Virus record (IMG/VR): IMGVR_UViG_3300021964_009390
Location: 1 to 64,000 of that record
DNA from: a virus
Reading direction: 5' to 3' (one strand)
Length of the DNA stretch: 64,000 bases
This document shows, in pieces, positions 1 through 64,000 of the stretch. The notes below the pieces were generated by a model. The model was not told the DNA's origin. It saw nothing but the letters and a program-made list of their open reading frames with translations, and did not search any database. How positions within the stretch are numbered: the stretch's first letter is position 1; each line of letters starts with the position of its first letter. The position numbers were made by a program, and so were the translations under genes.

Positions 1-144
1 CTGACGAGCTGTGCGGAACTAACACTGACGAGCTGTGCGGAACTAACACTGACGAGCTGTGCGGAACTAACACTGACGAGCTGTGCGGAACTAACACTGA
101 CGAGCTGTGCGGAACTAACACTGACGAATTGTGCGGAACGAATA
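1..144 (+). repeat. 24-bp coding tandem repeat
   Basis: Five perfect head-to-tail copies of a 24-base unit (starting at 1, 25, 49, 73 and 97) are followed by one diverged copy at 121-144. The unit is a multiple of three and lies in the open frame of the gene at 3-782, so it encodes an eight-residue repeat, DELCGTNT. There are no spacers. The array continues left of the window. Confidence 0.95.
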
Positions 145-782
145 GCTCTGAAACTACCGGTACAACTGCTACAACTGCTACAACTGCTACAACTGCTACA
201 ACTGCGGCGAATTGTGAGTTTAATATATCATATGATTATGATTTAAATGATTATAGGAAAGTTATTGATGTGTGGAGTTTCCGTCAAGGTAGCCATACAG
301 GAGTAAACACTCTATTCACACTAGAGCAATCATTAGCTCAGCAAACATACTTTAGTTACGCAATGGGTAACTATGGTTTTGATTTGGTGAGTTGGTATGC
401 AGTCAAAGAATGGTTGGAATTGCGTGAAAAATTATTAGTTACAAAACCAAGCATAACGTTTAATGATCGGACACAGTACATGAAAATCATCCCGGAACCT
501 AGAAACAGATATTACGGTATCGTGGGATGTTATGTTGAAGCGCCAGTTAGAGACTTGGTCAAAAGTTTGTGGGTGTATCAATATGCACTGGCGTTAACTA
601 AAATGGTTGTCGGTAGAGTACGTGGCAAATACGGGGGAACAAGTCTGGTAGGTGGTGGTAACATAGATGGAGATAGCTTGATATCTGAAGGTAAAGAAGA
701 AAAAGCTCAACTCGAAAAAGAGTTGTACGAAGTTGCCCCCGGTTTAGGTGACTCCCCACCACCGCAGTTTTTTGTTGCATAA
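3..782 (+). CDS. Phage virion-type protein with N-terminal repeats (5' end outside window)
   Basis: The frame is open from the window edge, so the start lies to the left; the TTG at 129 is only an internal codon. The visible part has DELCGTNT octapeptide repeats, a second low-complexity stretch of Thr-Thr-Ala (9-base units at 162-206), then about 185 residues of ordinary sequence. That part is rich in aromatic residues (for example VSWYAVKEWLELREKLL and LWVYQYALALTKMVVGRVRGK) and has a glycine cluster GGTSLVGGGN before an acidic coiled tail. It overlaps the next gene by one base and sits just before head genes, so a structural role is likely. I do not recognise the family. The Cys in every repeat unit is unusual for a phage structural protein. 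Confidence 0.6.
   Translation, partial: DELCGTNTDELCGTNTDELCGTNTDELCGTNTDELCGTNTDELCGTNSSETTGTTATTATTATTATTAANCEFNISYDYDLNDYRKVIDVWSFRQGSHTGVNTLFTLEQSLAQQTYFSYAMGNYGFDLVSWYAVKEWLELREKLLVTKPSITFNDRTQYMKIIPEPRNRYYGIVGCYVEAPVRDLVKSLWVYQYALALTKMVVGRVRGKYGGTSLVGGGNIDGDSLISEGKEEKAQLEKELYEVAPGLGDSPPPQFFVA
162..206 (+). repeat. 9-bp coding microsatellite (Thr-Thr-Ala)
   Basis: Five units of ACAACTGCT (the last ending in GCG) encode Thr-Thr-Ala repeats that link the octapeptide array to the folded part of the left-edge protein. Copy number may vary between related phages. Confidence 0.85.
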
Positions 783-1087
783 TGTTGTACAATACAAATT
801 GTGACTTGTGTAATCTAGTTAAAAAAACTAAATGGTATTATGAATGCGGTACATTCGTTATATTGGATTGTGTTGTATGCAAAATACCCATGGCTGTGTC
901 TAGAGAGCATATACCACCAACTGCTAGTGACCTTGTTGTGAATCAGATTAGATTGAACATGAGGACCAAACTGGAGCAAATCGCTGAAAAGTTTTACAAC
1001 GATAAACCTTTCTACATAGACAAGATACAGAGGAAAATACCTGACCATTTGCACTGGCATGCTCGATTGTTAACTGATGCATCATAA
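782..1087 (+). CDS. HIT-like small protein with Cys pairs
   Basis: 101 residues; the ATG overlaps the upstream stop by one base. Two Cys pairs (CDLC near residue 8, CVVC near 31) resemble a zinc site. Near the C-terminus KIPDHLHWHARLL fits the histidine-triad pattern H-x-H-x-H-x-x. HIT proteins are nucleotide hydrolases or transferases, and short Cys-containing versions resemble the bacterial HIT domain. The match rests on the triad and spacing only, so the substrate is unknown. It lies between a presumed virion gene and the gp4-like nuclease. Confidence 0.5.
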   Translation: MLYNTNCDLCNLVKKTKWYYECGTFVILDCVVCKIPMAVSREHIPPTASDLVVNQIRLNMRTKLEQIAEKFYNDKPFYIDKIQRKIPDHLHWHARLLTDAS

Positions 1088-1532
1088 AGACGAGAGATAC
1101 AAACAAGGGGTGTACCGCCCTATAAACAAAAAATATACCGGTAAGCATTATCCTAAATACAGAAGTAGTTGGGAGTTAAAATTTTTTAGATGGTGTGACC
1201 TGAATCCAAACGTTGTAGAATGGAACAGTGAAAATGTAGTGATACCATATCGTATAGGTAACGGTAAACCTCGCCGATACATAGTTGACAACACTGTGTC
1301 CATGAAACAAAATGGTTGTATCAAGAAATATCTTGTTGAAATCAAACCTTACGCGCAAACACAACCACCCAAACCACATGGAAACAAAAAACGTAGTACT
1401 TTGATATACGAGCAATACACATATGCAAAAAACAAAAGCAAATGGCTTGCTGCGAAACAATGGTGTAGCAAGCACGGTTACCAATTCATGATACTCACCG
1501 AACGCGAGTTATACAACAAGCGTACTAAATAA
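1077..1532 (+). CDS. 4: Head completion nuclease, T4 gp4 (gp50)-like
   Basis: 151 residues. In T4, gp4 acts at the end of head filling, before tail joining, and has a TnsA-like endonuclease fold. The features expected of this family are visible: YRSSWELKFFRWCDLNPNVVEW near residues 27-48, a central RRYIVDN strand, the VEIKPYAQTQPPKP stretch (E-x-K nuclease-type motif) around residue 107, and the C-terminal KWLAAKQWCSKHGYQFMILTE. Length matches the family (about 150). It overlaps the preceding gene by 11 bases in another frame. Confidence 0.85.
   Translation: MHHKDERYKQGVYRPINKKYTGKHYPKYRSSWELKFFRWCDLNPNVVEWNSENVVIPYRIGNGKPRRYIVDNTVSMKQNGCIKKYLVEIKPYAQTQPPKPHGNKKRSTLIYEQYTYAKNKSKWLAAKQWCSKHGYQFMILTERELYNKRTK
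1525..1531 (+). promoter_or_regulatory. Late promoter box CTAAATA
   Basis: CTAAATA, the cyanophage-type form of the T4 late box, overlaps the stop of the gp4-like gene. Exactly five bases separate it from the ATG at 1537. Confidence 0.7.
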
Positions 1533-1536
1533 TTAT

Positions 1537-1845
1537 ATGAAATATATAATGATAACATGCTTACTTTTGACCGGATGCTTGTCTTCAGTCGTGAAACATC
1601 ATAAATCCGCATCGGTATCCAACGCTACTGTTGAACCTACCGTACCATTTGTAACTAATGTCGAAACGACTTTACCTCGAAACAGCGTCAATCCTGGTAC
1701 ATATGACCTGACAAATGATATTATGTTAATAATTGGTACAATAATCATGCTGATATGTTTCGCACCTCTAATACTATCTTTTCTAGACTATTCAATAGAA
1801 ATTGTTCGTGATAAAATATCGAACTTAATTAACAAGACTAAATAA
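1537..1845 (+). CDS. Small lipoprotein with a membrane segment
   Basis: 102 residues. The N-terminus is a lipoprotein signal with lipobox LLLTGC (Cys 14), followed by a Ser/Thr-rich linker, a hydrophobic segment around residues 62-84 and a basic tail. A lipid anchor plus a transmembrane segment would put it in the cell envelope. Together with the next membrane protein it could be part of a lysis cassette (spanin- or holin-like), but no specific family is recognised. The start is fixed by the late box five bases upstream. Confidence 0.6.
   Translation: MKYIMITCLLLTGCLSSVVKHHKSASVSNATVEPTVPFVTNVETTLPRNSVNPGTYDLTNDIMLIIGTIIMLICFAPLILSFLDYSIEIVRDKISNLINKTK
1838..1844 (+). promoter_or_regulatory. 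Late promoter box CTAAATA
   Basis: The box overlaps the stop codon of the lipoprotein gene and lies exactly five bases before the ATG at 1850. Confidence 0.7.
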
Positions 1846-1849
1846 TTAC

Positions 1850-2281
1850 ATGTTTGGGAGTGTATTAAACACAATTATAGGGGCTGGTATCAAAATAGGT
1901 GCCAACTTAATAAGCGCGTGGATTGAACAACGTAAAGTTGATAGAACATTAATGGCCGCGCGGGATGAAAATATACTCAAGATGATAGCAGAGAGTCAAA
2001 AAGAAACAAGAAGCGACCCGTTTGTAAAAACTACTCGGAGAATATTGTTCTTAGCACTCACATTCACCTACTGTTATTTAATGATATTTTACGCGTTGAA
2101 TCCTGATATAACATACCAAATTGTAAAACCAGCAGACCCCAGCGGTGGTATTTTGAGCTGGTTTTTTGGTGATACACAATGGGTGACATTCAACCTAACC
2201 GGTGGTTTGTTATTAGCAAGTTTTGTTGATTTAATGTTCATGGTTATAGGTTTTTACGCCATTCCTAGTAACAAAAGGTAG
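1850..2281 (+). CDS. Phage membrane protein, possible holin
   Basis: 143 residues: an N-terminal hydrophobic/glycine-rich helix (GSVLNTIIGAGIKIGANLIS), a charged helix, then two membrane segments (about residues 64-82 and 113-136) separated by a loop containing GGILSWFFGDTQW. The C-terminal LTGGLLLASFVDLMFMVIGFY is a clear transmembrane helix. The topology suits a holin or a virion membrane protein; position between a lipoprotein and the prohead protease does not decide. Function is not established. Confidence 0.55.
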   Translation: MFGSVLNTIIGAGIKIGANLISAWIEQRKVDRTLMAARDENILKMIAESQKETRSDPFVKTTRRILFLALTFTYCYLMIFYALNPDITYQIVKPADPSGGILSWFFGDTQWVTFNLTGGLLLASFVDLMFMVIGFYAIPSNKR

Positions 2282-2301
2282 TAGTATTTTCCGTTCTCGG
2301 A

Positions 2302-2308
2302 CTAAATA
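2302..2308 (+). promoter_or_regulatory. Late promoter box CTAAATA
   Basis: The box lies eight bases before the ATG at 2317, which would leave about a three-base leader. Confidence 0.65.
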
Positions 2309-2316
2309 CTCGTATT

Positions 2317-2988
2317 ATGGCATTTAAGTTACTAGTGGAAAAACCTGACATGCACGAGTTTGAATACATTCTCGAGGAGCAAAACGACAAATCAGAAAGC
2401 AATTTGTACGTCTCTGGCCCGTATATGCAATTTGGAGAAAAGAACCGAAACGGTCGAATATACGAAGAACGGGAGATGTGTACTGAAGTGAACCGGTACA
2501 TAAAAGAGATGGTCAATGAAAAAAGATCGTTAGGGGAGCTAAACCACCCCACAAGCGCGGAAGTGAATCCAGAAAAGGCATGTCATATGGTTACTGAGCT
2601 CAAACAAAACGGTAATATATTTTTCGGAAAATCTAAAGTGTTGGGTACACCATGTGGACAAATCATGAGAAGCTTGATAATGGATGGTGTGAAACTTGGC
2701 ATGAGTAGCCGCGCGTTAGGCCAATTGGAAGAAAAGGAAGACGCTAATTATGTTAAAGAAATGAGACTAGTGGCAGTAGATTGTGTAGCAGATCCTAGCT
2801 TTCCAAAAGCTTTTGTGAATGGTATACTAGAAAGTAAAAATTACGTGCTCACACAGGATGGAGGTTTCAGTGAAACTTACGAAGATTTTGAAGCTGGTAT
2901 AAAAAATTTACCAAAAAAAGATCTAGATACATATTTAAAAGAACAAATTTGTATGTTTTTAAATAGAATTAACCAAGTGATTGACTAA
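2317..2988 (+). CDS. 21: Prohead protease, T4 gp21-like
   Basis: 223 residues. The serine protease of the prohead core matures scaffold, capsid and internal proteins, cutting after (L/I)-x-E. Recognisable features: GRIYEEREM near residue 47, LGELNHPTSAEVNPEKACHM near 73 (His of the catalytic set), then the GVKLGMSSRALGQL stretch near 126-139 with the Ser-Ser of the active site, and VDCVADPSFPKAFV near 154. The order protease, small gene, scaffold, capsid is T4-like. It has its own late box upstream. Confidence 0.9.
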   Translation: MAFKLLVEKPDMHEFEYILEEQNDKSESNLYVSGPYMQFGEKNRNGRIYEEREMCTEVNRYIKEMVNEKRSLGELNHPTSAEVNPEKACHMVTELKQNGNIFFGKSKVLGTPCGQIMRSLIMDGVKLGMSSRALGQLEEKEDANYVKEMRLVAVDCVADPSFPKAFVNGILESKNYVLTQDGGFSETYEDFEAGIKNLPKKDLDTYLKEQICMFLNRINQVID

Positions 2989-2991
2989 ATA
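2985..2991 (+). promoter_or_regulatory. Late promoter box CTAAATA
   Basis: The box overlaps the stop of the prohead protease gene, seven bases before the ATG at 2999. Confidence 0.65.
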
Positions 2992-2998
2992 ATTAGTA

Positions 2999-3163
2999 AT
3001 GACAATGAAACCACGTAGCAAAGAAAGAACACACATTGTAAATTTTATCAAAAACTTAAATGAACAAGATTATGCTAATGCTAATCGCTGTTTAAAAAAT
3101 GTTGTTTTCGAAAAGATCCGGAAAAAAATTAGATTAGCCGCTACAAAACCCCTTTTTAATTGA
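2999..3163 (+). CDS. 54-residue protein between protease and scaffold genes
   Basis: An ATG-to-TGA frame of 54 codons fills the gap between gp21 and gp22 exactly, ending one base before the scaffold ATG, and has a late box just upstream. The product is very basic: it begins MTMKPRSKERTHIVNFIKNL and ends KIRKKIRLAATKPLFN. Position and size recall small prohead-core proteins (T4 gp67/gp68), but the sequence alone does not prove homology. It could be a packaged core peptide. Confidence 0.7.
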   Translation: MTMKPRSKERTHIVNFIKNLNEQDYANANRCLKNVVFEKIRKKIRLAATKPLFN

Positions 3164-3164
3164 T

Positions 3165-4091
3165 ATGAGCACTGAAAACCAAAAATTCCAAGAGATGTTA
3201 AAAGAGGTCACCAAGGATATCTTGAGTGAAGACAGCCTGTCTCAAATCCAAGAAGCTTTTGACTCTGCAGTACAAGAGCGAGTTGACCTGCATGTAGAAA
3301 AAGCTTTAGTTGAACAGGACGACCAGTACGCTGGAAAGCTAGAAAAGCTACTTGAAGCTATTGATAACGACCATTGTAACAAATTAGAGCAACTAGTTGA
3401 AGCTATTGACACCAACCACGCTCAAAAATTACAACTTATAGTCAACAAGTATAAAACGGCTTTGAACGAAGAAGCAGTTGAATTGAAAGAAAGTCTTATA
3501 GACAACATAAGTAACTATTTAGAATTGTATGTAGAAAAGTCATTACCTATGGAACATATACAGGAAGCTGTGAACAACAAACGCGCTCGTAGTGTGCTCG
3601 GTGAGTTGCGTCAGGTACTAGCAGTTGACGGTGTGTTGGGTAAACAATCAATTGCAAACGCAATCGCGGACGGTAAGCATCAAATAGACGAGTCTACTGC
3701 GATCGCTCGGAAAAAAGCTAAAGAAAACAAATTACTCAAAGAAAATTTAGACCGTGCTCAAGCAGAGTTAATATTAGAAAGAAAGTCTGTTGGTTTACCG
3801 GAGCGTAAAAAAGAATATGTACGCCGAGTGTTAGATGGGAAGTCCGCGGAGTTCATCACGGAAAACTTTGATTACACGCTGCAGTTATTTGAAAAAGACG
3901 ATATAAATGCTAGAAACAGTTTGAGAGAACAAGCTAAACAGTCTCGAGCAGTCAGTAAAAAGAATGTAGATGTTATAGTTGAGAACAAACAACCAGAACA
4001 AGCACCAATACAAGAGAGTGCTAGCAATTTAGATGATACTGCTAATGACCCGATGTTCAACACGTACATGGGGGAACTTGGTAAGTATTAA
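3165..4091 (+). CDS. 22: Prohead core scaffold, T4 gp22-like
   Basis: 308 residues, strongly charged and almost wholly helical. Short repeats LEKLLEAIDNDH / LEQLVEAIDTNH occur around residues 62-90, with long coiled coil through about 240 and a Q/E/P-rich tail. gp22 forms the inner scaffold and is degraded by gp21. The place directly between protease and capsid genes is diagnostic. There is no late box; an overlap-free gap of one base to the preceding small gene suggests co-transcription. Confidence 0.85.
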   Translation: MSTENQKFQEMLKEVTKDILSEDSLSQIQEAFDSAVQERVDLHVEKALVEQDDQYAGKLEKLLEAIDNDHCNKLEQLVEAIDTNHAQKLQLIVNKYKTALNEEAVELKESLIDNISNYLELYVEKSLPMEHIQEAVNNKRARSVLGELRQVLAVDGVLGKQSIANAIADGKHQIDESTAIARKKAKENKLLKENLDRAQAELILERKSVGLPERKKEYVRRVLDGKSAEFITENFDYTLQLFEKDDINARNSLREQAKQSRAVSKKNVDVIVENKQPEQAPIQESASNLDDTANDPMFNTYMGELGKY

Positions 4092-4149
4092 TTTTATACG
4101 ATGATGAGGTAGCGATACCTGAGTAACAAGGTCAAGGAGAAAACATAAT

Positions 4150-5706
4150 ATGTCAAAAGTTATTAAACCAACTCAAGCTTATATCGATGAAAGTCGCGCA
4201 AGGGTGTTGCTCGAGAAGTGGGGTCCAGTACTCGACTACAACTCAGCAAATGTAGCACCTATTGAAGATGATCATACACGTCTCAACACAGCCATGCTTT
4301 TGGAAAACCAAGAGTCTTGGTGTTTGAATGAGGCCAATGTAGCAGGTGGAACTGGTGCAGTATTCGGCGGTCCTTCCGCTGGTGCCGGTGCACAAGGTGG
4401 AGTCTTCCCAGGTTCTGGGGACACTGCTTATGCACAAGGTGACGCACGTCTGCCAAAGATCCTCATCCCGATGATTCGTCGTACATTCCCAGAGTTGTTG
4501 ACTAATGAATTAGTAGGTGTTCAGCCAATGAGCGGTCCTGTAGGGCTCGCTTTTGCTTTGCGTTACAAGTACAGCGACACAATGCTTGGAGAGACTAACA
4601 ACAACGGTAAAGACGGAAGTCTTGGATCCGGAGTGTCAGGTCCTGCAGGTACAGACGCGTACAGTGCCGCGGCCGGAAATGCCGGTCCTGGTGGTCGTAA
4701 TGTTCCGGGCAACCTCAATGGTAGCCCAGTCGCTGGTGAACTTGGATATCAATATCTTGATACCCGCTTCACTGGTAAGAGCAGCGCGGCTCTTCAAGGT
4801 TCAGATATCTCCCAAACTTCTGGTACATTCGGGCTCAGCCCCGGGAAAGGTACCGTCAATTGGGACGCATTGAATCAGGACGCTGGTGTAGCAGCTCTCT
4901 TGGGTGAATTCGAATTAGGAAGTAACATTCCTACAATCGAGGTCAGTTTCGAGAAAACAGCTGTTGAAGCCGGAACACGTAGGCTTGCTGCCAACTGGAG
5001 TGTGGAACTCGAACAAGACTTGAAGAACATGAACGGTATCGACATTGATACTGAGCTCACCAACGCGATGAGCTACGAGCTTCAAGCCGAAATCGATCGT
5101 GAGATGATTGTTCGTATGATCCAAACAGCACTTCAAGGAGGAATCGGCAAAGGCTACAGTGCATGGTTTGCTGAAACCGCTGATGGACGTTGGATGGCAG
5201 AACGTAACCGTGACCTTTACGCAAAACTCATCGTTGAAGCAAATCGTATAGCGATCCGCAACCGTCGTGGTGCAGCAAACTTTATTGTTGCTAGCCCGTC
5301 CGTTTGCGCGATACTAGAGATGCTTCCTGAGTTTACATGGATGCCTGTCAATGGTTCCGTCAACACACAACCTGTTGGCGTTGCTAAGGTAGGTAACCTA
5401 GGCGGAAGGTTCAACGTTTACAGAGACACCCGTACTGAGGCTCAAAAGGAACAAGGTTTACGTTCCAATCAAGTCGAGTACGCACTCTTAGGATACAAGG
5501 GACCAGAGTTTTATGATACTGGTATCATATACTGCCCTTACATCCCTGTGATGGTTCAACGCACTATTGGCCCTAACGACTTCAGTCCACGTGTTGGACT
5601 ACTCACCCGTTACGGTGTTGTAGACAACATTTTTGGTGCTGAGTTGTACTACCATGTAGTACTAGTCGGTGGGCTCAAGGGTGGTTTGTCAACAGGACAC
5701 CTCTGA
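4150..5706 (+). CDS. 23: Major capsid protein, T4 gp23-like
   Basis: 518 residues, matching gp23 (about 520). Recognisable: an N-terminal head-targeting region, a glycine-rich segment after it, RTFPELLTNELVGVQPMSGPVGLAFALRYKY near residue 113-143, the central EQDLKNMNGIDIDTELTNAMSYELQAEIDREM and C-terminal GPNDFSPRVGLLTRYG. A likely gp21 site is CLNE|ANVAGG (after Glu 61), comparable to the T4 cut near residue 65. Unlike many late genes here it has a proper Shine-Dalgarno, AAGGAG at about 4133-4138, which sets the start and suits very high expression. Confidence 0.97.
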   Translation: MSKVIKPTQAYIDESRARVLLEKWGPVLDYNSANVAPIEDDHTRLNTAMLLENQESWCLNEANVAGGTGAVFGGPSAGAGAQGGVFPGSGDTAYAQGDARLPKILIPMIRRTFPELLTNELVGVQPMSGPVGLAFALRYKYSDTMLGETNNNGKDGSLGSGVSGPAGTDAYSAAAGNAGPGGRNVPGNLNGSPVAGELGYQYLDTRFTGKSSAALQGSDISQTSGTFGLSPGKGTVNWDALNQDAGVAALLGEFELGSNIPTIEVSFEKTAVEAGTRRLAANWSVELEQDLKNMNGIDIDTELTNAMSYELQAEIDREMIVRMIQTALQGGIGKGYSAWFAETADGRWMAERNRDLYAKLIVEANRIAIRNRRGAANFIVASPSVCAILEMLPEFTWMPVNGSVNTQPVGVAKVGNLGGRFNVYRDTRTEAQKEQGLRSNQVEYALLGYKGPEFYDTGIIYCPYIPVMVQRTIGPNDFSPRVGLLTRYGVVDNIFGAELYYHVVLVGGLKGGLSTGHL

Positions 5707-5756
5707 TACGAGAGCGCCTAGAGCGTTGAAATGATACACACGCTCTAAAAAATTTA

Positions 5757-5788
5757 ACACCGGTCTTAACCGACCGGTGTTTCTTTTT
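5757..5788. terminator. Bidirectional hairpin terminator
   Basis: Perfect 9-bp stem ACACCGGTC / GACCGGTGT (5757-5765, 5772-5780) with a six-base loop, then a T-rich run on the plus strand and TTAAATTTTTT on the minus side. It separates the convergent capsid and clpC-like genes and overlaps the stop of the latter. A second inverted repeat, TAGAGCGT/ACGCTCTA, lies just left of it. Confidence 0.8.
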
Positions 5789-8228
5789 GTTCAATTACAA
5801 TCTCGTCGTCATGTAGCTTGATTACTACATCAGTTGTCCGCTCATTTTTTAAAATGTATTTAGCGAGTGGAGTCTGTATATGTGTTTGTATAGCACGTCT
5901 CAACGGCCTGGCCCCGAATTTGCTATCAAACCCTCGATCAACTAACATATTCCTCACCGGCCTGGTGATTTCTAAGTTGATCTGTTTCATATTCATACGG
6001 GTTATAAATTTTTTCAACTCACTATTCAAAATCTTTTTACATACATCCAATGTGAGACTGTTAAACATTACAATTTCATCCAACCGGTTTAAAAATTCCG
6101 GACGTAGATATTGCTGCAATTGTTTCTTCACATTGTCTAAATTATCCTGTTCATTAGAACCAAACCCTACTACATGATTTTTCTGCATCCGATCCGCACC
6201 GATATTAGACGTCATTAAAATGATACAATTTCTAAAATTAATAGTCACTCCTCGGCTATCAGTCAACTGCCCCTCATCTAACAATTGCAACAACAACTGC
6301 ATCACATCCGGATGTGCTTTTTCTATCTCATCAAACAATACAACACTGTATGGATTGTACCGTATTTGCTCGGTAAGTTGCCCACCCTCACCGTAACCAA
6401 CATAACCCGGAGGACTGCCAATCAATTTGCTGACAGAATGTGATTCCATTAATTCGCTCATGTCCACACGAATCATATTATCCATGTCCCCGTATATATG
6501 TTCCGCTAGTTGTTTGGCTAGATATGTTTTACCCACACCTGTAGGTCCCATCAACAAGAATGACCCAACAGGTTTACCCGGTTCATTGACATCAGTACGA
6601 CCACGTATCACACTGTCGCAAATTAAATTTACTGCTTGCTGTTGCCCTATCACCTTTTTATTAATGGTTCTTTCTAGCGACAGCAGCTTTTTACTCTCGC
6701 TACGTTTCAAATGCTGCAACGGGACCCCGCACCAGTTGCTTACTGTTTTACGTATATCTTCTTCTGTTATGGTAGTGGTTTTCTGATTATTTTTCACCCG
6801 TTCTAATGCATTGTATTTTTTCTTACGTAATCGCTTCTCCGCTTCTCTGTATGTTGCAGCTGCGATATAATCATCTTTATCTAGAAACTCATGAATCAAC
6901 TGTACGCTGTCCTGAATTTTTTCATCTATAGACAATACCGACTTGGGTATCTTACCCTTAGCTAATTTGACACGAGCTGCACATTCATCTAGTACATCTA
7001 TCGCTTTGTCTGGAAAAAATCTATCTGATATGTACCGTTCACTCAAACTAACAGCCGCTTCTATCGCATCCGGTGTGAACTCTACACTATGAAAGTCTTC
7101 ATATTTATATTTCAACCCATCTAGTATGTCTATAACCATATCATATTCCGGTTCATCTACAACAATTTTTTGAAATCTACGCTCAAGAGCACCATCACTT
7201 TCTATAAACTCTCTGTATTCATCAAATGTAGTTGTACCGATACAGCAAATACCACCTCTACTTAACGCAGGTTTTAAAATATTGGCGGCATCCATAGCAC
7301 CGTCCGCGTTACCAGCTCCAACTAACATATGGATCTCATCAATAAACACAATAGCGTTGTCAATATTGAGTAAATCATCCATGACCTGTTTCATACGCTC
7401 TTCAAACTGTCCGCGGAATTTTGTACCAGCCACCATCAAAGACAAATCTAGATTGTATATGTTTTTGTCTTTCAATTGTACCGGTACTAGATCGGAGGCA
7501 ATCAAATTGCACAAACCTTCTACAACAGCAGTCTTCCCCACTCCCGGTTCACCTACTAGCACCGGGTTGTTCTTTTGCCGGCGGACTAGAACTTGCATAA
7601 CGCGTTCAATTTCCGAGTCTCTACCAATCACAGGATCTAGCTCCCCTTGTTTGGCAAGTTCTGTCATGTTGCTGCTGAACATACGCAAAGCTTCACCTGG
7701 TGCCACAGTTGTTTCTTCCCCTCCGGTACCAACATTTTGCTCTTCGTTTTTTGTACCCCCGTTTTCGATTTGTGGATTTAAATAAGCCCGTAGGCTTTGT
7801 GCTAATTCCGGAAGATCTACACTATGTTCATATAGAAAATTAAAAGCTGGGCATTCTGTATGACATACAACCCCTAGAAATATATGCTCGGTACCTATAA
7901 ATGAATGGTCCATTTTGATACTAATGTTCCTGGCGATTTGCAACACCTTGTCAACATCATCAGAAGCGGGGATCTTTATTTTAGCTTCTAGTTTAGGATC
8001 CACTTTTTTGATGTCTAAATTGTCTAGGTAATGATCCAAACGCTCGATTAACCGCGATACATCCACCCGCTGTTCGTTTGCTAGTATGTCACATATGTAA
8101 CTGCCTTGTGTGTTTAGTGTAGCATACAACAGATGTAATGTGTTGATCTCACCATGGTTATATTTCTTGGCTGTGATTTGAGCTGCCGCTAATAAATCGC
8201 TAGCGCGAGGTGTAAAATTATACATCAT
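5766..8228 (-). CDS. clpC: ClpC-like AAA+ unfoldase
   Basis: 820 residues with full ClpC architecture: Clp-N repeats (about 1-150), AAA-1 with Walker A GEPGVGKT (226-233) and Walker B VFIDEIHM, a short middle segment with a UVR-like motif (YIAAATYREAEKRLRKKK), and AAA-2 with GPTGVGKT and VLFDEIEKAHPD. Clp/Hsp100 enzymes unfold proteins. A VGF tripeptide at 687-689 in the ClpP-docking loop position suggests it can feed the host ClpP protease rather than act only as a disaggregase like ClpB. No ClpP gene is seen in the window. Gene content around it does not show what it targets. Confidence 0.93.
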   Translation of the reverse strand: MMYNFTPRASDLLAAAQITAKKYNHGEINTLHLLYATLNTQGSYICDILANEQRVDVSRLIERLDHYLDNLDIKKVDPKLEAKIKIPASDDVDKVLQIARNISIKMDHSFIGTEHIFLGVVCHTECPAFNFLYEHSVDLPELAQSLRAYLNPQIENGGTKNEEQNVGTGGEETTVAPGEALRMFSSNMTELAKQGELDPVIGRDSEIERVMQVLVRRQKNNPVLVGEPGVGKTAVVEGLCNLIASDLVPVQLKDKNIYNLDLSLMVAGTKFRGQFEERMKQVMDDLLNIDNAIVFIDEIHMLVGAGNADGAMDAANILKPALSRGGICCIGTTTFDEYREFIESDGALERRFQKIVVDEPEYDMVIDILDGLKYKYEDFHSVEFTPDAIEAAVSLSERYISDRFFPDKAIDVLDECAARVKLAKGKIPKSVLSIDEKIQDSVQLIHEFLDKDDYIAAATYREAEKRLRKKKYNALERVKNNQKTTTITEEDIRKTVSNWCGVPLQHLKRSESKKLLSLERTINKKVIGQQQAVNLICDSVIRGRTDVNEPGKPVGSFLLMGPTGVGKTYLAKQLAEHIYGDMDNMIRVDMSELMESHSVSKLIGSPPGYVGYGEGGQLTEQIRYNPYSVVLFDEIEKAHPDVMQLLLQLLDEGQLTDSRGVTINFRNCIILMTSNIGADRMQKNHVVGFGSNEQDNLDNVKKQLQQYLRPEFLNRLDEIVMFNSLTLDVCKKILNSELKKFITRMNMKQINLEITRPVRNMLVDRGFDSKFGARPLRRAIQTHIQTPLAKYILKNERTTDVVIKLHDDEIVIEQKETPVG

Positions 8229-8267
8229 ATATATTAATACTAATGTAACTATCTGTATTTTTCAACG

Positions 8268-8876
8268 TCATATTTTTTTAACAAAAAATGGTTCCCATTC
8301 CTCCCTGTAGTGTTTAAACACATGGAGATAGGGAAGCGGTTTTATTGGTGCTAGCTCGTTTCCGGCCACGTCTTTGAATGGATATATATTACCACGTGTG
8401 TTATTACAAGGCTTACATGTGAGAGTCAAATTAAAATCATCGTTTGTACCGTGTAAGCTTTTAGGTAATATATGCTCCACACTCATGTCACATATTGGTT
8501 TCTTATTACCGCATATCTGGCAACGACCGGAATAACGTTTGTACATGTATTTGACTGTAGGCTTGATTTTACAATTATAACTCCACTTAGATGTAGTCAA
8601 TAAAATAGTCGGTACAGGATATTTAGACTTGTTCGTTCGGACATACGGTTGATTGTTATATAACTCCCCCGGTGATGATTCGACCCATTGATCCCAGTTT
8701 TTAATGTTACTATGACTATCTATAACAAACACAGAACATTGAGTCCTAGATTTACCTTGGTCTCGGACTATTTTATGTACACTCTCCCGAGCTGATGTGA
8801 CTCCGATAGGTGTCCAAAACTTTGATAAGATCAATGTTATACTATCATACGGGTCACATATATATCCAACGCTCAT
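8268..8876 (-). CDS. HNH endonuclease
   Basis: 202 residues from the chosen start at 8876, two bases downstream of the +1 expected from a TATAAATA box at 8884-8891; a longer frame up to 9008 would run into the divergent gene. The C-terminal half holds a zinc-finger HNH motif: CQICGNKKPICDMSVEHILP then CKPCNNTRG. The N-terminal part is unassigned. Such genes are often homing nucleases, but with a DNA-modification gene next door a defence or exclusion role is also possible. Confidence 0.8.
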   Translation of the reverse strand: MSVGYICDPYDSITLILSKFWTPIGVTSARESVHKIVRDQGKSRTQCSVFVIDSHSNIKNWDQWVESSPGELYNNQPYVRTNKSKYPVPTILLTTSKWSYNCKIKPTVKYMYKRYSGRCQICGNKKPICDMSVEHILPKSLHGTNDDFNLTLTCKPCNNTRGNIYPFKDVAGNELAPIKPLPYLHVFKHYREEWEPFFVKKI

Positions 8877-8883
8877 ATATGTA

Positions 8884-8891
8884 TATTTATA
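8884..8891 (-). promoter_or_regulatory. Late promoter box TATAAATA (minus strand)
   Basis: Exact T4 late consensus reading toward the HNH gene; the expected +1 lies about two bases before its ATG at 8876. Confidence 0.6.
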
Positions 8892-8929
8892 TGTTGATAA
8901 TGCAGCTTCTACATTATATAATATGTTAT

Positions 8930-9730
8930 ATGAAAATTGAAGTTTCTCATGAGAGCCCGTTAAGCCTTTTAGATAAATCATTAGAATACAACGACTATTG
9001 TTACGCATTAGTACATCTGTTCGAACAATACCCGGAATATTATAATTTCTTCAAAAATGCAAAAGATGTTCATGACAAATGTGTGTATCTAGACAACAGT
9101 ATATTCGAACTAGGTACCAGCTTCGAACCTAAAAGTTACAGCAAATGGATAGAACAGCTGCAACCTAATGTGTATATCGTTCCGGACACATTAGAGGATG
9201 GTAAGGAGACAATTACACAATTTTATACATTCACTGGTGAATACACGAGTTTACCAGGTATAAAGATGGGAGTGGTTCAAGGTAAGACATATGATGATCT
9301 AGTTAGATGTTACAGTTTCATGAGCGAGTATGCAGATATTGTTGCTATAAGCTTTGACTATTCATACTATTTATCCACCGGAGTGGGTAACACTAAACTA
9401 GAAAGGTACATGAATGGTCGTAAAAAATTTATACAAGATTTAATAAATGAAAATCGATGGAACTGGGCAAAGCCAGTACATTTACTAGGTTGTAGTTTGG
9501 CTAGAGAATTCACATACTATGTAGACAACAACATACACAACATCAGAAGCTGTGACACATCAAACCCGATAGTTGCATCTATGTTCGATTTAAAATACAA
9601 TGATGAATGGGGATTGAATGAGAAACCATCGCAAAAATTAGCGGATATGTTAGAAGCAAACTTGAATGACGACCAAATGGAACTTTTAGAGTATAATTTG
9701 AAAATGTTTAAGAAAATTTTAAGAAGATGA
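8930..9730 (+). CDS. dpdA: DpdA-like guanine transglycosylase for DNA modification
   Basis: 266 residues from ATG 8930 (a longer frame to 8810 would overlap the divergent gene and adds non-homologous residues). It resembles the phage DpdA branch of tRNA-guanine transglycosylases, which swap guanine in DNA for a 7-deazaguanine. YLDNSIFELG (Asp 55) corresponds to the first active-site Asp region of TGT, and SCDTSNP (Asp 209) to the nucleophile region. Between lie IKMGVVQGKT, VAISFDYSYY and VHLLGCSLAREF. It overlaps by four bases a formyltransferase, with QueF 2 kb downstream, which supports the modification role. No zinc site is evident. Subfamily is not certain. Confidence 0.75.
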   Translation: MKIEVSHESPLSLLDKSLEYNDYCYALVHLFEQYPEYYNFFKNAKDVHDKCVYLDNSIFELGTSFEPKSYSKWIEQLQPNVYIVPDTLEDGKETITQFYTFTGEYTSLPGIKMGVVQGKTYDDLVRCYSFMSEYADIVAISFDYSYYLSTGVGNTKLERYMNGRKKFIQDLINENRWNWAKPVHLLGCSLAREFTYYVDNNIHNIRSCDTSNPIVASMFDLKYNDEWGLNEKPSQKLADMLEANLNDDQMELLEYNLKMFKKILRR

Positions 9731-10272
9731 CACGTGACCGTCCATGGATAGCCTTGTACAGTCATACTGGGTCTGAAATAGTAAATGTATCTAAAAAATT
9801 AGGAGCCCTTCCGGACCTGGTAGTAACAAACAACGATCGATCACTCATACATGTCAAACATTCACTCCGGACAGCATCTAAACCATCAGCAGTTGATTAC
9901 CGAACTGTATTCGACACTGTCGGTGAGAATCCAATAGTCACGCTGCATGGATGGATGAGAATTATTCCCGGTGAAATCTGCGAAGAATATGATATATACA
10001 ATTTGCACCCTGGGTTGATAACCAAATATCCAGAGCTCAAAGGTAAGGACCCGCAGCAAAGGGTATTTGAAATGCTAAACTCGCCACAATATGTTGGCTG
10101 TGTGTTACATCGAGCCATTGCTGAAGTAGATGCCGGTGATATTATCATGACCCGGAGCGTGTTCAACACATACATGTCCGTACATACATTGACAGATGTA
10201 TTGCATGAAATGGCCGGGTCAATGTGGGTAGATTTTTTCGAAAGAGAATTATATGATGAATCAAACCTTTAA
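9727..10272 (+). CDS. Formyltransferase, candidate preQ1 formyltransferase (DpdN-like)
   Basis: 181 residues with the folate-dependent formyltransferase core of the PurN/Fmt superfamily: IYNLHPGLITKYPELKG (catalytic His about 97) and AIAEVDAGDIIM (catalytic Asp about 138). It starts within the stop of the dpdA-like gene (ATGA overlap), so the two are translationally coupled. DpdN has been proposed as the enzyme formylating 7-aminomethyl-7-deazaguanine in phage DNA, and gene position makes that the best guess. A PurN-type role in purine synthesis is the alternative. Confidence 0.7.
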   Translation: MTRDRPWIALYSHTGSEIVNVSKKLGALPDLVVTNNDRSLIHVKHSLRTASKPSAVDYRTVFDTVGENPIVTLHGWMRIIPGEICEEYDIYNLHPGLITKYPELKGKDPQQRVFEMLNSPQYVGCVLHRAIAEVDAGDIIMTRSVFNTYMSVHTLTDVLHEMAGSMWVDFFERELYDESNL

Positions 10273-10537
10273 GTTAAAACCAATAAAAACCCCAGACGGT
10301 AAAATACACATAAGGGAAGTGTATTACACCTCAACCGGGTCGATATGCGATATAGAGATGCAAGTAAAACATCCATACACTGGTGATCGAGTGAAAGATT
10401 TAGAATATTTGAAACCACTATATTACAATGTGGAACAGTTCGGAATGTATGATGACCGAGTCATAAAATATGATCCGGACAATGACACTTTGGTTGAATG
10501 GGAATTACAAGAAGATGGTACCGTGGAGACATCTTAA
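10253..10537 (+). CDS. Unknown small protein
   Basis: 94 residues starting MMNQTFKLKPIKTPDG, mostly predicted beta strand and acidic at the C-terminus. It overlaps the formyltransferase end by 20 bases in another frame, so it belongs to the same transcript. No domain is recognised. Confidence 0.6.
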   Translation: MMNQTFKLKPIKTPDGKIHIREVYYTSTGSICDIEMQVKHPYTGDRVKDLEYLKPLYYNVEQFGMYDDRVIKYDPDNDTLVEWELQEDGTVETS

Positions 10538-10553
10538 CAATCGAGGAAAATTG

Positions 10554-10730
10554 ATGGTACTGTGTGTACCGTTAAACATGTACATAGCGATACTGTATGC
10601 TACAGCTGGAAGTTATCTCGCAATATTACCGGTATGTGCAGCGGCAATATGTGGCATGGCTACATATAATAAGAAATATCAAATTTACAATACAGATGAG
10701 CAACCAAAATCAACAGACTCCCGAGAATAG
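10554..10730 (+). CDS. Small two-helix membrane protein
   Basis: 58 residues from ATG 10554, which is preceded by a good GAGGAAAA ribosome site. Hydrophobic segments at about residues 3-17 and 19-36 contain small residues and Cys. The tail is polar. It overlaps the next gene by 35 bases in another frame. Function unknown. Confidence 0.5.
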   Translation: MVLCVPLNMYIAILYATAGSYLAILPVCAAAICGMATYNKKYQIYNTDEQPKSTDSRE

Positions 10731-11064
10731 ACAATTCACCACCGGTGCGCAACGTGACACAGGAGAAGGTAAACTTCGAATGAGTTTAGTACCACAACAG
10801 GAATTAAAACGTGTAATGAAGCGTTACCTAGACGGTGCAAAAAAATATGGGGAGAACAACTGGATGAGAGGCATGCCGTTGAGTGTATATTACGATTGCG
10901 CGCATAGACATCTGGATGCATGGTGGCGTGGTGATGATGGAGAAGATCATGCAGCAGCTGTAGTATGGAACATGCTATGCGCCATGTGGACAGAAGCAAA
11001 CCACAATGATGATGAACATTTAGGGGATGGTTTAAATGATAAGTGGAAATTCCCTAGTGATTAG
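10696..11064 (+). CDS. dATP/dGTP diphosphohydrolase-type domain (DUF5664)
   Basis: 122 residues from ATG 10696; upstream in-frame codons overlap the small membrane gene and look non-coding. The stretch TTGAQRDTGEGKLRMSLVP followed by YLDGAKKYGENNWMRGMPLS and HRHLDAWWRGDDGEDHAAAVVWN is characteristic of the phage DUF5664 family, related to MazG-type nucleotide pyrophosphohydrolases. It would adjust the deoxynucleotide pool, fitting the adjacent DNA-modification genes. Confidence 0.75.
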   Translation: MSNQNQQTPENRQFTTGAQRDTGEGKLRMSLVPQQELKRVMKRYLDGAKKYGENNWMRGMPLSVYYDCAHRHLDAWWRGDDGEDHAAAVVWNMLCAMWTEANHNDDEHLGDGLNDKWKFPSD

Positions 11065-11079
11065 TTTATAATATATACA

Positions 11080-11637
11080 ATGTTAATTAGTTTCACAGGT
11101 GCGCAAAGTACTGGTAAGAGTACACTATTAGAACGTATGGTGAGTGATGTAAAATTTAGAAAATGTTCATTCATCAAAGAAGTTACACGTAAAGTTGCCC
11201 GGCAAGGAGTGAATATAAATGACTCTGGTGACAATATAACTCAGCTATTGATATTATCAGAGCATATAAACAATCATATCATGCGCGGTTGCACGGTTTT
11301 AGATCGGTGCATAGTAGATGGCTTGATATATACTGAATGGTTGTATAATGAAGGCAAAGTAGACAAATGGGTATATGAATATGCTGTCAACTTACACAAC
11401 GCATTATTACCTAAACTAGACATTATATTTTATACAAACCCAGCAGATGTACCATTAGTAAACGATGGTCAGAGGAGCGTGAACAAAGAATTTAGGGAGG
11501 GTATAATACGGCTATACAACGAATATTACGAGTGTAACACTATAGCTAGAGACAAGACTGTAACATTATCAGGCACAGTTGATCAAAGATACAAAACCAT
11601 TACAAACACTTTAAAAAATCATGACACAACTAGATAA
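11080..11637 (+). CDS. P-loop NTPase / nucleoside kinase-like (AAA_28, NadR-like)
   Basis: 185 residues. Walker A GAQSTGKST at 7-15, then FIKEVTRKVARQG, a DRCIVDGL motif near residue 76 (Walker B/DR pattern of the NadR kinase domain) and IIFYTNPADVP. This family includes nicotinamide-riboside and other small-molecule kinases. Substrate is unknown. It is preceded by a host-type -10 (TATAAT) region and overlaps QueF by 17 bases. Confidence 0.65.
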   Translation: MLISFTGAQSTGKSTLLERMVSDVKFRKCSFIKEVTRKVARQGVNINDSGDNITQLLILSEHINNHIMRGCTVLDRCIVDGLIYTEWLYNEGKVDKWVYEYAVNLHNALLPKLDIIFYTNPADVPLVNDGQRSVNKEFREGIIRLYNEYYECNTIARDKTVTLSGTVDQRYKTITNTLKNHDTTR

Positions 11638-12535
11638 TTCACATATTAGCAAAGTGCTGGGACAAACTGTTGATTACCCAGATCAATATGACCCTACTAT
11701 ACTGGTCAGAGAACCAAGGATCAACAATAGGCAACACTTGGATATACACGATGACAACCTACCTTTTGTAGGTTACGACACATGGAACGCGTACGAAGTA
11801 AGTACTCTGACTACAAAGGGTCTCCCGGTGACTGGAGTATTGAAAATAGTATATCCTTGTGATAGTAAATACATAGTAGAGAGCAAAAGCATCAAACTGT
11901 ATTTGAACTCATTCAATATGTTCAACTGCGGAGACACTAGACAACAGTCAATAACAAATCTAGTGAATGCGGTTAGACGGGATTTGGGTGAATTGCTACA
12001 AACCACTGTACAAGCTGAGTTTATTGATGACAATAATAGGACCAACCCAGAACCAGTGTTTGGTGAAATGTATCATTACAGTAGTTTAGAGTATGACCTG
12101 GTACCAGGAGATACGATTGACGATAGCGACTTCACTATATACGAGGAAACCCCGGGAATATTGAAGAGTCATAATGTGACACAGAGTGTACAAGTATTTA
12201 AATCTGGATTGTTGAAGAGCAATTGCCGTGTGACTAGCCAACCTGACTGGGGAGATGTATTTGTTTACATACTAGGTAACAAACACGTTACATATGAAAG
12301 TATGTTGGAGTACATTGTTTCGTTTAGAAATGAATGTCATTTCCATGAAGAAATATGCGAGACAATTTACAAGAGATTGTCCACATTACTATCACCGGAC
12401 GAATTGTGTGTTACATGCTTGTATGCGAGAAGGGGTGGCATAGATATAAATCCAACCAGAGCGTCACACGAACATTTACTACCACAGAATTTGATAGACC
12501 CTAAAATAGAGCACTGTAAAACACAAAAACAGTAG
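11621..12535 (+). CDS. queF: NADPH-dependent preQ0 reductase QueF (long form)
   Basis: 304 residues, the bimodular QueF type (E. coli is 282). It reduces 7-cyano-7-deazaguanine (preQ0) to preQ1. The N-terminal half has VGYDTWNAYEVSTLTTKGLP and the NADPH-binding ESKSIKLYLNSFN. The C-terminal half has catalytic Cys 202 in SNCRVTSQPDWGD with Asp 209, His 242-Glu 243 in HFHEE, and RRGGIDINP. All key residues are present. In a phage, with a DpdA-like enzyme nearby, the likely purpose is modified DNA rather than tRNA queuosine. preQ0 must come from the host or genes outside the window. Confidence 0.93.
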   Translation: MTQLDNSHISKVLGQTVDYPDQYDPTILVREPRINNRQHLDIHDDNLPFVGYDTWNAYEVSTLTTKGLPVTGVLKIVYPCDSKYIVESKSIKLYLNSFNMFNCGDTRQQSITNLVNAVRRDLGELLQTTVQAEFIDDNNRTNPEPVFGEMYHYSSLEYDLVPGDTIDDSDFTIYEETPGILKSHNVTQSVQVFKSGLLKSNCRVTSQPDWGDVFVYILGNKHVTYESMLEYIVSFRNECHFHEEICETIYKRLSTLLSPDELCVTCLYARRGGIDINPTRASHEHLLPQNLIDPKIEHCKTQKQ

Positions 12536-12554
12536 TTAAACATAACTGGAGCTC

Positions 12555-12561
12555 ATAAATA
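12555..12561 (+). promoter_or_regulatory. Late promoter box ATAAATA
   Basis: Exactly five bases before the ATG at 12567. Confidence 0.7.
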
Positions 12562-12566
12562 ATGTT

Positions 12567-13193
12567 ATGAGTGATGAAGCTAGTATATTACGTACCGGTC
12601 CTTTGCAACCAGTCCAGCCACATGTGACGCGCCGCCGGGAGCGGATGATGGAACAGGACATGTCTGATACCGCGTTCAGACAAGAGCAAGCGATCAAGAA
12701 AAACAAAATAGGTGATGCAACTGCTGTGGTGGCGGACCAAGCAGAGGCCGCGGCGGATGCTGGTACACCGTTTACAAAAAAACAACTCGCCCAAACAGCA
12801 GTGGAGGTGCTTTCTCAGATGAATTTTGAAGTACCGTCTCAATCTGGGAAAATGATCGAACGAGACCCATCACAACAAGGTAGCCAATTTAGTTTACCAG
12901 AATACGGGTATTATATGGATTTGATAGAACTAGCAACAGAGGGTATACCTATTGAGTACCCAAAAGGTAACTTAACAACCAAAGGTGTGAAACCAGAGAC
13001 CCCGGAACGATTCCGGAATGTATTTGAAGGTGGTTTGAAAAAAGCTCGTAACCGGATAAGTGATGACCCGGAATTAAAAGAGGTGTTACCACAATATGTT
13101 AGAGAACAAAAATCCGGCATGCCAGTGCCATTGAGTATACCCAAACTAGACAATTTCACAAGCCTGAACCAATTTATCAACAGACATAGTTGA
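12567..13193 (+). CDS. Late-expressed protein of unknown function
   Basis: 208 residues, start fixed by a late box five bases upstream. Helical, highly charged N-terminal half with an Ala-rich stretch (ATAVVADQAEAAADA) and Gln-rich parts; C-terminal half has PETPERFRNVFEGGLKKARNRI. No signal peptide or membrane segment. Late timing suggests a virion or assembly protein, but no family is recognised. Confidence 0.6.
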   Translation: MSDEASILRTGPLQPVQPHVTRRRERMMEQDMSDTAFRQEQAIKKNKIGDATAVVADQAEAAADAGTPFTKKQLAQTAVEVLSQMNFEVPSQSGKMIERDPSQQGSQFSLPEYGYYMDLIELATEGIPIEYPKGNLTTKGVKPETPERFRNVFEGGLKKARNRISDDPELKEVLPQYVREQKSGMPVPLSIPKLDNFTSLNQFINRHS

Positions 13194-13206
13194 AATATAC
13201 AATAAC

Positions 13207-13227
13207 ATACACTATATATTAGTGTAT
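13207..13227. promoter_or_regulatory. Inverted repeat over a start codon
   Basis: ATACACTA / TAGTGTAT (8-bp perfect arms, five-base loop). The right arm includes the first two bases of the ATG at 13226. It could be an operator or a translation-blocking hairpin; the AT content makes chance possible. Confidence 0.35.
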
Positions 13228-13441
13228 GAACCGATACTCATCGAACAAAAAATTCATAGTAACCATAAAAAACAAATGGTCTAACCAATCTAGAACCATT
13301 GTTTTATCCAGCGACAAGGACATCCGGGACCTGCACAAGTATGCATATTACAAACATACAAACAACCTCGAAGATATAACATCCATACAGAACACTGGTA
13401 AAAAAAATCTATTTACTTTACGTTCCGGGTTTAGAAAATGA
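13226..13441 (+). CDS. Small basic protein, unknown
   Basis: 71 residues, Lys/Asn-rich, starting MNRYSSNKKFIVTIKNKWSN. It overlaps the following glycosyltransferase by four bases (ATGA), so it is probably the first gene of that transcript. No domain recognised. Confidence 0.5.
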   Translation: MNRYSSNKKFIVTIKNKWSNQSRTIVLSSDKDIRDLHKYAYYKHTNNLEDITSIQNTGKKNLFTLRSGFRK

Positions 13442-14487
13442 CACGTACTGGTTATGTAGTTTTTTGTGAAGACAAAAAGTATCTGTTGTGGCAGACAGAA
13501 CTGTTGATACAGTCACTCACTAAGAGAGCTCAGGTGTCACGTGATGATATAGTGGTGTTATTTGCTGACCCAGCGTATCATAACAAGAACAACGAGTATA
13601 GTGTGTCACCGTACATGAGCGGCATGATATCGTGTTACTCACCTGCACGTTTCCATTGTGTTCAAAACTGGGGAAGGAAAAACTGGTATTACCGGTTCAA
13701 AGACGATGGTTCGTGGTACCCTAAACAATATCCCGGTATCAATAAATGGTTGAGTTTATGTGAAGCTGCAAATGCCGGTTGGTTAGACGACTTCGATGAA
13801 GTGCTACTGTTAGAACAAGATTTATGGTTCAGTGGTACAATACCAGAGTTACCACCAGGTAACTGCGCGACGGACAACTGGATAAACAACCGTTACCGGG
13901 CATTTGAAGTGACAGATAAAGAGGTGCATATGAACACTGTAGGCTTCGACTTGGATGACATAATGAAACTATGCAAAGTTCCACCATCAAGCAGAGAAAA
14001 ATGGGTAGGTGGAGCCATAATATTTAAATTTGTTACCGATCAATTGAAGAAGGGTAAGTTTTTAAACAGCATTGTGAATTACAACCAATTGCTCATGACG
14101 TTGGGAGAATTAGCACTACCTCAAGGCGCTCGCCACGAGACTGACATGGTGGCACCATCACTAGCGATGGCGCATTGTGGAATGGACTGCACTCTCATAC
14201 AAGATTTGCAATGGCGGTCAGATGTATGGACCTGGCATGAAGAACCACCAACCAACACAGTAGTACACTATGGATGGGATTTCGCACATTACCCACATTT
14301 GAAATGCCCATTTAGTAAATTTAAATACAACGAATCACTACCCTGGGATGACCGGGAAACCTTGCTATCTGGACAGTCTAGCACAACATATACATGGATG
14401 AAATCATTCATTGACGACCTACTAGAGGTAGGGGAAATACAAATGGATCGAACATGTAACAACCAAGTGTCTATACCTGTGATATAA
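13438..14487 (+). CDS. Glycosyltransferase-like protein
   Basis: 349 residues. GT-A-like layout with a central acidic motif EVLLLEQDLWFSG near residue 121-133, in the place of the metal-binding DxD, after WYYRFKDDGSWYPKQYPGINKW. It resembles the SGT1/hydroxyproline arabinosyltransferase-like group found in phages and plants, but this is by impression. C-terminal VVHYGWDFAHYPHLKCP is His/aromatic-rich. Translationally coupled to both neighbours. Confidence 0.55.
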   Translation: MTRTGYVVFCEDKKYLLWQTELLIQSLTKRAQVSRDDIVVLFADPAYHNKNNEYSVSPYMSGMISCYSPARFHCVQNWGRKNWYYRFKDDGSWYPKQYPGINKWLSLCEAANAGWLDDFDEVLLLEQDLWFSGTIPELPPGNCATDNWINNRYRAFEVTDKEVHMNTVGFDLDDIMKLCKVPPSSREKWVGGAIIFKFVTDQLKKGKFLNSIVNYNQLLMTLGELALPQGARHETDMVAPSLAMAHCGMDCTLIQDLQWRSDVWTWHEEPPTNTVVHYGWDFAHYPHLKCPFSKFKYNESLPWDDRETLLSGQSSTTYTWMKSFIDDLLEVGEIQMDRTCNNQVSIPVI

Positions 14488-14852
14488 TGACAGTGGCTGA
14501 ACTGTTTCGTAAAGGAGATGTAAAAGAATGTGTAGACACTTTAGTAGCCTTGCATCGTAGACATTATCACCACCCCGGTTACACGTTGAACAGCCGGTTG
14601 GTAAGAGAAAAATACACCGACAAATTCAACAATATCGCCTCCATGTCTGGAAAGTCTGAAGATACAATCACGATAAAATATGACGAAAACAGCAGTACAT
14701 ATCGTTTAAAATTTAAAAATCAATTGATTAGAGAGTTGAACATACAAGACAAACAGTTAGGTTCCGCTACTATAAATCATCATGAAACGGCACTGTCTGA
14801 TGAACAAATCATAACAGAAATTTTATTTGAAACTACATATTACACGCTATAA
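14487..14852 (+). CDS. Unknown protein
   Basis: 121 residues; ATG overlaps the upstream stop by one base. It has RRHYHHPGYTLNSRLVREKYTDKFNN near residue 30 and a KYDENSSTYRLKFKNQ beta region. No recognised family. Confidence 0.5.
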   Translation: MTVAELFRKGDVKECVDTLVALHRRHYHHPGYTLNSRLVREKYTDKFNNIASMSGKSEDTITIKYDENSSTYRLKFKNQLIRELNIQDKQLGSATINHHETALSDEQIITEILFETTYYTL

Positions 14853-14892
14853 AGGTGTTGATATCACATGAAAAATAAACTATATATATTAT

Positions 14893-16959
14893 ATGAGCCA
14901 ACAAGACATTTATAATTTATCCGACCTATTAACATCTACTGCATCAGAAACTGATTATGGTGCCTTGAATTGGACTGGTACTTTTGACGAATACCTGGAC
15001 ATAGTGAATGAAACTCCAAAAGTAACTAGGAACTCATATCAGCGTATGTATGACATGGTAATGTCCCATGGTACAGAGGAAGTCAATTACTGTAAACAAA
15101 CATATACAAAATATAAATTTTTCGCTAGCGGTAAGGATGGTGACATAAGTATTTACGGTTTGGAAGAACCGTTGATGGAACTTGTAGATGTATTGAGATC
15201 CGCTGCGTATCACTATGGACCAGAGCGCAGAATCATATTGCTGCACGGTCCAGTAGGTAGTAGCAAATCGACGATAGTAACCACATTGAAAAAGGGATTA
15301 GAACAATATTCAATCACCGATCCATTGTATTCATTCACCTGGTGTGTGGAAGATGATAATGGTACACCAGTTGAAGTTCCATGCCCCATGAATGAAGAGC
15401 CATTGAAATTGTTACCGGAAGCCGCTAGGAAGAACATTGTTGAACGTATCAACAATTCACTAGCCAACGATGATTATAGAATCAAACTAGATGGCAATTT
15501 GTCACCAGTGTCCGAGTTTTACAGAGATAAGTTGCTGAAAAAATATAACGGTGATTTTAACAAAGTACTATCACACGTCAAAGTGAGACGTGTTATATTG
15601 TCTGAAAAATCAAGAGTAGGTATAGGAACATTTCAACCGAAAGATGAAAAGAGTCAAGATGCTACTGAATTAACAGGCGACATAAACTACAGAAAGCTAG
15701 CTCAATATGGTAGTGAGAGTGACCCACGTGCTTTTGACTTTGATGGTGAATTTTTGATATCAAACAGAGGCATGGTTGAGTTTCAAGAGATCCTCAAATT
15801 GCAAACAGAGTTTTTGTACGACCTCTTGGGAGCCACGCAAGAGCATCGAGTCAAGCCTAAACGATTCAATCAAGTACCGATAGATGAAGTGATTATAGGT
15901 CACACCAACAACGCAGAATATGACAAGCTGAAAAACAATAAGTTCATGGAGGCTCTACGTGACAGAACCATAAAAATAGATGTACCGTACTTACTGAAAA
16001 TAAATGATGAGAAAAAAATATACGATTATTTCTACAATCAACACACGGTACACAAACACATCGCACCACATACTACATATCTTGCTGCGCTGTATGCAGT
16101 AGTGTCACGTCTAGAAAAACCGGTCAAGAATGACATGAGTATAATCCAAAAAGCAAAATTGTACAACGGAGTTGGTGTACATGGTTTCACAGAAGAACAT
16201 GTCAAGGAGATGTTAGAAGAGACACCTAACGAAGGTTTGTTGTCTGGTGTGAGTGCGCGTTTCATACAGAATCAATTTAGTAACGCTATTGTGAACCCTA
16301 GGATGGGTAAAAAAAGTATCAATCCTTTCATGCTGTTCTCGCAAATACGAGACGGTATCAAAAATTATTCCGGTTTCAACAGCGAGGATCTGCGCGCTGA
16401 AGCGTTAGAAAGATTGGAACTAGTCGAGAAAGAATATGACCGTATAGTGAAAAGAGAGGTACAACAAGCGCTCAGCAGTAGTGAAGAGGCCATCAAAACG
16501 TTGTGTACAAATTATATTGACAACGTTGTTGCTTTTGTAAACGATGAAAAGGTGACCAACCCCATTACTGGTAAAGATGAACCGGCTAATGAAAAGATGA
16601 TGAGATCTATTGAGGAAAAAATAAATGTCTCTACCAATATGAAAGAAGATTTCCGTCGTGAGATCATGAATTATATGGGTTCACTGGCAGCAAAAGGTAA
16701 GTCATTTAAATACGATAGTAACGAGCAATTGCATAAAGCCCTAGAAAAGAAGTTGTTTGAAGATATTAAAGACAGTATCAAACTATCCGCGCTGGCACAA
16801 GACACGGCCACTGTGGTAGACAAGGAGTTACTTGATAAAATCAACGCACTCAAGCAACGACTGGTGAAAGACTTTGGGTATGATGAAGATAGTGCTCATG
16901 ATGTTCTCGTGTATGTGGGGAGTATATTTGCCCGAGGTGACGACGTAGGAGACAAGTAA
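14893..16959 (+). CDS. prkA: PrkA-type serine kinase (YeaG family)
   Basis: 688 residues, close to the family length (about 640). It has an AAA+ core with P-loop GPVGSSKST (119-127) followed by a C-terminal kinase-like region. PrkA/YeaG phosphorylates proteins under starvation in bacteria. Diagnostic stretches include YKFFASGKDGDISIYGLEEP before the P-loop, RGMVEFQEILK, and the IIGHTNNAEYDKLKNNKFMEALRDR motif. The next two genes are its usual partners, with ATG/stop overlaps, so the three are one operon. The start at 14893 follows an AT-rich host-type promoter region. Confidence 0.92.
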   Translation: MSQQDIYNLSDLLTSTASETDYGALNWTGTFDEYLDIVNETPKVTRNSYQRMYDMVMSHGTEEVNYCKQTYTKYKFFASGKDGDISIYGLEEPLMELVDVLRSAAYHYGPERRIILLHGPVGSSKSTIVTTLKKGLEQYSITDPLYSFTWCVEDDNGTPVEVPCPMNEEPLKLLPEAARKNIVERINNSLANDDYRIKLDGNLSPVSEFYRDKLLKKYNGDFNKVLSHVKVRRVILSEKSRVGIGTFQPKDEKSQDATELTGDINYRKLAQYGSESDPRAFDFDGEFLISNRGMVEFQEILKLQTEFLYDLLGATQEHRVKPKRFNQVPIDEVIIGHTNNAEYDKLKNNKFMEALRDRTIKIDVPYLLKINDEKKIYDYFYNQHTVHKHIAPHTTYLAALYAVVSRLEKPVKNDMSIIQKAKLYNGVGVHGFTEEHVKEMLEETPNEGLLSGVSARFIQNQFSNAIVNPRMGKKSINPFMLFSQIRDGIKNYSGFNSEDLRAEALERLELVEKEYDRIVKREVQQALSSSEEAIKTLCTNYIDNVVAFVNDEKVTNPITGKDEPANEKMMRSIEEKINVSTNMKEDFRREIMNYMGSLAAKGKSFKYDSNEQLHKALEKKLFEDIKDSIKLSALAQDTATVVDKELLDKINALKQRLVKDFGYDEDSAHDVLVYVGSIFARGDDVGDK

Positions 16960-18083
16960 TGCCCGGTCGCCGGATACGAGAAGATCACAGTGAATATCGT
17001 GATCTAATCAAAGACAAAGTAAAAAGCCGAGTCAAAGATCATATCAAAACCGGTAAAAAAGTCAAACGTCATGGGAAAGACTTGGTTGTTGTAGATATAC
17101 CTGTTATAGATCTACCGTCATTCCGCCATGGGAAAAGTAAATCTGATGGTGGTGTAGGTAACGGTCCAGTGGATGTAGGGGACGAAGTAGGTGATGGTCC
17201 ACAACAACCCGGAAAGGGTCAAGCTGGTGATCAACAAGCGGAGCATACAATGGGTGTAGGTGTTACTGTCGAAGACTATATTGATGTACTAGGTGATGAA
17301 CTAGAATTACCACGTCTAGTACCTAAACTGAGAGGTGATATAATAAATCAAAAGGTCAAATATAACGGTATTAGTCGAGTTGGTAACAATTGTCTGCTAC
17401 ATAAAAAGAAGACATTGAAAAATGCAATGAAACGCGTGATGTCTACCGGGTTATATAATCCTGACAATATATCTAATGTGTACCCAATAACACAAGACAA
17501 GGTATATAAAACATGGAACGTTGTTGACTCACCGGACATAAACGCAGTAGTATTTTTTTTACAGGATATAAGCTGGAGTATGGATGGTGAGAAAAGAGAT
17601 CTAGTAAGAGAACTATGCTGGTATCTGGAACAATGGATAAGAAAATTTTACAATCAAGTCGATTTAAAACATATTGTACACGATGTAGTGGCTCAAGAAG
17701 TTGATCAAGAAAAATTTTACAGTTTTGAAGCTGGAGGTGGTACCAAGATAAGCTCCGCCTTCGAATTGACGTCGGATATTATAGATAGTTCCTACCCGGC
17801 CGAGGATTGGAACATGTATGTCTTTTATTTCTCCGATGGTGAAAATTTTTCAAATGACACTAAGAGATGTATACAGTTATTAGAACAATTGCAAACCAAA
17901 TGCAATTTGATAGGGGTTGGAGAAGTCAAAGGTGTTACGGATTGGGCCGATTTCGCGCTATCAATAGAAGAGGAAATAGACAATAAAGTCCTAGACGAGG
18001 GTGTTATAACCACAAGCTCGATCGATTCACATGATGATGTGTTACGCGCAATTCAAGAATTTTTATCACCGGTTTCACGATGA
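16959..18083 (+). CDS. yeaH: YeaH/YhbH family protein (DUF444)
   Basis: 374 residues. Basic N-terminus with a GKKVKRHGKDLVVVDIP region, an acidic-glycine linker, then a von Willebrand A-like domain: DISWSM (about residue 205), GGGTKISSAF and YFSDGEN as the MIDAS-type motifs. YeaH proteins work with the PrkA/YeaG kinase; the molecular role is poorly known. It overlaps prkA by one base and the SpoVR gene by four. Confidence 0.92.
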   Translation: MPGRRIREDHSEYRDLIKDKVKSRVKDHIKTGKKVKRHGKDLVVVDIPVIDLPSFRHGKSKSDGGVGNGPVDVGDEVGDGPQQPGKGQAGDQQAEHTMGVGVTVEDYIDVLGDELELPRLVPKLRGDIINQKVKYNGISRVGNNCLLHKKKTLKNAMKRVMSTGLYNPDNISNVYPITQDKVYKTWNVVDSPDINAVVFFLQDISWSMDGEKRDLVRELCWYLEQWIRKFYNQVDLKHIVHDVVAQEVDQEKFYSFEAGGGTKISSAFELTSDIIDSSYPAEDWNMYVFYFSDGENFSNDTKRCIQLLEQLQTKCNLIGVGEVKGVTDWADFALSIEEEIDNKVLDEGVITTSSIDSHDDVLRAIQEFLSPVSR

Positions 18084-19690
18084 GACGTACAACATCTAGC
18101 AATTTATTACAACAGGGTGTAGGTACCGAGCTAGCCAAGCAAATCCCGGAGATCATTGATGTATGTAAAAAGGAAGGATTGGACCCATACGAACTGGTTA
18201 TTGAAGAATATACTGCTGACGAGATTGCGGAACTAGGAGCCTATGGTGGGTTCCCCGTGAGATACCCACACTTTTCATTTGGTCAGCAATACGAAACATT
18301 ACACCACCAGTATCACAGTGGTATGGGTAAGATATATGAAATGGTTGTGAATAACGATCCTACATACATGTATTTGCAGCGAAACAATCCAATAGTGGAC
18401 AATTTGACAGTTGTCGCTCATGCATTAGCACATTCTGATTTTTTTAAAAATAATATATACTTTGGTAACACCAACCGAAACATGATGAATGTGATGGCTA
18501 ACCATGGTCAAAAAATCCGGCAGTATATGAATATATACGGTAAATCTCGAGTGTCTAAATTTTTAGATGCCTGTTTGTCTGTCGATGATTTAATAGACCC
18601 GAACATTGTGTGGTCGGATCAACAATATAACAAACCTACAATAACGGAATTTGCACCACCGATAGAACAATTCACTCCGAAGCGTATAGGTACCAATCAT
18701 TACATGGACCATTATGTGAATACAGCCAAATTTTTAGAGAAGCAGCATAAATCACATTTGAGACAAAAAGCTCGCGCAGACAGTAAATATCCTTTGAAAC
18801 CAGTGAAAGACATACTGTTGTTCATACTACAACATGTCCGAATGGAACGCTGGCAGCAAAACATATTATCCATGGTACGTGACGAGAGCATCTATTTCCG
18901 TCCGCAAATGTTGACAAAAGTGTTAAACGAAGGTTGGGCTAGTTACTGGGATAGTTACATCATGACCAAATGTGGTTACGCAGGTGATGAAGGTATAATA
19001 CAATACGCGCAACACCATTCAGGGGTGTTAGGTGGTAAATATGCAATGAGTAACCCGTACAGATTGGGTAACTGTTTGCTCCGTCATGTGGAGGATCGAT
19101 GGAACAAAGGGCAGTTCGGCCGGGCATGGGACAACTGTGATGACGAATTCAAAAGAAAATCATGGGACACTAAAGCTAGTCAAGGTCGCGACAAAATATT
19201 TGAAGTTCGTCGCGATTATAATGACGTTAATTTTATAAACGAATTTTTTACACCGGAATTTTGTGACGAGCATGAATATTTTGAATACCAATTGGACCCG
19301 GAAACAAACAAATACGTGGTTGTGAGCAAGGATTATGACAAAATTAAATCTAAATTGCTGCAACGTTACACGAATGGTGGTCGCCCTAGTATAGTGCTCA
19401 CAAATTTTGACAAGTCTGGTATAGAATTGAGACATCGGTATGAAGGCATGGAACTAGAGAGTAATTATGTTGAAAGTACCATGAAGATGTTGTATAATAT
19501 TATAAATATGCCAATTGTATTGAAATCCAAAGCGTATGTATCTAAAAAGAAAAAGGTATATGGTGCAGTGTTTGCTGTCGCGGAAGAGGAAGAAGAACTA
19601 TGTGGTCGTGTGTTTAAATATGATGGTAAGACGTTCAAGTCATGGGAAGACTACAAACAACGTGACTTTCCCAACTACCAAATTACATGA
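18080..19690 (+). CDS. spoVR: SpoVR family protein
   Basis: 536 residues. Typical SpoVR/YcgB sequence: FPVRYPHFSFGQQYE, VVAHALAHSDFFKNN with conserved His, NHGQKIRQYM, LLFILQHVRMERWQQNILSMVRDE and VLNEGWASYWDS (HE-like motif). In Bacillus SpoVR affects spore cortex; in Gram-negatives it forms a conserved set with PrkA and YeaH. Here all three are intact and in the usual order. The stop overlaps the ATG of NeuB. Confidence 0.93.
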   Translation: MRRTTSSNLLQQGVGTELAKQIPEIIDVCKKEGLDPYELVIEEYTADEIAELGAYGGFPVRYPHFSFGQQYETLHHQYHSGMGKIYEMVVNNDPTYMYLQRNNPIVDNLTVVAHALAHSDFFKNNIYFGNTNRNMMNVMANHGQKIRQYMNIYGKSRVSKFLDACLSVDDLIDPNIVWSDQQYNKPTITEFAPPIEQFTPKRIGTNHYMDHYVNTAKFLEKQHKSHLRQKARADSKYPLKPVKDILLFILQHVRMERWQQNILSMVRDESIYFRPQMLTKVLNEGWASYWDSYIMTKCGYAGDEGIIQYAQHHSGVLGGKYAMSNPYRLGNCLLRHVEDRWNKGQFGRAWDNCDDEFKRKSWDTKASQGRDKIFEVRRDYNDVNFINEFFTPEFCDEHEYFEYQLDPETNKYVVVSKDYDKIKSKLLQRYTNGGRPSIVLTNFDKSGIELRHRYEGMELESNYVESTMKMLYNIINMPIVLKSKAYVSKKKKVYGAVFAVAEEEEELCGRVFKYDGKTFKSWEDYKQRDFPNYQIT

Positions 19691-20535
19691 CCAAATCAGT
19701 TTATATAATTGGTGAGATAGGTATAAATCATAATGGTGACCTAGACATAGCCAAACGATTGATAGATATAGCTAGTTGCGCTGGGTTTGATGCGGTGAAG
19801 TTTCAGAAGAGGACACCGGATGTGTGTGTGCCCGACGCGCAAAAAAACGTTACTAGATCCACACCATGGGGTGACATGCCCTATATAGAGTATAAAAAAA
19901 GACTAGAATTTGGTAAACGTGAGTATAACAAAATCTCATCATATTGCCACGAAAAGGGTATAGACTGGTCCGCTAGTCCATGGGATTTAGACAGCGCTGA
20001 ATTTTTGTCACAATACAAACTACCATGGGTGAAAATTGCTAGCGCTAGTATGACGAATTTAGAGTTGTTACGCTACTGCGCCATCACATTTGACAAGATA
20101 ATACTTAGCACTGGTATGTGTACATATGAGCAAATAATAACTGCTGTTAAAAACTGCAAGAGGTACACAGACATATCAAACATAACACTGCTACACTGTA
20201 ACAGCAGTTACCCCACACCTGTCGATGAAATAAATTTAAATGTTATACATACATACAAAACAGATCCACAGCTTAAAGGTGTGTCTATAGGTTACAGTGG
20301 TCATGAATATGGACTAACAACCACAATAGCTACTACAGCTATGGGCGTTAGTTGTATAGAGAGGCACATCACTTTAGACAAAGGAATGTGGGGTAGTGAC
20401 CAACAATGCTCGTTAGAACCACATGCTATGTTCAAACTGGTACGTGGTATCAGAGAGTTAGAATCAGCAATGGGTAGCTATGATAAGTGTATAACTCCTA
20501 GTGAGCAGGAGAAAATAAAAACGTTGAGAGGTTAA
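19687..20535 (+). CDS. neuB: NeuB-like nonulosonate synthase (no SAF domain)
   Basis: 282 residues. It condenses phosphoenolpyruvate with an N-acetyl hexosamine to make a sialic-type acid. The TIM barrel is complete: IGEIGINHNGDLDIAKRLID (6-25), AGFDAVKFQKR, CHEKGIDWSASPWD, KIASASMTN, ILSTGMC, LLHCNSSYPTP, GYSGHEYG and IERHITLDK. Family members run to about 340 with a C-terminal SAF (antifreeze-like) domain that is absent here, so substrate closure may differ. NeuA and a HAD phosphatase lie just downstream. The exact sugar (sialic, legionaminic) cannot be told. Confidence 0.88.
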   Translation: MTKSVYIIGEIGINHNGDLDIAKRLIDIASCAGFDAVKFQKRTPDVCVPDAQKNVTRSTPWGDMPYIEYKKRLEFGKREYNKISSYCHEKGIDWSASPWDLDSAEFLSQYKLPWVKIASASMTNLELLRYCAITFDKIILSTGMCTYEQIITAVKNCKRYTDISNITLLHCNSSYPTPVDEINLNVIHTYKTDPQLKGVSIGYSGHEYGLTTTIATTAMGVSCIERHITLDKGMWGSDQQCSLEPHAMFKLVRGIRELESAMGSYDKCITPSEQEKIKTLRG

Positions 20536-21308
20536 TGATACACGCTATAACATATTGCTCTAACCAGTATACTAAGCGCGCATGTTGGATATCTAAACAG
20601 TTCGAAGCCACTAATTATATAGATACATACAAGTGCTATACCCAGGCTGACCTGTCAACTAATTATATGGGGGAATTTCCAAGCAAATGGTTTTCAACAA
20701 CGAGTAAAGGTGGTGGATGGTGGGTATGGAAACCGTACATTATCAAGCATGCCATTGAACAAATCGACCGGAATGATGTGCTTATGTATATAGATTGTGG
20801 ATGTACGTTGAATAATACACCGGCTGCAACTGACCGGTTCAGTCAATATATTAATGCAATTGACGAATCAACAAGCAAGATGCTATTATTCGAGTTGCCC
20901 GAGTGTGTTGAAAAGGACTGGACTAATATGCACTGTATAAATACACTGAAGCAAAAGTATAATATAACAGATCAACGTATGAACGAATATATAAATAAAC
21001 CTCAACATGCTGCAACTACAACTATAATGAAACCTAGCGAGTTTACATACAATTTATGTGACGAATGGTTGAAGGTAGCAGTATATAAAAACGGTATATT
21101 ATTTTCTGAACAACATACACTTTCTGGTGAACGTCACCGGCATGATCAGTCATGTTTAAGCATGTTATACAAAATATATCAAGGGGATATAAGTATATCA
21201 AACGAAACATGGTTCGGTTCTCGAGGTTTCGGAACTAAAAAATCATTAAAGTATCCGATTTGGTCTACTAGACTTACCAAATACCACCCTAGGTTTGACA
21301 CCGCTTGA
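20535..21308 (+). CDS. Putative glycosyltransferase
   Basis: 257 residues. Contains KGGGWWVWKPYIIKHAIEQI (residues 55-75), a motif of a GT-A-like family of capsule and LPS transferases, followed by DVLMYIDCGCTLN in the acidic metal-binding position (DCG rather than DxD). Starts on the stop of NeuB. It probably transfers a sugar in the same surface-glycan pathway. Confidence 0.6.
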   Translation: MIHAITYCSNQYTKRACWISKQFEATNYIDTYKCYTQADLSTNYMGEFPSKWFSTTSKGGGWWVWKPYIIKHAIEQIDRNDVLMYIDCGCTLNNTPAATDRFSQYINAIDESTSKMLLFELPECVEKDWTNMHCINTLKQKYNITDQRMNEYINKPQHAATTTIMKPSEFTYNLCDEWLKVAVYKNGILFSEQHTLSGERHRHDQSCLSMLYKIYQGDISISNETWFGSRGFGTKKSLKYPIWSTRLTKYHPRFDTA

Positions 21309-21323
21309 TTTATACTACAGATA

Positions 21324-21331
21324 TATAAATA
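21324..21331 (+). promoter_or_regulatory. Late promoter box TATAAATA
   Basis: Exact T4 consensus; exactly five bases before the ATG at 21337. Confidence 0.7.
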
Positions 21332-21336
21332 TACAC

Positions 21337-21546
21337 ATGGAAATAGATCGTATAGAGGTCAAAAAAATTATTGAACAAGAGGTAAAACCTAATGAAAATT
21401 TAATAGTATGGACAGATGCATATATACGAGGTATAAAAAAAACATTCGATGAGCAAAAATTAGTGTATAATGTGGAGTCAGAAGTTGCTAAACAACGTAT
21501 CATAACGTACGTTATGGAACGTCTAGAAAACGAACTCAGAGAATGA
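21337..21546 (+). CDS. Small charged helical protein
   Basis: 69 residues (MEIDRIEVKKIIEQEVKPNE...), acidic and basic residues mixed, probably all helix. The start at 21337 is preferred over an upstream TTG because a consensus late box lies five bases before it. Overlaps the HAD gene by four bases. Unknown function. Confidence 0.55.
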   Translation: MEIDRIEVKKIIEQEVKPNENLIVWTDAYIRGIKKTFDEQKLVYNVESEVAKQRIITYVMERLENELRE

Positions 21547-21881
21547 CAGTATGTTTTGACTTGGATGGTACAATATGCCATACCGATGAAACCCTTCCCA
21601 TACCCGAGAGATACTATCAATCAACTGTCGAACCGGTGATAAGAGATGTAATTCAAAGAATGTATCAACGTGGTCATACTATTATTATAGACACCGCTCG
21701 TGCTAGTTCTGCAACCGGTTTGAATAAATATTGGAAAAGGTACAGGATGAAATTAGTCACAATGAAACAACTAAAAGAATGGAAGGTTCCATACCACCGG
21801 TTGAGAGTGGGTGTGAAATTCCCGGCGGACTTATATATAGATGACAAAGCCACAACACCTGGAGTTTTTGAAAACAGATAG
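21543..21881 (+). CDS. HAD-family phosphatase
   Basis: 112 residues, a minimal HAD fold: motif I FDLDGTICHTDE (5-16), motif II Thr in IIIDTARASS, and motif III/IV LYIDDKATTPG. Between NeuB and NeuA it could dephosphorylate a nonulosonate 9-phosphate or a sugar phosphate. Small capsule-biosynthesis phosphatases of this type are common in surface-glycan clusters. Confidence 0.7.
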   Translation: MTVCFDLDGTICHTDETLPIPERYYQSTVEPVIRDVIQRMYQRGHTIIIDTARASSATGLNKYWKRYRMKLVTMKQLKEWKVPYHRLRVGVKFPADLYIDDKATTPGVFENR

Positions 21882-21888
21882 AGGTACA

Positions 21889-22548
21889 ATGAGCTTGAAA
21901 AATATTATTATACCGGCTCGAGCCGGTAGCAAAGGCTGGGTGCGCAAAAATTTGAAACTATTCACCCATACAGCGGATTCAATACCTGTACAATACCGAT
22001 CACGTGTGATTGTGTCTACAGACGATCTACAAATAGCTGCATTGAGTGAAGACGCCGGGTTCACTGTGCATAATAGGTCCGAAGAAACATCACAAGATGT
22101 ATCAGACACAAAATCAACAGTCACAGAAGTAATTGACAGTCTAGAGACTACACCTACTGACTTATTTGTCATGTTGTATCTAACATACCCAACAAGAACA
22201 TGGGACGATGTACAAGGTATGTACAACAAGTTCGTCTCAACAAAATGTTCTAGTATGCTGTGTCGACAACCAGTGAAAACACATCCGTACTTGGTGATGT
22301 ACCCGGGGGATCAAGACACTGGTGAACTGGTAATAAATCATCGAGCGTATCAACGACAGCAGTATCCTGAATGTTTTGAGATATCTCATTATATGTGCAT
22401 GTTTAGAGCTGGTGAGTTACCAAAATTAGGCCGGAACATGTACAACAAAAACACAAAATACTACCCGATCGAACGAGTTATCGATGTAGATAGCGAAACA
22501 GACTACAAAAATTTTACAAACATATATGAATCTGAAAATAGTAATTGA
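21889..22548 (+). CDS. neuA: NeuA-like CMP-nonulosonate cytidylyltransferase
   Basis: 219 residues from ATG 21889 (GAGG ribosome site just upstream). It activates the NeuB product with CTP. Motif IIPARAGSKGWVRKNLKLF (nucleotide-binding PARxGSKxxxxKN) at 6-24, STDDLQIA near 44 and RSEETSQDVS near 65 are family hallmarks. With NeuB and the HAD enzyme it forms a near-complete nonulosonate branch. No transferase is clearly dedicated to it. Confidence 0.85.
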   Translation: MSLKNIIIPARAGSKGWVRKNLKLFTHTADSIPVQYRSRVIVSTDDLQIAALSEDAGFTVHNRSEETSQDVSDTKSTVTEVIDSLETTPTDLFVMLYLTYPTRTWDDVQGMYNKFVSTKCSSMLCRQPVKTHPYLVMYPGDQDTGELVINHRAYQRQQYPECFEISHYMCMFRAGELPKLGRNMYNKNTKYYPIERVIDVDSETDYKNFTNIYESENSN

Positions 22549-22711
22549 GGAACGTGGTACAAAATCAATCCGAGCGACCATGTATATCACAGATACAAAC
22601 GCCAATATAGGTACACTATGGATGACACATGAAGAGTTTGAACAATTTCATGATATGTTAACGTTTGGTATGAACGAGACTTGTACATTAGAAGTAGAAG
22701 ATAACATATAG
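22526..22711 (+). CDS. Small unknown protein
   Basis: 61 residues (MNLKIVIEERGTKSIRATMY...), overlapping the NeuA end by 23 bases in another frame. Beta-rich and acidic. No family recognised. Confidence 0.5.
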   Translation: MNLKIVIEERGTKSIRATMYITDTNANIGTLWMTHEEFEQFHDMLTFGMNETCTLEVEDNI

Positions 22712-22713
22712 TG

Positions 22714-23025
22714 ATGGACTCACATTTTGAAGTAATACTGGAAAGAGTAAAACAACTTTCCAATGTGACTAATCAGGTTGTATGGTTCGAACTATACAAC
22801 AGCGATTCAAAGACACCTTCAATGATATTGATAAACAAATCGAACACTATAGGACTAATAAATTTAACTTACAAAGGTAAGACCCCAATCCTCACTGGTT
22901 ATCTATTGGGTAAAAATGTATATGATGATTTAGTTGACACTACCATCGCATTTGATCAAGTACGCGATCATACAAAACAAACAACACCTGTACCCAAACT
23001 GATACAAAAGATAGTCAAATCTTAA
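22714..23025 (+). CDS. Small unknown protein
   Basis: 103 residues from ATG 22714, with an adjacent upstream GTG at 22711 as alternative. Contains VWFELYNSDSKTPSMILINKSN. Convergent with the next gene, overlapping it by four bases. Unknown. Confidence 0.5.
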   Translation: MDSHFEVILERVKQLSNVTNQVVWFELYNSDSKTPSMILINKSNTIGLINLTYKGKTPILTGYLLGKNVYDDLVDTTIAFDQVRDHTKQTTPVPKLIQKIVKS

Positions 23026-23252
23026 GGTACGTATATAAAAGTACTAGTTACAGTGTTCCTTGGATGTACACAGGCTTTGAACACTTCTTGGTAACCTAAG
23101 TTCTTCAATCTGATAGATAATGGAAAATAAAATTCATGTTCTACATTGACTAAAATACTCAAGTTACCAGTGTCTAGTACCACGTATCTACAGAATTCTT
23201 CACAAAGCGCCATGGCTCTAGATTCTACATCGGTTATGTTACTATTGTCCAT
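23022..23252 (-). CDS. Small late protein, unknown
   Basis: 76 residues from ATG 23252 (MDNSNITDVESRAMALCEEF...). A longer frame to 23321 is rejected because a minus-strand late box (23258-23264) sits exactly five bases before 23252. No domain recognised. Confidence 0.55.
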   Translation of the reverse strand: MDNSNITDVESRAMALCEEFCRYVVLDTGNLSILVNVEHEFYFPLSIRLKNLGYQEVFKACVHPRNTVTSTFIYVP

Positions 23253-23257
23253 ATAAC

Positions 23258-23264
23258 TATTTAG
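23258..23264 (-). promoter_or_regulatory. Late promoter box CTAAATA (minus strand)
   Basis: Exactly five bases before the minus-strand ATG at 23252. Confidence 0.65.
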
Positions 23265-23285
23265 TTTATTTCCGAAAATTAAAGA

Positions 23286-23292
23286 GTAAATA
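23286..23292 (+). promoter_or_regulatory. Late promoter box GTAAATA
   Basis: Exactly five bases before the GTG at 23298; G in the first position is a variant. Confidence 0.55.
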
Positions 23293-23297
23293 ATCAC

Positions 23298-23834
23298 GTG
23301 AATATTGATACATTTGAACAAAGCATACTAGATGTGTCGGGAATCCGGCAACGTAATTTAATAGTTCCAGCGAAGCTGGCGGCTGAAAAACCAGACACAG
23401 GTGTGAAAATCTTGAAAAAAAGTGCATATTATGTTATAAAGGATTGCGCGAGTATAGCATGTCAGTATGTCACCTTGTTAGCATATGCCAGTTTATCAGA
23501 CCCTATCAAACAACTACAAGGAGCATTCACCCGTGAATCCGTAGAAGATTTCGTCAAAAGATCCAAAGAAGAACATCAAACTAACCAATTGCTCACGTTG
23601 ATATTCGCAGACATTAGCAAATTTGCACCACCCAAAGTCATAATAAACATAGACAAAGGACCGGAGTTTAATTTCAACAACGAAGATGGTCCGTACGGTG
23701 ATTATAATTACGATGGTTATTTGGATCCTGATGATTATGTAGAACATGACCCAGAGGTGGTGATAGAAAAAATTGACATGACAGATGACACTATAGTGAT
23801 ATCAAAATTGTTAGAAATATTTAAAATTAAATAA
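23298..23834 (+). CDS. Acidic-tailed unknown protein (GTG start)
   Basis: 178 residues. GTG start set by a GTAAATA box five bases before it. N-terminal part VNIDTFEQSILDVSGIRQRN is followed by a mixed helical domain; the C-terminal third is strongly acidic and aromatic (GPYGDYNYDGYLDPDDYVEHD). Acidic tail suggests a partner-binding or DNA-mimic character, but that is speculation. Confidence 0.55.
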   Translation: MNIDTFEQSILDVSGIRQRNLIVPAKLAAEKPDTGVKILKKSAYYVIKDCASIACQYVTLLAYASLSDPIKQLQGAFTRESVEDFVKRSKEEHQTNQLLTLIFADISKFAPPKVIINIDKGPEFNFNNEDGPYGDYNYDGYLDPDDYVEHDPEVVIEKIDMTDDTIVISKLLEIFKIK

Positions 23835-23841
23835 TTGGAGA

Positions 23842-23848
23842 CTAAATA
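23842..23848 (+). promoter_or_regulatory. Late promoter box CTAAATA
   Basis: Exactly five bases before the ATG at 23854 (Hc1-like histone). Confidence 0.7.
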
Positions 23849-23853
23849 AACAT

Positions 23854-24033
23854 ATGAGTGAAACACATGAAAATATCTTAGAAGCAATTGATGCTTATCT
23901 AGAAGAAAACGCTAAATTTGAAGAAAAAGGTGTAAAAGCTGCCGCGACTAGGGCGCGTAAAGCTCTTATGGATCTTAAAAATTTGGCGCATGATCGGCGG
24001 AAAGAGATACAGGACAAGAAAAACTCCGGGTAA
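23854..24033 (+). CDS. Hc1-type histone-like protein
   Basis: 59 residues, easily missed by length filters. The stretch KFEEKGVKAAATRARKALMDL then KNLAHDRRKEIQDKK matches the histone H1-like Hc1 family (chlamydial and Verrucomicrobia/Bacteroidetes nucleoproteins), in which a KxxxKGxKAAxTRxRKAL core is diagnostic. Such proteins condense DNA. It has a late box five bases upstream, so it may be made for packaging or for compacting host or phage DNA late in infection. It lacks the long Lys/Ala-rich tail of chlamydial Hc1. Confidence 0.8.
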   Translation: MSETHENILEAIDAYLEENAKFEEKGVKAAATRARKALMDLKNLAHDRRKEIQDKKNSG

Positions 24034-24036
24034 AGC

Positions 24037-24459
24037 ATGTTCACGTCTGATGCGCATGAAATTGTTCTCGTGTACGAGAGCATGAAAAATGCAAATCGGG
24101 TCAGCAAAGTAGTGATAGTAAACAACAACAAGATACTGTTGCTACAAAAAAACGGCTCTCTCAAATGGGAGTTACCAGGGGGGCATGTGGAGAGTGAAGA
24201 GAAGTTTTCACAAGCAGCTGTCCGTGAAGTCCGAGAGGAAACCGGTTACAAATTGGAATCTGATCGCTTGACCAAATTGCAGACTAGTGTAAATGACAAT
24301 GTCAAACAACGTGTTTACAGGTACACTGAGCTGGTCAAACACAAGCCACGTCTGAGCGATGAACATGTGGATTACGCTTGGGTTTCCCGGGATAAACTAG
24401 ATAAATACAAGCTATCACCATCTACAAACCATTTGGCTATACTGAGCAGTTACAACTAA
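24037..24459 (+). CDS. Nudix hydrolase
   Basis: 140 residues. The Nudix box is complete: GGHVESEEKFSQAAVREVREETGY (Gx5Ex7REUxEExGU) at about 48-71. These enzymes hydrolyse nucleoside diphosphate derivatives; substrate unknown. Separated from the histone gene by only three bases. An N-terminal extension MFTSDAHEIVLVYESMKNAN precedes the domain. Confidence 0.85.
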   Translation: MFTSDAHEIVLVYESMKNANRVSKVVIVNNNKILLLQKNGSLKWELPGGHVESEEKFSQAAVREVREETGYKLESDRLTKLQTSVNDNVKQRVYRYTELVKHKPRLSDEHVDYAWVSRDKLDKYKLSPSTNHLAILSSYN

Positions 24460-24645
24460 TTGAAACCCCCTAATATAGGTGATATAGTCACCATACGTTT
24501 CGCTGGCATGACACGCATCGGTCCAGTGGTGGAAATTACCGGTACTGGTACTGACAAACGATGGGTGGTCAAAAGCAAAGGTATATTTTATCCATGTTTG
24601 ACTCTTGACACTAGCAAATTAAATTATATAATAGGATATACATAA
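24460..24645 (+). CDS. Small beta-barrel-like protein (TTG start)
   Basis: 61 residues, directly after the Nudix stop with TTG as the only early start. PPNIGDIVTIRFAGMTRIGPVVEITGTG resembles a small SH3/KOW-type barrel. It overlaps the next ATG by one base. Function unknown. Confidence 0.45.
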   Translation: MKPPNIGDIVTIRFAGMTRIGPVVEITGTGTDKRWVVKSKGIFYPCLTLDTSKLNYIIGYT

Positions 24646-24959
24646 TGATATCGATAATGCCAGAACACGCTCCACCAGGTAGTAATATAGGTAAGCTATC
24701 ATTAGTTGTTGCAGAGGATGAACTGATTCAGTTTGACGCGGAAGATGCGATGGAAACCTTGACTGAATATGCGGACCTGATGATCAAGGACATAATGGAC
24801 CTGGAATTGATGAAATTGATCCCGGGAGAAATCACATTAGATTCACTCAACGTGGCATTAAACTTTATTGTAGTAAACGATTATTATGGTGATGAGGACC
24901 CGCACTGGACAAACACGTATCATAATTTAATACGTATAAAATTTATGTTGAATAAATAG
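24645..24959 (+). CDS. Unknown acidic protein
   Basis: 104 residues, acidic and helical (AEDELIQFDAEDAMETLTEYAD), overlapping its upstream neighbour by one base. No recognised domain. Confidence 0.5.
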   Translation: MISIMPEHAPPGSNIGKLSLVVAEDELIQFDAEDAMETLTEYADLMIKDIMDLELMKLIPGEITLDSLNVALNFIVVNDYYGDEDPHWTNTYHNLIRIKFMLNK

Positions 24960-24960
24960 T

Positions 24961-25908
24961 ATGAACGTAGCGTTTTTTGAAAATAAGTTGTCTGAACGAG
25001 GTACAACTACTAGTTTGTTTGATTATGCATACTACAACCAAAAAATATTAGGTAATAAATCGTATGTATTTTATTGTAAACAGCACCACGTGAACAACAA
25101 TGATCAGGTAATTGAAAAATTTAACAAACATTTTACAGTACATGGAGTTGTAGAGTTTGAAGAGGTAGATAGATATCTAACACATTACAATATCAATCAT
25201 ATCTATATAATTAAAGGTGGTGGTATCGATAACCAATTGAGTAGAGTTGCTAAAAATTGCATTCATTGTGTTTTTAACAGTAAACACCCACATGGTGATG
25301 TGTATAGTTCTATAGCTCCTTGGGTAAAAGGTAATAATAATAAATATCCTGTTGTTCCTCATATGATAAATTTACCAAAACATAATTTAAATATGCGTCA
25401 ACAATTAAATATTCCAAAAGAAGCAATTGTGTTTGGTGGTTATGGTGGCCGGGATAGTTTTAGTATTTCATTCGTTCATAATGTTGTATATGATATAGCA
25501 AAAAATAATTCAAATATATAATTTTTATTTGCGAATTTTAATAAATTTTGTAAAAGTTTGCCAAATATTATTCATTTACCTACTATAATAGATTTAAATG
25601 AAAAAGTTAAATTTATAAATAGTTGTGATGCTAATTTATGGGCACAAAAACATGGAGAAGTAATGAGTTTGTCTATGGGTGAATTTAGTATTAATAATAA
25701 ACCAATTATATGTAAAAATATAGGTAATCCCGGTCATGTTCATTTATTAAAAGATAAAGCAATTTGGTATAAAAATAAAAATGATTTAAAAAAGATTTTA
25801 TTAAATTTTAATCCTAAAATAGAAAGTCAAAAAGATTGGAATGCGTATAAAGAATATACCCCAAAAAAAGTAATGAAAATATTTAATGATGTATATTTAA
25901 ACTCATGA
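24961..25908 (+). pseudogene. Glycosyltransferase interrupted by one in-frame stop
   Basis: One reading frame of 315 sense codons is broken only by TAA at 25519-25521 (codon 187); the frame then continues open for 129 codons. The first part (MNVAFFENKLSERGTTTSLF, KGGGIDNQLSRVAKNCIHCVFN, VVPHMINLP) and the second (LPNIIHLPTIIDLNEKVKFINSCDANLWA, GEFSINNKPIICKN) together read as a GT-B glycosyltransferase of a type seen in viruses. Restoring a Tyr codon at TAA would make it whole. The second part is much more AT-rich than its neighbours, suggesting recent transfer. It could be a dead gene, two re-initiating pieces, or a sequencing error. Confidence 0.75.
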
Positions 25909-25953
25909 AATATCTGTTGCAAAAACAATAAACATAATATATCATATATATAT

Positions 25954-26400
25954 ATGAACATAAAACATACACTATATCTTATCGGTACTCTAGTAGCAAC
26001 TCATACATATGGTAACACTTGCCCGTTGATGCAAGGAGACACCGTCGACCCGGACGAGACCAGTGTTGTCGCTGGACAGACAATAGAGTTTTGTTGCGGG
26101 AGTTGTGTGAAAGCGTTTGATAACAATGTAGCTTACTACATAAAAGCGATCCCATCATTAGGCGAGCTGTTCACTGACGAACAAAAAAAGCAACTCAAGG
26201 TGTGTTGTGTAAAATTGTTACCTCAACGTTTCTGCCCGGTGTACCCGGATCGGATCATCAACCCAAAAAGTCCAAGCGTAGAATACAAAGGTACTAAAAT
26301 ATATTTGTGGAGCAGCTCCGCGGTACGACGGTGGAATCGTGACCCGGATCGATATTACAAGCAAGCTGTAGAAGCCGGCGTGTTACCGGGATCCAAGTGA
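25954..26400 (+). CDS. Secreted YHS/TRASH-like Cys-rich protein
   Basis: 148 residues. Signal peptide-like start (MNIKHTLYLIGTLVATHTYG), then two YHS-like metal-binding repeats: CPLMQGDTVDPDETSVVAGQTIEFCCGSCVKAFD and CPVYPDRIINPKSPSVEYKGTKIYLWSSSAVRRW. The first keeps CCxxC; the second has lost its Cys pair (WSSSA). Proteins of this layout are typical of Planctomycetes and Verrucomicrobia. It would act in the periplasm, perhaps binding metal. The next lipoprotein gene overlaps it. Confidence 0.7.
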   Translation: MNIKHTLYLIGTLVATHTYGNTCPLMQGDTVDPDETSVVAGQTIEFCCGSCVKAFDNNVAYYIKAIPSLGELFTDEQKKQLKVCCVKLLPQRFCPVYPDRIINPKSPSVEYKGTKIYLWSSSAVRRWNRDPDRYYKQAVEAGVLPGSK

Positions 26401-26747
26401 TCACCCGGTTCACGTTGCTGGTGTTACTTCTCACTGGATGTAACCACAGTAACACGTTGTCCCCTGGAGACACCAATGTATACCGTACAGCTAGCTATGA
26501 TTCTGAAATACAAGCGTTGCTCAGAACAGACGCAGATAACAAACGCTGGTCCCGGACGTATTTACATGAAATAGACACAGCGGTGAGAAACGATGACCAT
26601 GACGCGATTAAATTCTACGTATCCGAATATGAAAAAATACCAATGGATATAGTACCTCATCATTTGAGACATGAACCAGGCTATGTACAACCGGTAACAC
26701 CATTAGAAAAATTCTTTAGAATCACCATATTTTTACCAGCTGAGTAA
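26397..26747 (+). CDS. Small lipoprotein (GTG start)
   Basis: 116 residues. GTG overlaps the stop of the YHS-like gene by four bases, so the two are coupled. Signal with lipobox LLLTGC (Cys 15), then a soluble helical domain (YDSEIQALLRTDADNKRWSRTYLHEID). Unknown, but very likely exported with its neighbour. Confidence 0.6.
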   Translation: MITRFTLLVLLLTGCNHSNTLSPGDTNVYRTASYDSEIQALLRTDADNKRWSRTYLHEIDTAVRNDDHDAIKFYVSEYEKIPMDIVPHHLRHEPGYVQPVTPLEKFFRITIFLPAE

Positions 26748-26749
26748 AC

Positions 26750-26756
26750 CTAAATA
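26750..26756 (+). promoter_or_regulatory. Late promoter box CTAAATA
   Basis: Exactly five bases before the GTG at 26762. An ATG two bases earlier opens a different frame of only 31 codons. Confidence 0.65.
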
Positions 26757-26761
26757 AGTAT

Positions 26762-26926
26762 GTGGATCAGGAAGGGCAAGAGTCGATTGAGCAACTCAAA
26801 AATCAATTGGACAAGCAAAGACAAGAAATACAGTGGTTACAATCTGAGCTCATGAGATATAAAATGTTATTGGAGGGTAAAGATGTGATGATGAACTCAC
26901 TTCCGACCACTAGACCTGATGCGTGA
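26762..26926 (+). CDS. 54-residue coiled-coil protein (GTG start)
   Basis: The frame beginning at GTG 26762 encodes a heptad-patterned helix, SIEQLKNQLDKQRQEIQWLQ, then SELMRYKMLLEG. Late box spacing selects the GTG over the ATG two bases upstream. It overlaps the opposite-strand gene at 26897 by 30 bases. Possibly a small virion or assembly factor. Confidence 0.5.
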   Translation: MDQEGQESIEQLKNQLDKQRQEIQWLQSELMRYKMLLEGKDVMMNSLPTTRPDA

Positions 26927-27067
26927 CGGTTCAATTTGTATTTTGTTATCTACAATTTTAATTTTAAAACCTTCCGGACTGACATTTTTATAATATTGTA
27001 AATAATGCTTCAAACGATTGAATTTAGGCGCTTCATCACCCTCTACATATTGTCTAAACGATTTCAC
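26897..27067 (-). CDS. Small protein with TFKxY-type leader (GTG start)
   Basis: 56 residues starting VKSFRQYVEGDEAPKFNRLK. The GTG at 27067 lies exactly five bases from a minus-strand ATAAATA box, favouring it over the ATG at 27091. The leader KSFRQYVE matches those at 27103, 29161, 55935 and 56378, a possible capsid-targeting peptide. Rest is short, basic and unassigned. Confidence 0.55.
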   Translation of the reverse strand: MKSFRQYVEGDEAPKFNRLKHYLQYYKNVSPEGFKIKIVDNKIQIEPSRIRSSGRK

Positions 27068-27072
27068 ATGTA

Positions 27073-27079
27073 TATTTAT
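27073..27079 (-). promoter_or_regulatory. Late promoter box ATAAATA (minus strand)
   Basis: Exactly five bases before the minus-strand GTG at 27067; back to back with the plus-strand box at 27091. Confidence 0.65.
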
Positions 27080-27090
27080 CGACCCAAACA

Positions 27091-27097
27091 ATAAATA
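27091..27097 (+). promoter_or_regulatory. Late promoter box ATAAATA
   Basis: Exactly five bases before the GTG at 27103. Confidence 0.7.
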
Positions 27098-27102
27098 CTA
27101 TA

Positions 27103-28803
27103 GTGATAACATTCAAAGAGTATGCAAAAACATTACTGAACGAGGTCAAAGACACGCGTCGTAATCGGGAACAGATGATACAATCATACGGTTTGATGGA
27201 TCATGCACCCGAACATGTAGCTCAAGAACGAGCCAAAGAGTTGATAGACAAATTCACAAAATTAGAACCACTCATAGACCCTAATCATGACTATTTTGGT
27301 CTTCCGGGGAAAAAATACAATCCGAAAGATATATTCAGCTGGGCTAGATTATCCAAGGACATGGGGTATGACAAGCTAGAAGCGTTACAAAATTTTGAAG
27401 CGATGTTGATCGATCTAGGTAGAATGTCAGATCGGAAAGAACAAACAAAACTATCTGAAAAAGAATATGATGTATTAGTTGATAATGAACATGCTACTCT
27501 GTATCGCCCCAAGTCGATGGCCGCTAGCTGTAAACTAGGTGCAGGAACAAAATGGTGCACGGCTGCAACTAATAACAACCAATTTGATAGTTACATAGCA
27601 CGAGGTATTGTGTTGTTTTATGCTATAACCAAGCGGAAGAAGTATAACACAGCACAAGCTGTATGGCCACCACAACCCGCTGGGGCCGGTGGCCGTGCAC
27701 CTGGTAGTGATTTCAAGCCGGAGGAGAAATATGCAGTGGCCATGTACCCTGATGGCGAAACATTTGAATTTTTTGATTCTCAAGATTTTGCTATGGATAA
27801 ATCTGACTGGAAGGATGAATTCGCTGCTTTGGAGCTACCAACAGATTTAAATTTTTACAAGAAACATGGCCCATCACCCATATCCTTGCTCCGACAATCT
27901 GCTATTGACGCGCAATCCAAGTTGAGCGGTCAAGTGGCGCGTAGTGAGTTCGATGAAGAGACTAACTGGGAGTTGTTAAATGATGTGTTAGACAGGGTCA
28001 AGAGAATATTCAAGGACCAGGATCCGGAACAAATAGAACAGTTAAAAAAATATCGCGCGGACGAAGGCATGCCGGATGAAGTGTTTTTGATGGATGTGTT
28101 TGATAGCAACTCAATGGAATATTTCACAGACCAGGAATACAACCCACCTGGCAGCAACAACTGGGGCAACGCGCAATTCCAACAGGAGATAGTAAGAAAC
28201 GTCAAGCGATTGACATACTTGACCAAACAATTGAACGACCGTCAAGGATCCGAGGACGATGGTCGTGAGATGGATGACATAAATCGACTGCTATACGGTC
28301 CTAATGACAGTGAAGAGTCTCAAAACCGCATGCACATGTTGATTGGATATGTCGTCAAACACATGAACGGTTCTTGGCCGGAGCTAGAAAAGGCTCTTAT
28401 CGACATGTGGATGACCAATCATGCTTCTACAGACATGGTGGTCGCAGATGGTTACTCTGAACACTCACAACACCCGTTTCAAGACAGCATGATGTGGTTG
28501 AGACTGGTGATGAAATACAAAGATTACAACTGGCCGGAGCTAGAACAAGCTTTACATACACGTATCAAGCAAGTGTTGCATAAAAAACCAGATGATGAGA
28601 ACCTCACACGAGGATTGATAAGCATGGGTAAGTCATTCAACCTGTTGAGCAACATAGGTATCAAAACAACCGAGATGCTTGCTCATGTACCGGAGACAAA
28701 AAATCATCTGTTGAGGTATGCTGGTGGTGAGTGGGATATTGATGGACCACCTTTGACTGACCGAGCCGAGCGAGAGCTCAGATGGCGAAAAACTGGTAGA
28801 TAA
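27103..28803 (+). CDS. Large late protein with TFKEY leader and KWCTA motif
   Basis: 566 residues. GTG start fixed by the late box. Leader VITFKEYAKTLLNE contains the TFKxY motif and a (L)-N-E gp21-type site. Around residues 146-176 lies CKLGAGTKWCTAATNNNQF then YIARGIVLFYAI, a pattern recurrent in phage proteins of unknown role. The C-terminal half has two similar pieces, SWPELEKAL and NWPELEQAL. Candidate internal or structural virion protein; catalytic function unknown. Confidence 0.65.
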   Translation: MITFKEYAKTLLNEVKDTRRNREQMIQSYGLMDHAPEHVAQERAKELIDKFTKLEPLIDPNHDYFGLPGKKYNPKDIFSWARLSKDMGYDKLEALQNFEAMLIDLGRMSDRKEQTKLSEKEYDVLVDNEHATLYRPKSMAASCKLGAGTKWCTAATNNNQFDSYIARGIVLFYAITKRKKYNTAQAVWPPQPAGAGGRAPGSDFKPEEKYAVAMYPDGETFEFFDSQDFAMDKSDWKDEFAALELPTDLNFYKKHGPSPISLLRQSAIDAQSKLSGQVARSEFDEETNWELLNDVLDRVKRIFKDQDPEQIEQLKKYRADEGMPDEVFLMDVFDSNSMEYFTDQEYNPPGSNNWGNAQFQQEIVRNVKRLTYLTKQLNDRQGSEDDGREMDDINRLLYGPNDSEESQNRMHMLIGYVVKHMNGSWPELEKALIDMWMTNHASTDMVVADGYSEHSQHPFQDSMMWLRLVMKYKDYNWPELEQALHTRIKQVLHKKPDDENLTRGLISMGKSFNLLSNIGIKTTEMLAHVPETKNHLLRYAGGEWDIDGPPLTDRAERELRWRKTGR

Positions 28804-28810
28804 GCCGTGT

Positions 28811-28840
28811 AACCAAAAAAAAGCCCTCCGAAGAGGGCTT
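28811..28840 (-). terminator. Rho-independent terminator (minus strand)
   Basis: Perfect 8-bp stem AAGCCCTC/GAGGGCTT around a CGAA loop (28821-28840). On the minus strand it is followed by a run of eight T (28813-28820). It ends the transcript of the small membrane protein at 28864-29103. Confidence 0.9.
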
Positions 28841-28863
28841 AGTCAATAGACTTCTTGATCTTG

Positions 28864-29103
28864 CTACTCTTGTTTGCCTCCTTTTTGCAGCAATGCGACC
28901 ACCAAAAGCAAGGTGATCACACCAGCAAGACTGGCACCTTCACCTACAAATCCATTTACTACAGATTGGAGGTTACCAATGACGTTAATACTAGCAGTTT
29001 CGCCAAAAACTACTTGCGCTACTACGAGAAGGCCGAGTACTGACAGAAGCACGGTCGTGACTCCACCAACTAGGCCCTTGATTGTTGATAATGTATCTTT
29101 CAT
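28864..29103 (-). CDS. Small hydrophobic membrane protein
   Basis: 79 residues from ATG 29103 (MKDTLSTIKGLVGGVTTVLL...). Two membrane helices, about 12-32 and 54-72, joined by a short loop. It stands as a single gene between its own late box and a strong terminator, which suggests abundant late expression. Candidates are a holin or a virion membrane protein. An upstream start at 29139 is rejected by promoter position. Confidence 0.7.
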   Translation of the reverse strand: MKDTLSTIKGLVGGVTTVLLSVLGLLVVAQVVFGETASINVIGNLQSVVNGFVGEGASLAGVITLLLVVALLQKGGKQE

Positions 29104-29111
29104 ATCCCCAA

Positions 29112-29118
29112 TATTTAT
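29112..29118 (-). promoter_or_regulatory. Late promoter box ATAAATA (minus strand)
   Basis: Eight bases before the minus-strand ATG at 29103. Confidence 0.65.
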
Positions 29119-29148
29119 TCTAGACACTATCATTAGCAACTACTTTCA

Positions 29149-29155
29149 ATAAATA
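29149..29155 (+). promoter_or_regulatory. Late promoter box ATAAATA
   Basis: Exactly five bases before the ATG at 29161. Confidence 0.7.
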
Positions 29156-29160
29156 TACAT

Positions 29161-29439
29161 ATGTCTATCAAAACTTTCAAACAGTATGTGGAGATGCTCG
29201 CCCGGGACGCGAAAAAAGGAGACAAGATTAAAAACATTAATCCTGACTGTGAACATCATGGGTCTGAAGGTGAAATAGAAGATGTGGTTGACTTACCAGA
29301 AAAAGGATCAAAACAAGTAAAGAGCAAGCACAACATGCCAGGTAAGCTAATCAAATATAAAGTTTCTAATACCGATGGTAAAAATTATGATTCTGGTGAC
29401 ACGTTATACAAGGACCCGAGTCAACTTAAAAAACGCTAG
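29161..29439 (+). CDS. Small late protein with TFKQY leader
   Basis: 92 residues. Leader MSIKTFKQYVEM then a short barrel-like domain GDKIKNINPDCEHHGSEGEIEDV with several Lys/Asp turns, and a basic C-terminus. Candidate packaged protein because of the leader and late box. A weak hairpin (29437-29451) separates it from the convergent glycosyltransferase. Confidence 0.6.
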   Translation: MSIKTFKQYVEMLARDAKKGDKIKNINPDCEHHGSEGEIEDVVDLPEKGSKQVKSKHNMPGKLIKYKVSNTDGKNYDSGDTLYKDPSQLKKR

Positions 29440-29451
29440 ACTTGTAGTCTA
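29437..29451. terminator. Weak hairpin between convergent genes
   Basis: TAGACT/AGTCTA stem with a three-base loop, followed by an AT-rich tract (TATAATTAATTTTG). Placed exactly between the ends of two convergent genes. Confidence 0.4.
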
Positions 29452-29456
29452 TATAA

Positions 29457-31646
29457 TTAATTTTGTTCTAACTTCTTAATATACACTCCCCATACACAAT
29501 TTTCCAGGAGAGCTTCTCCTGCCCATTCCACGTCCTTTAAATTTAAAATATTTTCGAACCCAGACTCATGCCACTGCCACCGTCCGGAACCATAAATTCT
29601 ATCGTATGCCTCTTGGTTTCTAGCAAAATCATGCAACATCAATACATCCCCTTCTTCAGCTATAGGTGAGTAAGTCCCGAACTCTGCGTTTTTTGAATTA
29701 CCGTCTACGAGCCAGCAAGTTTTTTTATCTTGAGCTAGCTTCCGCAAATGCTCTATTGTCTTGGTATTAAAACAATCAAGAGGTTTAAATTTTATATTAT
29801 TAAATGTATCAAACATCTTTTGAGAGTGCCTGGGGAATGGGTCAATCGTATGTATCGGAGTTTGAGGACAAATAGTTGCCAAAAAGGCAGTCAGGCCCCC
29901 CTCCCCTGTACCTAGTTCAATAATTAAATCAAACTTGTTACGAGAAAAGTAATCATGGAAGGCGTGGTACGCTCCTGGATGTTGTTGTGATCGTAAACCT
30001 TTTAGGGAATCGCTCCACCCTCCTTCAAAACAAGGTCCGTTATATTCAGATTTGGATGTACGTAATAGTATGTCAAGCTCATCCGTACCAAGGTAAGTAT
30101 CTATTAGTCGTTGAAGTAAAAAGTCTTCCGGCATGATACCTTTTTGATGATGCCGGATTTGAGACGAATGTAGAGTTACTACAACTGTATCTTCGAGTAC
30201 AATATCGTCTAGCGGGATCGTTGCTGATTTGTATATGTCACTAAACGAGCCATGCCGGCTTTGCGCAAACTGAAGAGAGATTACATTCTCATCAATATAT
30301 TTTACTAAATTTCTATAACCGAGCTCTTTAATACCATATTTTGTAGGAGTGTTTAACAAATCTCCCCAGCCGATATGCAAGGACATAACAGCATTTACAG
30401 ATTCCATTACCTTTTTGAACACTTGAGACCTAGGCCTACATGCCATCGCGCAGATGTTAACGCTACCACACCCCGCATTTTCGAGAGGTTGAACCTGATC
30501 ATGTGTCCATGTATGGCTCATAATAGACTCGTACAGGTCTCCTACAACAAACATATCAGCGTCTAACCACATACCCCCATTCTCGTACAAGACCCTTTGC
30601 CGAGCGTAATCTGATTTAAATTCAACACATAGTGAGTCATATTCTTCTGGTATATCGTCAAACGTTGATTTTAACTTTTCAGTGTTCCACACTTCGAAGA
30701 CGCAATTAGAATTCTTTTCCATAGACTGTAAACATTTTTCAATGAAATACGGTTTTTCTCCCTCCCAAAATGTGAATAGTTTCCTTTCTTCGAAGAATCG
30801 CCAATCGTAACTGTCTAGTCTGTCAATAAGTGCGGTTCTTTCTTCTTCTGTGAATTCTTGATCAAACCTTTTCAAATGCAAATTCTCCATGATGAAATCA
30901 AAATACGTAGCCCCTGGATACAAAGGCCGGCCTGAGCCAGTATCGTTATTTTGAGTAGTGATTCCCTCAGATGTACATTGCAAATGGACATACGAAGGTT
31001 TACCTCTGTTAGGGTCTCCCCAATAATATACAAAACTATGGTCACCCATACCAACTGCTGGGTCTATACAGAGCATTTCAAATTTGGATGTCCATTGAGG
31101 ATGAGGGTGTTGCTTTTCCGCTTGCATGTTACCGAATCCATAATGGTCTAAAACGGATTTTTTGACTACAATACAACCTTCACAGTAATTGCGTATTGCG
31201 TTAATTTTAGGATACATCTCCAAATTGCTGTCTATTTGAAGCTGTTCTGTTGGCTTACAACCAAGATGTGTACCTTTATTCAACCACTTGACGGCATTGG
31301 ACAAATGCCACGGTAGGTAAATATCATCATCATCCCATATAGCGACGTATTCCGAATGCTGACCACCAAAACTGTCCACGTATGTAAGAGCCTTGTTATA
31401 TACATCCGAGATCGACTCAAACTCACCGGCGTTTATTAGACGTATGTTGTGTTGCTGTTTTAAAAATTCAGACAACTTTATTTCTACTCGGTGATTGTTA
31501 AAAATAATCAGCTCTTTATTAGGATAATCCTGTAACATAAAATACGATATAGCTGAACGTAATAACTCATATCGCCCCTTCGTCGCGCAAAGGCATGTCA
31601 CTTTAGGTACACCGTAAATGTATTCTGGTTCCGGCTTAACTTCCAT
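29457..31646 (-). CDS. Three-domain glycosyltransferase-methyltransferase fusion
   Basis: 729 residues. Residues about 10-230: GT2 domain (TCLCATKGRYELLRSAISYF, WDDDDIYLP). About 290-450: GT32-like domain (FTFWEGEKPYFIEKCLQSM, FKSDYARQRVLYENGGMWLDADM with DxD). About 560-725: SAM methyltransferase or hydroxylase-like domain (DLIIELGTGEGGLTAFLATI, TIDPFPRH, LVDGNSK, LMLHDFA). It likely adds two sugars and a methyl group to one glycan. A consensus late box precedes the ATG by five bases. Confidence 0.8.
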   Translation of the reverse strand: MEVKPEPEYIYGVPKVTCLCATKGRYELLRSAISYFMLQDYPNKELIIFNNHRVEIKLSEFLKQQHNIRLINAGEFESISDVYNKALTYVDSFGGQHSEYVAIWDDDDIYLPWHLSNAVKWLNKGTHLGCKPTEQLQIDSNLEMYPKINAIRNYCEGCIVVKKSVLDHYGFGNMQAEKQHPHPQWTSKFEMLCIDPAVGMGDHSFVYYWGDPNRGKPSYVHLQCTSEGITTQNNDTGSGRPLYPGATYFDFIMENLHLKRFDQEFTEEERTALIDRLDSYDWRFFEERKLFTFWEGEKPYFIEKCLQSMEKNSNCVFEVWNTEKLKSTFDDIPEEYDSLCVEFKSDYARQRVLYENGGMWLDADMFVVGDLYESIMSHTWTHDQVQPLENAGCGSVNICAMACRPRSQVFKKVMESVNAVMSLHIGWGDLLNTPTKYGIKELGYRNLVKYIDENVISLQFAQSRHGSFSDIYKSATIPLDDIVLEDTVVVTLHSSQIRHHQKGIMPEDFLLQRLIDTYLGTDELDILLRTSKSEYNGPCFEGGWSDSLKGLRSQQHPGAYHAFHDYFSRNKFDLIIELGTGEGGLTAFLATICPQTPIHTIDPFPRHSQKMFDTFNNIKFKPLDCFNTKTIEHLRKLAQDKKTCWLVDGNSKNAEFGTYSPIAEEGDVLMLHDFARNQEAYDRIYGSGRWQWHESGFENILNLKDVEWAGEALLENCVWGVYIKKLEQN

Positions 31647-31651
31647 GAAGT

Positions 31652-31659
31652 TATTTATA
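31652..31659 (-). promoter_or_regulatory. Late promoter box TATAAATA (minus strand)
   Basis: T4 consensus; exactly five bases before the minus-strand ATG at 31646. Confidence 0.7.
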
Positions 31660-31681
31660 TACAGCTGTATATCTGTTCAAC

Positions 31682-32221
31682 TTATTGTTGAGCAGGCTGT
31701 TGCTGTTGCTGAGCAGGCTGTTGCTGTTGCTGAGCAGGCTGTTGCTGTTGCTGAGCAGGCTGTTGCTGAGCAGGCTGTTGCTGTTGCTGAGCAGGCTGTT
31801 TACCCAACTGCTGTTGAACTTGTTGTATCAGTTGCTCCACTTTGCCGATACGCTGATCTATTGCAGCAATTTTCTGAACGTTAGTGTCAATCTCTTGCTC
31901 TTGTGTTTGGTCTAGTTGATCAGCCGCTTGTTGCGCCTTCTCGATACCTTGTGCTTGTTGAGCATCCACCTCCGCTTCTTGTGAAGCTTGTTGTTCTGCG
32001 TCTTGCGCTTGTTGGTCTACTTGTCCTTGTAAATTGTCAATTTGTGTTCCTGCATCCTTACCTCGAGCGGCATCCACCGTGTCTTGTATTGCGGTGCTGA
32101 TTCCCCCGGTGGCTATATCTAAAGCATGCCCTCCTGCAGTCTTCGCGGCATTTTTCATGTTCTGCCAGTTAACCTCGTTAATTTTAACGTACTGTTTGTA
32201 AATATCATCAACTTTGCTCAT
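31682..32221 (-). CDS. Gln-rich coiled-coil late protein
   Basis: 179 residues. N-terminus MSKVDDIYKQYVKINEVNW carries a possible I-N-E cleavage site. The middle has a Gly/Ala-rich segment (GGHALDIATGGIS), then long Gln-rich coiled coil (DQQAQDAEQQASQEAEVDAQ), and the C-terminus is PAQQQ(QQ) repeats. Looks like a structural or fibrous virion protein. Late box about nine bases upstream. Confidence 0.7.
   Translation of the reverse strand: MSKVDDIYKQYVKINEVNWQNMKNAAKTAGGHALDIATGGISTAIQDTVDAARGKDAGTQIDNLQGQVDQQAQDAEQQASQEAEVDAQQAQGIEKAQQAADQLDQTQEQEIDTNVQKIAAIDQRIGKVEQLIQQVQQQLGKQPAQQQQQPAQQQPAQQQQQPAQQQQQPAQQQQQPAQQ
31688..31802 (-). repeat. 18-bp coding repeat (PAQQQQ)
   Basis: Tandem GAGCAGGCTGTTGCTGTT units (plus-strand sense), one shortened by six bases, encode Pro-Ala-Gln repeats at the end of the Gln-rich protein. 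Confidence 0.85.
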
Positions 32222-32230
32222 GTTATTATT

Positions 32231-32237
32231 TATTTAG
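32231..32237 (-). promoter_or_regulatory. Late promoter box CTAAATA (minus strand)
   Basis: Nine bases before the minus-strand ATG at 32221. Confidence 0.6.
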
Positions 32238-32264
32238 TTGCACCGGATAACAATATAATATATA

Positions 32265-32271
32265 ATAAATA
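32265..32271 (+). promoter_or_regulatory. Late promoter box ATAAATA of the tmRNA
   Basis: The box ends exactly five bases before the first base of the mature tmRNA (32277), where T4 late transcription would begin. Confidence 0.75.
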
Positions 32272-32276
32272 ATTAC

Positions 32277-32660
32277 GGGCCTGTAAAGGATTCGACGTTC
32301 ATTGACAGTTAACAACCGCAAGTGAGAGAGATGCCTGGCTCTCTAAAAAGGCATACCCGCATACTTGGCGATATTCAAGATGCTAAGCGTGGTGTTCAAG
32401 AGGTCCTTCACGGGATCTTCTCCGAGCAGCCCGCTCTCTTGGCAGCTTAAGCTGTCACGTGTCACCCCGGATGCTCGATAAGGGAGTGATGCGTCAACAT
32501 CGAGCAAGCACCAGATATGTTGTCTGTTGATGACTGGTGTTGAAACTCAAATCGAAACAGGATAGGAGGTCTGCAGCCGAGAACAGTAGACTAAACTTGT
32601 GAACGAGGTGTTAACCAGAGATGTTAACGGACGCCGGTTCGACTCCGGCCAGGTCCACCA
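32277..32660 (+). ncRNA. ssrA: tmRNA
   Basis: 384 bases, one-piece tmRNA for ribosome rescue. The ends form a 7-bp acceptor (GGGCCTG with CAGGTCC) with the G3-U70 wobble needed for alanine charging, A discriminator and encoded CCA; the T arm GCCGGTTCGACTCCGGC precedes it. Pseudoknot 1 is visible (GAGAG/CTCTC with ATGCC/GGCAT at about 32324-32354). Twelve bases later the likely resume codon GGC (32367) opens a 27-codon tag ending ALLAA with stop TAA at 32448-32450. The tag begins GDIQDAKRGV; it is longer than the usual 8-15 residues. The 5' end lies at the +1 of a late promoter. Confidence 0.95.
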
Positions 32661-32697
32661 TTTTCATGAAATATACAATATTATCCATCATACTACC

Positions 32698-32916
32698 ATG
32701 AGGCTCACAAAGTATCAAAAAGCTAGACTACTAGAGTTTGAATGGAACGTTGTTGACAACGGCGTGGACAACACGTGTTGGTTGAGGATAGACAAAAACG
32801 ATGGTCGAGTGTTTGAAGACGTCAAACAATTGCTAGATTGCAGTGATGGTACAGACCATATTAAAATTTTGATCGTGGCACACAGTGGTCGAGCCATCGA
32901 CCCGGTCAGTCATTGA
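32698..32916 (+). CDS. Small unknown protein
   Basis: 72 residues from ATG 32698 (MRLTKYQKARLLEFEW...). The frame extends back into the tmRNA, so the internal ATG is taken. A TATACAAT-like host -10 lies upstream. No domain recognised. Confidence 0.5.
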   Translation: MRLTKYQKARLLEFEWNVVDNGVDNTCWLRIDKNDGRVFEDVKQLLDCSDGTDHIKILIVAHSGRAIDPVSH

Positions 32917-32924
32917 GTATATAT

Positions 32925-33653
32925 ATGGTTTGTTTTAAAAAACAAGTACGTAAGGTAAGTGTAGAACAACGCGGGGAATTTGCATATAGCTTAGGTAACA
33001 TAATAACATGGTCACTTACCCTCAAACCAGGGTACCGTCCGGTTGTGGACCAACATACGAGCAATTACCCTAACACACTGGCCAGCGATATAATAGAGTA
33101 TGCCAAAGACGACAATACACCTGGCCATCAAAACAGATTGAAAAATATCTACGAAAATATAATCAAACCAAAATTGAGTTATACAAGTAAAATATATGTA
33201 CATTTGAGACTAGGAGATTGTTCGATATCTAGAAGAGTTGTAGATAAGAACAAAATAACTTATGTGGAAAACCCTGTGAATACTACTCATTTTAAAAATA
33301 CTGTTATAGATATATACAAACACGACCAAACCACTTGTATCAATTTTGTTACTGGTGTTCATAATCATAAAGATTTAAAACATAATAAATATCTACAAAA
33401 AGGCCGACCTGGTCAAGGTTCATATGATAATATGGTTGAACAACTCGAAACACTAAAAACATTCTTAGAAGATAATTATATAACATATGATTTTTCTATT
33501 AACAACCACCCAGACGATGATTTTTTAAATATGGTTGGCTGTAAACAAGTGGTAACAACATATGGTAGTTTCGGTAAATATGTTAGAATGTTCCGCGCAT
33601 TAGGTGGTGCTAATGACGATATAAATTTATGTAACAAAAATGTGGAGCGCTAG
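32925..33653 (+). CDS. Fucosyltransferase-like (GT11-type motif)
   Basis: 242 residues from ATG 32925. Motif IYVHLRLGDCSISRR (about 86-100) matches the HxRxGD signature of alpha-1,2/1,6-fucosyltransferases (GT11/GT23/GT65). Later SINNHPDDDFLNMVGCKQVVTTYGSFG resembles the donor-binding part. Overall similarity is modest. It precedes a sulfotransferase in the glycan island. Confidence 0.5.
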   Translation: MVCFKKQVRKVSVEQRGEFAYSLGNIITWSLTLKPGYRPVVDQHTSNYPNTLASDIIEYAKDDNTPGHQNRLKNIYENIIKPKLSYTSKIYVHLRLGDCSISRRVVDKNKITYVENPVNTTHFKNTVIDIYKHDQTTCINFVTGVHNHKDLKHNKYLQKGRPGQGSYDNMVEQLETLKTFLEDNYITYDFSINNHPDDDFLNMVGCKQVVTTYGSFGKYVRMFRALGGANDDINLCNKNVER

Positions 33654-33691
33654 TGGTCCTAGCTTTATAAAAAAGTATAACTATATAATAT

Positions 33692-34483
33692 ATGTTCTAT
33701 TGCTTTGACGATTTAAATATAATTGTACATACACCACCAAAAAATGCGTGTACCACTGTAAAAGAATACATGTGGAACCAGCTACGCGTAAAGCATCCTG
33801 ACTTACCAAATCATCACCCACATGCGCGATCCATGGTGGAATACATGATAAGTGAACGTGCATGGGTTAGAGAGAAGGATATACCTGCTAGAATAAATGA
33901 TCGAGGGTATAAATTATATACAATATACAGAGACCCATACACCAGATTTTATAGCGCTTTACATCAAAAATTTATCGCTCATCACCCAGCTGGTAACAAA
34001 AATTTACTCCATCCGGAAACCCCTAGTCAAAAAAGAGGAGGGGAGTTTTACAACTGGTTTAAAAGTATACACGGGCAAGATATATCTAAGATAACAAATA
34101 AACAATTGATAGACTACCATTGTGGAACATATACTAGCATAGTAGACCCACATTTTACACCAATATTTAATAATGATATATACAATAACATAATCGATTA
34201 CAAAAACATTATTATATTAAATATTGATTCAAATTTAAATAAAAATTTGGATGAAATTTTTAAAGAGCGTACCACTACCTTTAAATTAAAAAGACATAAC
34301 ACAAGTACTTACAACACAAAATACCTGGCAGATTTCAATGAAAAAACATTTTTAGAAAACTGTATCGATGATAATAGATGTATAAACAAAAGCGAGTATT
34401 ACAAGAGCTCGGTACGTGAATCGTTCAAAATTGATTTTGATATGTACAACAAATTAGATAAGTTATCTATATATAGTACCTAA
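33692..34483 (+). CDS. Sulfotransferase family protein
   Basis: 263 residues. PAPS-binding signatures: HTPPKNACTTVKEYM (5'-phosphosulfate loop, about 13-27) and YTIYRDPYTRFYSALHQKF (3'-phosphate, about 75-93). Would transfer sulfate from PAPS to a glycan. The 3' half is AT-rich compared with its surroundings. It converges on and overlaps the next gene by 21 bases. Confidence 0.75.
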   Translation: MFYCFDDLNIIVHTPPKNACTTVKEYMWNQLRVKHPDLPNHHPHARSMVEYMISERAWVREKDIPARINDRGYKLYTIYRDPYTRFYSALHQKFIAHHPAGNKNLLHPETPSQKRGGEFYNWFKSIHGQDISKITNKQLIDYHCGTYTSIVDPHFTPIFNNDIYNNIIDYKNIIILNIDSNLNKNLDEIFKERTTTFKLKRHNTSTYNTKYLADFNEKTFLENCIDDNRCINKSEYYKSSVRESFKIDFDMYNKLDKLSIYST

Positions 34484-35173
34484 TTTTTTTTGTTGCTTAG
34501 ACCAGTGTGTACCACCTCTTGTTATTGGGTATATCTTTATATATTTAATAATATCTTCTCTACATACTAGATTGATACTATGGTCTACTTTTAACTTGTC
34601 GATGTAAAATAGAAGGTTTTGTTTCCAATCAGTATCACTAGGGTAACCAATCAGTGAGGAGATATAATGCTGAATTACACCAGGCCCTGTACAGCTCCAA
34701 ACATTATTATGTTTTCTCTTTTCAATATTAACACATACATTACGCCATATTGTGGAGATATGTATATTTCTAGGTGTGGATATCAAAGGACTATTAGAAA
34801 TTCGAAACTTTCCCCGGGCATTAATTTTACAAACCAGTGTAATGTCGTACTCCGGAGCGATAAACAACTGTTTAATTTTTTTAAGATTACTGTGTATAAT
34901 TCGATGACTAGTATCCCAATAACTGCCCCCGTCAACCAAACATCTGACTATCCTAAACATATCCGACCGGGCGGCCGGTAATGTATCATGGAAATTTTCA
35001 AAATATTCACAAACTTCCGGAGACATGTTGTCACGTATGTATTCACTAGCAGTGTCTCTGTTATACAAAACATAGCTTTCACTCGAAACAATATTTTCCA
35101 TTGACTTAATATTAGGAGTTAGCCGTGGGTCTATATTAATTGTGTCCCAGTATTGAAATAATGTTTTTATCAT
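34463..35173 (-). CDS. GT32-like glycosyltransferase with altered DxD
   Basis: 236 residues. AARSDMFRIVRCLVDGGSYWDTSHR (about 68-92) is the GT32 capsular-polysaccharide motif, but the metal-binding YxDxD reads YWDTSH, so the second Asp is lost. The C-terminal part VWSCTGPGVIQHYI fits the family. It may be inactive or use another metal site. Confidence 0.65.
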   Translation of the reverse strand: MIKTLFQYWDTINIDPRLTPNIKSMENIVSSESYVLYNRDTASEYIRDNMSPEVCEYFENFHDTLPAARSDMFRIVRCLVDGGSYWDTSHRIIHSNLKKIKQLFIAPEYDITLVCKINARGKFRISNSPLISTPRNIHISTIWRNVCVNIEKRKHNNVWSCTGPGVIQHYISSLIGYPSDTDWKQNLLFYIDKLKVDHSINLVCREDIIKYIKIYPITRGGTHWSKQQKKLGTIYR

Positions 35174-35190
35174 ATAAGTATATATAACTT

Positions 35191-35961
35191 ATGGGAAAAT
35201 TACAACATGTATATGTAGCTACTGTATGTACCGGTAACCGATTAGAAGAGTTTAAATTGTTAAAACGGACATTAGAAAGATATCATCGTTGTACATGGTA
35301 TGTGACATGTGACACGTATAGTCACACGACCATCAAACAATATCATAATGTAGTTGCATTAGAGAAGCAGTTACAACCCGCTAGAAACACTGGAGAAAGC
35401 TTTCAAAACTTCACCGCGGTAGTTGAGAACAAGATGGAGAGCATGATACATGGTATAAACCAGCATGGTTGGTGCCTATTCTTGGATACCGATTTGATAT
35501 TTTTAAATAAACTAGACGGTGAGTTTACATCTTATATTAATAATGACACAAAACGGTTATTTGTAACTGATCACTATTCTTTAACACCACGAAAATACGG
35601 TAGATTCAACGCCGGAATGATCGCGATGAAAGATGTAGATACCGCTCGTCGATGGTCGCAATTGACATATGAGCTGTCATGCCCAGTAGGTCTAGAACAA
35701 AAACCAATTGAAAGTCTAGTACGTGAGAATAAACCCAACACCATTATCGCTGGTCCGCAATATAATTACGGGTGGTGGAGAGATAGGAACATAGATAATG
35801 CGCATAATGTTGTAGGAGGTCAATTCTGTATTAATAATAAACCGGTGGTAAACTTACATGTACATACAGATAAACTGTTGCAAAGAGCCCGGGAGTCTAG
35901 ATGGCTCGCTAAAATAAAAACCGACGTAAAAGAGTGTTCAAATTATCAAAATATATTATAA
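35191..35961 (+). CDS. GT-A glycosyltransferase (DxD)
   Basis: 256 residues. YVATVCTGNRLEEFKLLKRTLERY at the N-terminus, metal motif CLFLDTDLIFLN near 95-106, GRFNAGMIAMKD near 142 and C-terminal VNLHVHTDKLL (His ligand) fit a nucleotide-diphospho-sugar transferase. Sugar unknown. Confidence 0.7.
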   Translation: MGKLQHVYVATVCTGNRLEEFKLLKRTLERYHRCTWYVTCDTYSHTTIKQYHNVVALEKQLQPARNTGESFQNFTAVVENKMESMIHGINQHGWCLFLDTDLIFLNKLDGEFTSYINNDTKRLFVTDHYSLTPRKYGRFNAGMIAMKDVDTARRWSQLTYELSCPVGLEQKPIESLVRENKPNTIIAGPQYNYGWWRDRNIDNAHNVVGGQFCINNKPVVNLHVHTDKLLQRARESRWLAKIKTDVKECSNYQNIL

Positions 35962-36698
35962 ACATACTTAGCAGTATTGTAACATATATTACTCACTTCA
36001 CTATCATTAAGCTTTATTTTTTTACAAATCTTATTCAATCTATCAAACTGTGTAATTTCATTAGAATATGGATAATCACTACCAAACATGATCTTGTTAG
36101 AAGGCATGTACCGTAAGAAATGTTTTACATCTTTCCAGATTGAACTACCTTTGAAATAACCTAATGTTAACGATAGGTCATAATACATATTACCAATTTT
36201 CCTCGTATGCATGAAGTAATCCAATATCTTCGACCCCCCAGCATGTGCTATAACAAACTTTTTATGTGGGTATCTCAATGCTAGCTTTATATTATGTTCT
36301 AGTGATGGTTGTATTGACAAATCGCACCAATCGTACCAGCCATCAATTATAATAGGAATCCTGTCCGGTATTATAGATATTATATCTGAAATAGTATCAT
36401 AGTCATGTGTACTAATCTGTTGAATTTTCGAATGTATTTTGGCACCTTGTATCTCACCTCGGTCTACCCTGTCTAAAAAGATTGATATATTATCCTCTGA
36501 TCGGAAATCGAATATACATGTAAGACTGTAACGTTTAGATGAATTATTGATAGTATCTCTGTACAATTCAAACAACTCTAGAAAATTGACTATCAGGTTA
36601 CCACCGGTGATATCAAGATTATAGTTATCAAAACCTACTACATTTTTTTCAAATACATCACCCTCTAGGTGTATATGACTATCAAAAATCATCGACAC
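35946..36698 (-). CDS. Amidohydrolase (TIM-barrel metal hydrolase)
   Basis: 250 residues. DSHIHLEGD (HxH) at the N-terminus, VIAHAGGSK near 150 and IMFGSDYPYSNE (Asp) near 210 are amidohydrolase-2 metal ligands. Last gene of a four-gene minus-strand operon with ATP-grasp, WbqC and PIG-L genes, so it may trim or transform an acylated amino sugar. Confidence 0.75.
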   Translation of the reverse strand: MSMIFDSHIHLEGDVFEKNVVGFDNYNLDITGGNLIVNFLELFELYRDTINNSSKRYSLTCIFDFRSEDNISIFLDRVDRGEIQGAKIHSKIQQISTHDYDTISDIISIIPDRIPIIIDGWYDWCDLSIQPSLEHNIKLALRYPHKKFVIAHAGGSKILDYFMHTRKIGNMYYDLSLTLGYFKGSSIWKDVKHFLRYMPSNKIMFGSDYPYSNEITQFDRLNKICKKIKLNDSEVSNICYNTAKYVYNIF

Positions 36699-37740
36699 TT
36701 TCCTTTACAATCAACCACCCAGGTCTATGAGTTTTATCTACCACTGACATATTATCAAAGTTATCAGGTACAATATGACTATCGAGTACATCCACATACT
36801 TATTTTTAATATTATTAAATGATTGTATATCATTTACTTTAGGGTATAAAACAGTTACATTGTACGTACTATCAGTTTTGTTTATCGTCTTAAGCTCTCT
36901 AGCATATAACAGTTCATAAGGGGTAGGGGATATAAATTCCGGAAGAACTCTAGATGCGATATTACATCCACCGCCTCTACATGCAAAATCAATTAGATTG
37001 AAATTTCCGGAATCATTAACAACCCACTCTGAGTGAGTTAACCCGTTCTGCAAATTAGTGAAACTTACAAACATATCATTGTATTTTAAAATATGTTTAT
37101 ATTTAGAATTATTAGCAGTTGAGTAACTAATTTTATTCGCGACCGCAAATTGACTATGAGACTTCACACCTACAATAATAGAAGTATGTTCACCGTTCAT
37201 ACATACACCTTCAATTGTGATTTCAGTACCTTGCAGGAGTGGTTGTACTAATGAATCAGTAGTAATAACTACACTACCTGCAGGTTCAACTACATGTATG
37301 CTTTTACTATTGCTACCAATAACAGGTTTAACCACCATAGAATTGCTATTGCTATTTATATATTCAGTACCTCTCAATATTTTTTTTACTGAAGGTGTAG
37401 GTATATTATACTGCTTACATAGTCTATACATACTGTGCTTGTTACAATAATACTTTAATGTATTTGTCGATATATGAGGTAAATTATAATGACCGCTAAC
37501 AATACTGGCTGTTTGTGTTAAGTGATCTGATTGATCTGTAATGACACTATGTATGTCTATATTTTTTAAAAAATTTATAATACCCCGTATATCACAAGCA
37601 TCATGACATATCCATTGAAAATTATATCTAACATTTATCGGTCGATTTGGGGCGATGACTAATGTATTGTATTTGCTAGCAACATAGTTTATCAAGTCAA
37701 CCTGGCAGACCCCTGCGCCCAATACTACCACAGTACTCAT
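36682..37740 (-). CDS. ATP-grasp ligase
   Basis: 352 residues. N-terminal Rossmann pre-ATP-grasp part (VVVLGAGVCQVDLINYVA), then SMVVKPVIGSNSKSIHVV (ATP-binding Lys) and NLIDFACRGGGCNIASRVLP (metal-binding acidic/Asn). Carboxylate-amine ligase fold. Overlaps the amidohydrolase by 17 bases and WbqC by four, so it is probably part of making an amide-linked substituent. Confidence 0.8.
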   Translation of the reverse strand: MSTVVVLGAGVCQVDLINYVASKYNTLVIAPNRPINVRYNFQWICHDACDIRGIINFLKNIDIHSVITDQSDHLTQTASIVSGHYNLPHISTNTLKYYCNKHSMYRLCKQYNIPTPSVKKILRGTEYINSNSNSMVVKPVIGSNSKSIHVVEPAGSVVITTDSLVQPLLQGTEITIEGVCMNGEHTSIIVGVKSHSQFAVANKISYSTANNSKYKHILKYNDMFVSFTNLQNGLTHSEWVVNDSGNFNLIDFACRGGGCNIASRVLPEFISPTPYELLYARELKTINKTDSTYNVTVLYPKVNDIQSFNNIKNKYVDVLDSHIVPDNFDNMSVVDKTHRPGWLIVKESVDDF

Positions 37741-38318
37741 CTTGTTAAATTATAGAGCATCGAGTAATAATTATTGACCACTGGTTCAAAATATGTAACT
37801 TTAATATCACCAAAGTACTCGTCGTTCAAATAATCTCGACCGCCTGAACCGCTGATATATTCTCTACCATCTACTGCTCTTACAATATTTGCTAAAAGCT
37901 CAGACTTGTGCCCTTTAACGTTCAACTCACTAGCCATCACAATTGGAGTTTCAATACCCATCCTAACCATACACCATTTTATACTACTCATATTAATATC
38001 TACAAGCTTATCATACATGTATATGTCAGATATATCAGTTTTTAAATTTTGAAATATGGTCTGATTTATTTTTTTTCTCCAGATAACATCGGCTGATACA
38101 GTAACATCTTTAATAATCTTCCGGGTAGCTTTTTTTTCAACCGGAACAGTTATCCATTGCACCTTCCCGGACAACAACTTTATTTTGTTTCTATTTTGAA
38201 AATTATTTTTACAGAATTTAACATCATCTAATATTACAAATATATCTGCCAATTTTAACTTTTGGAAAAAACCTTCATATGGGAAATGTTCAGGCTGATG
38301 TATCGCAACTTTCATCAA
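37737..38318 (-). CDS. WbqC-like family protein
   Basis: 193 residues. VAIHQPEHFPYEGFFQKLKLADIFVILDDVKFCKNNFQNRNKI and WITVPVEKK are the family's hallmarks. WbqC proteins lie in O-antigen clusters and are linked to acylation of amino sugars with amino acids. Coupled to neighbours by ATGA overlaps on both sides. Confidence 0.85.
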   Translation of the reverse strand: MMKVAIHQPEHFPYEGFFQKLKLADIFVILDDVKFCKNNFQNRNKIKLLSGKVQWITVPVEKKATRKIIKDVTVSADVIWRKKINQTIFQNLKTDISDIYMYDKLVDINMSSIKWCMVRMGIETPIVMASELNVKGHKSELLANIVRAVDGREYISGSGGRDYLNDEYFGDIKVTYFEPVVNNYYSMLYNLTR

Positions 38319-38959
38319 ATAAATAACCTATGTGGTATGTAACCCTCCGCATACTTGCAAGTTCTAGACAACGCACCATTTGAAAGAGCTTTAGAAGTTA
38401 TATAATCCTCCAAAGTTAGTTCATATTTATCGATACCTGCAGCTCCAAGTATTTGAGACCTGTAGAATGACGATATTTTGACTTTGTTACTTAGTTGTGT
38501 ACCATTTAACTCGGTGTATAATGTCGGTACAAATCTCAAGGTTGAAGGTGTCTCGTAGAGTAAAATATTCCGCTTATATCTGCATGCAGCAACTGCCGCC
38601 TGGTTTACTACTAGATGATCCTGGTGCGTGTCTTCATGATATGGTATGAATATATTGTGATAATGATTGTTAGTAACCAGGTTTTGTATAAAAATAATAA
38701 GCGAGTTTAAGTCTTTGTATAACTGTGTATCTACACCACCAGGGTACCTGATATGATTTACTTTGCAACCTAACGTACCGCGTAGCTCATTTACCGCGGC
38801 AATTTCCTCATCAATACGTACCTTGTCAGAAGGTAGCAAATCCTTATTCGCGACCAGTAGTATATCAAATTTATAACGGTCACTATACTTTAAAATATAA
38901 CCACCGCAGCTTATGACAAAGTCGTCCGGGTGCGGGGCAATTATTAAGATTTTATCCAT
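38315..38959 (-). CDS. PIG-L family deacetylase
   Basis: 214 residues. LIIAPHPDDFVISCGG (5-20) is the PIG-L/LmbE metal motif, with Phe in place of the usual Glu after PDD; HEDTHQDHLVVN near 108 supplies the further metal ligand. It would N-deacetylate a sugar, giving the amine used by the downstream WbqC/ATP-grasp pair. First gene of the operon. Confidence 0.85.
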   Translation of the reverse strand: MDKILIIAPHPDDFVISCGGYILKYSDRYKFDILLVANKDLLPSDKVRIDEEIAAVNELRGTLGCKVNHIRYPGGVDTQLYKDLNSLIIFIQNLVTNNHYHNIFIPYHEDTHQDHLVVNQAAVAACRYKRNILLYETPSTLRFVPTLYTELNGTQLSNKVKISSFYRSQILGAAGIDKYELTLEDYITSKALSNGALSRTCKYAEGYIPHRLFI

Positions 38960-38989
38960 GTCGTATTATAGTATATATTGTAGTATGTT

Positions 38990-39631
38990 TCAAGTATGGT
39001 GGATTGAGCTCTCGAATTGGTTTTGAGTCACTATAGTTGGTTCTAACCAATACACATCTAAATCGAGAAACCTAGCTGCTTTGTTCATCCACCAGTCGAG
39101 AGGTAAATATACATGGGTGATTTCATTAGAGAAATGTTCATATAATTTATACGCACATTTTGGTGATATAATGTATGAGTCGGTACAACGTGTACAACCA
39201 TCACCTCCCCATTTTGTGGCATAGTTACACTTTTTATATATGTTAATTCCGGTGGTTTGTTGTTTTAGAGGGATATGTAAATCACAACCATCACCAATAA
39301 ACAACATGTCATAATCCTCCGGTAAAATGTGTGTATATATGTTTAGTTTATTGATAAAATCGTTACATAATTTGACATCATCTTCTAAAATTAACACATA
39401 ATTAGTCTGTTGTAATTTTTGCGAATCCCATATTGATAGATGTTTACAAAAACATGAAATCTCTCCTGGTGACAACTGGTTACTAAATTTACATTTATAA
39501 TTATGAGGTATGTTGTTACAGTCATAGTCGAATACATACTCCCACTCGACATTATATAATTTCAATTGCTCCTCCATATGCGCATGCCGTTCATTAAATG
39601 ATTTACATGTAACTACAAATGTATTATACAT
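38990..39631 (-). CDS. GT25-type glycosyltransferase
   Basis: 213 residues. FVVTCKSFNERHAHMEEQL, the conserved SPGEISCFCKHLSIW near 53 and YVLILEDDVKLC near 78 are typical of LPS glycosyltransferase family 25; C-terminal YLPLDWWMNK also fits. Length matches. Confidence 0.85.
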   Translation of the reverse strand: MYNTFVVTCKSFNERHAHMEEQLKLYNVEWEYVFDYDCNNIPHNYKCKFSNQLSPGEISCFCKHLSIWDSQKLQQTNYVLILEDDVKLCNDFINKLNIYTHILPEDYDMLFIGDGCDLHIPLKQQTTGINIYKKCNYATKWGGDGCTRCTDSYIISPKCAYKLYEHFSNEITHVYLPLDWWMNKAARFLDLDVYWLEPTIVTQNQFESSIHHT

Positions 39632-40268
39632 ATTTACCCAACCAAAATTTAGTGTTAGCTTGTAAGTGTGTGGAACGAGTACGCCAGTAAGAGTATGTCA
39701 ATTTGTCGAAATTATAAACTGTGTTGCTAATTGTATCGTATACATGGTTTAAATATTCAATAGTGATGTCACTATAATCGGTGGTCCACAACACCGGTAA
39801 ATCGTTATATTTTCTCATATACGATGAATCCCAACATACCGGGACTTTAATTATAGGTATGCATTTCGCAAGTATAGACTCGTAATGCCTATGGCAATCA
39901 ACACCATTCCCTTCTGGTGAAAAGCAAAACTTATGTTGTTTTAACATGTCAAAATAAGAATTAAAATTAGTTAACTTAGGGTTACATGTAGTCAAATATT
40001 GCGGACCTAAATTGTGTTGAACCGTACTGTAATGTGACCTACGTAACTTAGAGTAACTATGTTCCCCGGACGCAGTGACGCTACTGTAACACAGTTTGTT
40101 TTTCCCGGTCTGTTTTAAACTACACTTTTGAAAGTGTGACCATGCTTGAGGCGCTACTCCGATCGGATGCACCACTGGTCGATCTTTACCGTCAGTAGTA
40201 CTCCCACCGCCAATCAAATTGGTTTTATCTATACAGCAAGGATCCCAATCTTTATATGTTATATTCAT
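39624..40268 (-). CDS. Exostosin-like glycosyltransferase
   Basis: 214 residues. HKFCFSPEGNGVDCHRHYESILAKCIPIIK (about 111-140) is the exostosin/GT47-like nucleotide-sugar region. The N-terminal half is Gly/His-rich and unassigned. Overlaps neighbours by 8 and 17 bases in the minus-strand run. Confidence 0.65.
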   Translation of the reverse strand: MNITYKDWDPCCIDKTNLIGGGSTTDGKDRPVVHPIGVAPQAWSHFQKCSLKQTGKNKLCYSSVTASGEHSYSKLRRSHYSTVQHNLGPQYLTTCNPKLTNFNSYFDMLKQHKFCFSPEGNGVDCHRHYESILAKCIPIIKVPVCWDSSYMRKYNDLPVLWTTDYSDITIEYLNHVYDTISNTVYNFDKLTYSYWRTRSTHLQANTKFWLGKYV

Positions 40269-41157
40269 TAATAATATTATTTAAAAACATTTTCAACCGG
40301 TTTACATCATAACTGTTAACGTTTTTAACTTTGTCAGTTATTAGCATCTCATTGTATAGATCATCGTCATGGTCAAGGGAAACAATTTTATCAATAAATT
40401 GACTATCAGTATGAAAATCCACCCTATTTAAAAAACTATGCTGTACATGGTCCATATATACATCCGGGTCGCCCCAGTATATGGGTATTGTGTTTGCCAG
40501 GAAACCGTACCACGGCTTCTCAGTAAAATACCCACTATTGGAGCTGTTCTCAAACGATATTATAAATTTGTATTGAGATACTCTATTCAATGTCTCTTGA
40601 TACCCTCGAGGCCATGGCCTGTCAATATTCAAGAGCCTTTTACCGGTACAGTCAATACGTTTGTATGTGGATAATTTCTTTACAAATTCTTCCCGGAACG
40701 GTACAGGGTTTGAATTGATAAAACAACAAAATTTAGTTTTTTTAATTTTTGCTAAACCTTTAGCCTGCCCAGTAGAGAAATACTTAGGTAACAGTGAACC
40801 AAAGACAGGTTCGACGGCAGCTAGTGGTATGTATATACACCGGCGACTGTCTGAGCACCTATCCATGGAGATCAAATACCGGTTGTTTGATATTTGTAGT
40901 ATATTGTCAGGCGATTTAAAACCATACCTTTTTATATTTTCTCCACTAAAACATATTATGTAATCAAATTCAGTATATTTAGACCAATTGATTTTTTGAG
41001 AATTGCAGACACTATACACGAGTATTTTTTTGGATGTTTTAAATAGTACCGGTAAACACTCCCGGAACACTGATTTGCCTATCCATGGAAAAAACCAATT
41101 GTTAACATCTCTAACTAAAAACGTAACATTTTTTACTGTTACTGTATAGTCTTTCAT
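40252..41157 (-). CDS. GT10 alpha-1,3-fucosyltransferase
   Basis: 301 residues. FIISFENSSNSGYFTEKPWYGFLANTIPIYWGDP (about 198-231) is the GT10 donor-binding motif (FENS...YxTEK...IPIYwG). FCCFINSNPVPFREEFVKKL near 143 also fits. It would transfer fucose from GDP-fucose; no GDP-fucose synthesis genes are in the window except a mannose-6-phosphate isomerase-like cupin at 55.5 kb. Confidence 0.85.
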   Translation of the reverse strand: MKDYTVTVKNVTFLVRDVNNWFFPWIGKSVFRECLPVLFKTSKKILVYSVCNSQKINWSKYTEFDYIICFSGENIKRYGFKSPDNILQISNNRYLISMDRCSDSRRCIYIPLAAVEPVFGSLLPKYFSTGQAKGLAKIKKTKFCCFINSNPVPFREEFVKKLSTYKRIDCTGKRLLNIDRPWPRGYQETLNRVSQYKFIISFENSSNSGYFTEKPWYGFLANTIPIYWGDPDVYMDHVQHSFLNRVDFHTDSQFIDKIVSLDHDDDLYNEMLITDKVKNVNSYDVNRLKMFLNNIINEYNI

Positions 41158-41165
41158 TGCTTAAT

Positions 41166-41795
41166 TTATTCTCCAAATTCATAACCAAAATACTCAATAT
41201 CTTTTGCGTATTTTTCTGCAACAATTTCTCTTGTTTCGTCATCGTAGTATTCAGTGTAGTGTTTGTGATTAGATTTGTTCACATGGGGAAGTTTCATATC
41301 GGGTATATTCAATTGTCTATTAATTGTATCAACGTCTTGCTGAAAATTTTCCACCTTACCAACAAAGTCTAAACTACTAACATAGTAATGTGGGTTCATT
41401 AAACCAGAGCAGTGTAACTTTAAATCATCAATCACCCGGATCAAATTATTATGATCTAGAATCATCGGAGTATATACATCCATCCCGGTCAATGTATCTA
41501 CAACAAAGTGTTTAAATGTGGGGCTCACCCGGGTGCTTAATTTGTTATGGTACAGTGAAACTATCCTAGAGAATGGATTCCTCACAAACCCTACCTTGTA
41601 CATTTGTGACCATCGGCAATGATCTGTATCAATAACGTGAGAAGTAACTAACTGATTACTGGGCATACCACCTGGAGAGTTTACATGATGACTTTGTGTA
41701 TATACATGTGATATGTCTTTATACATGTAGTCTAGACTCTGGGTACCACATTTGTGGATCCGGGCTATGTACATTTCTTTATTGGTCATATTCAT
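41166..41795 (-). CDS. Sulfotransferase, copy A
   Basis: 209 residues. IARIHKCGTQSLDYMY (5'-phosphosulfate loop) and KVGFVRNPFSRIVSLYHN (3'-phosphate) are sulfotransferase-2 motifs. The last 38 residues (HKHYTEYYDDETREIVAEKY...) are nearly the same as those of the neighbouring copy at 41809, showing a tandem duplication. Confidence 0.8.
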   Translation of the reverse strand: MNMTNKEMYIARIHKCGTQSLDYMYKDISHVYTQSHHVNSPGGMPSNQLVTSHVIDTDHCRWSQMYKVGFVRNPFSRIVSLYHNKLSTRVSPTFKHFVVDTLTGMDVYTPMILDHNNLIRVIDDLKLHCSGLMNPHYYVSSLDFVGKVENFQQDVDTINRQLNIPDMKLPHVNKSNHKHYTEYYDDETREIVAEKYAKDIEYFGYEFGE

Positions 41796-41808
41796 GTTTT
41801 ACTGTCTA

Positions 41809-42393
41809 TTACTCACCGAATTTGTAGCCGAACCGCTCGATATCTTTTGCGTAACGTTCCGCAACAATTTGTCTTGTTTCATCATCATAGTATTCAGTGT
41901 AATGTTTATGTTTAGATTTGTTTTCATGTGGCAGCTGTCGTGGAGGTATGCCAATTTTATCGCAGATTATGTTGAAATCATTTTGGAGGTTTTCGTAGCG
42001 GCCAATAAAATCAATGTCGGTTACCCACCTGAACTGTTGTAAGTGCTCATATATATTCCAAGTAGTGCCATCTATGTTTACGTAATTTTTATCATGCCTA
42101 TGTTGATCTTGCGGTCTTTTTCTCAAAACTTCGTGTTTAGCGTGTGATGGGCAACCAGATTTTACCCATGTTTTGAAATCGTGATACGACTGCTTGATAC
42201 CTGGTTGAAAGCTATACCATGAAACTAAAAGGTCATAGGTATTTCTTACGAATGTAAATCTAAAATATTCTTTGTTTTTGTCATTACTATAAGTTTGATG
42301 TCTTAATCCATTATAGCTAAGAGATCTTTCTATGCTAACACCACCTGTTTTTGGTATATGGATAAAAATAAATTTATATTTATGGTTTATCAT
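41809..42393 (-). CDS. Sulfotransferase, copy B
   Basis: 194 residues. FIFIHIPKTGGVSIERSL and FRFTFVRNTYDLLVSWYSF are the PAPS-binding motifs. C-terminus HKHYTEYYDDETRQIVAERY matches copy A. A partial third copy lies at 43251-43353 beyond one inserted gene. Confidence 0.85.
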   Translation of the reverse strand: MINHKYKFIFIHIPKTGGVSIERSLSYNGLRHQTYSNDKNKEYFRFTFVRNTYDLLVSWYSFQPGIKQSYHDFKTWVKSGCPSHAKHEVLRKRPQDQHRHDKNYVNIDGTTWNIYEHLQQFRWVTDIDFIGRYENLQNDFNIICDKIGIPPRQLPHENKSKHKHYTEYYDDETRQIVAERYAKDIERFGYKFGE

Positions 42394-42400
42394 TTAAGTT

Positions 42401-43249
42401 TTAGCCTCGCTTGTACCAATGATAAGAAATATAATTGTAGTTTGCTTCACTCTTGAGTAAAAGATCAGCCCATTTGGGCGGTATGGAAGTGGGTTTGTTA
42501 AGTAAGATTTTTTCCCAGTCTTTTATACGTGCATTACTCCATTGCAAGTTTCTAATTTTTATTTTATCTGAGTGGTTTATCATCATATAGTTAAAATAAA
42601 TTTCATATTCAGAGGCGCCCGATTTTTGCTCATTATCTATATTGTTAAGAAAAACAGTGTAGAAATTTTCATTAAATATATTCTCTACACGGGACATAAT
42701 CTCTTTCACGTATTTTGTTTCAAACATCATGTGGTGACATATTCCAGATATTTTTTTATCATATCTTTTTAATCCAATTCCAAGCTTTTCCATGTGAGCA
42801 AAGTATGGCTTATGATATTGGAAACCATGGAACCCTTTACCTCTTCGACCCGTGTTATACAGGCACTTATCATTTTCTATAAAAGTAGTTGGTTTTAAAA
42901 AATAAGTATCTGCGTCAATTACTAAGTATCTATCGAGAATATTTGGAATGCAAATACCAGCATATAGTTTTAGCAATTGTTGCAAATACCAACCAGTGCG
43001 ACAGTCTGCGTTTTTTTCTTTTTCTTTTTCTGTTAGTTTGTATCTGTTTTGACAGTCAGCTAATCCAAACGGAAAAATATTTTCATTTATTGTAATACAG
43101 TTATCAATTTTTAAGTCTTCATTGGATGTGACCAAATAAATATTTCTGTACCCTATAATGTTATTTTTAGTATATTCTATTTGCGTGTGAATTACCTCCG
43201 AATCCTTAGGGCCTACATTAATTACTACGTCGAATTTATAATCTTTCAT
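42401..43249 (-). CDS. Putative glycosyltransferase (DUF6492-like)
   Basis: 282 residues from ATG 43249, preceded by a GGAG ribosome site; the ATG at 43267 reads out-of-frame through a sulfotransferase remnant and is rejected. YLVIDADTYFLKPTTF near 108 gives a DxD-type motif; CRTGWYLQQLLKLYAG near 84 and HHMMFETKY near 170 fit the DUF6492 group. AT-rich and flanked by sulfotransferase pieces, so probably a recent insertion. Confidence 0.65.
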   Translation of the reverse strand: MKDYKFDVVINVGPKDSEVIHTQIEYTKNNIIGYRNIYLVTSNEDLKIDNCITINENIFPFGLADCQNRYKLTEKEKEKNADCRTGWYLQQLLKLYAGICIPNILDRYLVIDADTYFLKPTTFIENDKCLYNTGRRGKGFHGFQYHKPYFAHMEKLGIGLKRYDKKISGICHHMMFETKYVKEIMSRVENIFNENFYTVFLNNIDNEQKSGASEYEIYFNYMMINHSDKIKIRNLQWSNARIKDWEKILLNKPTSIPPKWADLLLKSEANYNYISYHWYKRG

Positions 43250-43250
43250 T

Positions 43251-43353
43251 TTATTCTCCAAATTCATATCTTATCGCACATATTGATTTCTATTGACGTA
43301 CCACCACATCGAGGGATGTGAATAAAAATACATTTATGTTTATGACTTATCAT
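43251..43353 (-). pseudogene. Sulfotransferase remnant (start fused to end)
   Basis: Minus strand from 43353: about 22 codons MISHKHKCIFIHIPRCGGTS, matching the start of copy B (41809-42393), join out of frame to the last codons I-R-Y-E-F-G-E-stop, matching the end of copy A. The plus-strand string TTTATTCTCCAAATTCATA at its end is shared with 41166. A deletion has removed the middle of a third copy. Confidence 0.8.
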
Positions 43354-43372
43354 GTATAATATTTACTCAAAA

Positions 43373-43401
43373 GTTGACTTATGCCAATTTATATTATACA
43401 A
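43373..43401 (+). promoter_or_regulatory. Host sigma70-type promoter
   Basis: TTGACT, 17 bases, TACAAT upstream of the LOG-family gene at 43408, i.e. close to TTGACA-17-TATAAT. This differs from the late boxes and suggests early expression. Confidence 0.5.
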
Positions 43402-43407
43402 TAATAT

Positions 43408-44124
43408 ATGGAGTACAACCCGAAACATCGCAGAAGAACTAGAGAAACAAAAGCATACAACAACAACACTTTTCTGAACAGCAGAGAGGCTCGAAACATC
43501 CGCGTACAATGCGAGGTGATGGAACCGGGAATGAGACTAGATCGGCTAGGAGTTGACAACATGATCACATTTTTCGGAAGCGCCAGAACCAAACCAAACC
43601 ACCCGGATTATATAGACGCGTACAAACTAGCGTACAAACTAGGTACATGGACCAAAAAACATGCACCTACCACAGGTATATCCAGCGGCGGTGGTCCGGG
43701 TATAATGGAAGCCACAAACAAAGGTGCATATGACAGTGGTGCCAAAAGCATAGGGATGGGTATCAGTCTCCCGTTCGAACAGCACAATAACGAATATATC
43801 TCACCTGATTTGGATTTTGAATTCCATTACTTTTTCACTCGCAAATACTGGTGTGTATATTTGAGCAAGGCATATGTGATGATGCCCGGTGGAGTAGGTA
43901 CCATGGACGAGCTGTTCGAGGTGTTGACACTGATACAGACACAAAAAATAAAACAACCCAAACCTATTGTTTTATATAATACAGACTTTTGGAAAAAAAC
44001 TGTGAATTTCTCCCGTATGATTGACCAGGGTACAATAGGTGAGGACGATCTAGAGTTGTTCGAGTATCACGATGACACGCAGACTGCATATGATTATATT
44101 GTCTCAAACATACATTTGACATAA
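43408..44124 (+). CDS. LOG family protein (TIGR00730-like)
   Basis: 238 residues. SGGGPGIMEATNKGAYD (about 91-107) and MMPGGVGTMDELFEVLT (about 155-171) are the GGGxGIM and PGGxGTxxE motifs of LOG/nucleoside 5'-monophosphate phosphoribohydrolases. It would release a base from a nucleotide. A basic N-terminal extension precedes the domain. Role in a phage could be nucleotide salvage or signal degradation. Confidence 0.85.
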   Translation: MEYNPKHRRRTRETKAYNNNTFLNSREARNIRVQCEVMEPGMRLDRLGVDNMITFFGSARTKPNHPDYIDAYKLAYKLGTWTKKHAPTTGISSGGGPGIMEATNKGAYDSGAKSIGMGISLPFEQHNNEYISPDLDFEFHYFFTRKYWCVYLSKAYVMMPGGVGTMDELFEVLTLIQTQKIKQPKPIVLYNTDFWKKTVNFSRMIDQGTIGEDDLELFEYHDDTQTAYDYIVSNIHLT

Positions 44125-44127
44125 ATA
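44121..44127 (+). promoter_or_regulatory. Late promoter box ATAAATA
   Basis: Exactly five bases before the GTG at 44133; the ATG two bases earlier is followed at once by a stop (ATGTGA). Confidence 0.7.
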
Positions 44128-44132
44128 ACTAT

Positions 44133-44375
44133 GTGACCGCAAAAGGTGAGCCAGTATTTCATATATATTTGATATTCATTTTATGCTGTTTGTGTTACGG
44201 TGGTTGGTCACTGTTCAAGTATATTAAATACATGGAAGATACGATTGAACTCCAGTTAGAAGCTATAGACAAACAGAACCAAGAAAACCAAGCGTTAAAG
44301 AACTACATGCTAATGATGCAGCAATACAATCAATCACCAACACATCGATACCAGCCAACACCTCAGCAATTGTAA
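44133..44375 (+). CDS. Small membrane-anchored coiled-coil protein (GTG start)
   Basis: 80 residues: a membrane helix (IYLIFILCCLCYGGWSLF), a coiled coil (DTIELQLEAIDKQNQENQALK) and a Gln/Pro tail. The late box spacing proves the GTG choice. Ends abut the stop of the convergent pyrophosphatase with no gap, within a perfect 14-base palindrome (44369-44382). Confidence 0.6.
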   Translation: MTAKGEPVFHIYLIFILCCLCYGGWSLFKYIKYMEDTIELQLEAIDKQNQENQALKNYMLMMQQYNQSPTHRYQPTPQQL

Positions 44376-44879
44376 TTACAATGTTGTGTCACGATTGATA
44401 ATGTCTATCGCATGAGCTTTATCCAACCAATCCCCAACTTCGACTTTTTTATTCTCTAGGTCTTTGTAGTGTTTGAAAAAGTTCTTTGTAACTTTCAAAA
44501 ACATTGGATCTATATCGTTGTGTATACATCTATACTCTTTGATGTGAGAGCAAGGTGTAGCTAGGATTTTATAATCCTTCTTACCCTGGTCTGTCATGTC
44601 CAAAACACCAATCACATTGCACTCGACCAGTGTACCTCTCATGATGGGTGTGTTGTTGTATATCAAGATATCCAATGGGTCATCATCATCAGCTTTGGTA
44701 CTGGGAATGAAACCATAATTACATGTGTATACCATGGCGCTATTCAAGCATCTGTCCAGCTTGAAAGCTTCAATCACTGGATCGTACTCGTATTTGGCGC
44801 TGGTACCTTTGGATATCTCTACTACTGCATACACCATGTCCGGCGAATTTTTATGTGGTGCCACGTGATACAAATTCAT
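44376..44879 (-). CDS. ppa: Inorganic pyrophosphatase, family I
   Basis: 167 residues, family length. Signature DDDPLDILIYN near 63 (D-x-D-P-x-D), KYEYDP near 29 and DQGKKDYKILA near 98 are the substrate and metal sites. It would pull forward nucleotide-sugar and DNA synthesis by removing pyrophosphate, which suits a phage rich in sugar-nucleotide chemistry. Confidence 0.92.
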   Translation of the reverse strand: MNLYHVAPHKNSPDMVYAVVEISKGTSAKYEYDPVIEAFKLDRCLNSAMVYTCNYGFIPSTKADDDDPLDILIYNNTPIMRGTLVECNVIGVLDMTDQGKKDYKILATPCSHIKEYRCIHNDIDPMFLKVTKNFFKHYKDLENKKVEVGDWLDKAHAIDIINRDTTL

Positions 44880-44918
44880 AGTTGCTAATATATATTGTAA
44901 AATTAAATAGATTACAAG

Positions 44919-45110
44919 ATGGAAAAGGAACTTTTAAAAGAAATAAACAAATTAAACCGGCATAAAAATGATATGTACGTGGTCATAGACACGTTGCAAA
45001 CGAACCTCCGGTCAATATGCAGCTATCTCACGAACGAGCAATTGGACGAAGTCAAAACCCCTAGTTACAAATGGTGTGTTGAATGGACCAGAAACGAGTT
45101 AGATGACTAG
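44919..45110 (+). CDS. Small helical protein
   Basis: 63 residues, coiled-coil-like (MEKELLKEINKLNRHKNDMY...). A TTAAATA box ends ten bases upstream (44903-44909). Overlaps the next gene by eight bases. Unknown. Confidence 0.55.
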   Translation: MEKELLKEINKLNRHKNDMYVVIDTLQTNLRSICSYLTNEQLDEVKTPSYKWCVEWTRNELDD

Positions 45111-45273
45111 TTATCAAGACTTGACTGAGATGTGGCGGGACCATATGTATTATGAAGTGGGTAAAACCATACAGTTAGAACAATGGCCACCTCGTAGAGT
45201 GGCTGAGTTTTGTACATATTTTGCTAGGTATATAGGGTTGAAACAACTAGAAACACTGTATAAGTTCATATAG
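45103..45273 (+). CDS. 56-residue unknown protein
   Basis: ATG 45103 to TAG 45271-45273, overlapping the preceding gene. Aromatic- and Arg-rich (LTEMWRDHMYYEVGKT, WPPRRVAEFCTYFARYIG). Fills the gap before the next late promoter. No family recognised. Confidence 0.5.
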   Translation: MTSYQDLTEMWRDHMYYEVGKTIQLEQWPPRRVAEFCTYFARYIGLKQLETLYKFI

Positions 45274-45277
45274 TAGA

Positions 45278-45284
45278 TTAAATA
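45278..45284 (+). promoter_or_regulatory. Late promoter box TTAAATA
   Basis: Exactly five bases before the ATG at 45290; an overlapping ATAAATA at 45282 does not fit the spacing. Confidence 0.6.
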
Positions 45285-45289
45285 AATAC

Positions 45290-46057
45290 ATGAGCGATCG
45301 AGACGATAAAAAAATATTTGAATCATACACAGACTCCCCGGCTTCAACTCGACCGGGTTCATACATAAGCCGGTTGATACAATCCGCAAAAGACCGAAAA
45401 TCCCGGGGAAGACAGGAAACAGAAACACATAAAGGTTTCAGTTCGGATGACCAACGCGAGGATGATGAACGTGAGATGGAACGTATCATGGCATTGCAAA
45501 AATTCGGTCATGGAGCAGATTACAACACACCATTTGAAGAGACTGACCACAGCAAGGATGACCCGGCATTAGCTCCTGGTGACAAACGTATGAAGGATGG
45601 GAGCGTGGTAGACAAGGATGGTAAAGTGGTGTACAAACCCAAACCAAAAGTTGCCAAAGAGAAGAAAAAGCCGGATGGTGATAGTGATGGAGTGCCGGAC
45701 TGGGCGGACAAACATCATGGTGAAGATGACCATGCTAAGAAAAGAGTGGCTAAAGAAGGTACCAAGGGTACTCGATCAGATCGCGAAAAAGCTGATGTTA
45801 ATGACGATGAAAAAATAGAACCATGGGAAAAGGCCCGGGCGAACGCCATTCGAAAGTCTCAAGGTAAAACGCATTTATGTGCTAAAACAGTGAATCATGA
45901 AAGTTATGGACCAGGTGCCACAATACATGGTCAACACGCCATACCGGACGTGAACGGAAACATCGAGTGGTACATGGTCGAGTTCAAACATGGAACAGAA
46001 AAGGTACGTACAGAAGATGTTGAAGTCGTTTTTGCTGTTGAACATCACCACAATTAA
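45290..46057 (+). CDS. Acidic/basic late protein with Ca-binding-like loop
   Basis: 255 residues. Leader MSDRDDKKIFESYTDS fits the second leader motif seen here (D-x-x-L/I-I-W/F-E-S/N-Y) with an I-F-E gp21-type site. The middle is charged and disordered; DGDSDGVPDWADKHHGEDDH looks like a thrombospondin-3/EF-hand Asp loop. The end ESYGPGATIHGQHAIPDVNG plus VEFKHGTEKVRTEDVEVV is a small folded domain repeated in marine phage proteins. Candidate packaged protein. Confidence 0.65.
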   Translation: MSDRDDKKIFESYTDSPASTRPGSYISRLIQSAKDRKSRGRQETETHKGFSSDDQREDDEREMERIMALQKFGHGADYNTPFEETDHSKDDPALAPGDKRMKDGSVVDKDGKVVYKPKPKVAKEKKKPDGDSDGVPDWADKHHGEDDHAKKRVAKEGTKGTRSDREKADVNDDEKIEPWEKARANAIRKSQGKTHLCAKTVNHESYGPGATIHGQHAIPDVNGNIEWYMVEFKHGTEKVRTEDVEVVFAVEHHHN

Positions 46058-46071
46058 GTATATATATATGT

Positions 46072-46947
46072 ATGCCCTCTGGTAGAGTTACTATATATGT
46101 TGTTACATGGAATAACGAGCAGTTCATAGACTTGTTAGTTAACCGTATACATGAAACTACATCATATCCTTACCGGTTGGTTGTTTCCGAAAACCGGTCT
46201 GAAAATTCTCCAGCTATTATAGAAAAGTTAAAAACACTCAAAGAGAAAGGGCTTATTGATAAAATATACGCGTTTGATCAAAATACTGTTGGTACAGCAC
46301 AACGATTCACACCGGAACATGATGAAGCTGACCGTTTAAAGGAAGGCCGATCATTTTATGTAACTACTGACCATGATGCCTATATAAAGGGGATGTCTGA
46401 TGTCATTCCTGATTGGTTAGAACACTACGCTACTGTGTTAGAGGATGCTCAAAGTGACGTCCGCGCTATAAGAATGAGACCCACAACTGGGCACTTGGCT
46501 GCATATATTGGCGCATGTAACCCGAGACCATCTGACACATCGTTAAAATATAACGATATAGAAAAGTGGTACCACCAGTCCCGGGTAGAAGGTAAACTAC
46601 ATAAAAAATACGATTATTTAAGTAGTAAACATGTACCAACAAATTATCATTTTCAAGCCGTTACTGAATCAGCCATGACCCGGTGGTTTGAAATGCACCC
46701 AACATGTAACCCTGTAGATGGTAATATATGGCCCTACCTTGTCAAAGAACATAATGTACATATATATGCTCCTGCGTATGTTGAAAATTTAAGTATATTT
46801 CAGCACTTTCCAGACCCCACAGGTACAGTGCAATTAGATCCAAAGTACGTCGAAGACAGGAAAAAAGTTTTCCGGTCGGGTAAAAATGAATCTGGTTATA
46901 GTTTCCTCGAATATAAACCCCGTAACTTGACATTTAAAATTATATAA
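46072..46947 (+). CDS. GT2 family glycosyltransferase
   Basis: 291 residues. TIYVVTWNNEQFIDLLVNRIHE at the N-terminus, LVVSENRSENSP and SFYVTTDHDAYI (DxD-like) near 96 indicate a GT-A GT2 fold. It begins the run GT2, aminotransferase, methyltransferase, formyltransferase, a likely glycan assembly operon. Confidence 0.75.
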   Translation: MPSGRVTIYVVTWNNEQFIDLLVNRIHETTSYPYRLVVSENRSENSPAIIEKLKTLKEKGLIDKIYAFDQNTVGTAQRFTPEHDEADRLKEGRSFYVTTDHDAYIKGMSDVIPDWLEHYATVLEDAQSDVRAIRMRPTTGHLAAYIGACNPRPSDTSLKYNDIEKWYHQSRVEGKLHKKYDYLSSKHVPTNYHFQAVTESAMTRWFEMHPTCNPVDGNIWPYLVKEHNVHIYAPAYVENLSIFQHFPDPTGTVQLDPKYVEDRKKVFRSGKNESGYSFLEYKPRNLTFKII

Positions 46948-46948
46948 T

Positions 46949-47602
46949 ATGAATAAGATAAATATAGCTAATATATATACAGTAACAGACTCCTTTGAAC
47001 TGAAATTGGCTGAATACACAGGAGCAAAATATGCTATATGTGTAGATAACATGAGTAACGCATTATTTTTGTCACTATATTATGAAAAACATGTAAAAAA
47101 ATCTTGTGAGGACTTTATAACTATACCTAGTAGAACATATCCTTCGGTCCCGTGTGAAATTATACATGCGGGATTAAAAGTGAAATTTAAACAAGTCGCC
47201 GGTGAAACGTTAACAGGGGCATATCTACTTGAGGGGAGCAATGTATGGGATTCAGCTTTACGGTTTACTGCGGATATGTATAAACCTAAATCACATATGT
47301 GTATATCATTCACCGGTCCGTATAAACACTTCAAATTAAGCAAAGGAGGAGCAATACTTACTGATTCATCAGAAGCAAATAATTGGTTCCGGAGAGCGAG
47401 GTACAGTGGTCGGAGAGAGTGTTCATATCACGAGGATAATTTTGACATGACTGGCTGGAACTACTATATGATGCCAGAACTTGCAGCGCGTGGATTATTG
47501 TTGATGAGCCAATTTTACACCCATGATGGTAAAAAAATAGATAATGACGATTTGACCCTCCCGTACCCTGACCTGAGCAAGTACCCGATATACACGACAT
47601 AA
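46949..47602 (+). CDS. DegT/DnrJ/StrS-type sugar aminotransferase (short)
   Basis: 217 residues, against about 370 for full family members, lacking the C-terminal domain. LAEYTGAKYAICVDNMSNALFLSL (20-43) is the typical start; VWDSALRF (Asp 101) fits the PLP N1 ligand; SFTGPYKHFKLSKGGAILTD (120-139) holds the PLP lysine, probably Lys 126. Next to a VioF-like formyltransferase it could make a 4-amino-4,6-dideoxy sugar nucleotide. The short length makes activity uncertain. Confidence 0.7.
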   Translation: MNKINIANIYTVTDSFELKLAEYTGAKYAICVDNMSNALFLSLYYEKHVKKSCEDFITIPSRTYPSVPCEIIHAGLKVKFKQVAGETLTGAYLLEGSNVWDSALRFTADMYKPKSHMCISFTGPYKHFKLSKGGAILTDSSEANNWFRRARYSGRRECSYHEDNFDMTGWNYYMMPELAARGLLLMSQFYTHDGKKIDNDDLTLPYPDLSKYPIYTT

Positions 47603-47619
47603 TTATTACAATTTGCAAT

Positions 47620-48243
47620 ATGAAAAATTATAAATATACAAAACAATGGTTCACATCTAAAGATTTAGAGCAGTTTTTAAAAATCGACCGGGAGAAAGAA
47701 TTGCATATTCTTGAAATTGGCTCATTTGAAGGTGAAAGTACAGTCTGGTTTCTTAACAATGTACTCCAACATTCAAAATCTACTATCACATGTATAGACC
47801 CGTGGGACAGTTATTCGCAGAATAGCAAAAGCTTTCAAAGTTACTCCAACCCAGAAAATGAATGGCATAATAGTGATAAGTATGACACATTCAAGCATAA
47901 TATAAAAGAGTCTGGGGTTGAAGAAAAGGTTTTAGTTAAAAGAGGATTATCTCATGAAATTTTACCGGAATTGCTTGTTGAGAACAACCAATATGACATC
48001 GTCTTTATAGATGGTAACCATGTAGCCCCATATGTACTAACAGACGCCATGTTTAGCTGGTACATGCTAAAAGATCGTGGGATAATGATATTTGATGATT
48101 ACTTGTGGAGACCTCAGCTTAATAAAGTCTTGACACCAAAACTGGCTGTAGATTCGTTTATAACCAACTTTCAAGATTATTGTGAGGTAATTTACGATGG
48201 CTACCGCAAGGCCATTAAAAAGGTAATGAGTGACAATGAATAA
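47620..48243 (+). CDS. Class I SAM methyltransferase (Methyltransf_24-like)
   Basis: 207 residues. Motif I ILEIGSFEGESTVWFL (about 30-45), TCIDPWDSY, and DIVFIDGNHVAPYV (about 125-138) are those of sugar O-methyltransferases of this family. Leader MKNYKYTKQWF recurs in a remnant at 58413. Overlaps the next gene by 14 bases. Confidence 0.8.
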   Translation: MKNYKYTKQWFTSKDLEQFLKIDREKELHILEIGSFEGESTVWFLNNVLQHSKSTITCIDPWDSYSQNSKSFQSYSNPENEWHNSDKYDTFKHNIKESGVEEKVLVKRGLSHEILPELLVENNQYDIVFIDGNHVAPYVLTDAMFSWYMLKDRGIMIFDDYLWRPQLNKVLTPKLAVDSFITNFQDYCEVIYDGYRKAIKKVMSDNE

Positions 48244-48934
48244 AAAAACACTCATACTAACTGACAATTTACAAGCATACAAGCTAGCGGGTGAACTCAA
48301 CCAGTTGCACGGCGGTATTGATACATATCAATCACCTAATGGTACTATAGAAGGTATACCACATTTACATGTTCGAGATCAAGTAACATCAATTATTGAC
48401 AAATATGACCTTGTCTTATCTATACATTGCAAACAGATTTTCCCAGACGAACTAGTTATCGGTTCACGATGTGTAAATGTACATCCCGGGCTGAACCCAT
48501 ATAATAGAGGTTGGTTTCCACAGGTCTTTTCAATTATTAACGGTCTTCCCAGTGGGGTAACCATTCATGAAATTGATAACGAACTGGACCATGGACCGAT
48601 AATCGCTCAGAAGGAATACACAATACAACCCTGGGACACATCCGGGTCAGCATATGCGAAAATTATAGCTCTTGAAAAAGAATTGCTAATGGAACATTTT
48701 ACATCGATCAGAAATCGTACTTACAAGGCTATACCACCAGAAGAAGAAGGTAATCTCAATTATAAAAAAGATTTTAATAAGTTGAAACATATTGACATGA
48801 ACCAGCAAGGTACATTTGGTGAGTTCATAAACCGGCTCCGTGCACTCACTCATGATAATTATAACAACGCCTATTATATAGAACCTTCCGGTAAAAAGGT
48901 TTTTGTTAAACTCCAACTAGAGTTGGAAGGTTAA
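48230..48934 (+). CDS. dTDP-4-amino-sugar N-formyltransferase (VioF/WlaRD-like)
   Basis: 234 residues. CVNVHPGLNPYNRGWFPQVFSIINGLPSGVTIHEIDNELDHGPIIAQKEY (about 83-132) is nearly diagnostic for dTDP-4-amino-4,6-dideoxyglucose formyltransferases, with catalytic His in VHPG and Asp in DHGP. The C-terminal domain (FGEFINRLRALTHDNYNNAYY) is the small dimer/ligand domain of that family. Acts on a sugar nucleotide in the cytoplasm. Confidence 0.88.
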   Translation: MTMNKKTLILTDNLQAYKLAGELNQLHGGIDTYQSPNGTIEGIPHLHVRDQVTSIIDKYDLVLSIHCKQIFPDELVIGSRCVNVHPGLNPYNRGWFPQVFSIINGLPSGVTIHEIDNELDHGPIIAQKEYTIQPWDTSGSAYAKIIALEKELLMEHFTSIRNRTYKAIPPEEEGNLNYKKDFNKLKHIDMNQQGTFGEFINRLRALTHDNYNNAYYIEPSGKKVFVKLQLELEG

Positions 48935-49003
48935 TTAATTAGTCTATATTAACAACTTTGTAATAAAAGTTGCTAGATTGTATAAAATAACATAAATTAT
49001 ATT

Positions 49004-51052
49004 ATGAAAATAATACACCATGTCACTATGTGGGCCATGTCAGTAGGTACAGTTACCGGTGGAGAGTTGTGGTTCAACAACGGAAAAATGCTAGAAGGAG
49101 AAATACTAGAAGCGAACAACACTCACGTACTGTTCGCGCGCGCGTCCGATCTACAACAATTCAGATTCAGCAAAGAGCTACTGACACTAGACAGTCAAAA
49201 ATTAATAGAGCTATATTATAACACAAACAGATATGGTGAAATTCCACAGGTCAAAACACCGTTAGACGATCGAACATTACAAATCTACACCAATCGTATA
49301 GATCAATTGATCGAGAACCGTTTGAGAGGCCTGAAAAAGAGACCCACTGCAAAAGCTGATGATAATACATGGGTGAGAAGGGTGTATTTGACCACGATTG
49401 GTCGTATACCCAATAGACAAGAGGTCGCGGAGTATCTGAACGATAGAGACTCTCAAAAGAGGGACAAACTGATACAGAAGCTGCTGTCTGGTCCCGGTCA
49501 TGTGACACATCAATTGAACTGGCTGAGCGATTTGTTACGAGTCAAAGATCGTCTGGACGGAGTCAACATAAACGTAGGTGGTGTATACAGGGAATGGCTC
49601 CGACAGCAATTGCAAAACAATGTACCGTGGGACCAGTTTGTGAGAAGTTTGTTGGATAGTGAGGGTGATTTATTCGGTAACAATCCGGCCGCCGGTTATT
49701 ATCTACGAGACAGAGGCATGCAACAAGACAACATAGCGCACACTGTACAAATATTTTTAGGTACACGTCTCGAATGCGCCATGTGTCACAACCACCCGTT
49801 CGACAGATGGACACAAAAAGAGTTTTACGAGATGACCGCATTCACTAGCGGTGTTGGGGGAGTGACTAGAAGCGCTAGGAGGCAACCGTTGAGAGATTTG
49901 AATAGAATGATAAGCAGAGATGGTACACCCCTTGCAGGTAAGTTACAAAATTGGAGAAACGTAGTGAGAGATTCTATACAGTTTGGTGTAGACACAAACG
50001 GTACTGGTAAAATAAAATTGACAGATGAGTTTATGGAAAATGATGCCAAGCCAGGCGACACACTACATGCTAAAGCCATGTTCACACCACATACCTACAT
50101 AGACCCTGAGGATAAAAACCCTAGAAGTCTCACCATACTGGCAAAATGGTTGACTGATCGGAACAACCCGCGGTTCACCACCGTGATAGCCAATAGATTG
50201 TGGAAGAACGTATTTGGTGTAGGTGTAATAGAACCAGTCGACAATTTTATGGATAGCACCATCCCGGAAAACACAGACCTCATGTGGTTTATTGAAAGAA
50301 TATTAGTTAGTGTCAATTATGACATGAGAGAATTCCAACGAGTGTTGTTGAATACCAAGCTGTTCTCTAGAGAGAGCAAACCGACTGATTACGAGAGTCT
50401 GGAAACTTATGATTTTTCTGGACCAGTGTTACGTCGAATGACCGGTGAGCAACTATGGGATTCATTGGTCACTCTAGTATACAACAACATAGACACGAGT
50501 GACAGAGTGTACATACAAAATCAGTCTGCTGTGTATGTGAACATATACAACAAGTACAAGGATTGGAACGGTACAGCCATATATCAAGACCTGGTTCGGA
50601 TAGCTCAAGCCAACCCAGATCAGAGACGGTTGGAAGATTCATTCAAACAAGAGTCTAGCGACGTGAAACCGATACCAGACAGAGGTCTGATTCGAAGCAG
50701 CTATTTGTCGTATCCAGCACCAGGGGGTCACTTGATAAGGCAGTTTGGTGGTAGTGATAAATTGGCAATTGAGAACAGCAACAGTGAACCAAACACAACA
50801 CAAGTGTTAAACTTGTTGAACGGATTTGTAGAGAAAAATATATTGAACAACAAAAAGGCGGATTTTATCAAAAGCATGCAAGCTGAGAAAAACTCGGTCA
50901 AGCAAATTGAAGATGTGTACATGTCTGTGTTGGCACGTAAACCAACCAGTCAAGAGTTACGTGAGCTGAAAGATATACTAAAAGAAGAGAATGGATACAA
51001 ACACGTCGCATGGATATTGCTCAACACCCACGAGTTTATGTTTATACAGTAA
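49004..51052 (+). CDS. DUF1549/DUF1553 protein (planctomycete-type)
   Basis: 682 residues. Signal-like start, short beta domain (GGELWFNNGKMLEGEILEANN), DUF1549 (about 120-285: RVYLTTIGRIPNRQEV, and CAMCHNHPFDRWTQKEFYEM), then DUF1553 (about 370-670: SLTILAKWLTDRNNPRFT, NRLWKNVFGVGVIEPVDNF, ending HVAWILLNTHEFMFIQ). The heme-binding PSCyt1 domain often found before DUF1549 is absent. These proteins are abundant in Planctomycetes and Verrucomicrobia, are exported and have no proven function. A CAACTTT/AAAGTTG inverted repeat lies upstream at 48953-48972. Confidence 0.92.
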   Translation: MKIIHHVTMWAMSVGTVTGGELWFNNGKMLEGEILEANNTHVLFARASDLQQFRFSKELLTLDSQKLIELYYNTNRYGEIPQVKTPLDDRTLQIYTNRIDQLIENRLRGLKKRPTAKADDNTWVRRVYLTTIGRIPNRQEVAEYLNDRDSQKRDKLIQKLLSGPGHVTHQLNWLSDLLRVKDRLDGVNINVGGVYREWLRQQLQNNVPWDQFVRSLLDSEGDLFGNNPAAGYYLRDRGMQQDNIAHTVQIFLGTRLECAMCHNHPFDRWTQKEFYEMTAFTSGVGGVTRSARRQPLRDLNRMISRDGTPLAGKLQNWRNVVRDSIQFGVDTNGTGKIKLTDEFMENDAKPGDTLHAKAMFTPHTYIDPEDKNPRSLTILAKWLTDRNNPRFTTVIANRLWKNVFGVGVIEPVDNFMDSTIPENTDLMWFIERILVSVNYDMREFQRVLLNTKLFSRESKPTDYESLETYDFSGPVLRRMTGEQLWDSLVTLVYNNIDTSDRVYIQNQSAVYVNIYNKYKDWNGTAIYQDLVRIAQANPDQRRLEDSFKQESSDVKPIPDRGLIRSSYLSYPAPGGHLIRQFGGSDKLAIENSNSEPNTTQVLNLLNGFVEKNILNNKKADFIKSMQAEKNSVKQIEDVYMSVLARKPTSQELRELKDILKEENGYKHVAWILLNTHEFMFIQ

Positions 51053-51071
51053 ATTGAATCAAATTAGTACC

Positions 51072-51497
51072 ATGAAAAAACACGACAGTATAGATGCATC
51101 AATATTAAAAACATTACCTAACCCAACCACTGGTGCATATGAAATTAAAATAAAAATCCCAGAATTTACATTTTTAGGGGTCAAAGAACAACCGGATTTC
51201 GCAGATACATACCTGAGTTTTTACCCTAAAGACAAAATAATTGAGTTGAAAAGCCTTAAACAATATGTGTACCAATTGAGAGATATTGTTGTTTCATACG
51301 AGAGGTTGATTAATGTATTTTACGATCACGTAATGGGTGTTTATCAGCCTGAGAGACTTAGGGTTGTAATGGTGTTTAACCCGCGTGGTGGTATAACATC
51401 GAAATTGACTATAGATTCTGATTGGTCAGTCAGAGGCGGTGAAGAAAAATTTAAAGACTGGACTAACAAAAACGAACAGTGGAACATAACACTATAA
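51072..51497 (+). CDS. QueF-like T-fold protein lacking catalytic Cys
   Basis: 141 residues, size of short QueF. IPEFTFLGVKEQPDFAD and IIELKSLKQYVYQLRDIVV plus FNPRGGITSK are the QueF frame. But where QueF has SLCPVTGQPDFA this reads FLGVKEQPDFA, so the catalytic Cys is Gly 36 with one residue deleted. The catalytic His is Tyr 76 (SYER in place of FHED), while Glu 77 and Asp 42 remain. It cannot do thioimide chemistry, so it is either a different enzyme on a 7-deazaguanine or a binding protein. Confidence 0.8.
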   Translation: MKKHDSIDASILKTLPNPTTGAYEIKIKIPEFTFLGVKEQPDFADTYLSFYPKDKIIELKSLKQYVYQLRDIVVSYERLINVFYDHVMGVYQPERLRVVMVFNPRGGITSKLTIDSDWSVRGGEEKFKDWTNKNEQWNITL

Positions 51498-51505
51498 TAG
51501 TGTAA

Positions 51506-51907
51506 ATGGATAAAGATCTCCCGGATAATGTAGCGCCGAACCCACACTCACTACCATATGCGAGTAATATAGGTGCACCAGTAATTAAACCGGACCATAG
51601 TATCACTGGATGGAAGCATGGAGCAGTACACTCAGCTAACAAACACTACCAGGACCGGTTTGATGAATTGAAAAAACAATTCGAACAGCTAGCAGAAGAT
51701 TTTAAATGGAACGATATAATGTTCAACGCCGATTTTCGCTTGAAGCCAGTTATAGGTAACACATATTATTTGTACAAGAGACCCAGTCAGAACAAACACT
51801 ACATATCGTTGTTCGCCCCGCAGGAACGTGTTGGAGGATATGACAACTATGTAGGCGCTTTCCGCTTAAACTATGACAACAGGTGGGAAAAAATTACAAA
51901 TGATTAG
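51506..51907 (+). CDS. DUF2452 family protein
   Basis: 133 residues. NPHSLPYASNIGAPVIKPDH, the central RFDELKKQFEQLAEDFKWND and PVIGNTYYLYKRPSQN / ISLFAPQE are DUF2452 hallmarks. Function unknown in bacteria. Only eight bases follow the QueF-like gene, so a link with deazaguanine metabolism is possible. Confidence 0.8.
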   Translation: MDKDLPDNVAPNPHSLPYASNIGAPVIKPDHSITGWKHGAVHSANKHYQDRFDELKKQFEQLAEDFKWNDIMFNADFRLKPVIGNTYYLYKRPSQNKHYISLFAPQERVGGYDNYVGAFRLNYDNRWEKITND

Positions 51908-52874
51908 CTAGCAATCTACGTGCTTGTTTCTCTTCATGCTCAATCATAAGATTGATCGCGTAGTCTTTTTGTTTGAGTTCGATGTCCCAGTCAATATGCA
52001 TGTTCTCTGTATAGAAACTCTCGTGTTTGTGTCGCCACAACGCTGGTGAATCAATAGCAAAATCTGTATGGGCTCGTGGGTTACCATTGGCACCACCCTC
52101 ACTGTAATGAAACAATGGATTCACATCATGAGCTTTCCATGTACTAGCACACACTCGGAACGCCTCTTTAGCGCCCCACGTACCTGGGTTACATGCATGA
52201 TGCAAGTTGTCAAATGTGATGGGTATACCAGTCTCTAGATGGATCAGCTCGAACAACATGTCGGGTGTCCATAGACCTTTGTCTTCGTTCTCTAGCACTA
52301 GCCGAGATTTGACTCGATCCGGAAGCTTGTGGTAGTTAGTTATGAATTCAGCAGCTATAGTTTCTGCATCACCGGTACTGCGACTCATGTGTATATTCAA
52401 GGGATACCAGTAAGATCTACTGTGTTCACCTGCCATACGATCCAGCAGCCATGCATGATGGTCCAACTCATTTATGGTGCGTCTCACAACTTCTGGATTG
52501 GCGCTACACAACACATTGAAATGATCCGGATGAAAACTGACACGAAAATCTTTGGGAGACTGTCTGGTCACAAAATGTTGTATCTCTGCAAACTTGTCGT
52601 CAATCAACGTGGCGTTAGGTAGGTCTCGTAAACCAACGTTGGCTTTGTCAAGATTGAACAACGGAAACAGCGTGCTACTGATTCGATAACCCCAGCCGTT
52701 ACTGAGCGCGAACCGCATGGTTTCGAGAGTGGTTGTGAGATTCTCTAGTGCACGTTCTCCTAGGATCTCTAGAGCATCCACACGTTCATGTTTCTCGAAC
52801 TGAGTGAATCTGAACGCGCGATGGTTAAATCCTTGTTTTTTTAACGCTAAACTAATGCAACATAGGTTATACAT
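51894..52874 (-). CDS. uvsE: UV damage endonuclease UvsE/UvdE
   Basis: 326 residues from ATG 52874 (MYNLCCISLALKKQGFN...). It nicks DNA 5' of UV photoproducts. TIM-barrel motifs: GWGYRISSTLFPLF near 60, FRVSFHPDHFNVL (His) near 107, NIHMSRS, RLVLENEDKG (Glu) near 190 and PITFDNLHHACNPG near 218. Divergent from 52888, with start codons only 13 bases apart. Suits a phage exposed to sunlight. Confidence 0.9.
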   Translation of the reverse strand: MYNLCCISLALKKQGFNHRAFRFTQFEKHERVDALEILGERALENLTTTLETMRFALSNGWGYRISSTLFPLFNLDKANVGLRDLPNATLIDDKFAEIQHFVTRQSPKDFRVSFHPDHFNVLCSANPEVVRRTINELDHHAWLLDRMAGEHSRSYWYPLNIHMSRSTGDAETIAAEFITNYHKLPDRVKSRLVLENEDKGLWTPDMLFELIHLETGIPITFDNLHHACNPGTWGAKEAFRVCASTWKAHDVNPLFHYSEGGANGNPRAHTDFAIDSPALWRHKHESFYTENMHIDWDIELKQKDYAINLMIEHEEKQARRLLANHL

Positions 52875-52875
52875 A

Positions 52876-52882
52876 ATAAATA
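52876..52882 (+). promoter_or_regulatory. Late promoter box ATAAATA
   Basis: Exactly five bases before the ATG at 52888; lies in the tiny divergent gap with uvsE. Confidence 0.7.
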
Positions 52883-52887
52883 AGTAT

Positions 52888-53418
52888 ATGAGCATAAACC
52901 AAGACACGCAACTAATATGGGAGAATTACAACTATTCATTCGACAAAGATTCCATGATAAATCACGCGGTAAAAATGCACCAGAAACATGGTGCTGGGAT
53001 TGACGAGATAAAAGAAACATTGATGGCTGCGGCGATGTCCGGTGGTCCGGAACAAGCACATCATGTGGCGCAGTATTTAAAAAGTGATGAATTCACTAAC
53101 GAACTTAAAAATCGTTTACAGTCTCTAGATGATGAGATGATGCACGAGGAGCTTGACCGAGGAGACGAAGCTGGTGATTATACTGCGTTTTTGAAGGAGA
53201 TGGCACGAGAGCTGGTGAGAAACGACATGCCGGAGGAGGAAGCAATGGAAATTGTGTTGAGTCATCCATTTGAAGAAACATACGGTGAATATTTGAGAGT
53301 CAGAGGAGCAGCCGGTGTATACACAGCCGCTCAAAAGCACAAAGAACTAGCGGAAAAGTCCGGATATTACCATGAGGTTGACATGAACATGTTACAAAAT
53401 TGGAAGTATGTTAGCTAG
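52888..53418 (+). CDS. Late protein with LIWENY leader
   Basis: 176 residues from ATG 52888. Leader MSINQDTQLIWENYNYS carries an I-W-E gp21-type site. Remainder is helical and charged (EELDRGDEAGDYTAFLKEMARELVRND). Candidate packaged protein; a longer upstream frame is rejected by the promoter position. Convergent with rmlB, overlapping four bases. Confidence 0.65.
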   Translation: MSINQDTQLIWENYNYSFDKDSMINHAVKMHQKHGAGIDEIKETLMAAAMSGGPEQAHHVAQYLKSDEFTNELKNRLQSLDDEMMHEELDRGDEAGDYTAFLKEMARELVRNDMPEEEAMEIVLSHPFEETYGEYLRVRGAAGVYTAAQKHKELAEKSGYYHEVDMNMLQNWKYVS

Positions 53419-54383
53419 TCTATATAATATTTAATTGTACTTTCTAACAGCTCATCAAAATTAGCGCTTGAAGACCAACCAAGTTCAGTCTTCAATTTGT
53501 TACAATCAACCGCGTACCGGTAGTCATGCCCCTTACGATCCGTTACAAATGTAATTTGCTGTTTATATGACATACCATCTTGTTTAGGTCTCAATCTATC
53601 TAGCAACCCACATATTTTGCTCACAAGGTCAATGTTACTCATCTCATGATCACCTCCAATATTATATGTTTCCCCGGTCAAACCTTTACGAAAGACCAGC
53701 TCGATGGCTCGGCAATGGTCTAATACATACAACCAGTCTCGTATGTTTTTACCGTCACCATACACTGGTATATTCCCACCTGTTAACGCGGTTTTCACCA
53801 CTGTAGGTATCAATTTTTCTACATGTTGATGGGGTCCAAAATTGTTACTACAACTGGTGATGACTGTGTCAATTCCATATGTACGTTGATAACTACGCAC
53901 CATCAAACCACCACTCGCTTTGCTGGCGCTGTAAGGGCTGTTAGGCGCAACTGGTGTATCCTCTGTGAACATACCTGTGTCACCTAAAGTACCATATACT
54001 TCATCGGTACTTACATAGTGAAACCTACCGGTACAATATTTCCGGAATGCTTCTAGTAACACTCCTGTACCATTCACATTTGTGGTGACAAATTGCAAAG
54101 GGTCTTCGATAGAGTTATCCACGTGACTCTCAGCCGCTAGATGTATGATAGAATCTATACCGTACTGTTGGATGGTGTATTCAACTTGCTGAGCATTGCA
54201 TATGTCACCTTTGACAAATGTGTATCTACCATTCAATTTGACTGAATCTAAATTGCTCAAGTCTCCTGCGTATGTCAGCTTGTCATAATTAACAAACCAC
54301 ATGTCATTACTATTGTTGATCAAATGCAATATCAAATTACTACCAATAAAACCGCACCCTCCAGTGATTAAAACATGTTTCAT
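53415..54383 (-). CDS. rmlB: dTDP-glucose 4,6-dehydratase
   Basis: 322 residues from ATG 54383; upstream in-frame sequence is antisense to the next gene. NAD-binding GGCGFIGSN at 8-16, VSTDEVYGTLG (catalytic Asp-Glu), PYSASKASGG (YxxxK), and NNFGPHQHVEKLIP. It makes dTDP-4-keto-6-deoxyglucose, the precursor for the aminotransferase and formyltransferase encoded at 47-49 kb. RmlA is not in the window. Confidence 0.93.
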   Translation of the reverse strand: MKHVLITGGCGFIGSNLILHLINNSNDMWFVNYDKLTYAGDLSNLDSVKLNGRYTFVKGDICNAQQVEYTIQQYGIDSIIHLAAESHVDNSIEDPLQFVTTNVNGTGVLLEAFRKYCTGRFHYVSTDEVYGTLGDTGMFTEDTPVAPNSPYSASKASGGLMVRSYQRTYGIDTVITSCSNNFGPHQHVEKLIPTVVKTALTGGNIPVYGDGKNIRDWLYVLDHCRAIELVFRKGLTGETYNIGGDHEMSNIDLVSKICGLLDRLRPKQDGMSYKQQITFVTDRKGHDYRYAVDCNKLKTELGWSSSANFDELLESTIKYYID

Positions 54384-54384
54384 A

Positions 54385-54391
54385 ATAAATA
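54385..54391 (+). promoter_or_regulatory. Late promoter box ATAAATA
   Basis: Exactly five bases before the ATG at 54397; an earlier ATG at 54393 does not fit. Confidence 0.7.
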
Positions 54392-54396
54392 TATGT

Positions 54397-54918
54397 ATGT
54401 TAGAACGATTCGATAATCTATATGAAAAGCACCTTCCGGAGGAAAAAAAGAAAGGTTTAGACGGCAAAGCATGTTGGAAAGGATATCGACAACAGGGCAC
54501 CAAAAAGAAGGGTAACAAAACTGTCGACAACTGCGTGAAGGTCGGTGAGGGTTTATGGGCCAATATAAACAAGAAAAATAAGTCCGGTCGTAAATCAGCC
54601 AGCAAAGGAAGCAAAGCCTACAAAGCCGCTGTCAAAGCCGGAGACAAGCTAGAAGCCACCAAGGAAAGTATTGCTGCTGAGAAAAATGCACAATGCACTG
54701 GACCTACTAAAAAAGCCAGTAGCACCAGCAAAGGTAAAAAATGGATGAAATGTGTGAAAAGTGACAGCGGTGGTTACAAACGTATACACTGGGGTCAAAA
54801 AGGAGTCAAAGTGAGCGGCAAAGCAAACACCAAAAGACGTAAAAGCTTCAGAGCTCGTCACAAATGTAGCACGGCCAAAAGCAACACACCACGCGGACAA
54901 GCATGCAAGGACTGGTAG
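54397..54918 (+). CDS. Highly basic Lys/Ser-rich protein (DUF5872-like)
   Basis: 173 residues. Leader MLERFDNLYEKHL with an L-Y-E site. Then GKACWKGYRQQGTKKKG, VGEGLWANINKKNKSGRKSA, GSKAYKAAVKAGDKLEATKES and C-terminal WMKCVKSDSGGYKRIHWGQK, FRARHKCSTAKSNTPRGQAC. Very high pI. This domain mix occurs in phages and giant viruses without known function; charge suggests DNA binding, possibly packaged with DNA. Confidence 0.75.
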   Translation: MLERFDNLYEKHLPEEKKKGLDGKACWKGYRQQGTKKKGNKTVDNCVKVGEGLWANINKKNKSGRKSASKGSKAYKAAVKAGDKLEATKESIAAEKNAQCTGPTKKASSTSKGKKWMKCVKSDSGGYKRIHWGQKGVKVSGKANTKRRKSFRARHKCSTAKSNTPRGQACKDW

Positions 54919-55538
54919 TAACAGACGCTAGATTGCATGAGCAACCTCATTGCGAAAAAGCAGTAGCCGACTACACACCCACATTGCAAGATGTGGCCAT
55001 ATTCGATCAGAACGGATATGACATGTGCCCGGTGGAGCTGGAATATGCAAAAGCGAACGGTTTCATACACAGCAATCATCGTGTGAGTCACATAGCGTTA
55101 AGACAGGAGTGGATGACACATGAACCGGTCACAATAGGAGCACACTTCAATCATTGCAATCTATTCGAGCGCAAAGGGTACACAGGAGAAGCTAGACAAC
55201 AGCTGCACACATGGAGCAAACACAACGCGCTTGTGTGGAAGATAATAAAAATTCGTCCAAAATGGGGATTAGACTTCAGTGTAGATTATGCAGACAACGA
55301 TGGTAATGTGTTCGAGGTGTTACACTGGGAATGGGACAGCTTCGACTACAACGAAGTGAGACAGAAGCGAGACAAATACGAACCTTTCTTGTTAAGTACA
55401 GACTGGGATGACGCGGCTAAACAATTGTTGAAACGTAAAGACGAATGGCATTCATTAGATTTCTTTGCACAAAGTGACTGGAAGTGTAAATACTTTGGAA
55501 TAGAACCAGAACAATTTAAAATGGTATTATGGCAATAG
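54903..55538 (+). CDS. Unknown phage protein
   Basis: 211 residues, overlapping the basic protein by 16 bases. Trp/His-rich (IGAHFNHCNLFERKGYTGEA, FEVLHWEWDSFDYNEVRQKR, WKCKYFGIEPEQF). Looks like a folded enzyme or binding protein; no family recognised. Overlaps the cupin gene by ten bases. Confidence 0.6.
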   Translation: MQGLVVTDARLHEQPHCEKAVADYTPTLQDVAIFDQNGYDMCPVELEYAKANGFIHSNHRVSHIALRQEWMTHEPVTIGAHFNHCNLFERKGYTGEARQQLHTWSKHNALVWKIIKIRPKWGLDFSVDYADNDGNVFEVLHWEWDSFDYNEVRQKRDKYEPFLLSTDWDDAAKQLLKRKDEWHSLDFFAQSDWKCKYFGIEPEQFKMVLWQ

Positions 55539-55948
55539 AACAAGAACATCAAGACGAATCAATACGCCCATGGGGTCATTACGAGATCCTGTTGGATGAA
55601 GAGTATTGCAAAGTGAAACGTATATATGTGAAGCCCGGTCAACGTCTGAGTTATCAGTATCATCACAAGAGGCAGGAAGCATGGACCGTGGTGAGCGGAG
55701 TCGCTAGAATCACCTTGAACGGTAACACAAGCGATTATGAACCAGGTCAAACTGTGTTGATACCACTAGGTGCTAAACATCGCATGGCCAACCCAGCAGA
55801 AGATCAGGACATGATACTGATCGAGGTGCAAACGGGTACATATTTTGGTGAGGATGACATAGTGAGAGTAGAAGATGACTACGATCGTCCGAAGAAACAT
55901 GTCAATGTGTGGAAACCTAAATGGGAATGGACAGATGAGGACCTTTAA
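55529..55948 (+). CDS. Mannose-6-phosphate isomerase-type cupin
   Basis: 139 residues. RPWGHYEILLDEEYCKVKRIYVKPGQRLSYQYHHKRQEAWTVVSG and PLGAKHRMANP are the type-II phosphomannose isomerase cupin with metal ligands His/His/Glu/His. It would interconvert fructose-6-P and mannose-6-P, feeding GDP-mannose and GDP-fucose. The guanylyltransferase half of bifunctional ManC-type enzymes is absent. Confidence 0.85.
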   Translation: MAIEQEHQDESIRPWGHYEILLDEEYCKVKRIYVKPGQRLSYQYHHKRQEAWTVVSGVARITLNGNTSDYEPGQTVLIPLGAKHRMANPAEDQDMILIEVQTGTYFGEDDIVRVEDDYDRPKKHVNVWKPKWEWTDEDL

Positions 55949-56381
55949 AAAATTTCATGAAAACCGAGAGGGTTGCCCAAAAGCAACACAGGACCTAGAA
56001 CTGAACACCAAGAACAGGAACGCCACAAGAGAAAACCACATGTACGGTCCGTTGAACCCGGCCATGCCCAGCAAAGATTACTGGCAAAAGATCGCTGACA
56101 AATGGGGCTCTAGTGTGGAAGAGGCCATGAACAGTCGATGTGCCAATTGTGTAGCGTTTGACAAATCCCCTCGTATGAAAGATTGCTTACCGATGTCTGA
56201 CGAGAAGATGCATTGGTCATATCACGACATGCCGGGGTTCGATCAAGACCCAGAGTTTGGCTATTGCTGGATGCATCACTTCAAATGTTTCAACGGCCGG
56301 ACTTGTGACACCTGGGCCACCGGCGGGCCTATAACAGATGATGAAACATCTAAAAAGTGGCAAGAAAAAAACCAGTCATGA
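55935..56381 (+). CDS. Cys-rich protein with TFKKF leader
   Basis: 148 residues from ATG 55935. Leader MRTFKKFHENREG. Then YGPLNPAMPSKDYWQKIADKW and Cys motifs CANCVAFDKSPRMKDC and GYCWMHHFKCFNGRTCDTWA, resembling a small metal or Fe-S-binding fold. Overlaps both neighbours. Late-type leader suggests packaging. Confidence 0.65.
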   Translation: MRTFKKFHENREGCPKATQDLELNTKNRNATRENHMYGPLNPAMPSKDYWQKIADKWGSSVEEAMNSRCANCVAFDKSPRMKDCLPMSDEKMHWSYHDMPGFDQDPEFGYCWMHHFKCFNGRTCDTWATGGPITDDETSKKWQEKNQS

Positions 56382-57604
56382 AAACGTTCAAACAATTTTT
56401 TTACGAAAACAGAGAGTATCAAGTAGATGACTTTCAGCAAGAAGAATATCTAGAGTATCAGAGCGAGTTTGTATATGATTATGAAGCCATGATGGGCTTA
56501 CCACATGATAAACTAGCCAGTATCATAACCAAAGCCGGTAACAAACGTTTCTCTGCAACCATTGATGGTGTGGATCCATCTGTTGATGGTACTGAGCATT
56601 ATTATGTCGTTACTGATCGTGACGTGTTGAAAAATATAGCGTCATTGATTGCTAGTACAGGTGAGCCACATCATGAGGAATTCGCCATGGGTGTTGGTAC
56701 TGGTGATAGTTTTGAATTCATGGTACGTTTACCCAAATCCGGTTTCACCGGTGAAGAGATTGGTGACATGCAAGTGTTTCTTGTAACACCAGGAGGTTCT
56801 GATCAGCTACATGCACTACTATCTCAAGTGAGAGAAGGTTTATGGACCAACATCAACGCCAAGAAAAAACGCGGAGGCAAGAGTGCCAAGAAAGGCAGCA
56901 AAGCTTACAAAGCAGCCAAGAAAGCTGGTGACAAGCTAGAAGCCACAAAAGAAAGTGTATGGAAACCGGGAGATTTAGGTGTTCAGAATTGGGGTGAGTA
57001 TGAAGCAGGTGGTCGGCATGCTGAACTAGGAGCCATCGAACCTCATATGGAGAAAATCCCAGGTCCGGATCGTGTGGTAGCGCACATGAACGGATTGCAG
57101 AATGAATACATGAGAGTGTTAAAAACCCGGAAATCCAACCCAGATGTGAAGGACAACTACAAGTATGTCCGCAACAATATAGATCAAGCCATACAGATGA
57201 TGAATCAGACGACAGGTGGAGAAACCGAATCAAGAAGAAGCATCATACAAGACATCCACATTGCAGGATTTGCAGCACGTAGATACATACGAGCAATTGA
57301 ATCAGGTGAAACTAATCAAGCTTATTACAAGAGATTGTTGAATCATCTGCGTGACGCGGCTGATGCCATGGAGGGATTGATCGAACAAGAGGTTGAAGGA
57401 GAACTTGGTGGATGGAATGTCAATGAAAATTTCAAGGACGGCAAGAAAAAAGGCAAGAGCCGTCCGGGTCGAGTCAAAAGAGCCGGGGCCAGTTGCAACG
57501 GCAGCGTCACAAGTTTACGTAAAAAGGCCAAAGCCGGTGGTGAGAAGGGCAAGATGTACCACTGGTGCGCCAACATGAAGAGTGGGAGGAAGAAGAAAAA
57601 ATAA
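56378..57604 (+). CDS. Composite basic protein with MKTFKQF leader
   Basis: 408 residues from ATG 56378. Leader MKTFKQFFYENREYQV is closest to the T4 internal-protein leader MKTYQEFIAE. Residues about 160-195 repeat the basic module of the 54397 gene (REGLWTNINAKKKRGGKSA, GSKAYKAAKKAGDKLEATKES). A helical region follows, then a second basic tail (KDGKKKGKSRPGRVKRAGAS ... KMYHWCANMKSGRKKKK). A strong candidate for a packaged, DNA-binding internal protein. Confidence 0.7.
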   Translation: MKTFKQFFYENREYQVDDFQQEEYLEYQSEFVYDYEAMMGLPHDKLASIITKAGNKRFSATIDGVDPSVDGTEHYYVVTDRDVLKNIASLIASTGEPHHEEFAMGVGTGDSFEFMVRLPKSGFTGEEIGDMQVFLVTPGGSDQLHALLSQVREGLWTNINAKKKRGGKSAKKGSKAYKAAKKAGDKLEATKESVWKPGDLGVQNWGEYEAGGRHAELGAIEPHMEKIPGPDRVVAHMNGLQNEYMRVLKTRKSNPDVKDNYKYVRNNIDQAIQMMNQTTGGETESRRSIIQDIHIAGFAARRYIRAIESGETNQAYYKRLLNHLRDAADAMEGLIEQEVEGELGGWNVNENFKDGKKKGKSRPGRVKRAGASCNGSVTSLRKKAKAGGEKGKMYHWCANMKSGRKKKK

Positions 57605-57629
57605 TGATTAGACCAAGTTTAATTAATAC

Positions 57630-57637
57630 TATAAATA
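57630..57637 (+). promoter_or_regulatory. Late promoter box TATAAATA
   Basis: T4 consensus; expected +1 near 57643, giving a leader of about 25 bases before the ATG at 57668. A nine-codon frame at 57640 is probably chance. Confidence 0.55.
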
Positions 57638-57667
57638 GTATGGAAAAAAATTGCAATATCACTTGAA

Positions 57668-58390
57668 ATGAGATCAAAAAAACATATTTTAGTTTTAGGT
57701 GACTCACATGCAAATAAGTTTTTTAGCTCTACCAAACTAGCAACCGGGGCCCAGAAACAACCGGATAGAATAATAAACGCTTTACAACCTGACTTTAGAT
57801 TCGATACCGTGGTCTGCCCGGGCGCGACTGCTCAGGGTGCAGTAAATCCTACATCCAAAACAAAAGCACTTGAAACATTTAAAAAGAAATTGAGTAAAAT
57901 AAATCCAGACGATTATGATTACATTGCAATTATGTTGGGTGAAGTAGATTGTGGTTTCGTAATTTGGTATCGTGCGGAAAAATACTCGATATCGGTTGAG
58001 GAACAATTGAATTTGTCGGTAAACAATCTGTTTGAATTTATTCGGAATGAAGTGCTTTTAAAGTTTAAACCAAAACAAGTTATCGTTATGGGAAGTGTTT
58101 TGCCTACCATAAAAGACGATCAAGATTGGGGTGAAGTTTGTCATCTTAGAAGTTCCGTAAAAGCAACTCAACTCGAAAGAACAAATTTGACACTAAGATA
58201 CAATTGTATATTGAAAGAAGAGTCGTGTAAACTAGGTTATAATTATATTGATATTACAGATGAGACAATCGATAAACATACAGGTTTAATTGGTGACAAA
58301 TACATAAATAGTAACGAATTTGACCACCACCTGCCTTTCAAAAAAACATGGAAGTTTTTTTATACCAAATTAATTAAATTAACAAAATGA
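57668..58390 (+). CDS. SGNH/GDSL-like hydrolase
   Basis: 240 residues. Block I ILVLGDSHANKFF (Ser), block III-like MLGEVDCG and a C-terminal EFDHHLPF (Asp-His) outline an SGNH esterase, often an acetyl or acyl esterase on sugars. AT-rich; followed by two gene remnants, so the region has been recombined. Confidence 0.7.
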   Translation: MRSKKHILVLGDSHANKFFSSTKLATGAQKQPDRIINALQPDFRFDTVVCPGATAQGAVNPTSKTKALETFKKKLSKINPDDYDYIAIMLGEVDCGFVIWYRAEKYSISVEEQLNLSVNNLFEFIRNEVLLKFKPKQVIVMGSVLPTIKDDQDWGEVCHLRSSVKATQLERTNLTLRYNCILKEESCKLGYNYIDITDETIDKHTGLIGDKYINSNEFDHHLPFKKTWKFFYTKLIKLTK

Positions 58391-58410
58391 AAACATTTAA
58401 ACAATATTAG
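58387..58410 (+). pseudogene. Orphan MKTFKQY leader
   Basis: ATG AAA ACA TTT AAA CAA TAT TAG encodes only MKTFKQY, identical in pattern to the leaders of packaged-protein candidates. Overlaps the SGNH stop by four bases. Likely the surviving start of a deleted gene. Confidence 0.55.
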
Positions 58411-58412
58411 AT

Positions 58413-58520
58413 ATGAAATACAAATTTACAAAAAATTGGTTCGATGACTCAGCAATAAAAAAAATAACATATAAGTTGCGGATTAGTCAAAATACCTATA
58501 AATATATAGTATATGAATGA
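58413..58520 (+). pseudogene. Truncated methyltransferase start
   Basis: A 35-codon frame begins MKYKFTKNWFDDSAIKKITYK, like the start of the methyltransferase at 47620 (MKNYKYTKQWFTSKDLEQFL), then runs into the next promoter and ends. No methyltransferase motifs follow. Confidence 0.5.
58497..58504 (+). promoter_or_regulatory. Late promoter box TATAAATA
   Basis: Exact T4 consensus; eight bases before the ATG at 58513, so about a three-base leader for the DUF1501 gene. Confidence 0.7.
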
Positions 58521-59781
58521 TTTAAGCCGCCGCGAATTTGTAAGTACAGTTGCCAAAAGCTGTTTAGGAGTGAGCGCCATACTGAGCGCTCAAGATTTAT
58601 TAGCAATCAAACCCACCGGGCAGATACCAACCGCTCGGAATGTTATATTTTTATACATGGCAGGAGGCATGACTCACATCGACACGTTCGACCCAAAACC
58701 GGAGAACAGTGACGTGATGGGTGAAACAACTGCCATTGACACTACAGCGGACGGGGTACAGATAGGCAACTGGTTACCCAACACCGCCAAACAGATGCAC
58801 AACGCAAGTTTGATACGTACATTGTCGTCCAATCAAGGTGCACATGCACAAGCCAACTATTTGTTACACACCAGCTACCAACGCCGCGGCACGATCGTGC
58901 ATCCAACCATGGGTGCATGGGTGAGCAAACAGACACCCAAACTGAATCGATCGTTACCATCTAACGTGAGAATCAACGGAGGTAGCGACATATTAGGTTC
59001 CGGTTATTTGGAGAAAAAACACGGACCGTTACCATTGGGTAACCCCAACGCAGGTATACAAAATGTGTCACAGGCCAAGTATCTGGACGAGACCATGTAC
59101 AACAAACGGATGGACATATCCAGCAAATTCAACAAAAATTTCTTAGACATGTTCCCACAAAAGCAAGTACGTGCATACACTGATTTATATGATGATGCCA
59201 TCCGGTTGATGAAAAGCACAGATCTTGAAGCGTTCGATCTGACAAAAGAAGACCAAGCCACTCGAGACATGTACGGTACCAACAGTTTTGGTCAGGGCTG
59301 CCTATTAGCTAGACGGTTGGTTGAGACTGGTGTACGTTATGTCGAGGTGCAGCTAGGTGGTTGGGACATGCACAACGATGTGTTTGGTAACATGGAGACA
59401 CGAGGTGCTACATTGGACAATGGATTGGCTTCGTTGTTACAAGATTTGAACCGTCGTGGTCTGTTGAGCTCCACACTAGTTGTTGTGGCGAGTGAATTTG
59501 GTCGTACACCAGAGGTCAAAGCAGGCCGCGTGGGACGTGACCATCACCCATCTGCATTCAGCGCCATGTTGGCCGGAGGAGGAGTCAAAGGAGGTTACGT
59601 ACATGGCAAGAGCGACAAGCGTGGTCACTATGTAGAAGAGAAAGGTGTGAAAATGGAAGATCTGAACGCCACGATTGCTTACATGATGGGAATGGACATC
59701 ACTGAAACAATCTATTCTCCAAGTGGCAGACCATTTAAAATTGCTAATGCGGGTGAGGTTGTAACTGACATTTTAGCATAA
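58513..59781 (+). CDS. DUF1501 protein, Tat-exported
   Basis: 422 residues. Twin-arginine signal LSRREFVSTVAKSCLGVSAI. NVIFLYMAGGMTHIDTFDPKP (about 37-57), SNQGAHAQANYLLHTSYQRRGTIVHPTMGAWVS, and the alkaline phosphatase-like ASEFGRTPEVKAGRVGRDHHP (about 329-349) are DUF1501 hallmarks. The family, related to sulfatase/phosphatase folds, usually sits beside DUF1549/DUF1553 genes in planctomycetes; here the partner is 7.5 kb upstream. A late promoter shows it has been taken into phage control. Confidence 0.93.
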   Translation: MNDLSRREFVSTVAKSCLGVSAILSAQDLLAIKPTGQIPTARNVIFLYMAGGMTHIDTFDPKPENSDVMGETTAIDTTADGVQIGNWLPNTAKQMHNASLIRTLSSNQGAHAQANYLLHTSYQRRGTIVHPTMGAWVSKQTPKLNRSLPSNVRINGGSDILGSGYLEKKHGPLPLGNPNAGIQNVSQAKYLDETMYNKRMDISSKFNKNFLDMFPQKQVRAYTDLYDDAIRLMKSTDLEAFDLTKEDQATRDMYGTNSFGQGCLLARRLVETGVRYVEVQLGGWDMHNDVFGNMETRGATLDNGLASLLQDLNRRGLLSSTLVVVASEFGRTPEVKAGRVGRDHHPSAFSAMLAGGGVKGGYVHGKSDKRGHYVEEKGVKMEDLNATIAYMMGMDITETIYSPSGRPFKIANAGEVVTDILA

Positions 59782-59784
59782 ATA
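59778..59784 (+). promoter_or_regulatory. Late promoter box ATAAATA
   Basis: Overlaps the end of the DUF1501 gene; exactly five bases before the ATG at 59790. Confidence 0.7.
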
Positions 59785-59789
59785 ATGAC

Positions 59790-60215
59790 ATGCACGACAA
59801 AGACCACCACCTGATATGGGAATCATATTTTGATGAGACTGTAGCCACACCTAAAAACATTGAACGTGTGAGGTCCACATTGAACGATCCGGACCTGCAA
59901 GAACATGAACGACAGCTCATAATAGACACGTTACGCGAGCTAGAGAGACTAGCCACAACACAAGACATCAAAACTGTCAAGCAGAGCATCATGGACAAGC
60001 TGGGCAAGATGCTAGGACGTGAGCGAGTCAATGAACAGGGTAACTATGCCCGGATTGTGGCGGATGAAGAAAAGTTTTTAGAAATAGCGTACAAGTATTA
60101 CGGAGACATGGAAGAAGCCGAGCTGAAATTCCACCACTATGTACTGGAGGAGTTGCTAGAGATGGACGAGCTGACACGTCGCGAGTATCAAGGCCAAGGA
60201 CCACAGCGAGACTAA
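59790..60215 (+). CDS. Late protein with LIWESY leader
   Basis: 141 residues. Leader MHDKDHHLIWESYFDETV with I-W-E and F-D-E sites. The rest is all helix with charged heptads (ERVRSTLNDPDLQEHERQLI). Candidate internal or structural protein; first of three small genes in a row. Confidence 0.65.
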   Translation: MHDKDHHLIWESYFDETVATPKNIERVRSTLNDPDLQEHERQLIIDTLRELERLATTQDIKTVKQSIMDKLGKMLGRERVNEQGNYARIVADEEKFLEIAYKYYGDMEEAELKFHHYVLEELLEMDELTRREYQGQGPQRD

Positions 60216-60216
60216 C

Positions 60217-60519
60217 ATGCATAACGGTACAGACATACGGAGCATATATGATATCTACTCCGGTAACAGCTCGTTGATTACCGAGTCTAAAGAGCAACCA
60301 GGTGAGATACCTGAGCTAGGTATTCGAGTGATACGTAACGAACATGGTGATAATGATGGTGACAGATATTATGAAACGTGGGAAGTATATCCCATAGATA
60401 ACACATCTGGTACTGGAGCACCATTGGATTGGGACTACGCCGGAGGGACTGAAACCATTGACGAGGTGGTAGCCAGAGTCAAAATGAATTTCAAAACAAG
60501 AGGAACACCAACATTATGA
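60217..60519 (+). CDS. Small unknown protein
   Basis: 100 residues. N-terminus MHNGTDIRSIYDIYSGNSSL then ITESKEQPGE, containing a possible I-T-E cleavage site. Rest is a small acidic beta domain. Overlaps the next ATG by four bases. Confidence 0.55.
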   Translation: MHNGTDIRSIYDIYSGNSSLITESKEQPGEIPELGIRVIRNEHGDNDGDRYYETWEVYPIDNTSGTGAPLDWDYAGGTETIDEVVARVKMNFKTRGTPTL

Positions 60520-61043
60520 AAGATAAAGATCAACAATTAATATGGGAATCATACATTCGAGAGAATGAATATGGACCCAGTGGAGCACCTAGTATCAATG
60601 TATCAGATTGGAAATTAGAATCATGGTACAAACAAGACGATTGGGATGACAATCCAAACCCATGGGACCGGTATGTTGATGACGTGCTAGGTGACATATA
60701 TCAAGATATCCAAGAATATGGAGTAGAGTCTGACCGAGTGTATGTCGCGTTTTTCGGTCCACCTCGAGGAACTGCTGATTACGAGCAATGGACCGACCCG
60801 GGTATTGTGGTGGCTTTTGGAAACAATTCAGAAGAATACGGAGGAGACACGTTCAATTCGAAAGGTATATTTGTTGATAATGATGGAGAAGGTGAGAGTT
60901 TTGTATTACCATCACAACAACTAGAAGAATTGCTCAAAGTTAACAACCGAGCAATAGACGATGAAGTCACTAGTGACGAAGACTACAAGACTTGGGACCC
61001 ATACGGTCCAGAAGGTGTCGTGAGTAGAAGCGATTTTTACTGA
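60516..61043 (+). CDS. Acidic protein with LIWESY leader
   Basis: 175 residues. Leader MKDKDQQLIWESYIRENEYG is very close to the one at 59790 although the bodies differ. Body is Asp/Tyr/Trp-rich and acidic (WKLESWYKQDDWDDNPNPWD). Shared leader on different bodies is the pattern expected of a sorting signal. Confidence 0.65.
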   Translation: MKDKDQQLIWESYIRENEYGPSGAPSINVSDWKLESWYKQDDWDDNPNPWDRYVDDVLGDIYQDIQEYGVESDRVYVAFFGPPRGTADYEQWTDPGIVVAFGNNSEEYGGDTFNSKGIFVDNDGEGESFVLPSQQLEELLKVNNRAIDDEVTSDEDYKTWDPYGPEGVVSRSDFY

Positions 61044-61053
61044 GTAAACATAT

Positions 61054-61061
61054 AAGGAGGT
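61054..61061 (+). promoter_or_regulatory. Consensus Shine-Dalgarno at unusual distance
   Basis: AAGGAGGT is a perfect anti-16S match but lies 17 bases before the ATG at 61079, longer than usual. It may act by a folded spacer or serve no role. Confidence 0.35.
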
Positions 61062-61078
61062 ACACCAACCAAACATAC

Positions 61079-63163
61079 ATGATTGACGAACATTTTCTCA
61101 CCAGTGTTGAAGTATTCACCAGCAAATGGTCTACATTCTGCAAAATACACAAAGTACCAAACGGGATATTGACATCAGAAAATTTCATGAGTTTTTGTGA
61201 CGCCACCGGGATTGAATATCATTCCCGGTTTGACATATGCACACAAGACCAGAAACTCATGCATTCGTTGATGTGTTACTTGCGTACAGACGAGTTACGA
61301 GACAAAACGAAAAACGTGAAGACCATCAGATCCACTGAAAATTTGGCTATAATGATGGAGGATCGAGTGTTACCACACCTGGAGTTCATGATTCGTAACA
61401 CTGTACATTTACTACCCAAAGATTTTGCTCACATGATCGTGTGTACTGACAAATCATACGATCAGATACGTGACATATGTGACAACATATGCGAGAACAT
61501 CATGGTGATGAGCTGCAAAGAGAGCTGTATAACACAGAACATATACAACAATTTGTTCATGAGCAAATCTTTTTGGAGCGGTATTGAATATGAAAACATA
61601 TTGGTGTATCAACAGGACACCTGTTTGTTCCGACCCGGGATCGCAAAGTTCATGCAATATGATTATGTAGGTGCACCGTGGCCTGGTATGAGCGATGACA
61701 ATGTGATAGGGGTGGGTAACGGTGGCTTGTCATTTCGCCGGCGGAGCAAAATGTTACAATGTTTAGATGTCGTAAAACCGCAAGATTTTGTATCCGGTCG
61801 CACCACCAGAGGTTACATGTTGAGGTGCAAATTAGATCATGTACCAGAGGATGTGTATTACAGTTCAACCATGATACTACATGGTGTGGGGAGAGTGGCT
61901 CCCCGAGCGGTGGCCAATCAATTTTCACAAGAGTGTGTGTTACATGACAATCCGTTTGGTGGTCATCAATACTGGCTAGGTCATGTACAATTGCATGATG
62001 AAAAACGTGGCAAGCTGTTGTTGATAGACGACAATTTCGCGTATGACTCGCAAGGTCAAGGCTTCAACCGCGCTAAAACTGTGGTGGAAATGCTATGCAA
62101 AATGTTCCATGTGACTTTCATGCCAACTAACTATCGACCATGTGATCATGATCGAATAGAACATTACCATACGTTGGGTGTGAATGTGGTGCTGGAGCGT
62201 CGCGATCATCATGGTATGAAAATATTTGATGTGGTGGGTGAACATATAAAGCAACATGCCGGTGAATACGATGTGATATATTTCAGCCGACCTCACAACT
62301 TTGGATATGTGATAGATTACTGCCGCGAGCATTCTCCATCTAGCAAAATAGTGTATGATGCAGAAGCGTTGTTTTACAAGCGTATACAAGCTCAATACAA
62401 CACCACCGGGCAGATCAGCATCTGGCCACCATGTGACACACCGTCACAGCAAGTGGTGGATCAAGAGAAGGCAAAAGAATTTGACATGTTGTCCAAAACG
62501 GACAATGTTATTGTTGTGTCAGATTCAGAACGTGAAAGTGTGGTCAAAAACGTACCGGCTTTGAAGGGTAAAGTTGCAGTGTATGGACATGCTATACCAC
62601 CTCGACCTACCGATAACAACTATCATGAGCGAGCGCACATGCTGTTTGTAGGTTCTTTCGGTAAGGATGACACACCCAATTCTGACGCCATGATACATTT
62701 TGTGAACAACATGTTTGACAAGATACATGAACGTACCGGTAGCAAATTGTACATCATAGGTACAAACCCAACCGAGACCATTTTGTCTCTGACCAGTGAC
62801 AAGGTGGAGGTTCTAGGTTATGTAGAGGACATAACACCGTACTACAATAATTGTCGATTGTTTGTGGCCCCACATCGCTTCGCCGGAGGTATACCATGGA
62901 AAATATCGGAATCCATGTCGAGAGGTTTACCGGTCGTCATCACAAAACTACTGGCCGATCAGTTGGGTATCGGGAGAGAATGTTGCGGTGTGGGTGATAA
63001 CGATACTCAATTCATAAACCAAGCGGTACAAATATACAACTACTCAACCCGGTGGGACAATTGTAGGAACAAAAGCTTACAATACATAAAAAACACACAT
63101 GACCCCATGACACATAGAAAGCAGCTACTAAACAGTATAAACAAGGCATTAAAAACACCATGA
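61079..63163 (+). CDS. Two-domain glycosyltransferase (DUF5672 + GT4)
   Basis: 694 residues. N-terminal half DUF5672-like: ILVYQQDTCLFRPGIAKFMQYDYVGAPWP and VGNGGLSFRRRSKM (about 180-230). C-terminal half GT-B of GT4 type: SKIVYDAEALFYKR, VIVVSDSERESVVKN, HMLFVGSFGKDDTPNSDAM, and VEVLGYVEDITPYYNNCRLFVAPHRFAGG (donor site, about 575-605). Probably makes two linkages of one glycan. Confidence 0.85.
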   Translation: MIDEHFLTSVEVFTSKWSTFCKIHKVPNGILTSENFMSFCDATGIEYHSRFDICTQDQKLMHSLMCYLRTDELRDKTKNVKTIRSTENLAIMMEDRVLPHLEFMIRNTVHLLPKDFAHMIVCTDKSYDQIRDICDNICENIMVMSCKESCITQNIYNNLFMSKSFWSGIEYENILVYQQDTCLFRPGIAKFMQYDYVGAPWPGMSDDNVIGVGNGGLSFRRRSKMLQCLDVVKPQDFVSGRTTRGYMLRCKLDHVPEDVYYSSTMILHGVGRVAPRAVANQFSQECVLHDNPFGGHQYWLGHVQLHDEKRGKLLLIDDNFAYDSQGQGFNRAKTVVEMLCKMFHVTFMPTNYRPCDHDRIEHYHTLGVNVVLERRDHHGMKIFDVVGEHIKQHAGEYDVIYFSRPHNFGYVIDYCREHSPSSKIVYDAEALFYKRIQAQYNTTGQISIWPPCDTPSQQVVDQEKAKEFDMLSKTDNVIVVSDSERESVVKNVPALKGKVAVYGHAIPPRPTDNNYHERAHMLFVGSFGKDDTPNSDAMIHFVNNMFDKIHERTGSKLYIIGTNPTETILSLTSDKVEVLGYVEDITPYYNNCRLFVAPHRFAGGIPWKISESMSRGLPVVITKLLADQLGIGRECCGVGDNDTQFINQAVQIYNYSTRWDNCRNKSLQYIKNTHDPMTHRKQLLNSINKALKTP

Positions 63164-63945
63164 AAAAATATAAAGACAACTTTTTAATTATGTGCGAGTC
63201 ACGGACCGGTAGTACCATGTTGAGTACTGCACTCTGGAACCATCCGCAGGTGTGCATGCATGGAGAGATATTGCAACCTCGGCAGTTCAATAAACAAAAA
63301 CGCGATGACAAATTAGAATTTTTCGGGCTGAGCTACGATACACCAGGAGCTTTGCTCGATCTGTTACGTGATGAGCTGGTGAATGATCCGGTAAAATATA
63401 TAAGCAGGTACGGTTTCTATACCGGTAGATACAAACGTGGAGGTTTCAAATTTAAATATGAAGAGATGTCATGTGGATTGTTTGATCCAGTATTAGAGTT
63501 TATAGTCACACATCCGGAGATCAAAATAATACATTTGACCCGGGACAATCTGTGGCACCGGTATAGATCTTCATATGTAGCCACAAAAATTACAAAACAA
63601 TACAACTCGGTAACAGACACGATATCAATCGATACTGACACTGACAAGGTCAAATTGAATATACAAGATATTGAATCGAGTTTCAAGCGGACAGTTCAAT
63701 GGCAAAGGAAATATAGAAACATGTTCAAACACCATGCGATGTTAAACATAACATACGAATCACTCCTGGCTGACCCGCAAGGAACTTTTGACCAAGTGAC
63801 CGGTTTCTTAAAAATATCCAACCAAAAATGGAAACCATGGACAAAGCAAGTACAACCAGTACAGGACGATGACATAATCCGAAACATGGATAAGATCAGA
63901 GAGCATTTCATTTCCAGTAAATACGGTGTATATTTCGATAAATAA
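63160..63945 (+). CDS. Stf0-type sulfotransferase
   Basis: 261 residues. FLIMCESRTGSTMLSTAL (8-25) is the PAPS loop; IKIIHLTRDNLWHRYRSSYVA (about 125-145) the 3'-phosphate site; LNITYESLLADP near 193 fits the family. It follows the two-domain glycosyltransferase with an ATGA overlap, so it probably sulfates that product. Confidence 0.85.
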   Translation: MKKYKDNFLIMCESRTGSTMLSTALWNHPQVCMHGEILQPRQFNKQKRDDKLEFFGLSYDTPGALLDLLRDELVNDPVKYISRYGFYTGRYKRGGFKFKYEEMSCGLFDPVLEFIVTHPEIKIIHLTRDNLWHRYRSSYVATKITKQYNSVTDTISIDTDTDKVKLNIQDIESSFKRTVQWQRKYRNMFKHHAMLNITYESLLADPQGTFDQVTGFLKISNQKWKPWTKQVQPVQDDDIIRNMDKIREHFISSKYGVYFDK

Positions 63946-63970
63946 TATTATTGATGAATCTTAAAAAAAA

Positions 63971-63977
63971 ATAAATA
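63971..63977 (+). promoter_or_regulatory. Late promoter box ATAAATA
   Basis: Thirteen bases before the ATG at 63991 of a gene leaving the window. Confidence 0.55.
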
Positions 63978-63990
63978 CTATTATATCAAT

Positions 63991-64000
63991 ATGGACAGCT
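63991..64000 (+). CDS. Start of a gene cut by the window edge
   Basis: ATG GAC AGC begins at 63991 after a late box. Only three codons (MDS) are visible, so nothing can be said of the product. Confidence 0.35.

Follow-up and report, generated by a model that had tools for sequence, protein, structure and literature searches.

Promoters abutting start codons point to leaderless expression, early and late, in an uncultured clade of T4-superfamily phages

Late boxes and genes in the window

The window analysed here is a single strand of 64,000 nt, positions 1 to 64,000 of IMG/VR record IMGVR_UViG_3300021964_009390, from a phage genome (G000) of 222,461 bp and 39% GC. It encodes a major capsid protein, a head maturation protease, a glycosyltransferase, a tmRNA, and a series of ORFs whose start codons follow a TAAATA-containing box (hereafter the late box) at a fixed distance. 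The initial annotation had listed 17 starts in which TAAATA is separated from ATG or GTG by exactly five bases. All 17 coordinates read back as described, and an 18th start had been overlooked (32221, minus strand; TAAATAATAACATG). The sites, with the SD-led capsid gene and the tmRNA, are as follows.

1526–1539, plus: TAAATA, 5 nt and ATG; lipoprotein-like ORF 1537–1845; start ambiguous
1839–1852, plus: late box, 5 nt and ATG; ORF 1850–2281
2303–2319, plus: late box 8 nt before ATG; head maturation protease, 2317–2988
4150–5706, plus: major capsid protein; SD AAGGAG, no late box within 100 nt
12556–12569, plus: late box, 5 nt and ATG; ORF 12567–13193
21326–21339, plus: late box, 5 nt and ATG; ORF 21337–21546
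23250–23263, minus: late box, 5 nt and ATG; ORF 23022–23252, divergent from 23298
23287–23300, plus: late box, 5 nt and GTG; ORF 23298–23834; class kept in two of the three orthologues found
23843–23856, plus: late box, 5 nt and ATG; ORF 23854–24033
26751–26764, plus: late box, 5 nt and GTG; ORF 26762–26926
27065–27078, minus: late box, 5 nt and GTG; ORF 26897–27067
27092–27105, plus: late box, 5 nt and GTG; ORF 27103–28803 (566 aa)
29150–29163, plus: late box, 5 nt and ATG; ORF 29161–29439
31644–31657, minus: late box, 5 nt and ATG; glycosyltransferase ORF 29457–31646
32219–32232, minus: late box, 5 nt and ATG; ORF 31682–32221
32266–32276, plus: late box and 5 nt spacer directly before G1 of the tmRNA; non-coding control with the same geometry
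32277–32660, plus: tmRNA (ARAGORN; Rfam RF00023, 90.3 bits)
44122–44135, plus: late box, 5 nt and GTG; ORF 44133–44375; start ambiguous
45279–45292, plus: late box, 5 nt and ATG; ORF 45290–46057
52877–52890, plus: late box, 5 nt and ATG; ORF 52888–53418; caller prefers another start
54386–54399, plus: late box, 5 nt and ATG; ORF 54397–54918; class kept in G001, G002 and G004
59779–59792, plus: late box, 5 nt and ATG; ORF 59790–60215; the upstream gene stops on the TAA of the box

A coding-potential caller favours other starts for three of the 17 ORFs (1591, 44232 and 52855 in place of 1537, 44133 and 52888), and therefore supports 14 of them. The start at 1537 may still be right; the ORF opens with a lipoprotein-like signal peptide. 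The five-base gap before the tmRNA also held, with ARAGORN and Rfam RF00023 both placing the 5′ end at 32277 and the box ending at 32271, as did the contrast drawn with the capsid gene. The SD-led mode extends to the tail sheath (190776) and tail tube (193504) genes, which have a late box 19–22 nt upstream and an SD leader. The virion-type genes with a start-proximal box in this genome include tail tube, baseplate hub and baseplate wedge genes, and the head maturation protease, whose box lies at 8 nt here and at 5 nt in the orthologues of all five relatives.

Source genome and relatives

The phage is a T4-superfamily member from an uncultured clade. Its major capsid protein (MCP) shares 34% identity with the best match among cultured phages, and in both the MCP and the polymerase tree it stands apart together with the five related uncultured genomes used for comparison (G001–G005). 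A DNA-level search of sequenced phages returned no close relative. All six genomes carry phoH (PF02562), and G000 also encodes QueC, QueD and GTP cyclohydrolase. By these described traits (an MCP outside the near-T4 and cyano-T4 groups, phoH and queuosine genes) the clade resembles the Far-T4 phages, which have a T4-type capsid far from T4 and the cyanophages, carry phoH, queuosine and GTP cyclohydrolase genes, and have no known host; their promoters were not described (PMC4360716). A homologue of the late sigma factor gp55 is present in G000 (phrog_234, 160766–161164, E = 3.3e-32) and likewise in all five relatives. The Pfam model for gp45 (PF02916) matched in T4 only, and this model also misses Syn9 and HTVC008M. 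A gene for ribosomal protein bS21 occurs in four of the five relatives and is absent from G000. Two scans of bacterial genomes for capsid-bearing contigs, as a clue to the host, yielded no relatives.

A sharp distance peak at five bases

The genome-wide plot of box-to-start distance, set beforehand as the refuting test, has a sharp peak at five bases, and the same peak appears in all five relatives. In G000, 33 called starts have TAAATA at this distance and 0–9 at each other distance; when the upstream regions were shuffled 1000 times, no distance ever reached a count above 6. The corresponding numbers for G001 to G005 are 29, 33, 15, 29 and 13. Across 80 related contigs, TAAATA-N5-ATG occurs 154 times, compared with ∼18 for each other distance. 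Counts that do not depend on a gene caller agree: over the whole genome, TAAATA-N5-ATG occurs 35 times versus ∼6.4 at distances 10–59, and TAAATA-N5-GTG 14 times versus ∼3.5–4, while TTG after TAAATA shows no distance peak. Within the late box, the TAAATA core is accompanied by A at −12 in 59% of cases and by T at −13 in only 22%.

With a genome of 39% GC, TAAATA is common, and the peak could in principle stem from the AT-rich composition or from the way gene starts were called. The window does hold 102 copies against 86 expected, a mild excess only, and their placement is non-random. An artefact is already contradicted by the caller-independent ATG counts, by a reversed-pattern control that has no peak (count 6) and by the low ceiling of the shuffles. 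Moreover, called starts show no such peak in T4 (35% GC) or S-PM2 (38% GC), whose AT content is comparable, and the start positions of HTVC008M (see below) come from an independent annotation. We regard this explanation as almost certainly wrong.

Initiator context, start codons and conservation

Several features independent of the box accompany the fixed distance. A pyrimidine precedes 38 of 39 late starts in G000 versus 139 of 236 others (P = 3e-7), and 126 of 152 versus 406 of 731 in the pooled genomes (P = 9e-11); in the early class described below, the fraction is 77/121 (P = 0.11, not significant). TTG starts are absent from both classes (0 of 273 leaderless-class genes versus 35 of 731 others, P = 2e-5), which is what a requirement of RNA polymerase for a purine at +1 would predict. 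Promoter class is also conserved among orthologues of 20–70% identity: the late class is kept in 42 of 61 versus 43 of 314 (P = 8e-18), and the early class in 34 of 66 versus 41 of 309 (P = 1e-10). SD usage in the clade is near chance (7–22% versus 4–10% in shuffled sequence) and reaches 32–56% in T4, KVP40, Syn9, S-PM2 and HTVC008M. Among genes with a box at 4–9 nt, SD-like energy is found in 0–7% (G000–G005). About half of the called genes fall in neither promoter class, as would be expected if they are operon-internal.

The box might instead act in the mRNA as a translation-initiation or spacing element, either as an A/U-rich site where ribosomes land or as a TAA-rich signal that couples stop to start, with transcription starting farther upstream. 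A substitute signal would be useful where SD sequences are weak genome-wide, and in 8 of the 33 genes with a box at five bases the TAA of a same-strand upstream gene's stop lies within or overlaps the box. Stop-codon coupling thus accounts for a minority only and was rejected as the reason for the box; the other 25 boxes have no such overlap, and many late boxes head divergent transcripts. Box and gap are the same at the tmRNA, an RNA whose 5′ end is not a translation start. The spacer and the −1 pyrimidine fit the T4 promoter pattern, a gp55 homologue is present, and the early class has full sigma70 geometry, all of which make a translation element very unlikely. The late boxes are better supported, from sequence, as T4-type late promoters whose +1 is predicted to fall on the start codon.

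Sigma70-like promoters at the same position

Sigma70-like promoters show a distance peak too: exactly 6 nt separate the end of the −10 hexamer from the start codon. This arrangement is found at 21, 27, 15, 8, 18 and 11 genes in G000 to G005, respectively, against a background of 0.2–0.5. The start-locked early class shows full −35/−10 geometry and includes DNA polymerase, primase and helicases. Four sigma70-like sites lie in the window.

8917–8932, plus: −10 TATAAT, 7 nt before ATG; ORF 8930–9730; putative early leaderless class
11067–11082, plus: −10 TATAAT, 7 nt before ATG; ORF 11080–11637; putative early leaderless class
14881–14895, plus: −10 TATATA, 6 nt before ATG; ORF 14893–16959; weaker match
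43397–43410, plus: −10 TACAAT, 5 nt before ATG; ORF 43408–44124; −35 AAGTTGAC

A Bacteroidota host was considered because SD sequences are rare, and was dropped: the sigma70 consensus (TTG near −35, TATAAT at −10) is unlike the Bacteroidota promoter type, TTG/TAnnTTTG.

The initial annotation had proposed a leaderless late regulon. Its core stands, namely T4-type late promoters with a predicted +1 on the start codon. The predicted leaderlessness is not late-specific, however, because the sigma70-like promoters of replication genes are start-locked as well. The description is also too broad for the late genes, because some virion genes are SD-led and ∼25 further genes have boxes at 6–9 nt, implying leaders of 1–4 nt. 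This second tier, together with G001 boxes at 4 and 6 nt and G004 boxes at 6 nt, would suit late promoters of the ordinary T4 type with a +1 that shifts over several bases; their messages would then be SD-independent, with leaders of 1–10 nt, and not strictly leaderless. We consider such variation very unlikely, given the sharp modes at 5 for the late and 6 for the early class, start codons that begin only with a purine, and the pyrimidine at −1, all of which indicate the codon itself as +1. Since early and late promoters alike sit where +1 would fall on the codon, dozens of messages probably have neither a leader nor a ribosome-binding site. The box positions, their fixed distance, the initiator context, the conservation and the gp55 homologue are direct observations; from them we infer that +1 lies at the codon and that translation is leaderless, and find it highly likely that late (gp55) and many early (sigma70) promoters are fused to start codons with leaderless initiation.

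Comparison with other phages and with bacteria

Textbooks present T4 as the model for staged transcription, with messages that carry SD leaders. The late boxes described here share with T4 late transcription (gp55/gp33/gp45, TATAAATA) the TAAATA core, the spacing from box to predicted +1, the association with virion genes and a gp55 homologue, but differ in their degenerate positions −13/−12 and in the predicted absence of a leader. The T4 element spans −13 to −6 of the late start (PMC1524935). In T4, KVP40, Syn9 and S-PM2, by contrast, boxes lie mostly 20–40 nt upstream of SD-leader mRNAs, and no called start has a box at 4–6 nt. An SD leader of ∼15–35 nt from promoter to start, usual though not defining in T4, KVP40 and cyanophages, is replaced in this clade by the peak at five. 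A transcription-start study of Syn9 has reportedly been published.

The arrangement reappears in pelagimyophages and methylophages, where TAAATA-N5-ATG occurs 9 times in HTVC008M, 7 times in Mosig and 3 times in Melnitz, a minority of the late genes. The annotated HTVC008M starts concerned are those of tape measure, DNA end protector, head closure, tube cap, baseplate wedge and tail completion genes. Unlike the clade studied here, HTVC008M keeps SD sequences at most genes and lacks start-locked early promoters. A published attempt to find late promoters in pelagimyophage genomes found none (PMC7029224). Rhodothermus phage RM378, tried as a relative sharing the trait, gave 0 matches.

Leaderless (TA-led) genes of Actinobacteria and Deinococcus-Thermus are recognized by a −10-like element ∼12 nt before the start (PMC3160421), and the phage genes likewise have a −10 element ∼10–12 nt before ATG or GTG. 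Unlike in those bacteria, two promoter systems, one with a phage sigma, share this positioning within one phage. Late promoters of phiKZ-type phages carry TATG at the start site, resembling an initiation codon (PMC7598289); phiKZ transcribes with a multisubunit RNA polymerase of its own and has no upstream box, whereas this phage combines T4-type gp55 with sigma70-like promoters. No report of leaderless expression in T4-like phages was found in the open literature searched. Phage transcripts have been called 'often leaderless' in a paper that refers to work in E. coli and mentions no relative of T4 (PMC5312081).

A model for expression and its implications

We propose that the gp55-type sigma would position RNA polymerase on the NTAAATA box (−12 to −6), making the first base of the start codon, A or G, the late +1; in the second tier, +1 would lie 1–4 nt earlier. 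At many early genes, a host sigma70-type promoter with its −10 hexamer at −12 to −7 would likewise put +1 on the codon. The mRNAs would thus begin 5′-AUG or 5′-GUG and lack a Shine-Dalgarno sequence, and translation would most likely be leaderless, with 70S or 30S-fMet-tRNA recognizing the 5′ start codon. For the clade as a whole, it is reasonably likely that most expression, early and late, comes from leaderless mRNAs, with leaderless initiation as the main translation route. This route is perhaps suited to an SD-poor host, or aided by the phage bS21.

In a large uncultured branch of the T4 superfamily, dozens of genes served by two unrelated sigma factors thus appear to start transcription and translation at the same point. 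Part of this is testable now because HTVC008M and Mosig, as Pelagibacter phages, were isolated on a cultured host. If true, the arrangement predicts transcription starts at single-base resolution and would provide a viral system for leaderless translation with many natural examples and controls (the capsid, sheath and tube genes with their SD leaders). It would also help to call gene starts correctly in a group with elusive promoters, and would constrain the host.

A late promoter box five bases before the start codon

The window covers bases 1–64,000 of a viral record 222,461 bp long. The initial annotation held that 17 protein starts in the window, as well as the tmRNA, follow the T4-type late promoter core TAAATA by exactly five bases. 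On reading back the sequence, TAAATA, five bases and ATG or GTG are present at all 17, although 1537, 44133 and 52888 are not the coding-potential caller's preferred starts. The called genes add one overlooked start, 32221 on the minus strand. The tmRNA (32277–32660) was confirmed, with its box five bases before G1; its predicted tag, GDIQDAKRGVQEVLHGIFSEQPALLAA, is unusually long.

TAAATA is only in slight excess in the window (102 observed versus 86 expected); its unusual feature is placement rather than abundance. A count made without gene calls, of any ATG downstream of any TAAATA on both strands, gave 35 cases at distance five against a mean of 6.4 over distances 10–59. GTG gave 14 cases at distance five, TTG showed no distance peak in this count, and a reversed-pattern control gave six cases. 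Among the 301 called genes (94% coding), the box lies at distance five before 33 starts, and at distances 6–9 before 7, 7, 7 and 5; beyond that, each position has about one. After shuffling of the upstream regions, no distance exceeded six. The box-to-start distance plot that the initial annotation had proposed as a test therefore has a sharp peak at five.

Early promoters locked to the start codon

Blind screening for k-mers that keep a fixed distance from starts returned, in addition to TAAATA, AAGTTG spanning −38 to −33 and TATAAT spanning −12 to −7. Judged by sequence, these pairs are promoters of the sigma70 type, and they too place the predicted +1 on the start codon, as in the following examples.

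Early-class, sigma70-type promoters with predicted +1 on the start codon (coordinates in G000, the whole 222,461-bp genome)
90345, minus strand
90852, plus strand
91107, plus strand
127087, minus strand
173247, plus strand

Scoring of −35/−10 pairs peaks where the −10 ends exactly 6 nt before the start (background 0.2–0.5), with 21 genes at the peak in G000 and 27, 15, 8, 18 and 11 in five uncultured relatives, G001–G005. The same scoring gave no such peak in the cultured phages T4, KVP40, Syn9, S-PM2 and HTVC008M where, unlike in this six-genome clade, sigma70-type promoters lie more often 20–40 nt upstream. Outside the window, G000 carries a cluster of mostly small ORFs (89887−, 90345−, 90460+, 90852+, 91107+ and 92177+), every one of which has a separate start-codon promoter resembling AAGTTG...TATAAT; the ORFs are probably host-takeover early genes.

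Genes in each class

The early-class genes are of early type, encoding DNA polymerase, primase, the replicative helicase, another helicase and the ribonucleotide reductase large subunit, as well as QueC, QueD, GTP cyclohydrolase and thymidylate kinase. Genes with the late box at five include those for tail tube, baseplate hub and baseplate wedge proteins, with the ribonucleotide reductase small subunit as an exception. About half of genes carry neither class; most of these lie closely downstream of another gene and probably depend on polycistronic messages for their translation. Upstream of the G000 tRNA-Thr (80307–80382), at the same five-base distance as for the tmRNA, is CAAATA, which differs from the late box by one base.

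Short N-terminal motifs, FKQYV or LIWESY, are common to unrelated late proteins and enriched in box-5 genes (8/39 versus 7/262, P=1e-4). They may be a capsid-targeting or propeptide tag.

Proteins with the N-terminal FKQYV/LIWESY motif (window coordinates unless marked G000; minus strand where stated)
27067, minus strand
27103
29161
45290
52888
56378
59790
60516
G000 101373
G000 155283, minus strand

Predicted position of the transcription start

The T4 late box lies at −13 to −6 relative to the transcription start (PMC1524935); five spacer bases would therefore place +1 on the codon. The identical gap before the tmRNA is among the independent signs of this position. In G000, base −1 is a pyrimidine at 38/39 box-5 starts versus 139/236 others (P=3e-7), and in the six genomes pooled at 126/152 late starts versus 406/731 (P=9e-11), the pattern that an initiator with a pyrimidine at −1 and a purine at +1 would give. 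In the early class the bias was not significant (77/121). TTG starts are absent from the late and early classes together (0/273 versus 35/731, P=2e-5).

Conservation and distribution

Promoter class was scored on reciprocal best hits between G000 and its five relatives, whose capsids are 65–69% identical to that of G000 (reciprocal best hit). The late class is kept in 42/61 orthologue pairs and found in 43/314 others (P=8e-18); the early class is kept in 34/66 versus 41/309 (P=1e-10). The head protease box lies at five in 5/5 relatives and at eight in G000, and in 6/6 genomes the start of the polymerase gene follows TATAAT or TATACT by about six bases. T4 orthologues differ in having no such arrangement.

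Boxes at distance five precede 29, 33, 15, 29 and 13 genes in G001–G005. In G001 the 29 genes at five are nearly matched by 24 at 4 nt, and there is an additional group at six, which may reflect a less strict choice of +1 or a variant sigma. In G004, four tandem genes beginning MADV (12321, 13002, 13705 and 14644, all minus strand) each start 6 nt after a late box, and three of the four share near-identical upstream sequence. More widely, a capsid-protein scan of viral contigs yielded at least 599 related stretches; in the best 80 of these, TAAATA-N5-ATG occurs 154 times versus about 18 at other distances.

T4, KVP40, Syn9 and S-PM2 have no called start with a box at 4–6; their boxes lie mostly 21–40 nt upstream, in contrast to the clade's peak at five. 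Cultured marine phages are intermediate, with nine box-5 genes in HTVC008M, seven in Mosig and three in Melnitz. Those of HTVC008M include annotated virion starts (tape measure, DNA end protector, head closure, baseplate tube cap, baseplate wedge and tail completion). Polymerase and capsid trees separate the six uncultured genomes from pelagi/methylophages, T4/KVP40 and cyanophages.

Shine-Dalgarno use and exceptions

Shine-Dalgarno (SD)-like pairing in the clade is near chance (7–22% of non-box genes versus 4–10% shuffled), in contrast to 32–56% in T4, KVP40, Syn9, S-PM2 and HTVC008M. The major capsid gene (4150), put forward initially as an SD-bearing contrast, does have AAGGAG upstream; a close box is absent from this gene in 6/6 genomes, and at least four have an SD-like stretch. 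In G000 the tail sheath (AGGAAGG, box 22 nt upstream) and one tail tube gene (AGGAG, box 19 nt upstream) also have SDs; both are leaderless-class in most relatives. With these few SD-bearing genes beside leaderless-class genes, SD-led and leaderless messages would coexist.

An AGGTCGA(C)-like element is conserved about 15–35 nt before the capsid start in G000 (4150) and G001–G005, and a short hairpin, GTAGA..TCTAC, occurs there in G001 and also in HTVC008M. Together these features may mark where the capsid message is processed or form a structure in its leader. Four relatives encode ribosomal protein bS21; a search of G000 and G005 did not find it. In G001 the start of this gene (39520, minus strand) follows a late box by 4 nt.

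Phage-encoded bS21 genes
G001: 39344–39463, minus strand
G002: 82041–82163, minus strand
G003: 48822–48959, plus strand
G004: 84906–85037, plus strand

Proposed mechanism and significance

Every genome of the clade encodes a gp55 homologue (E=3.3e-32 in G000). The presence of phoH in 6/6 genomes, queuosine genes in G000 and a T4-type capsid whose identity to those of cultured phages reaches 34% at most appear to fit the published description of the uncultured Far-T4 group, whose promoters were not described (PMC4360716).

The promoter positions, their fixed distance, the initiator context, the conservation and the sigma gene are direct observations. For the +1 position and translation route, we infer that late genes are most likely transcribed by a gp55-type sigma acting on NTAAATA, with polymerase starting at the A or G of the start codon, and early genes by host sigma70 from TTG/TATAAT, likewise starting on the codon. 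The messages would then most likely begin with AUG or GUG and be translated by leaderless initiation.

Neither leaderless genes nor T4 late promoters are new, and a published attempt to predict late promoters in pelagimyophages reportedly failed (PMC7029224). A search of the open literature found no report of a clade in the T4 superfamily whose two promoter systems both keep a fixed distance from start codons. The interest of the pattern lies in its being sharp, conserved and in part testable in a cultured phage.
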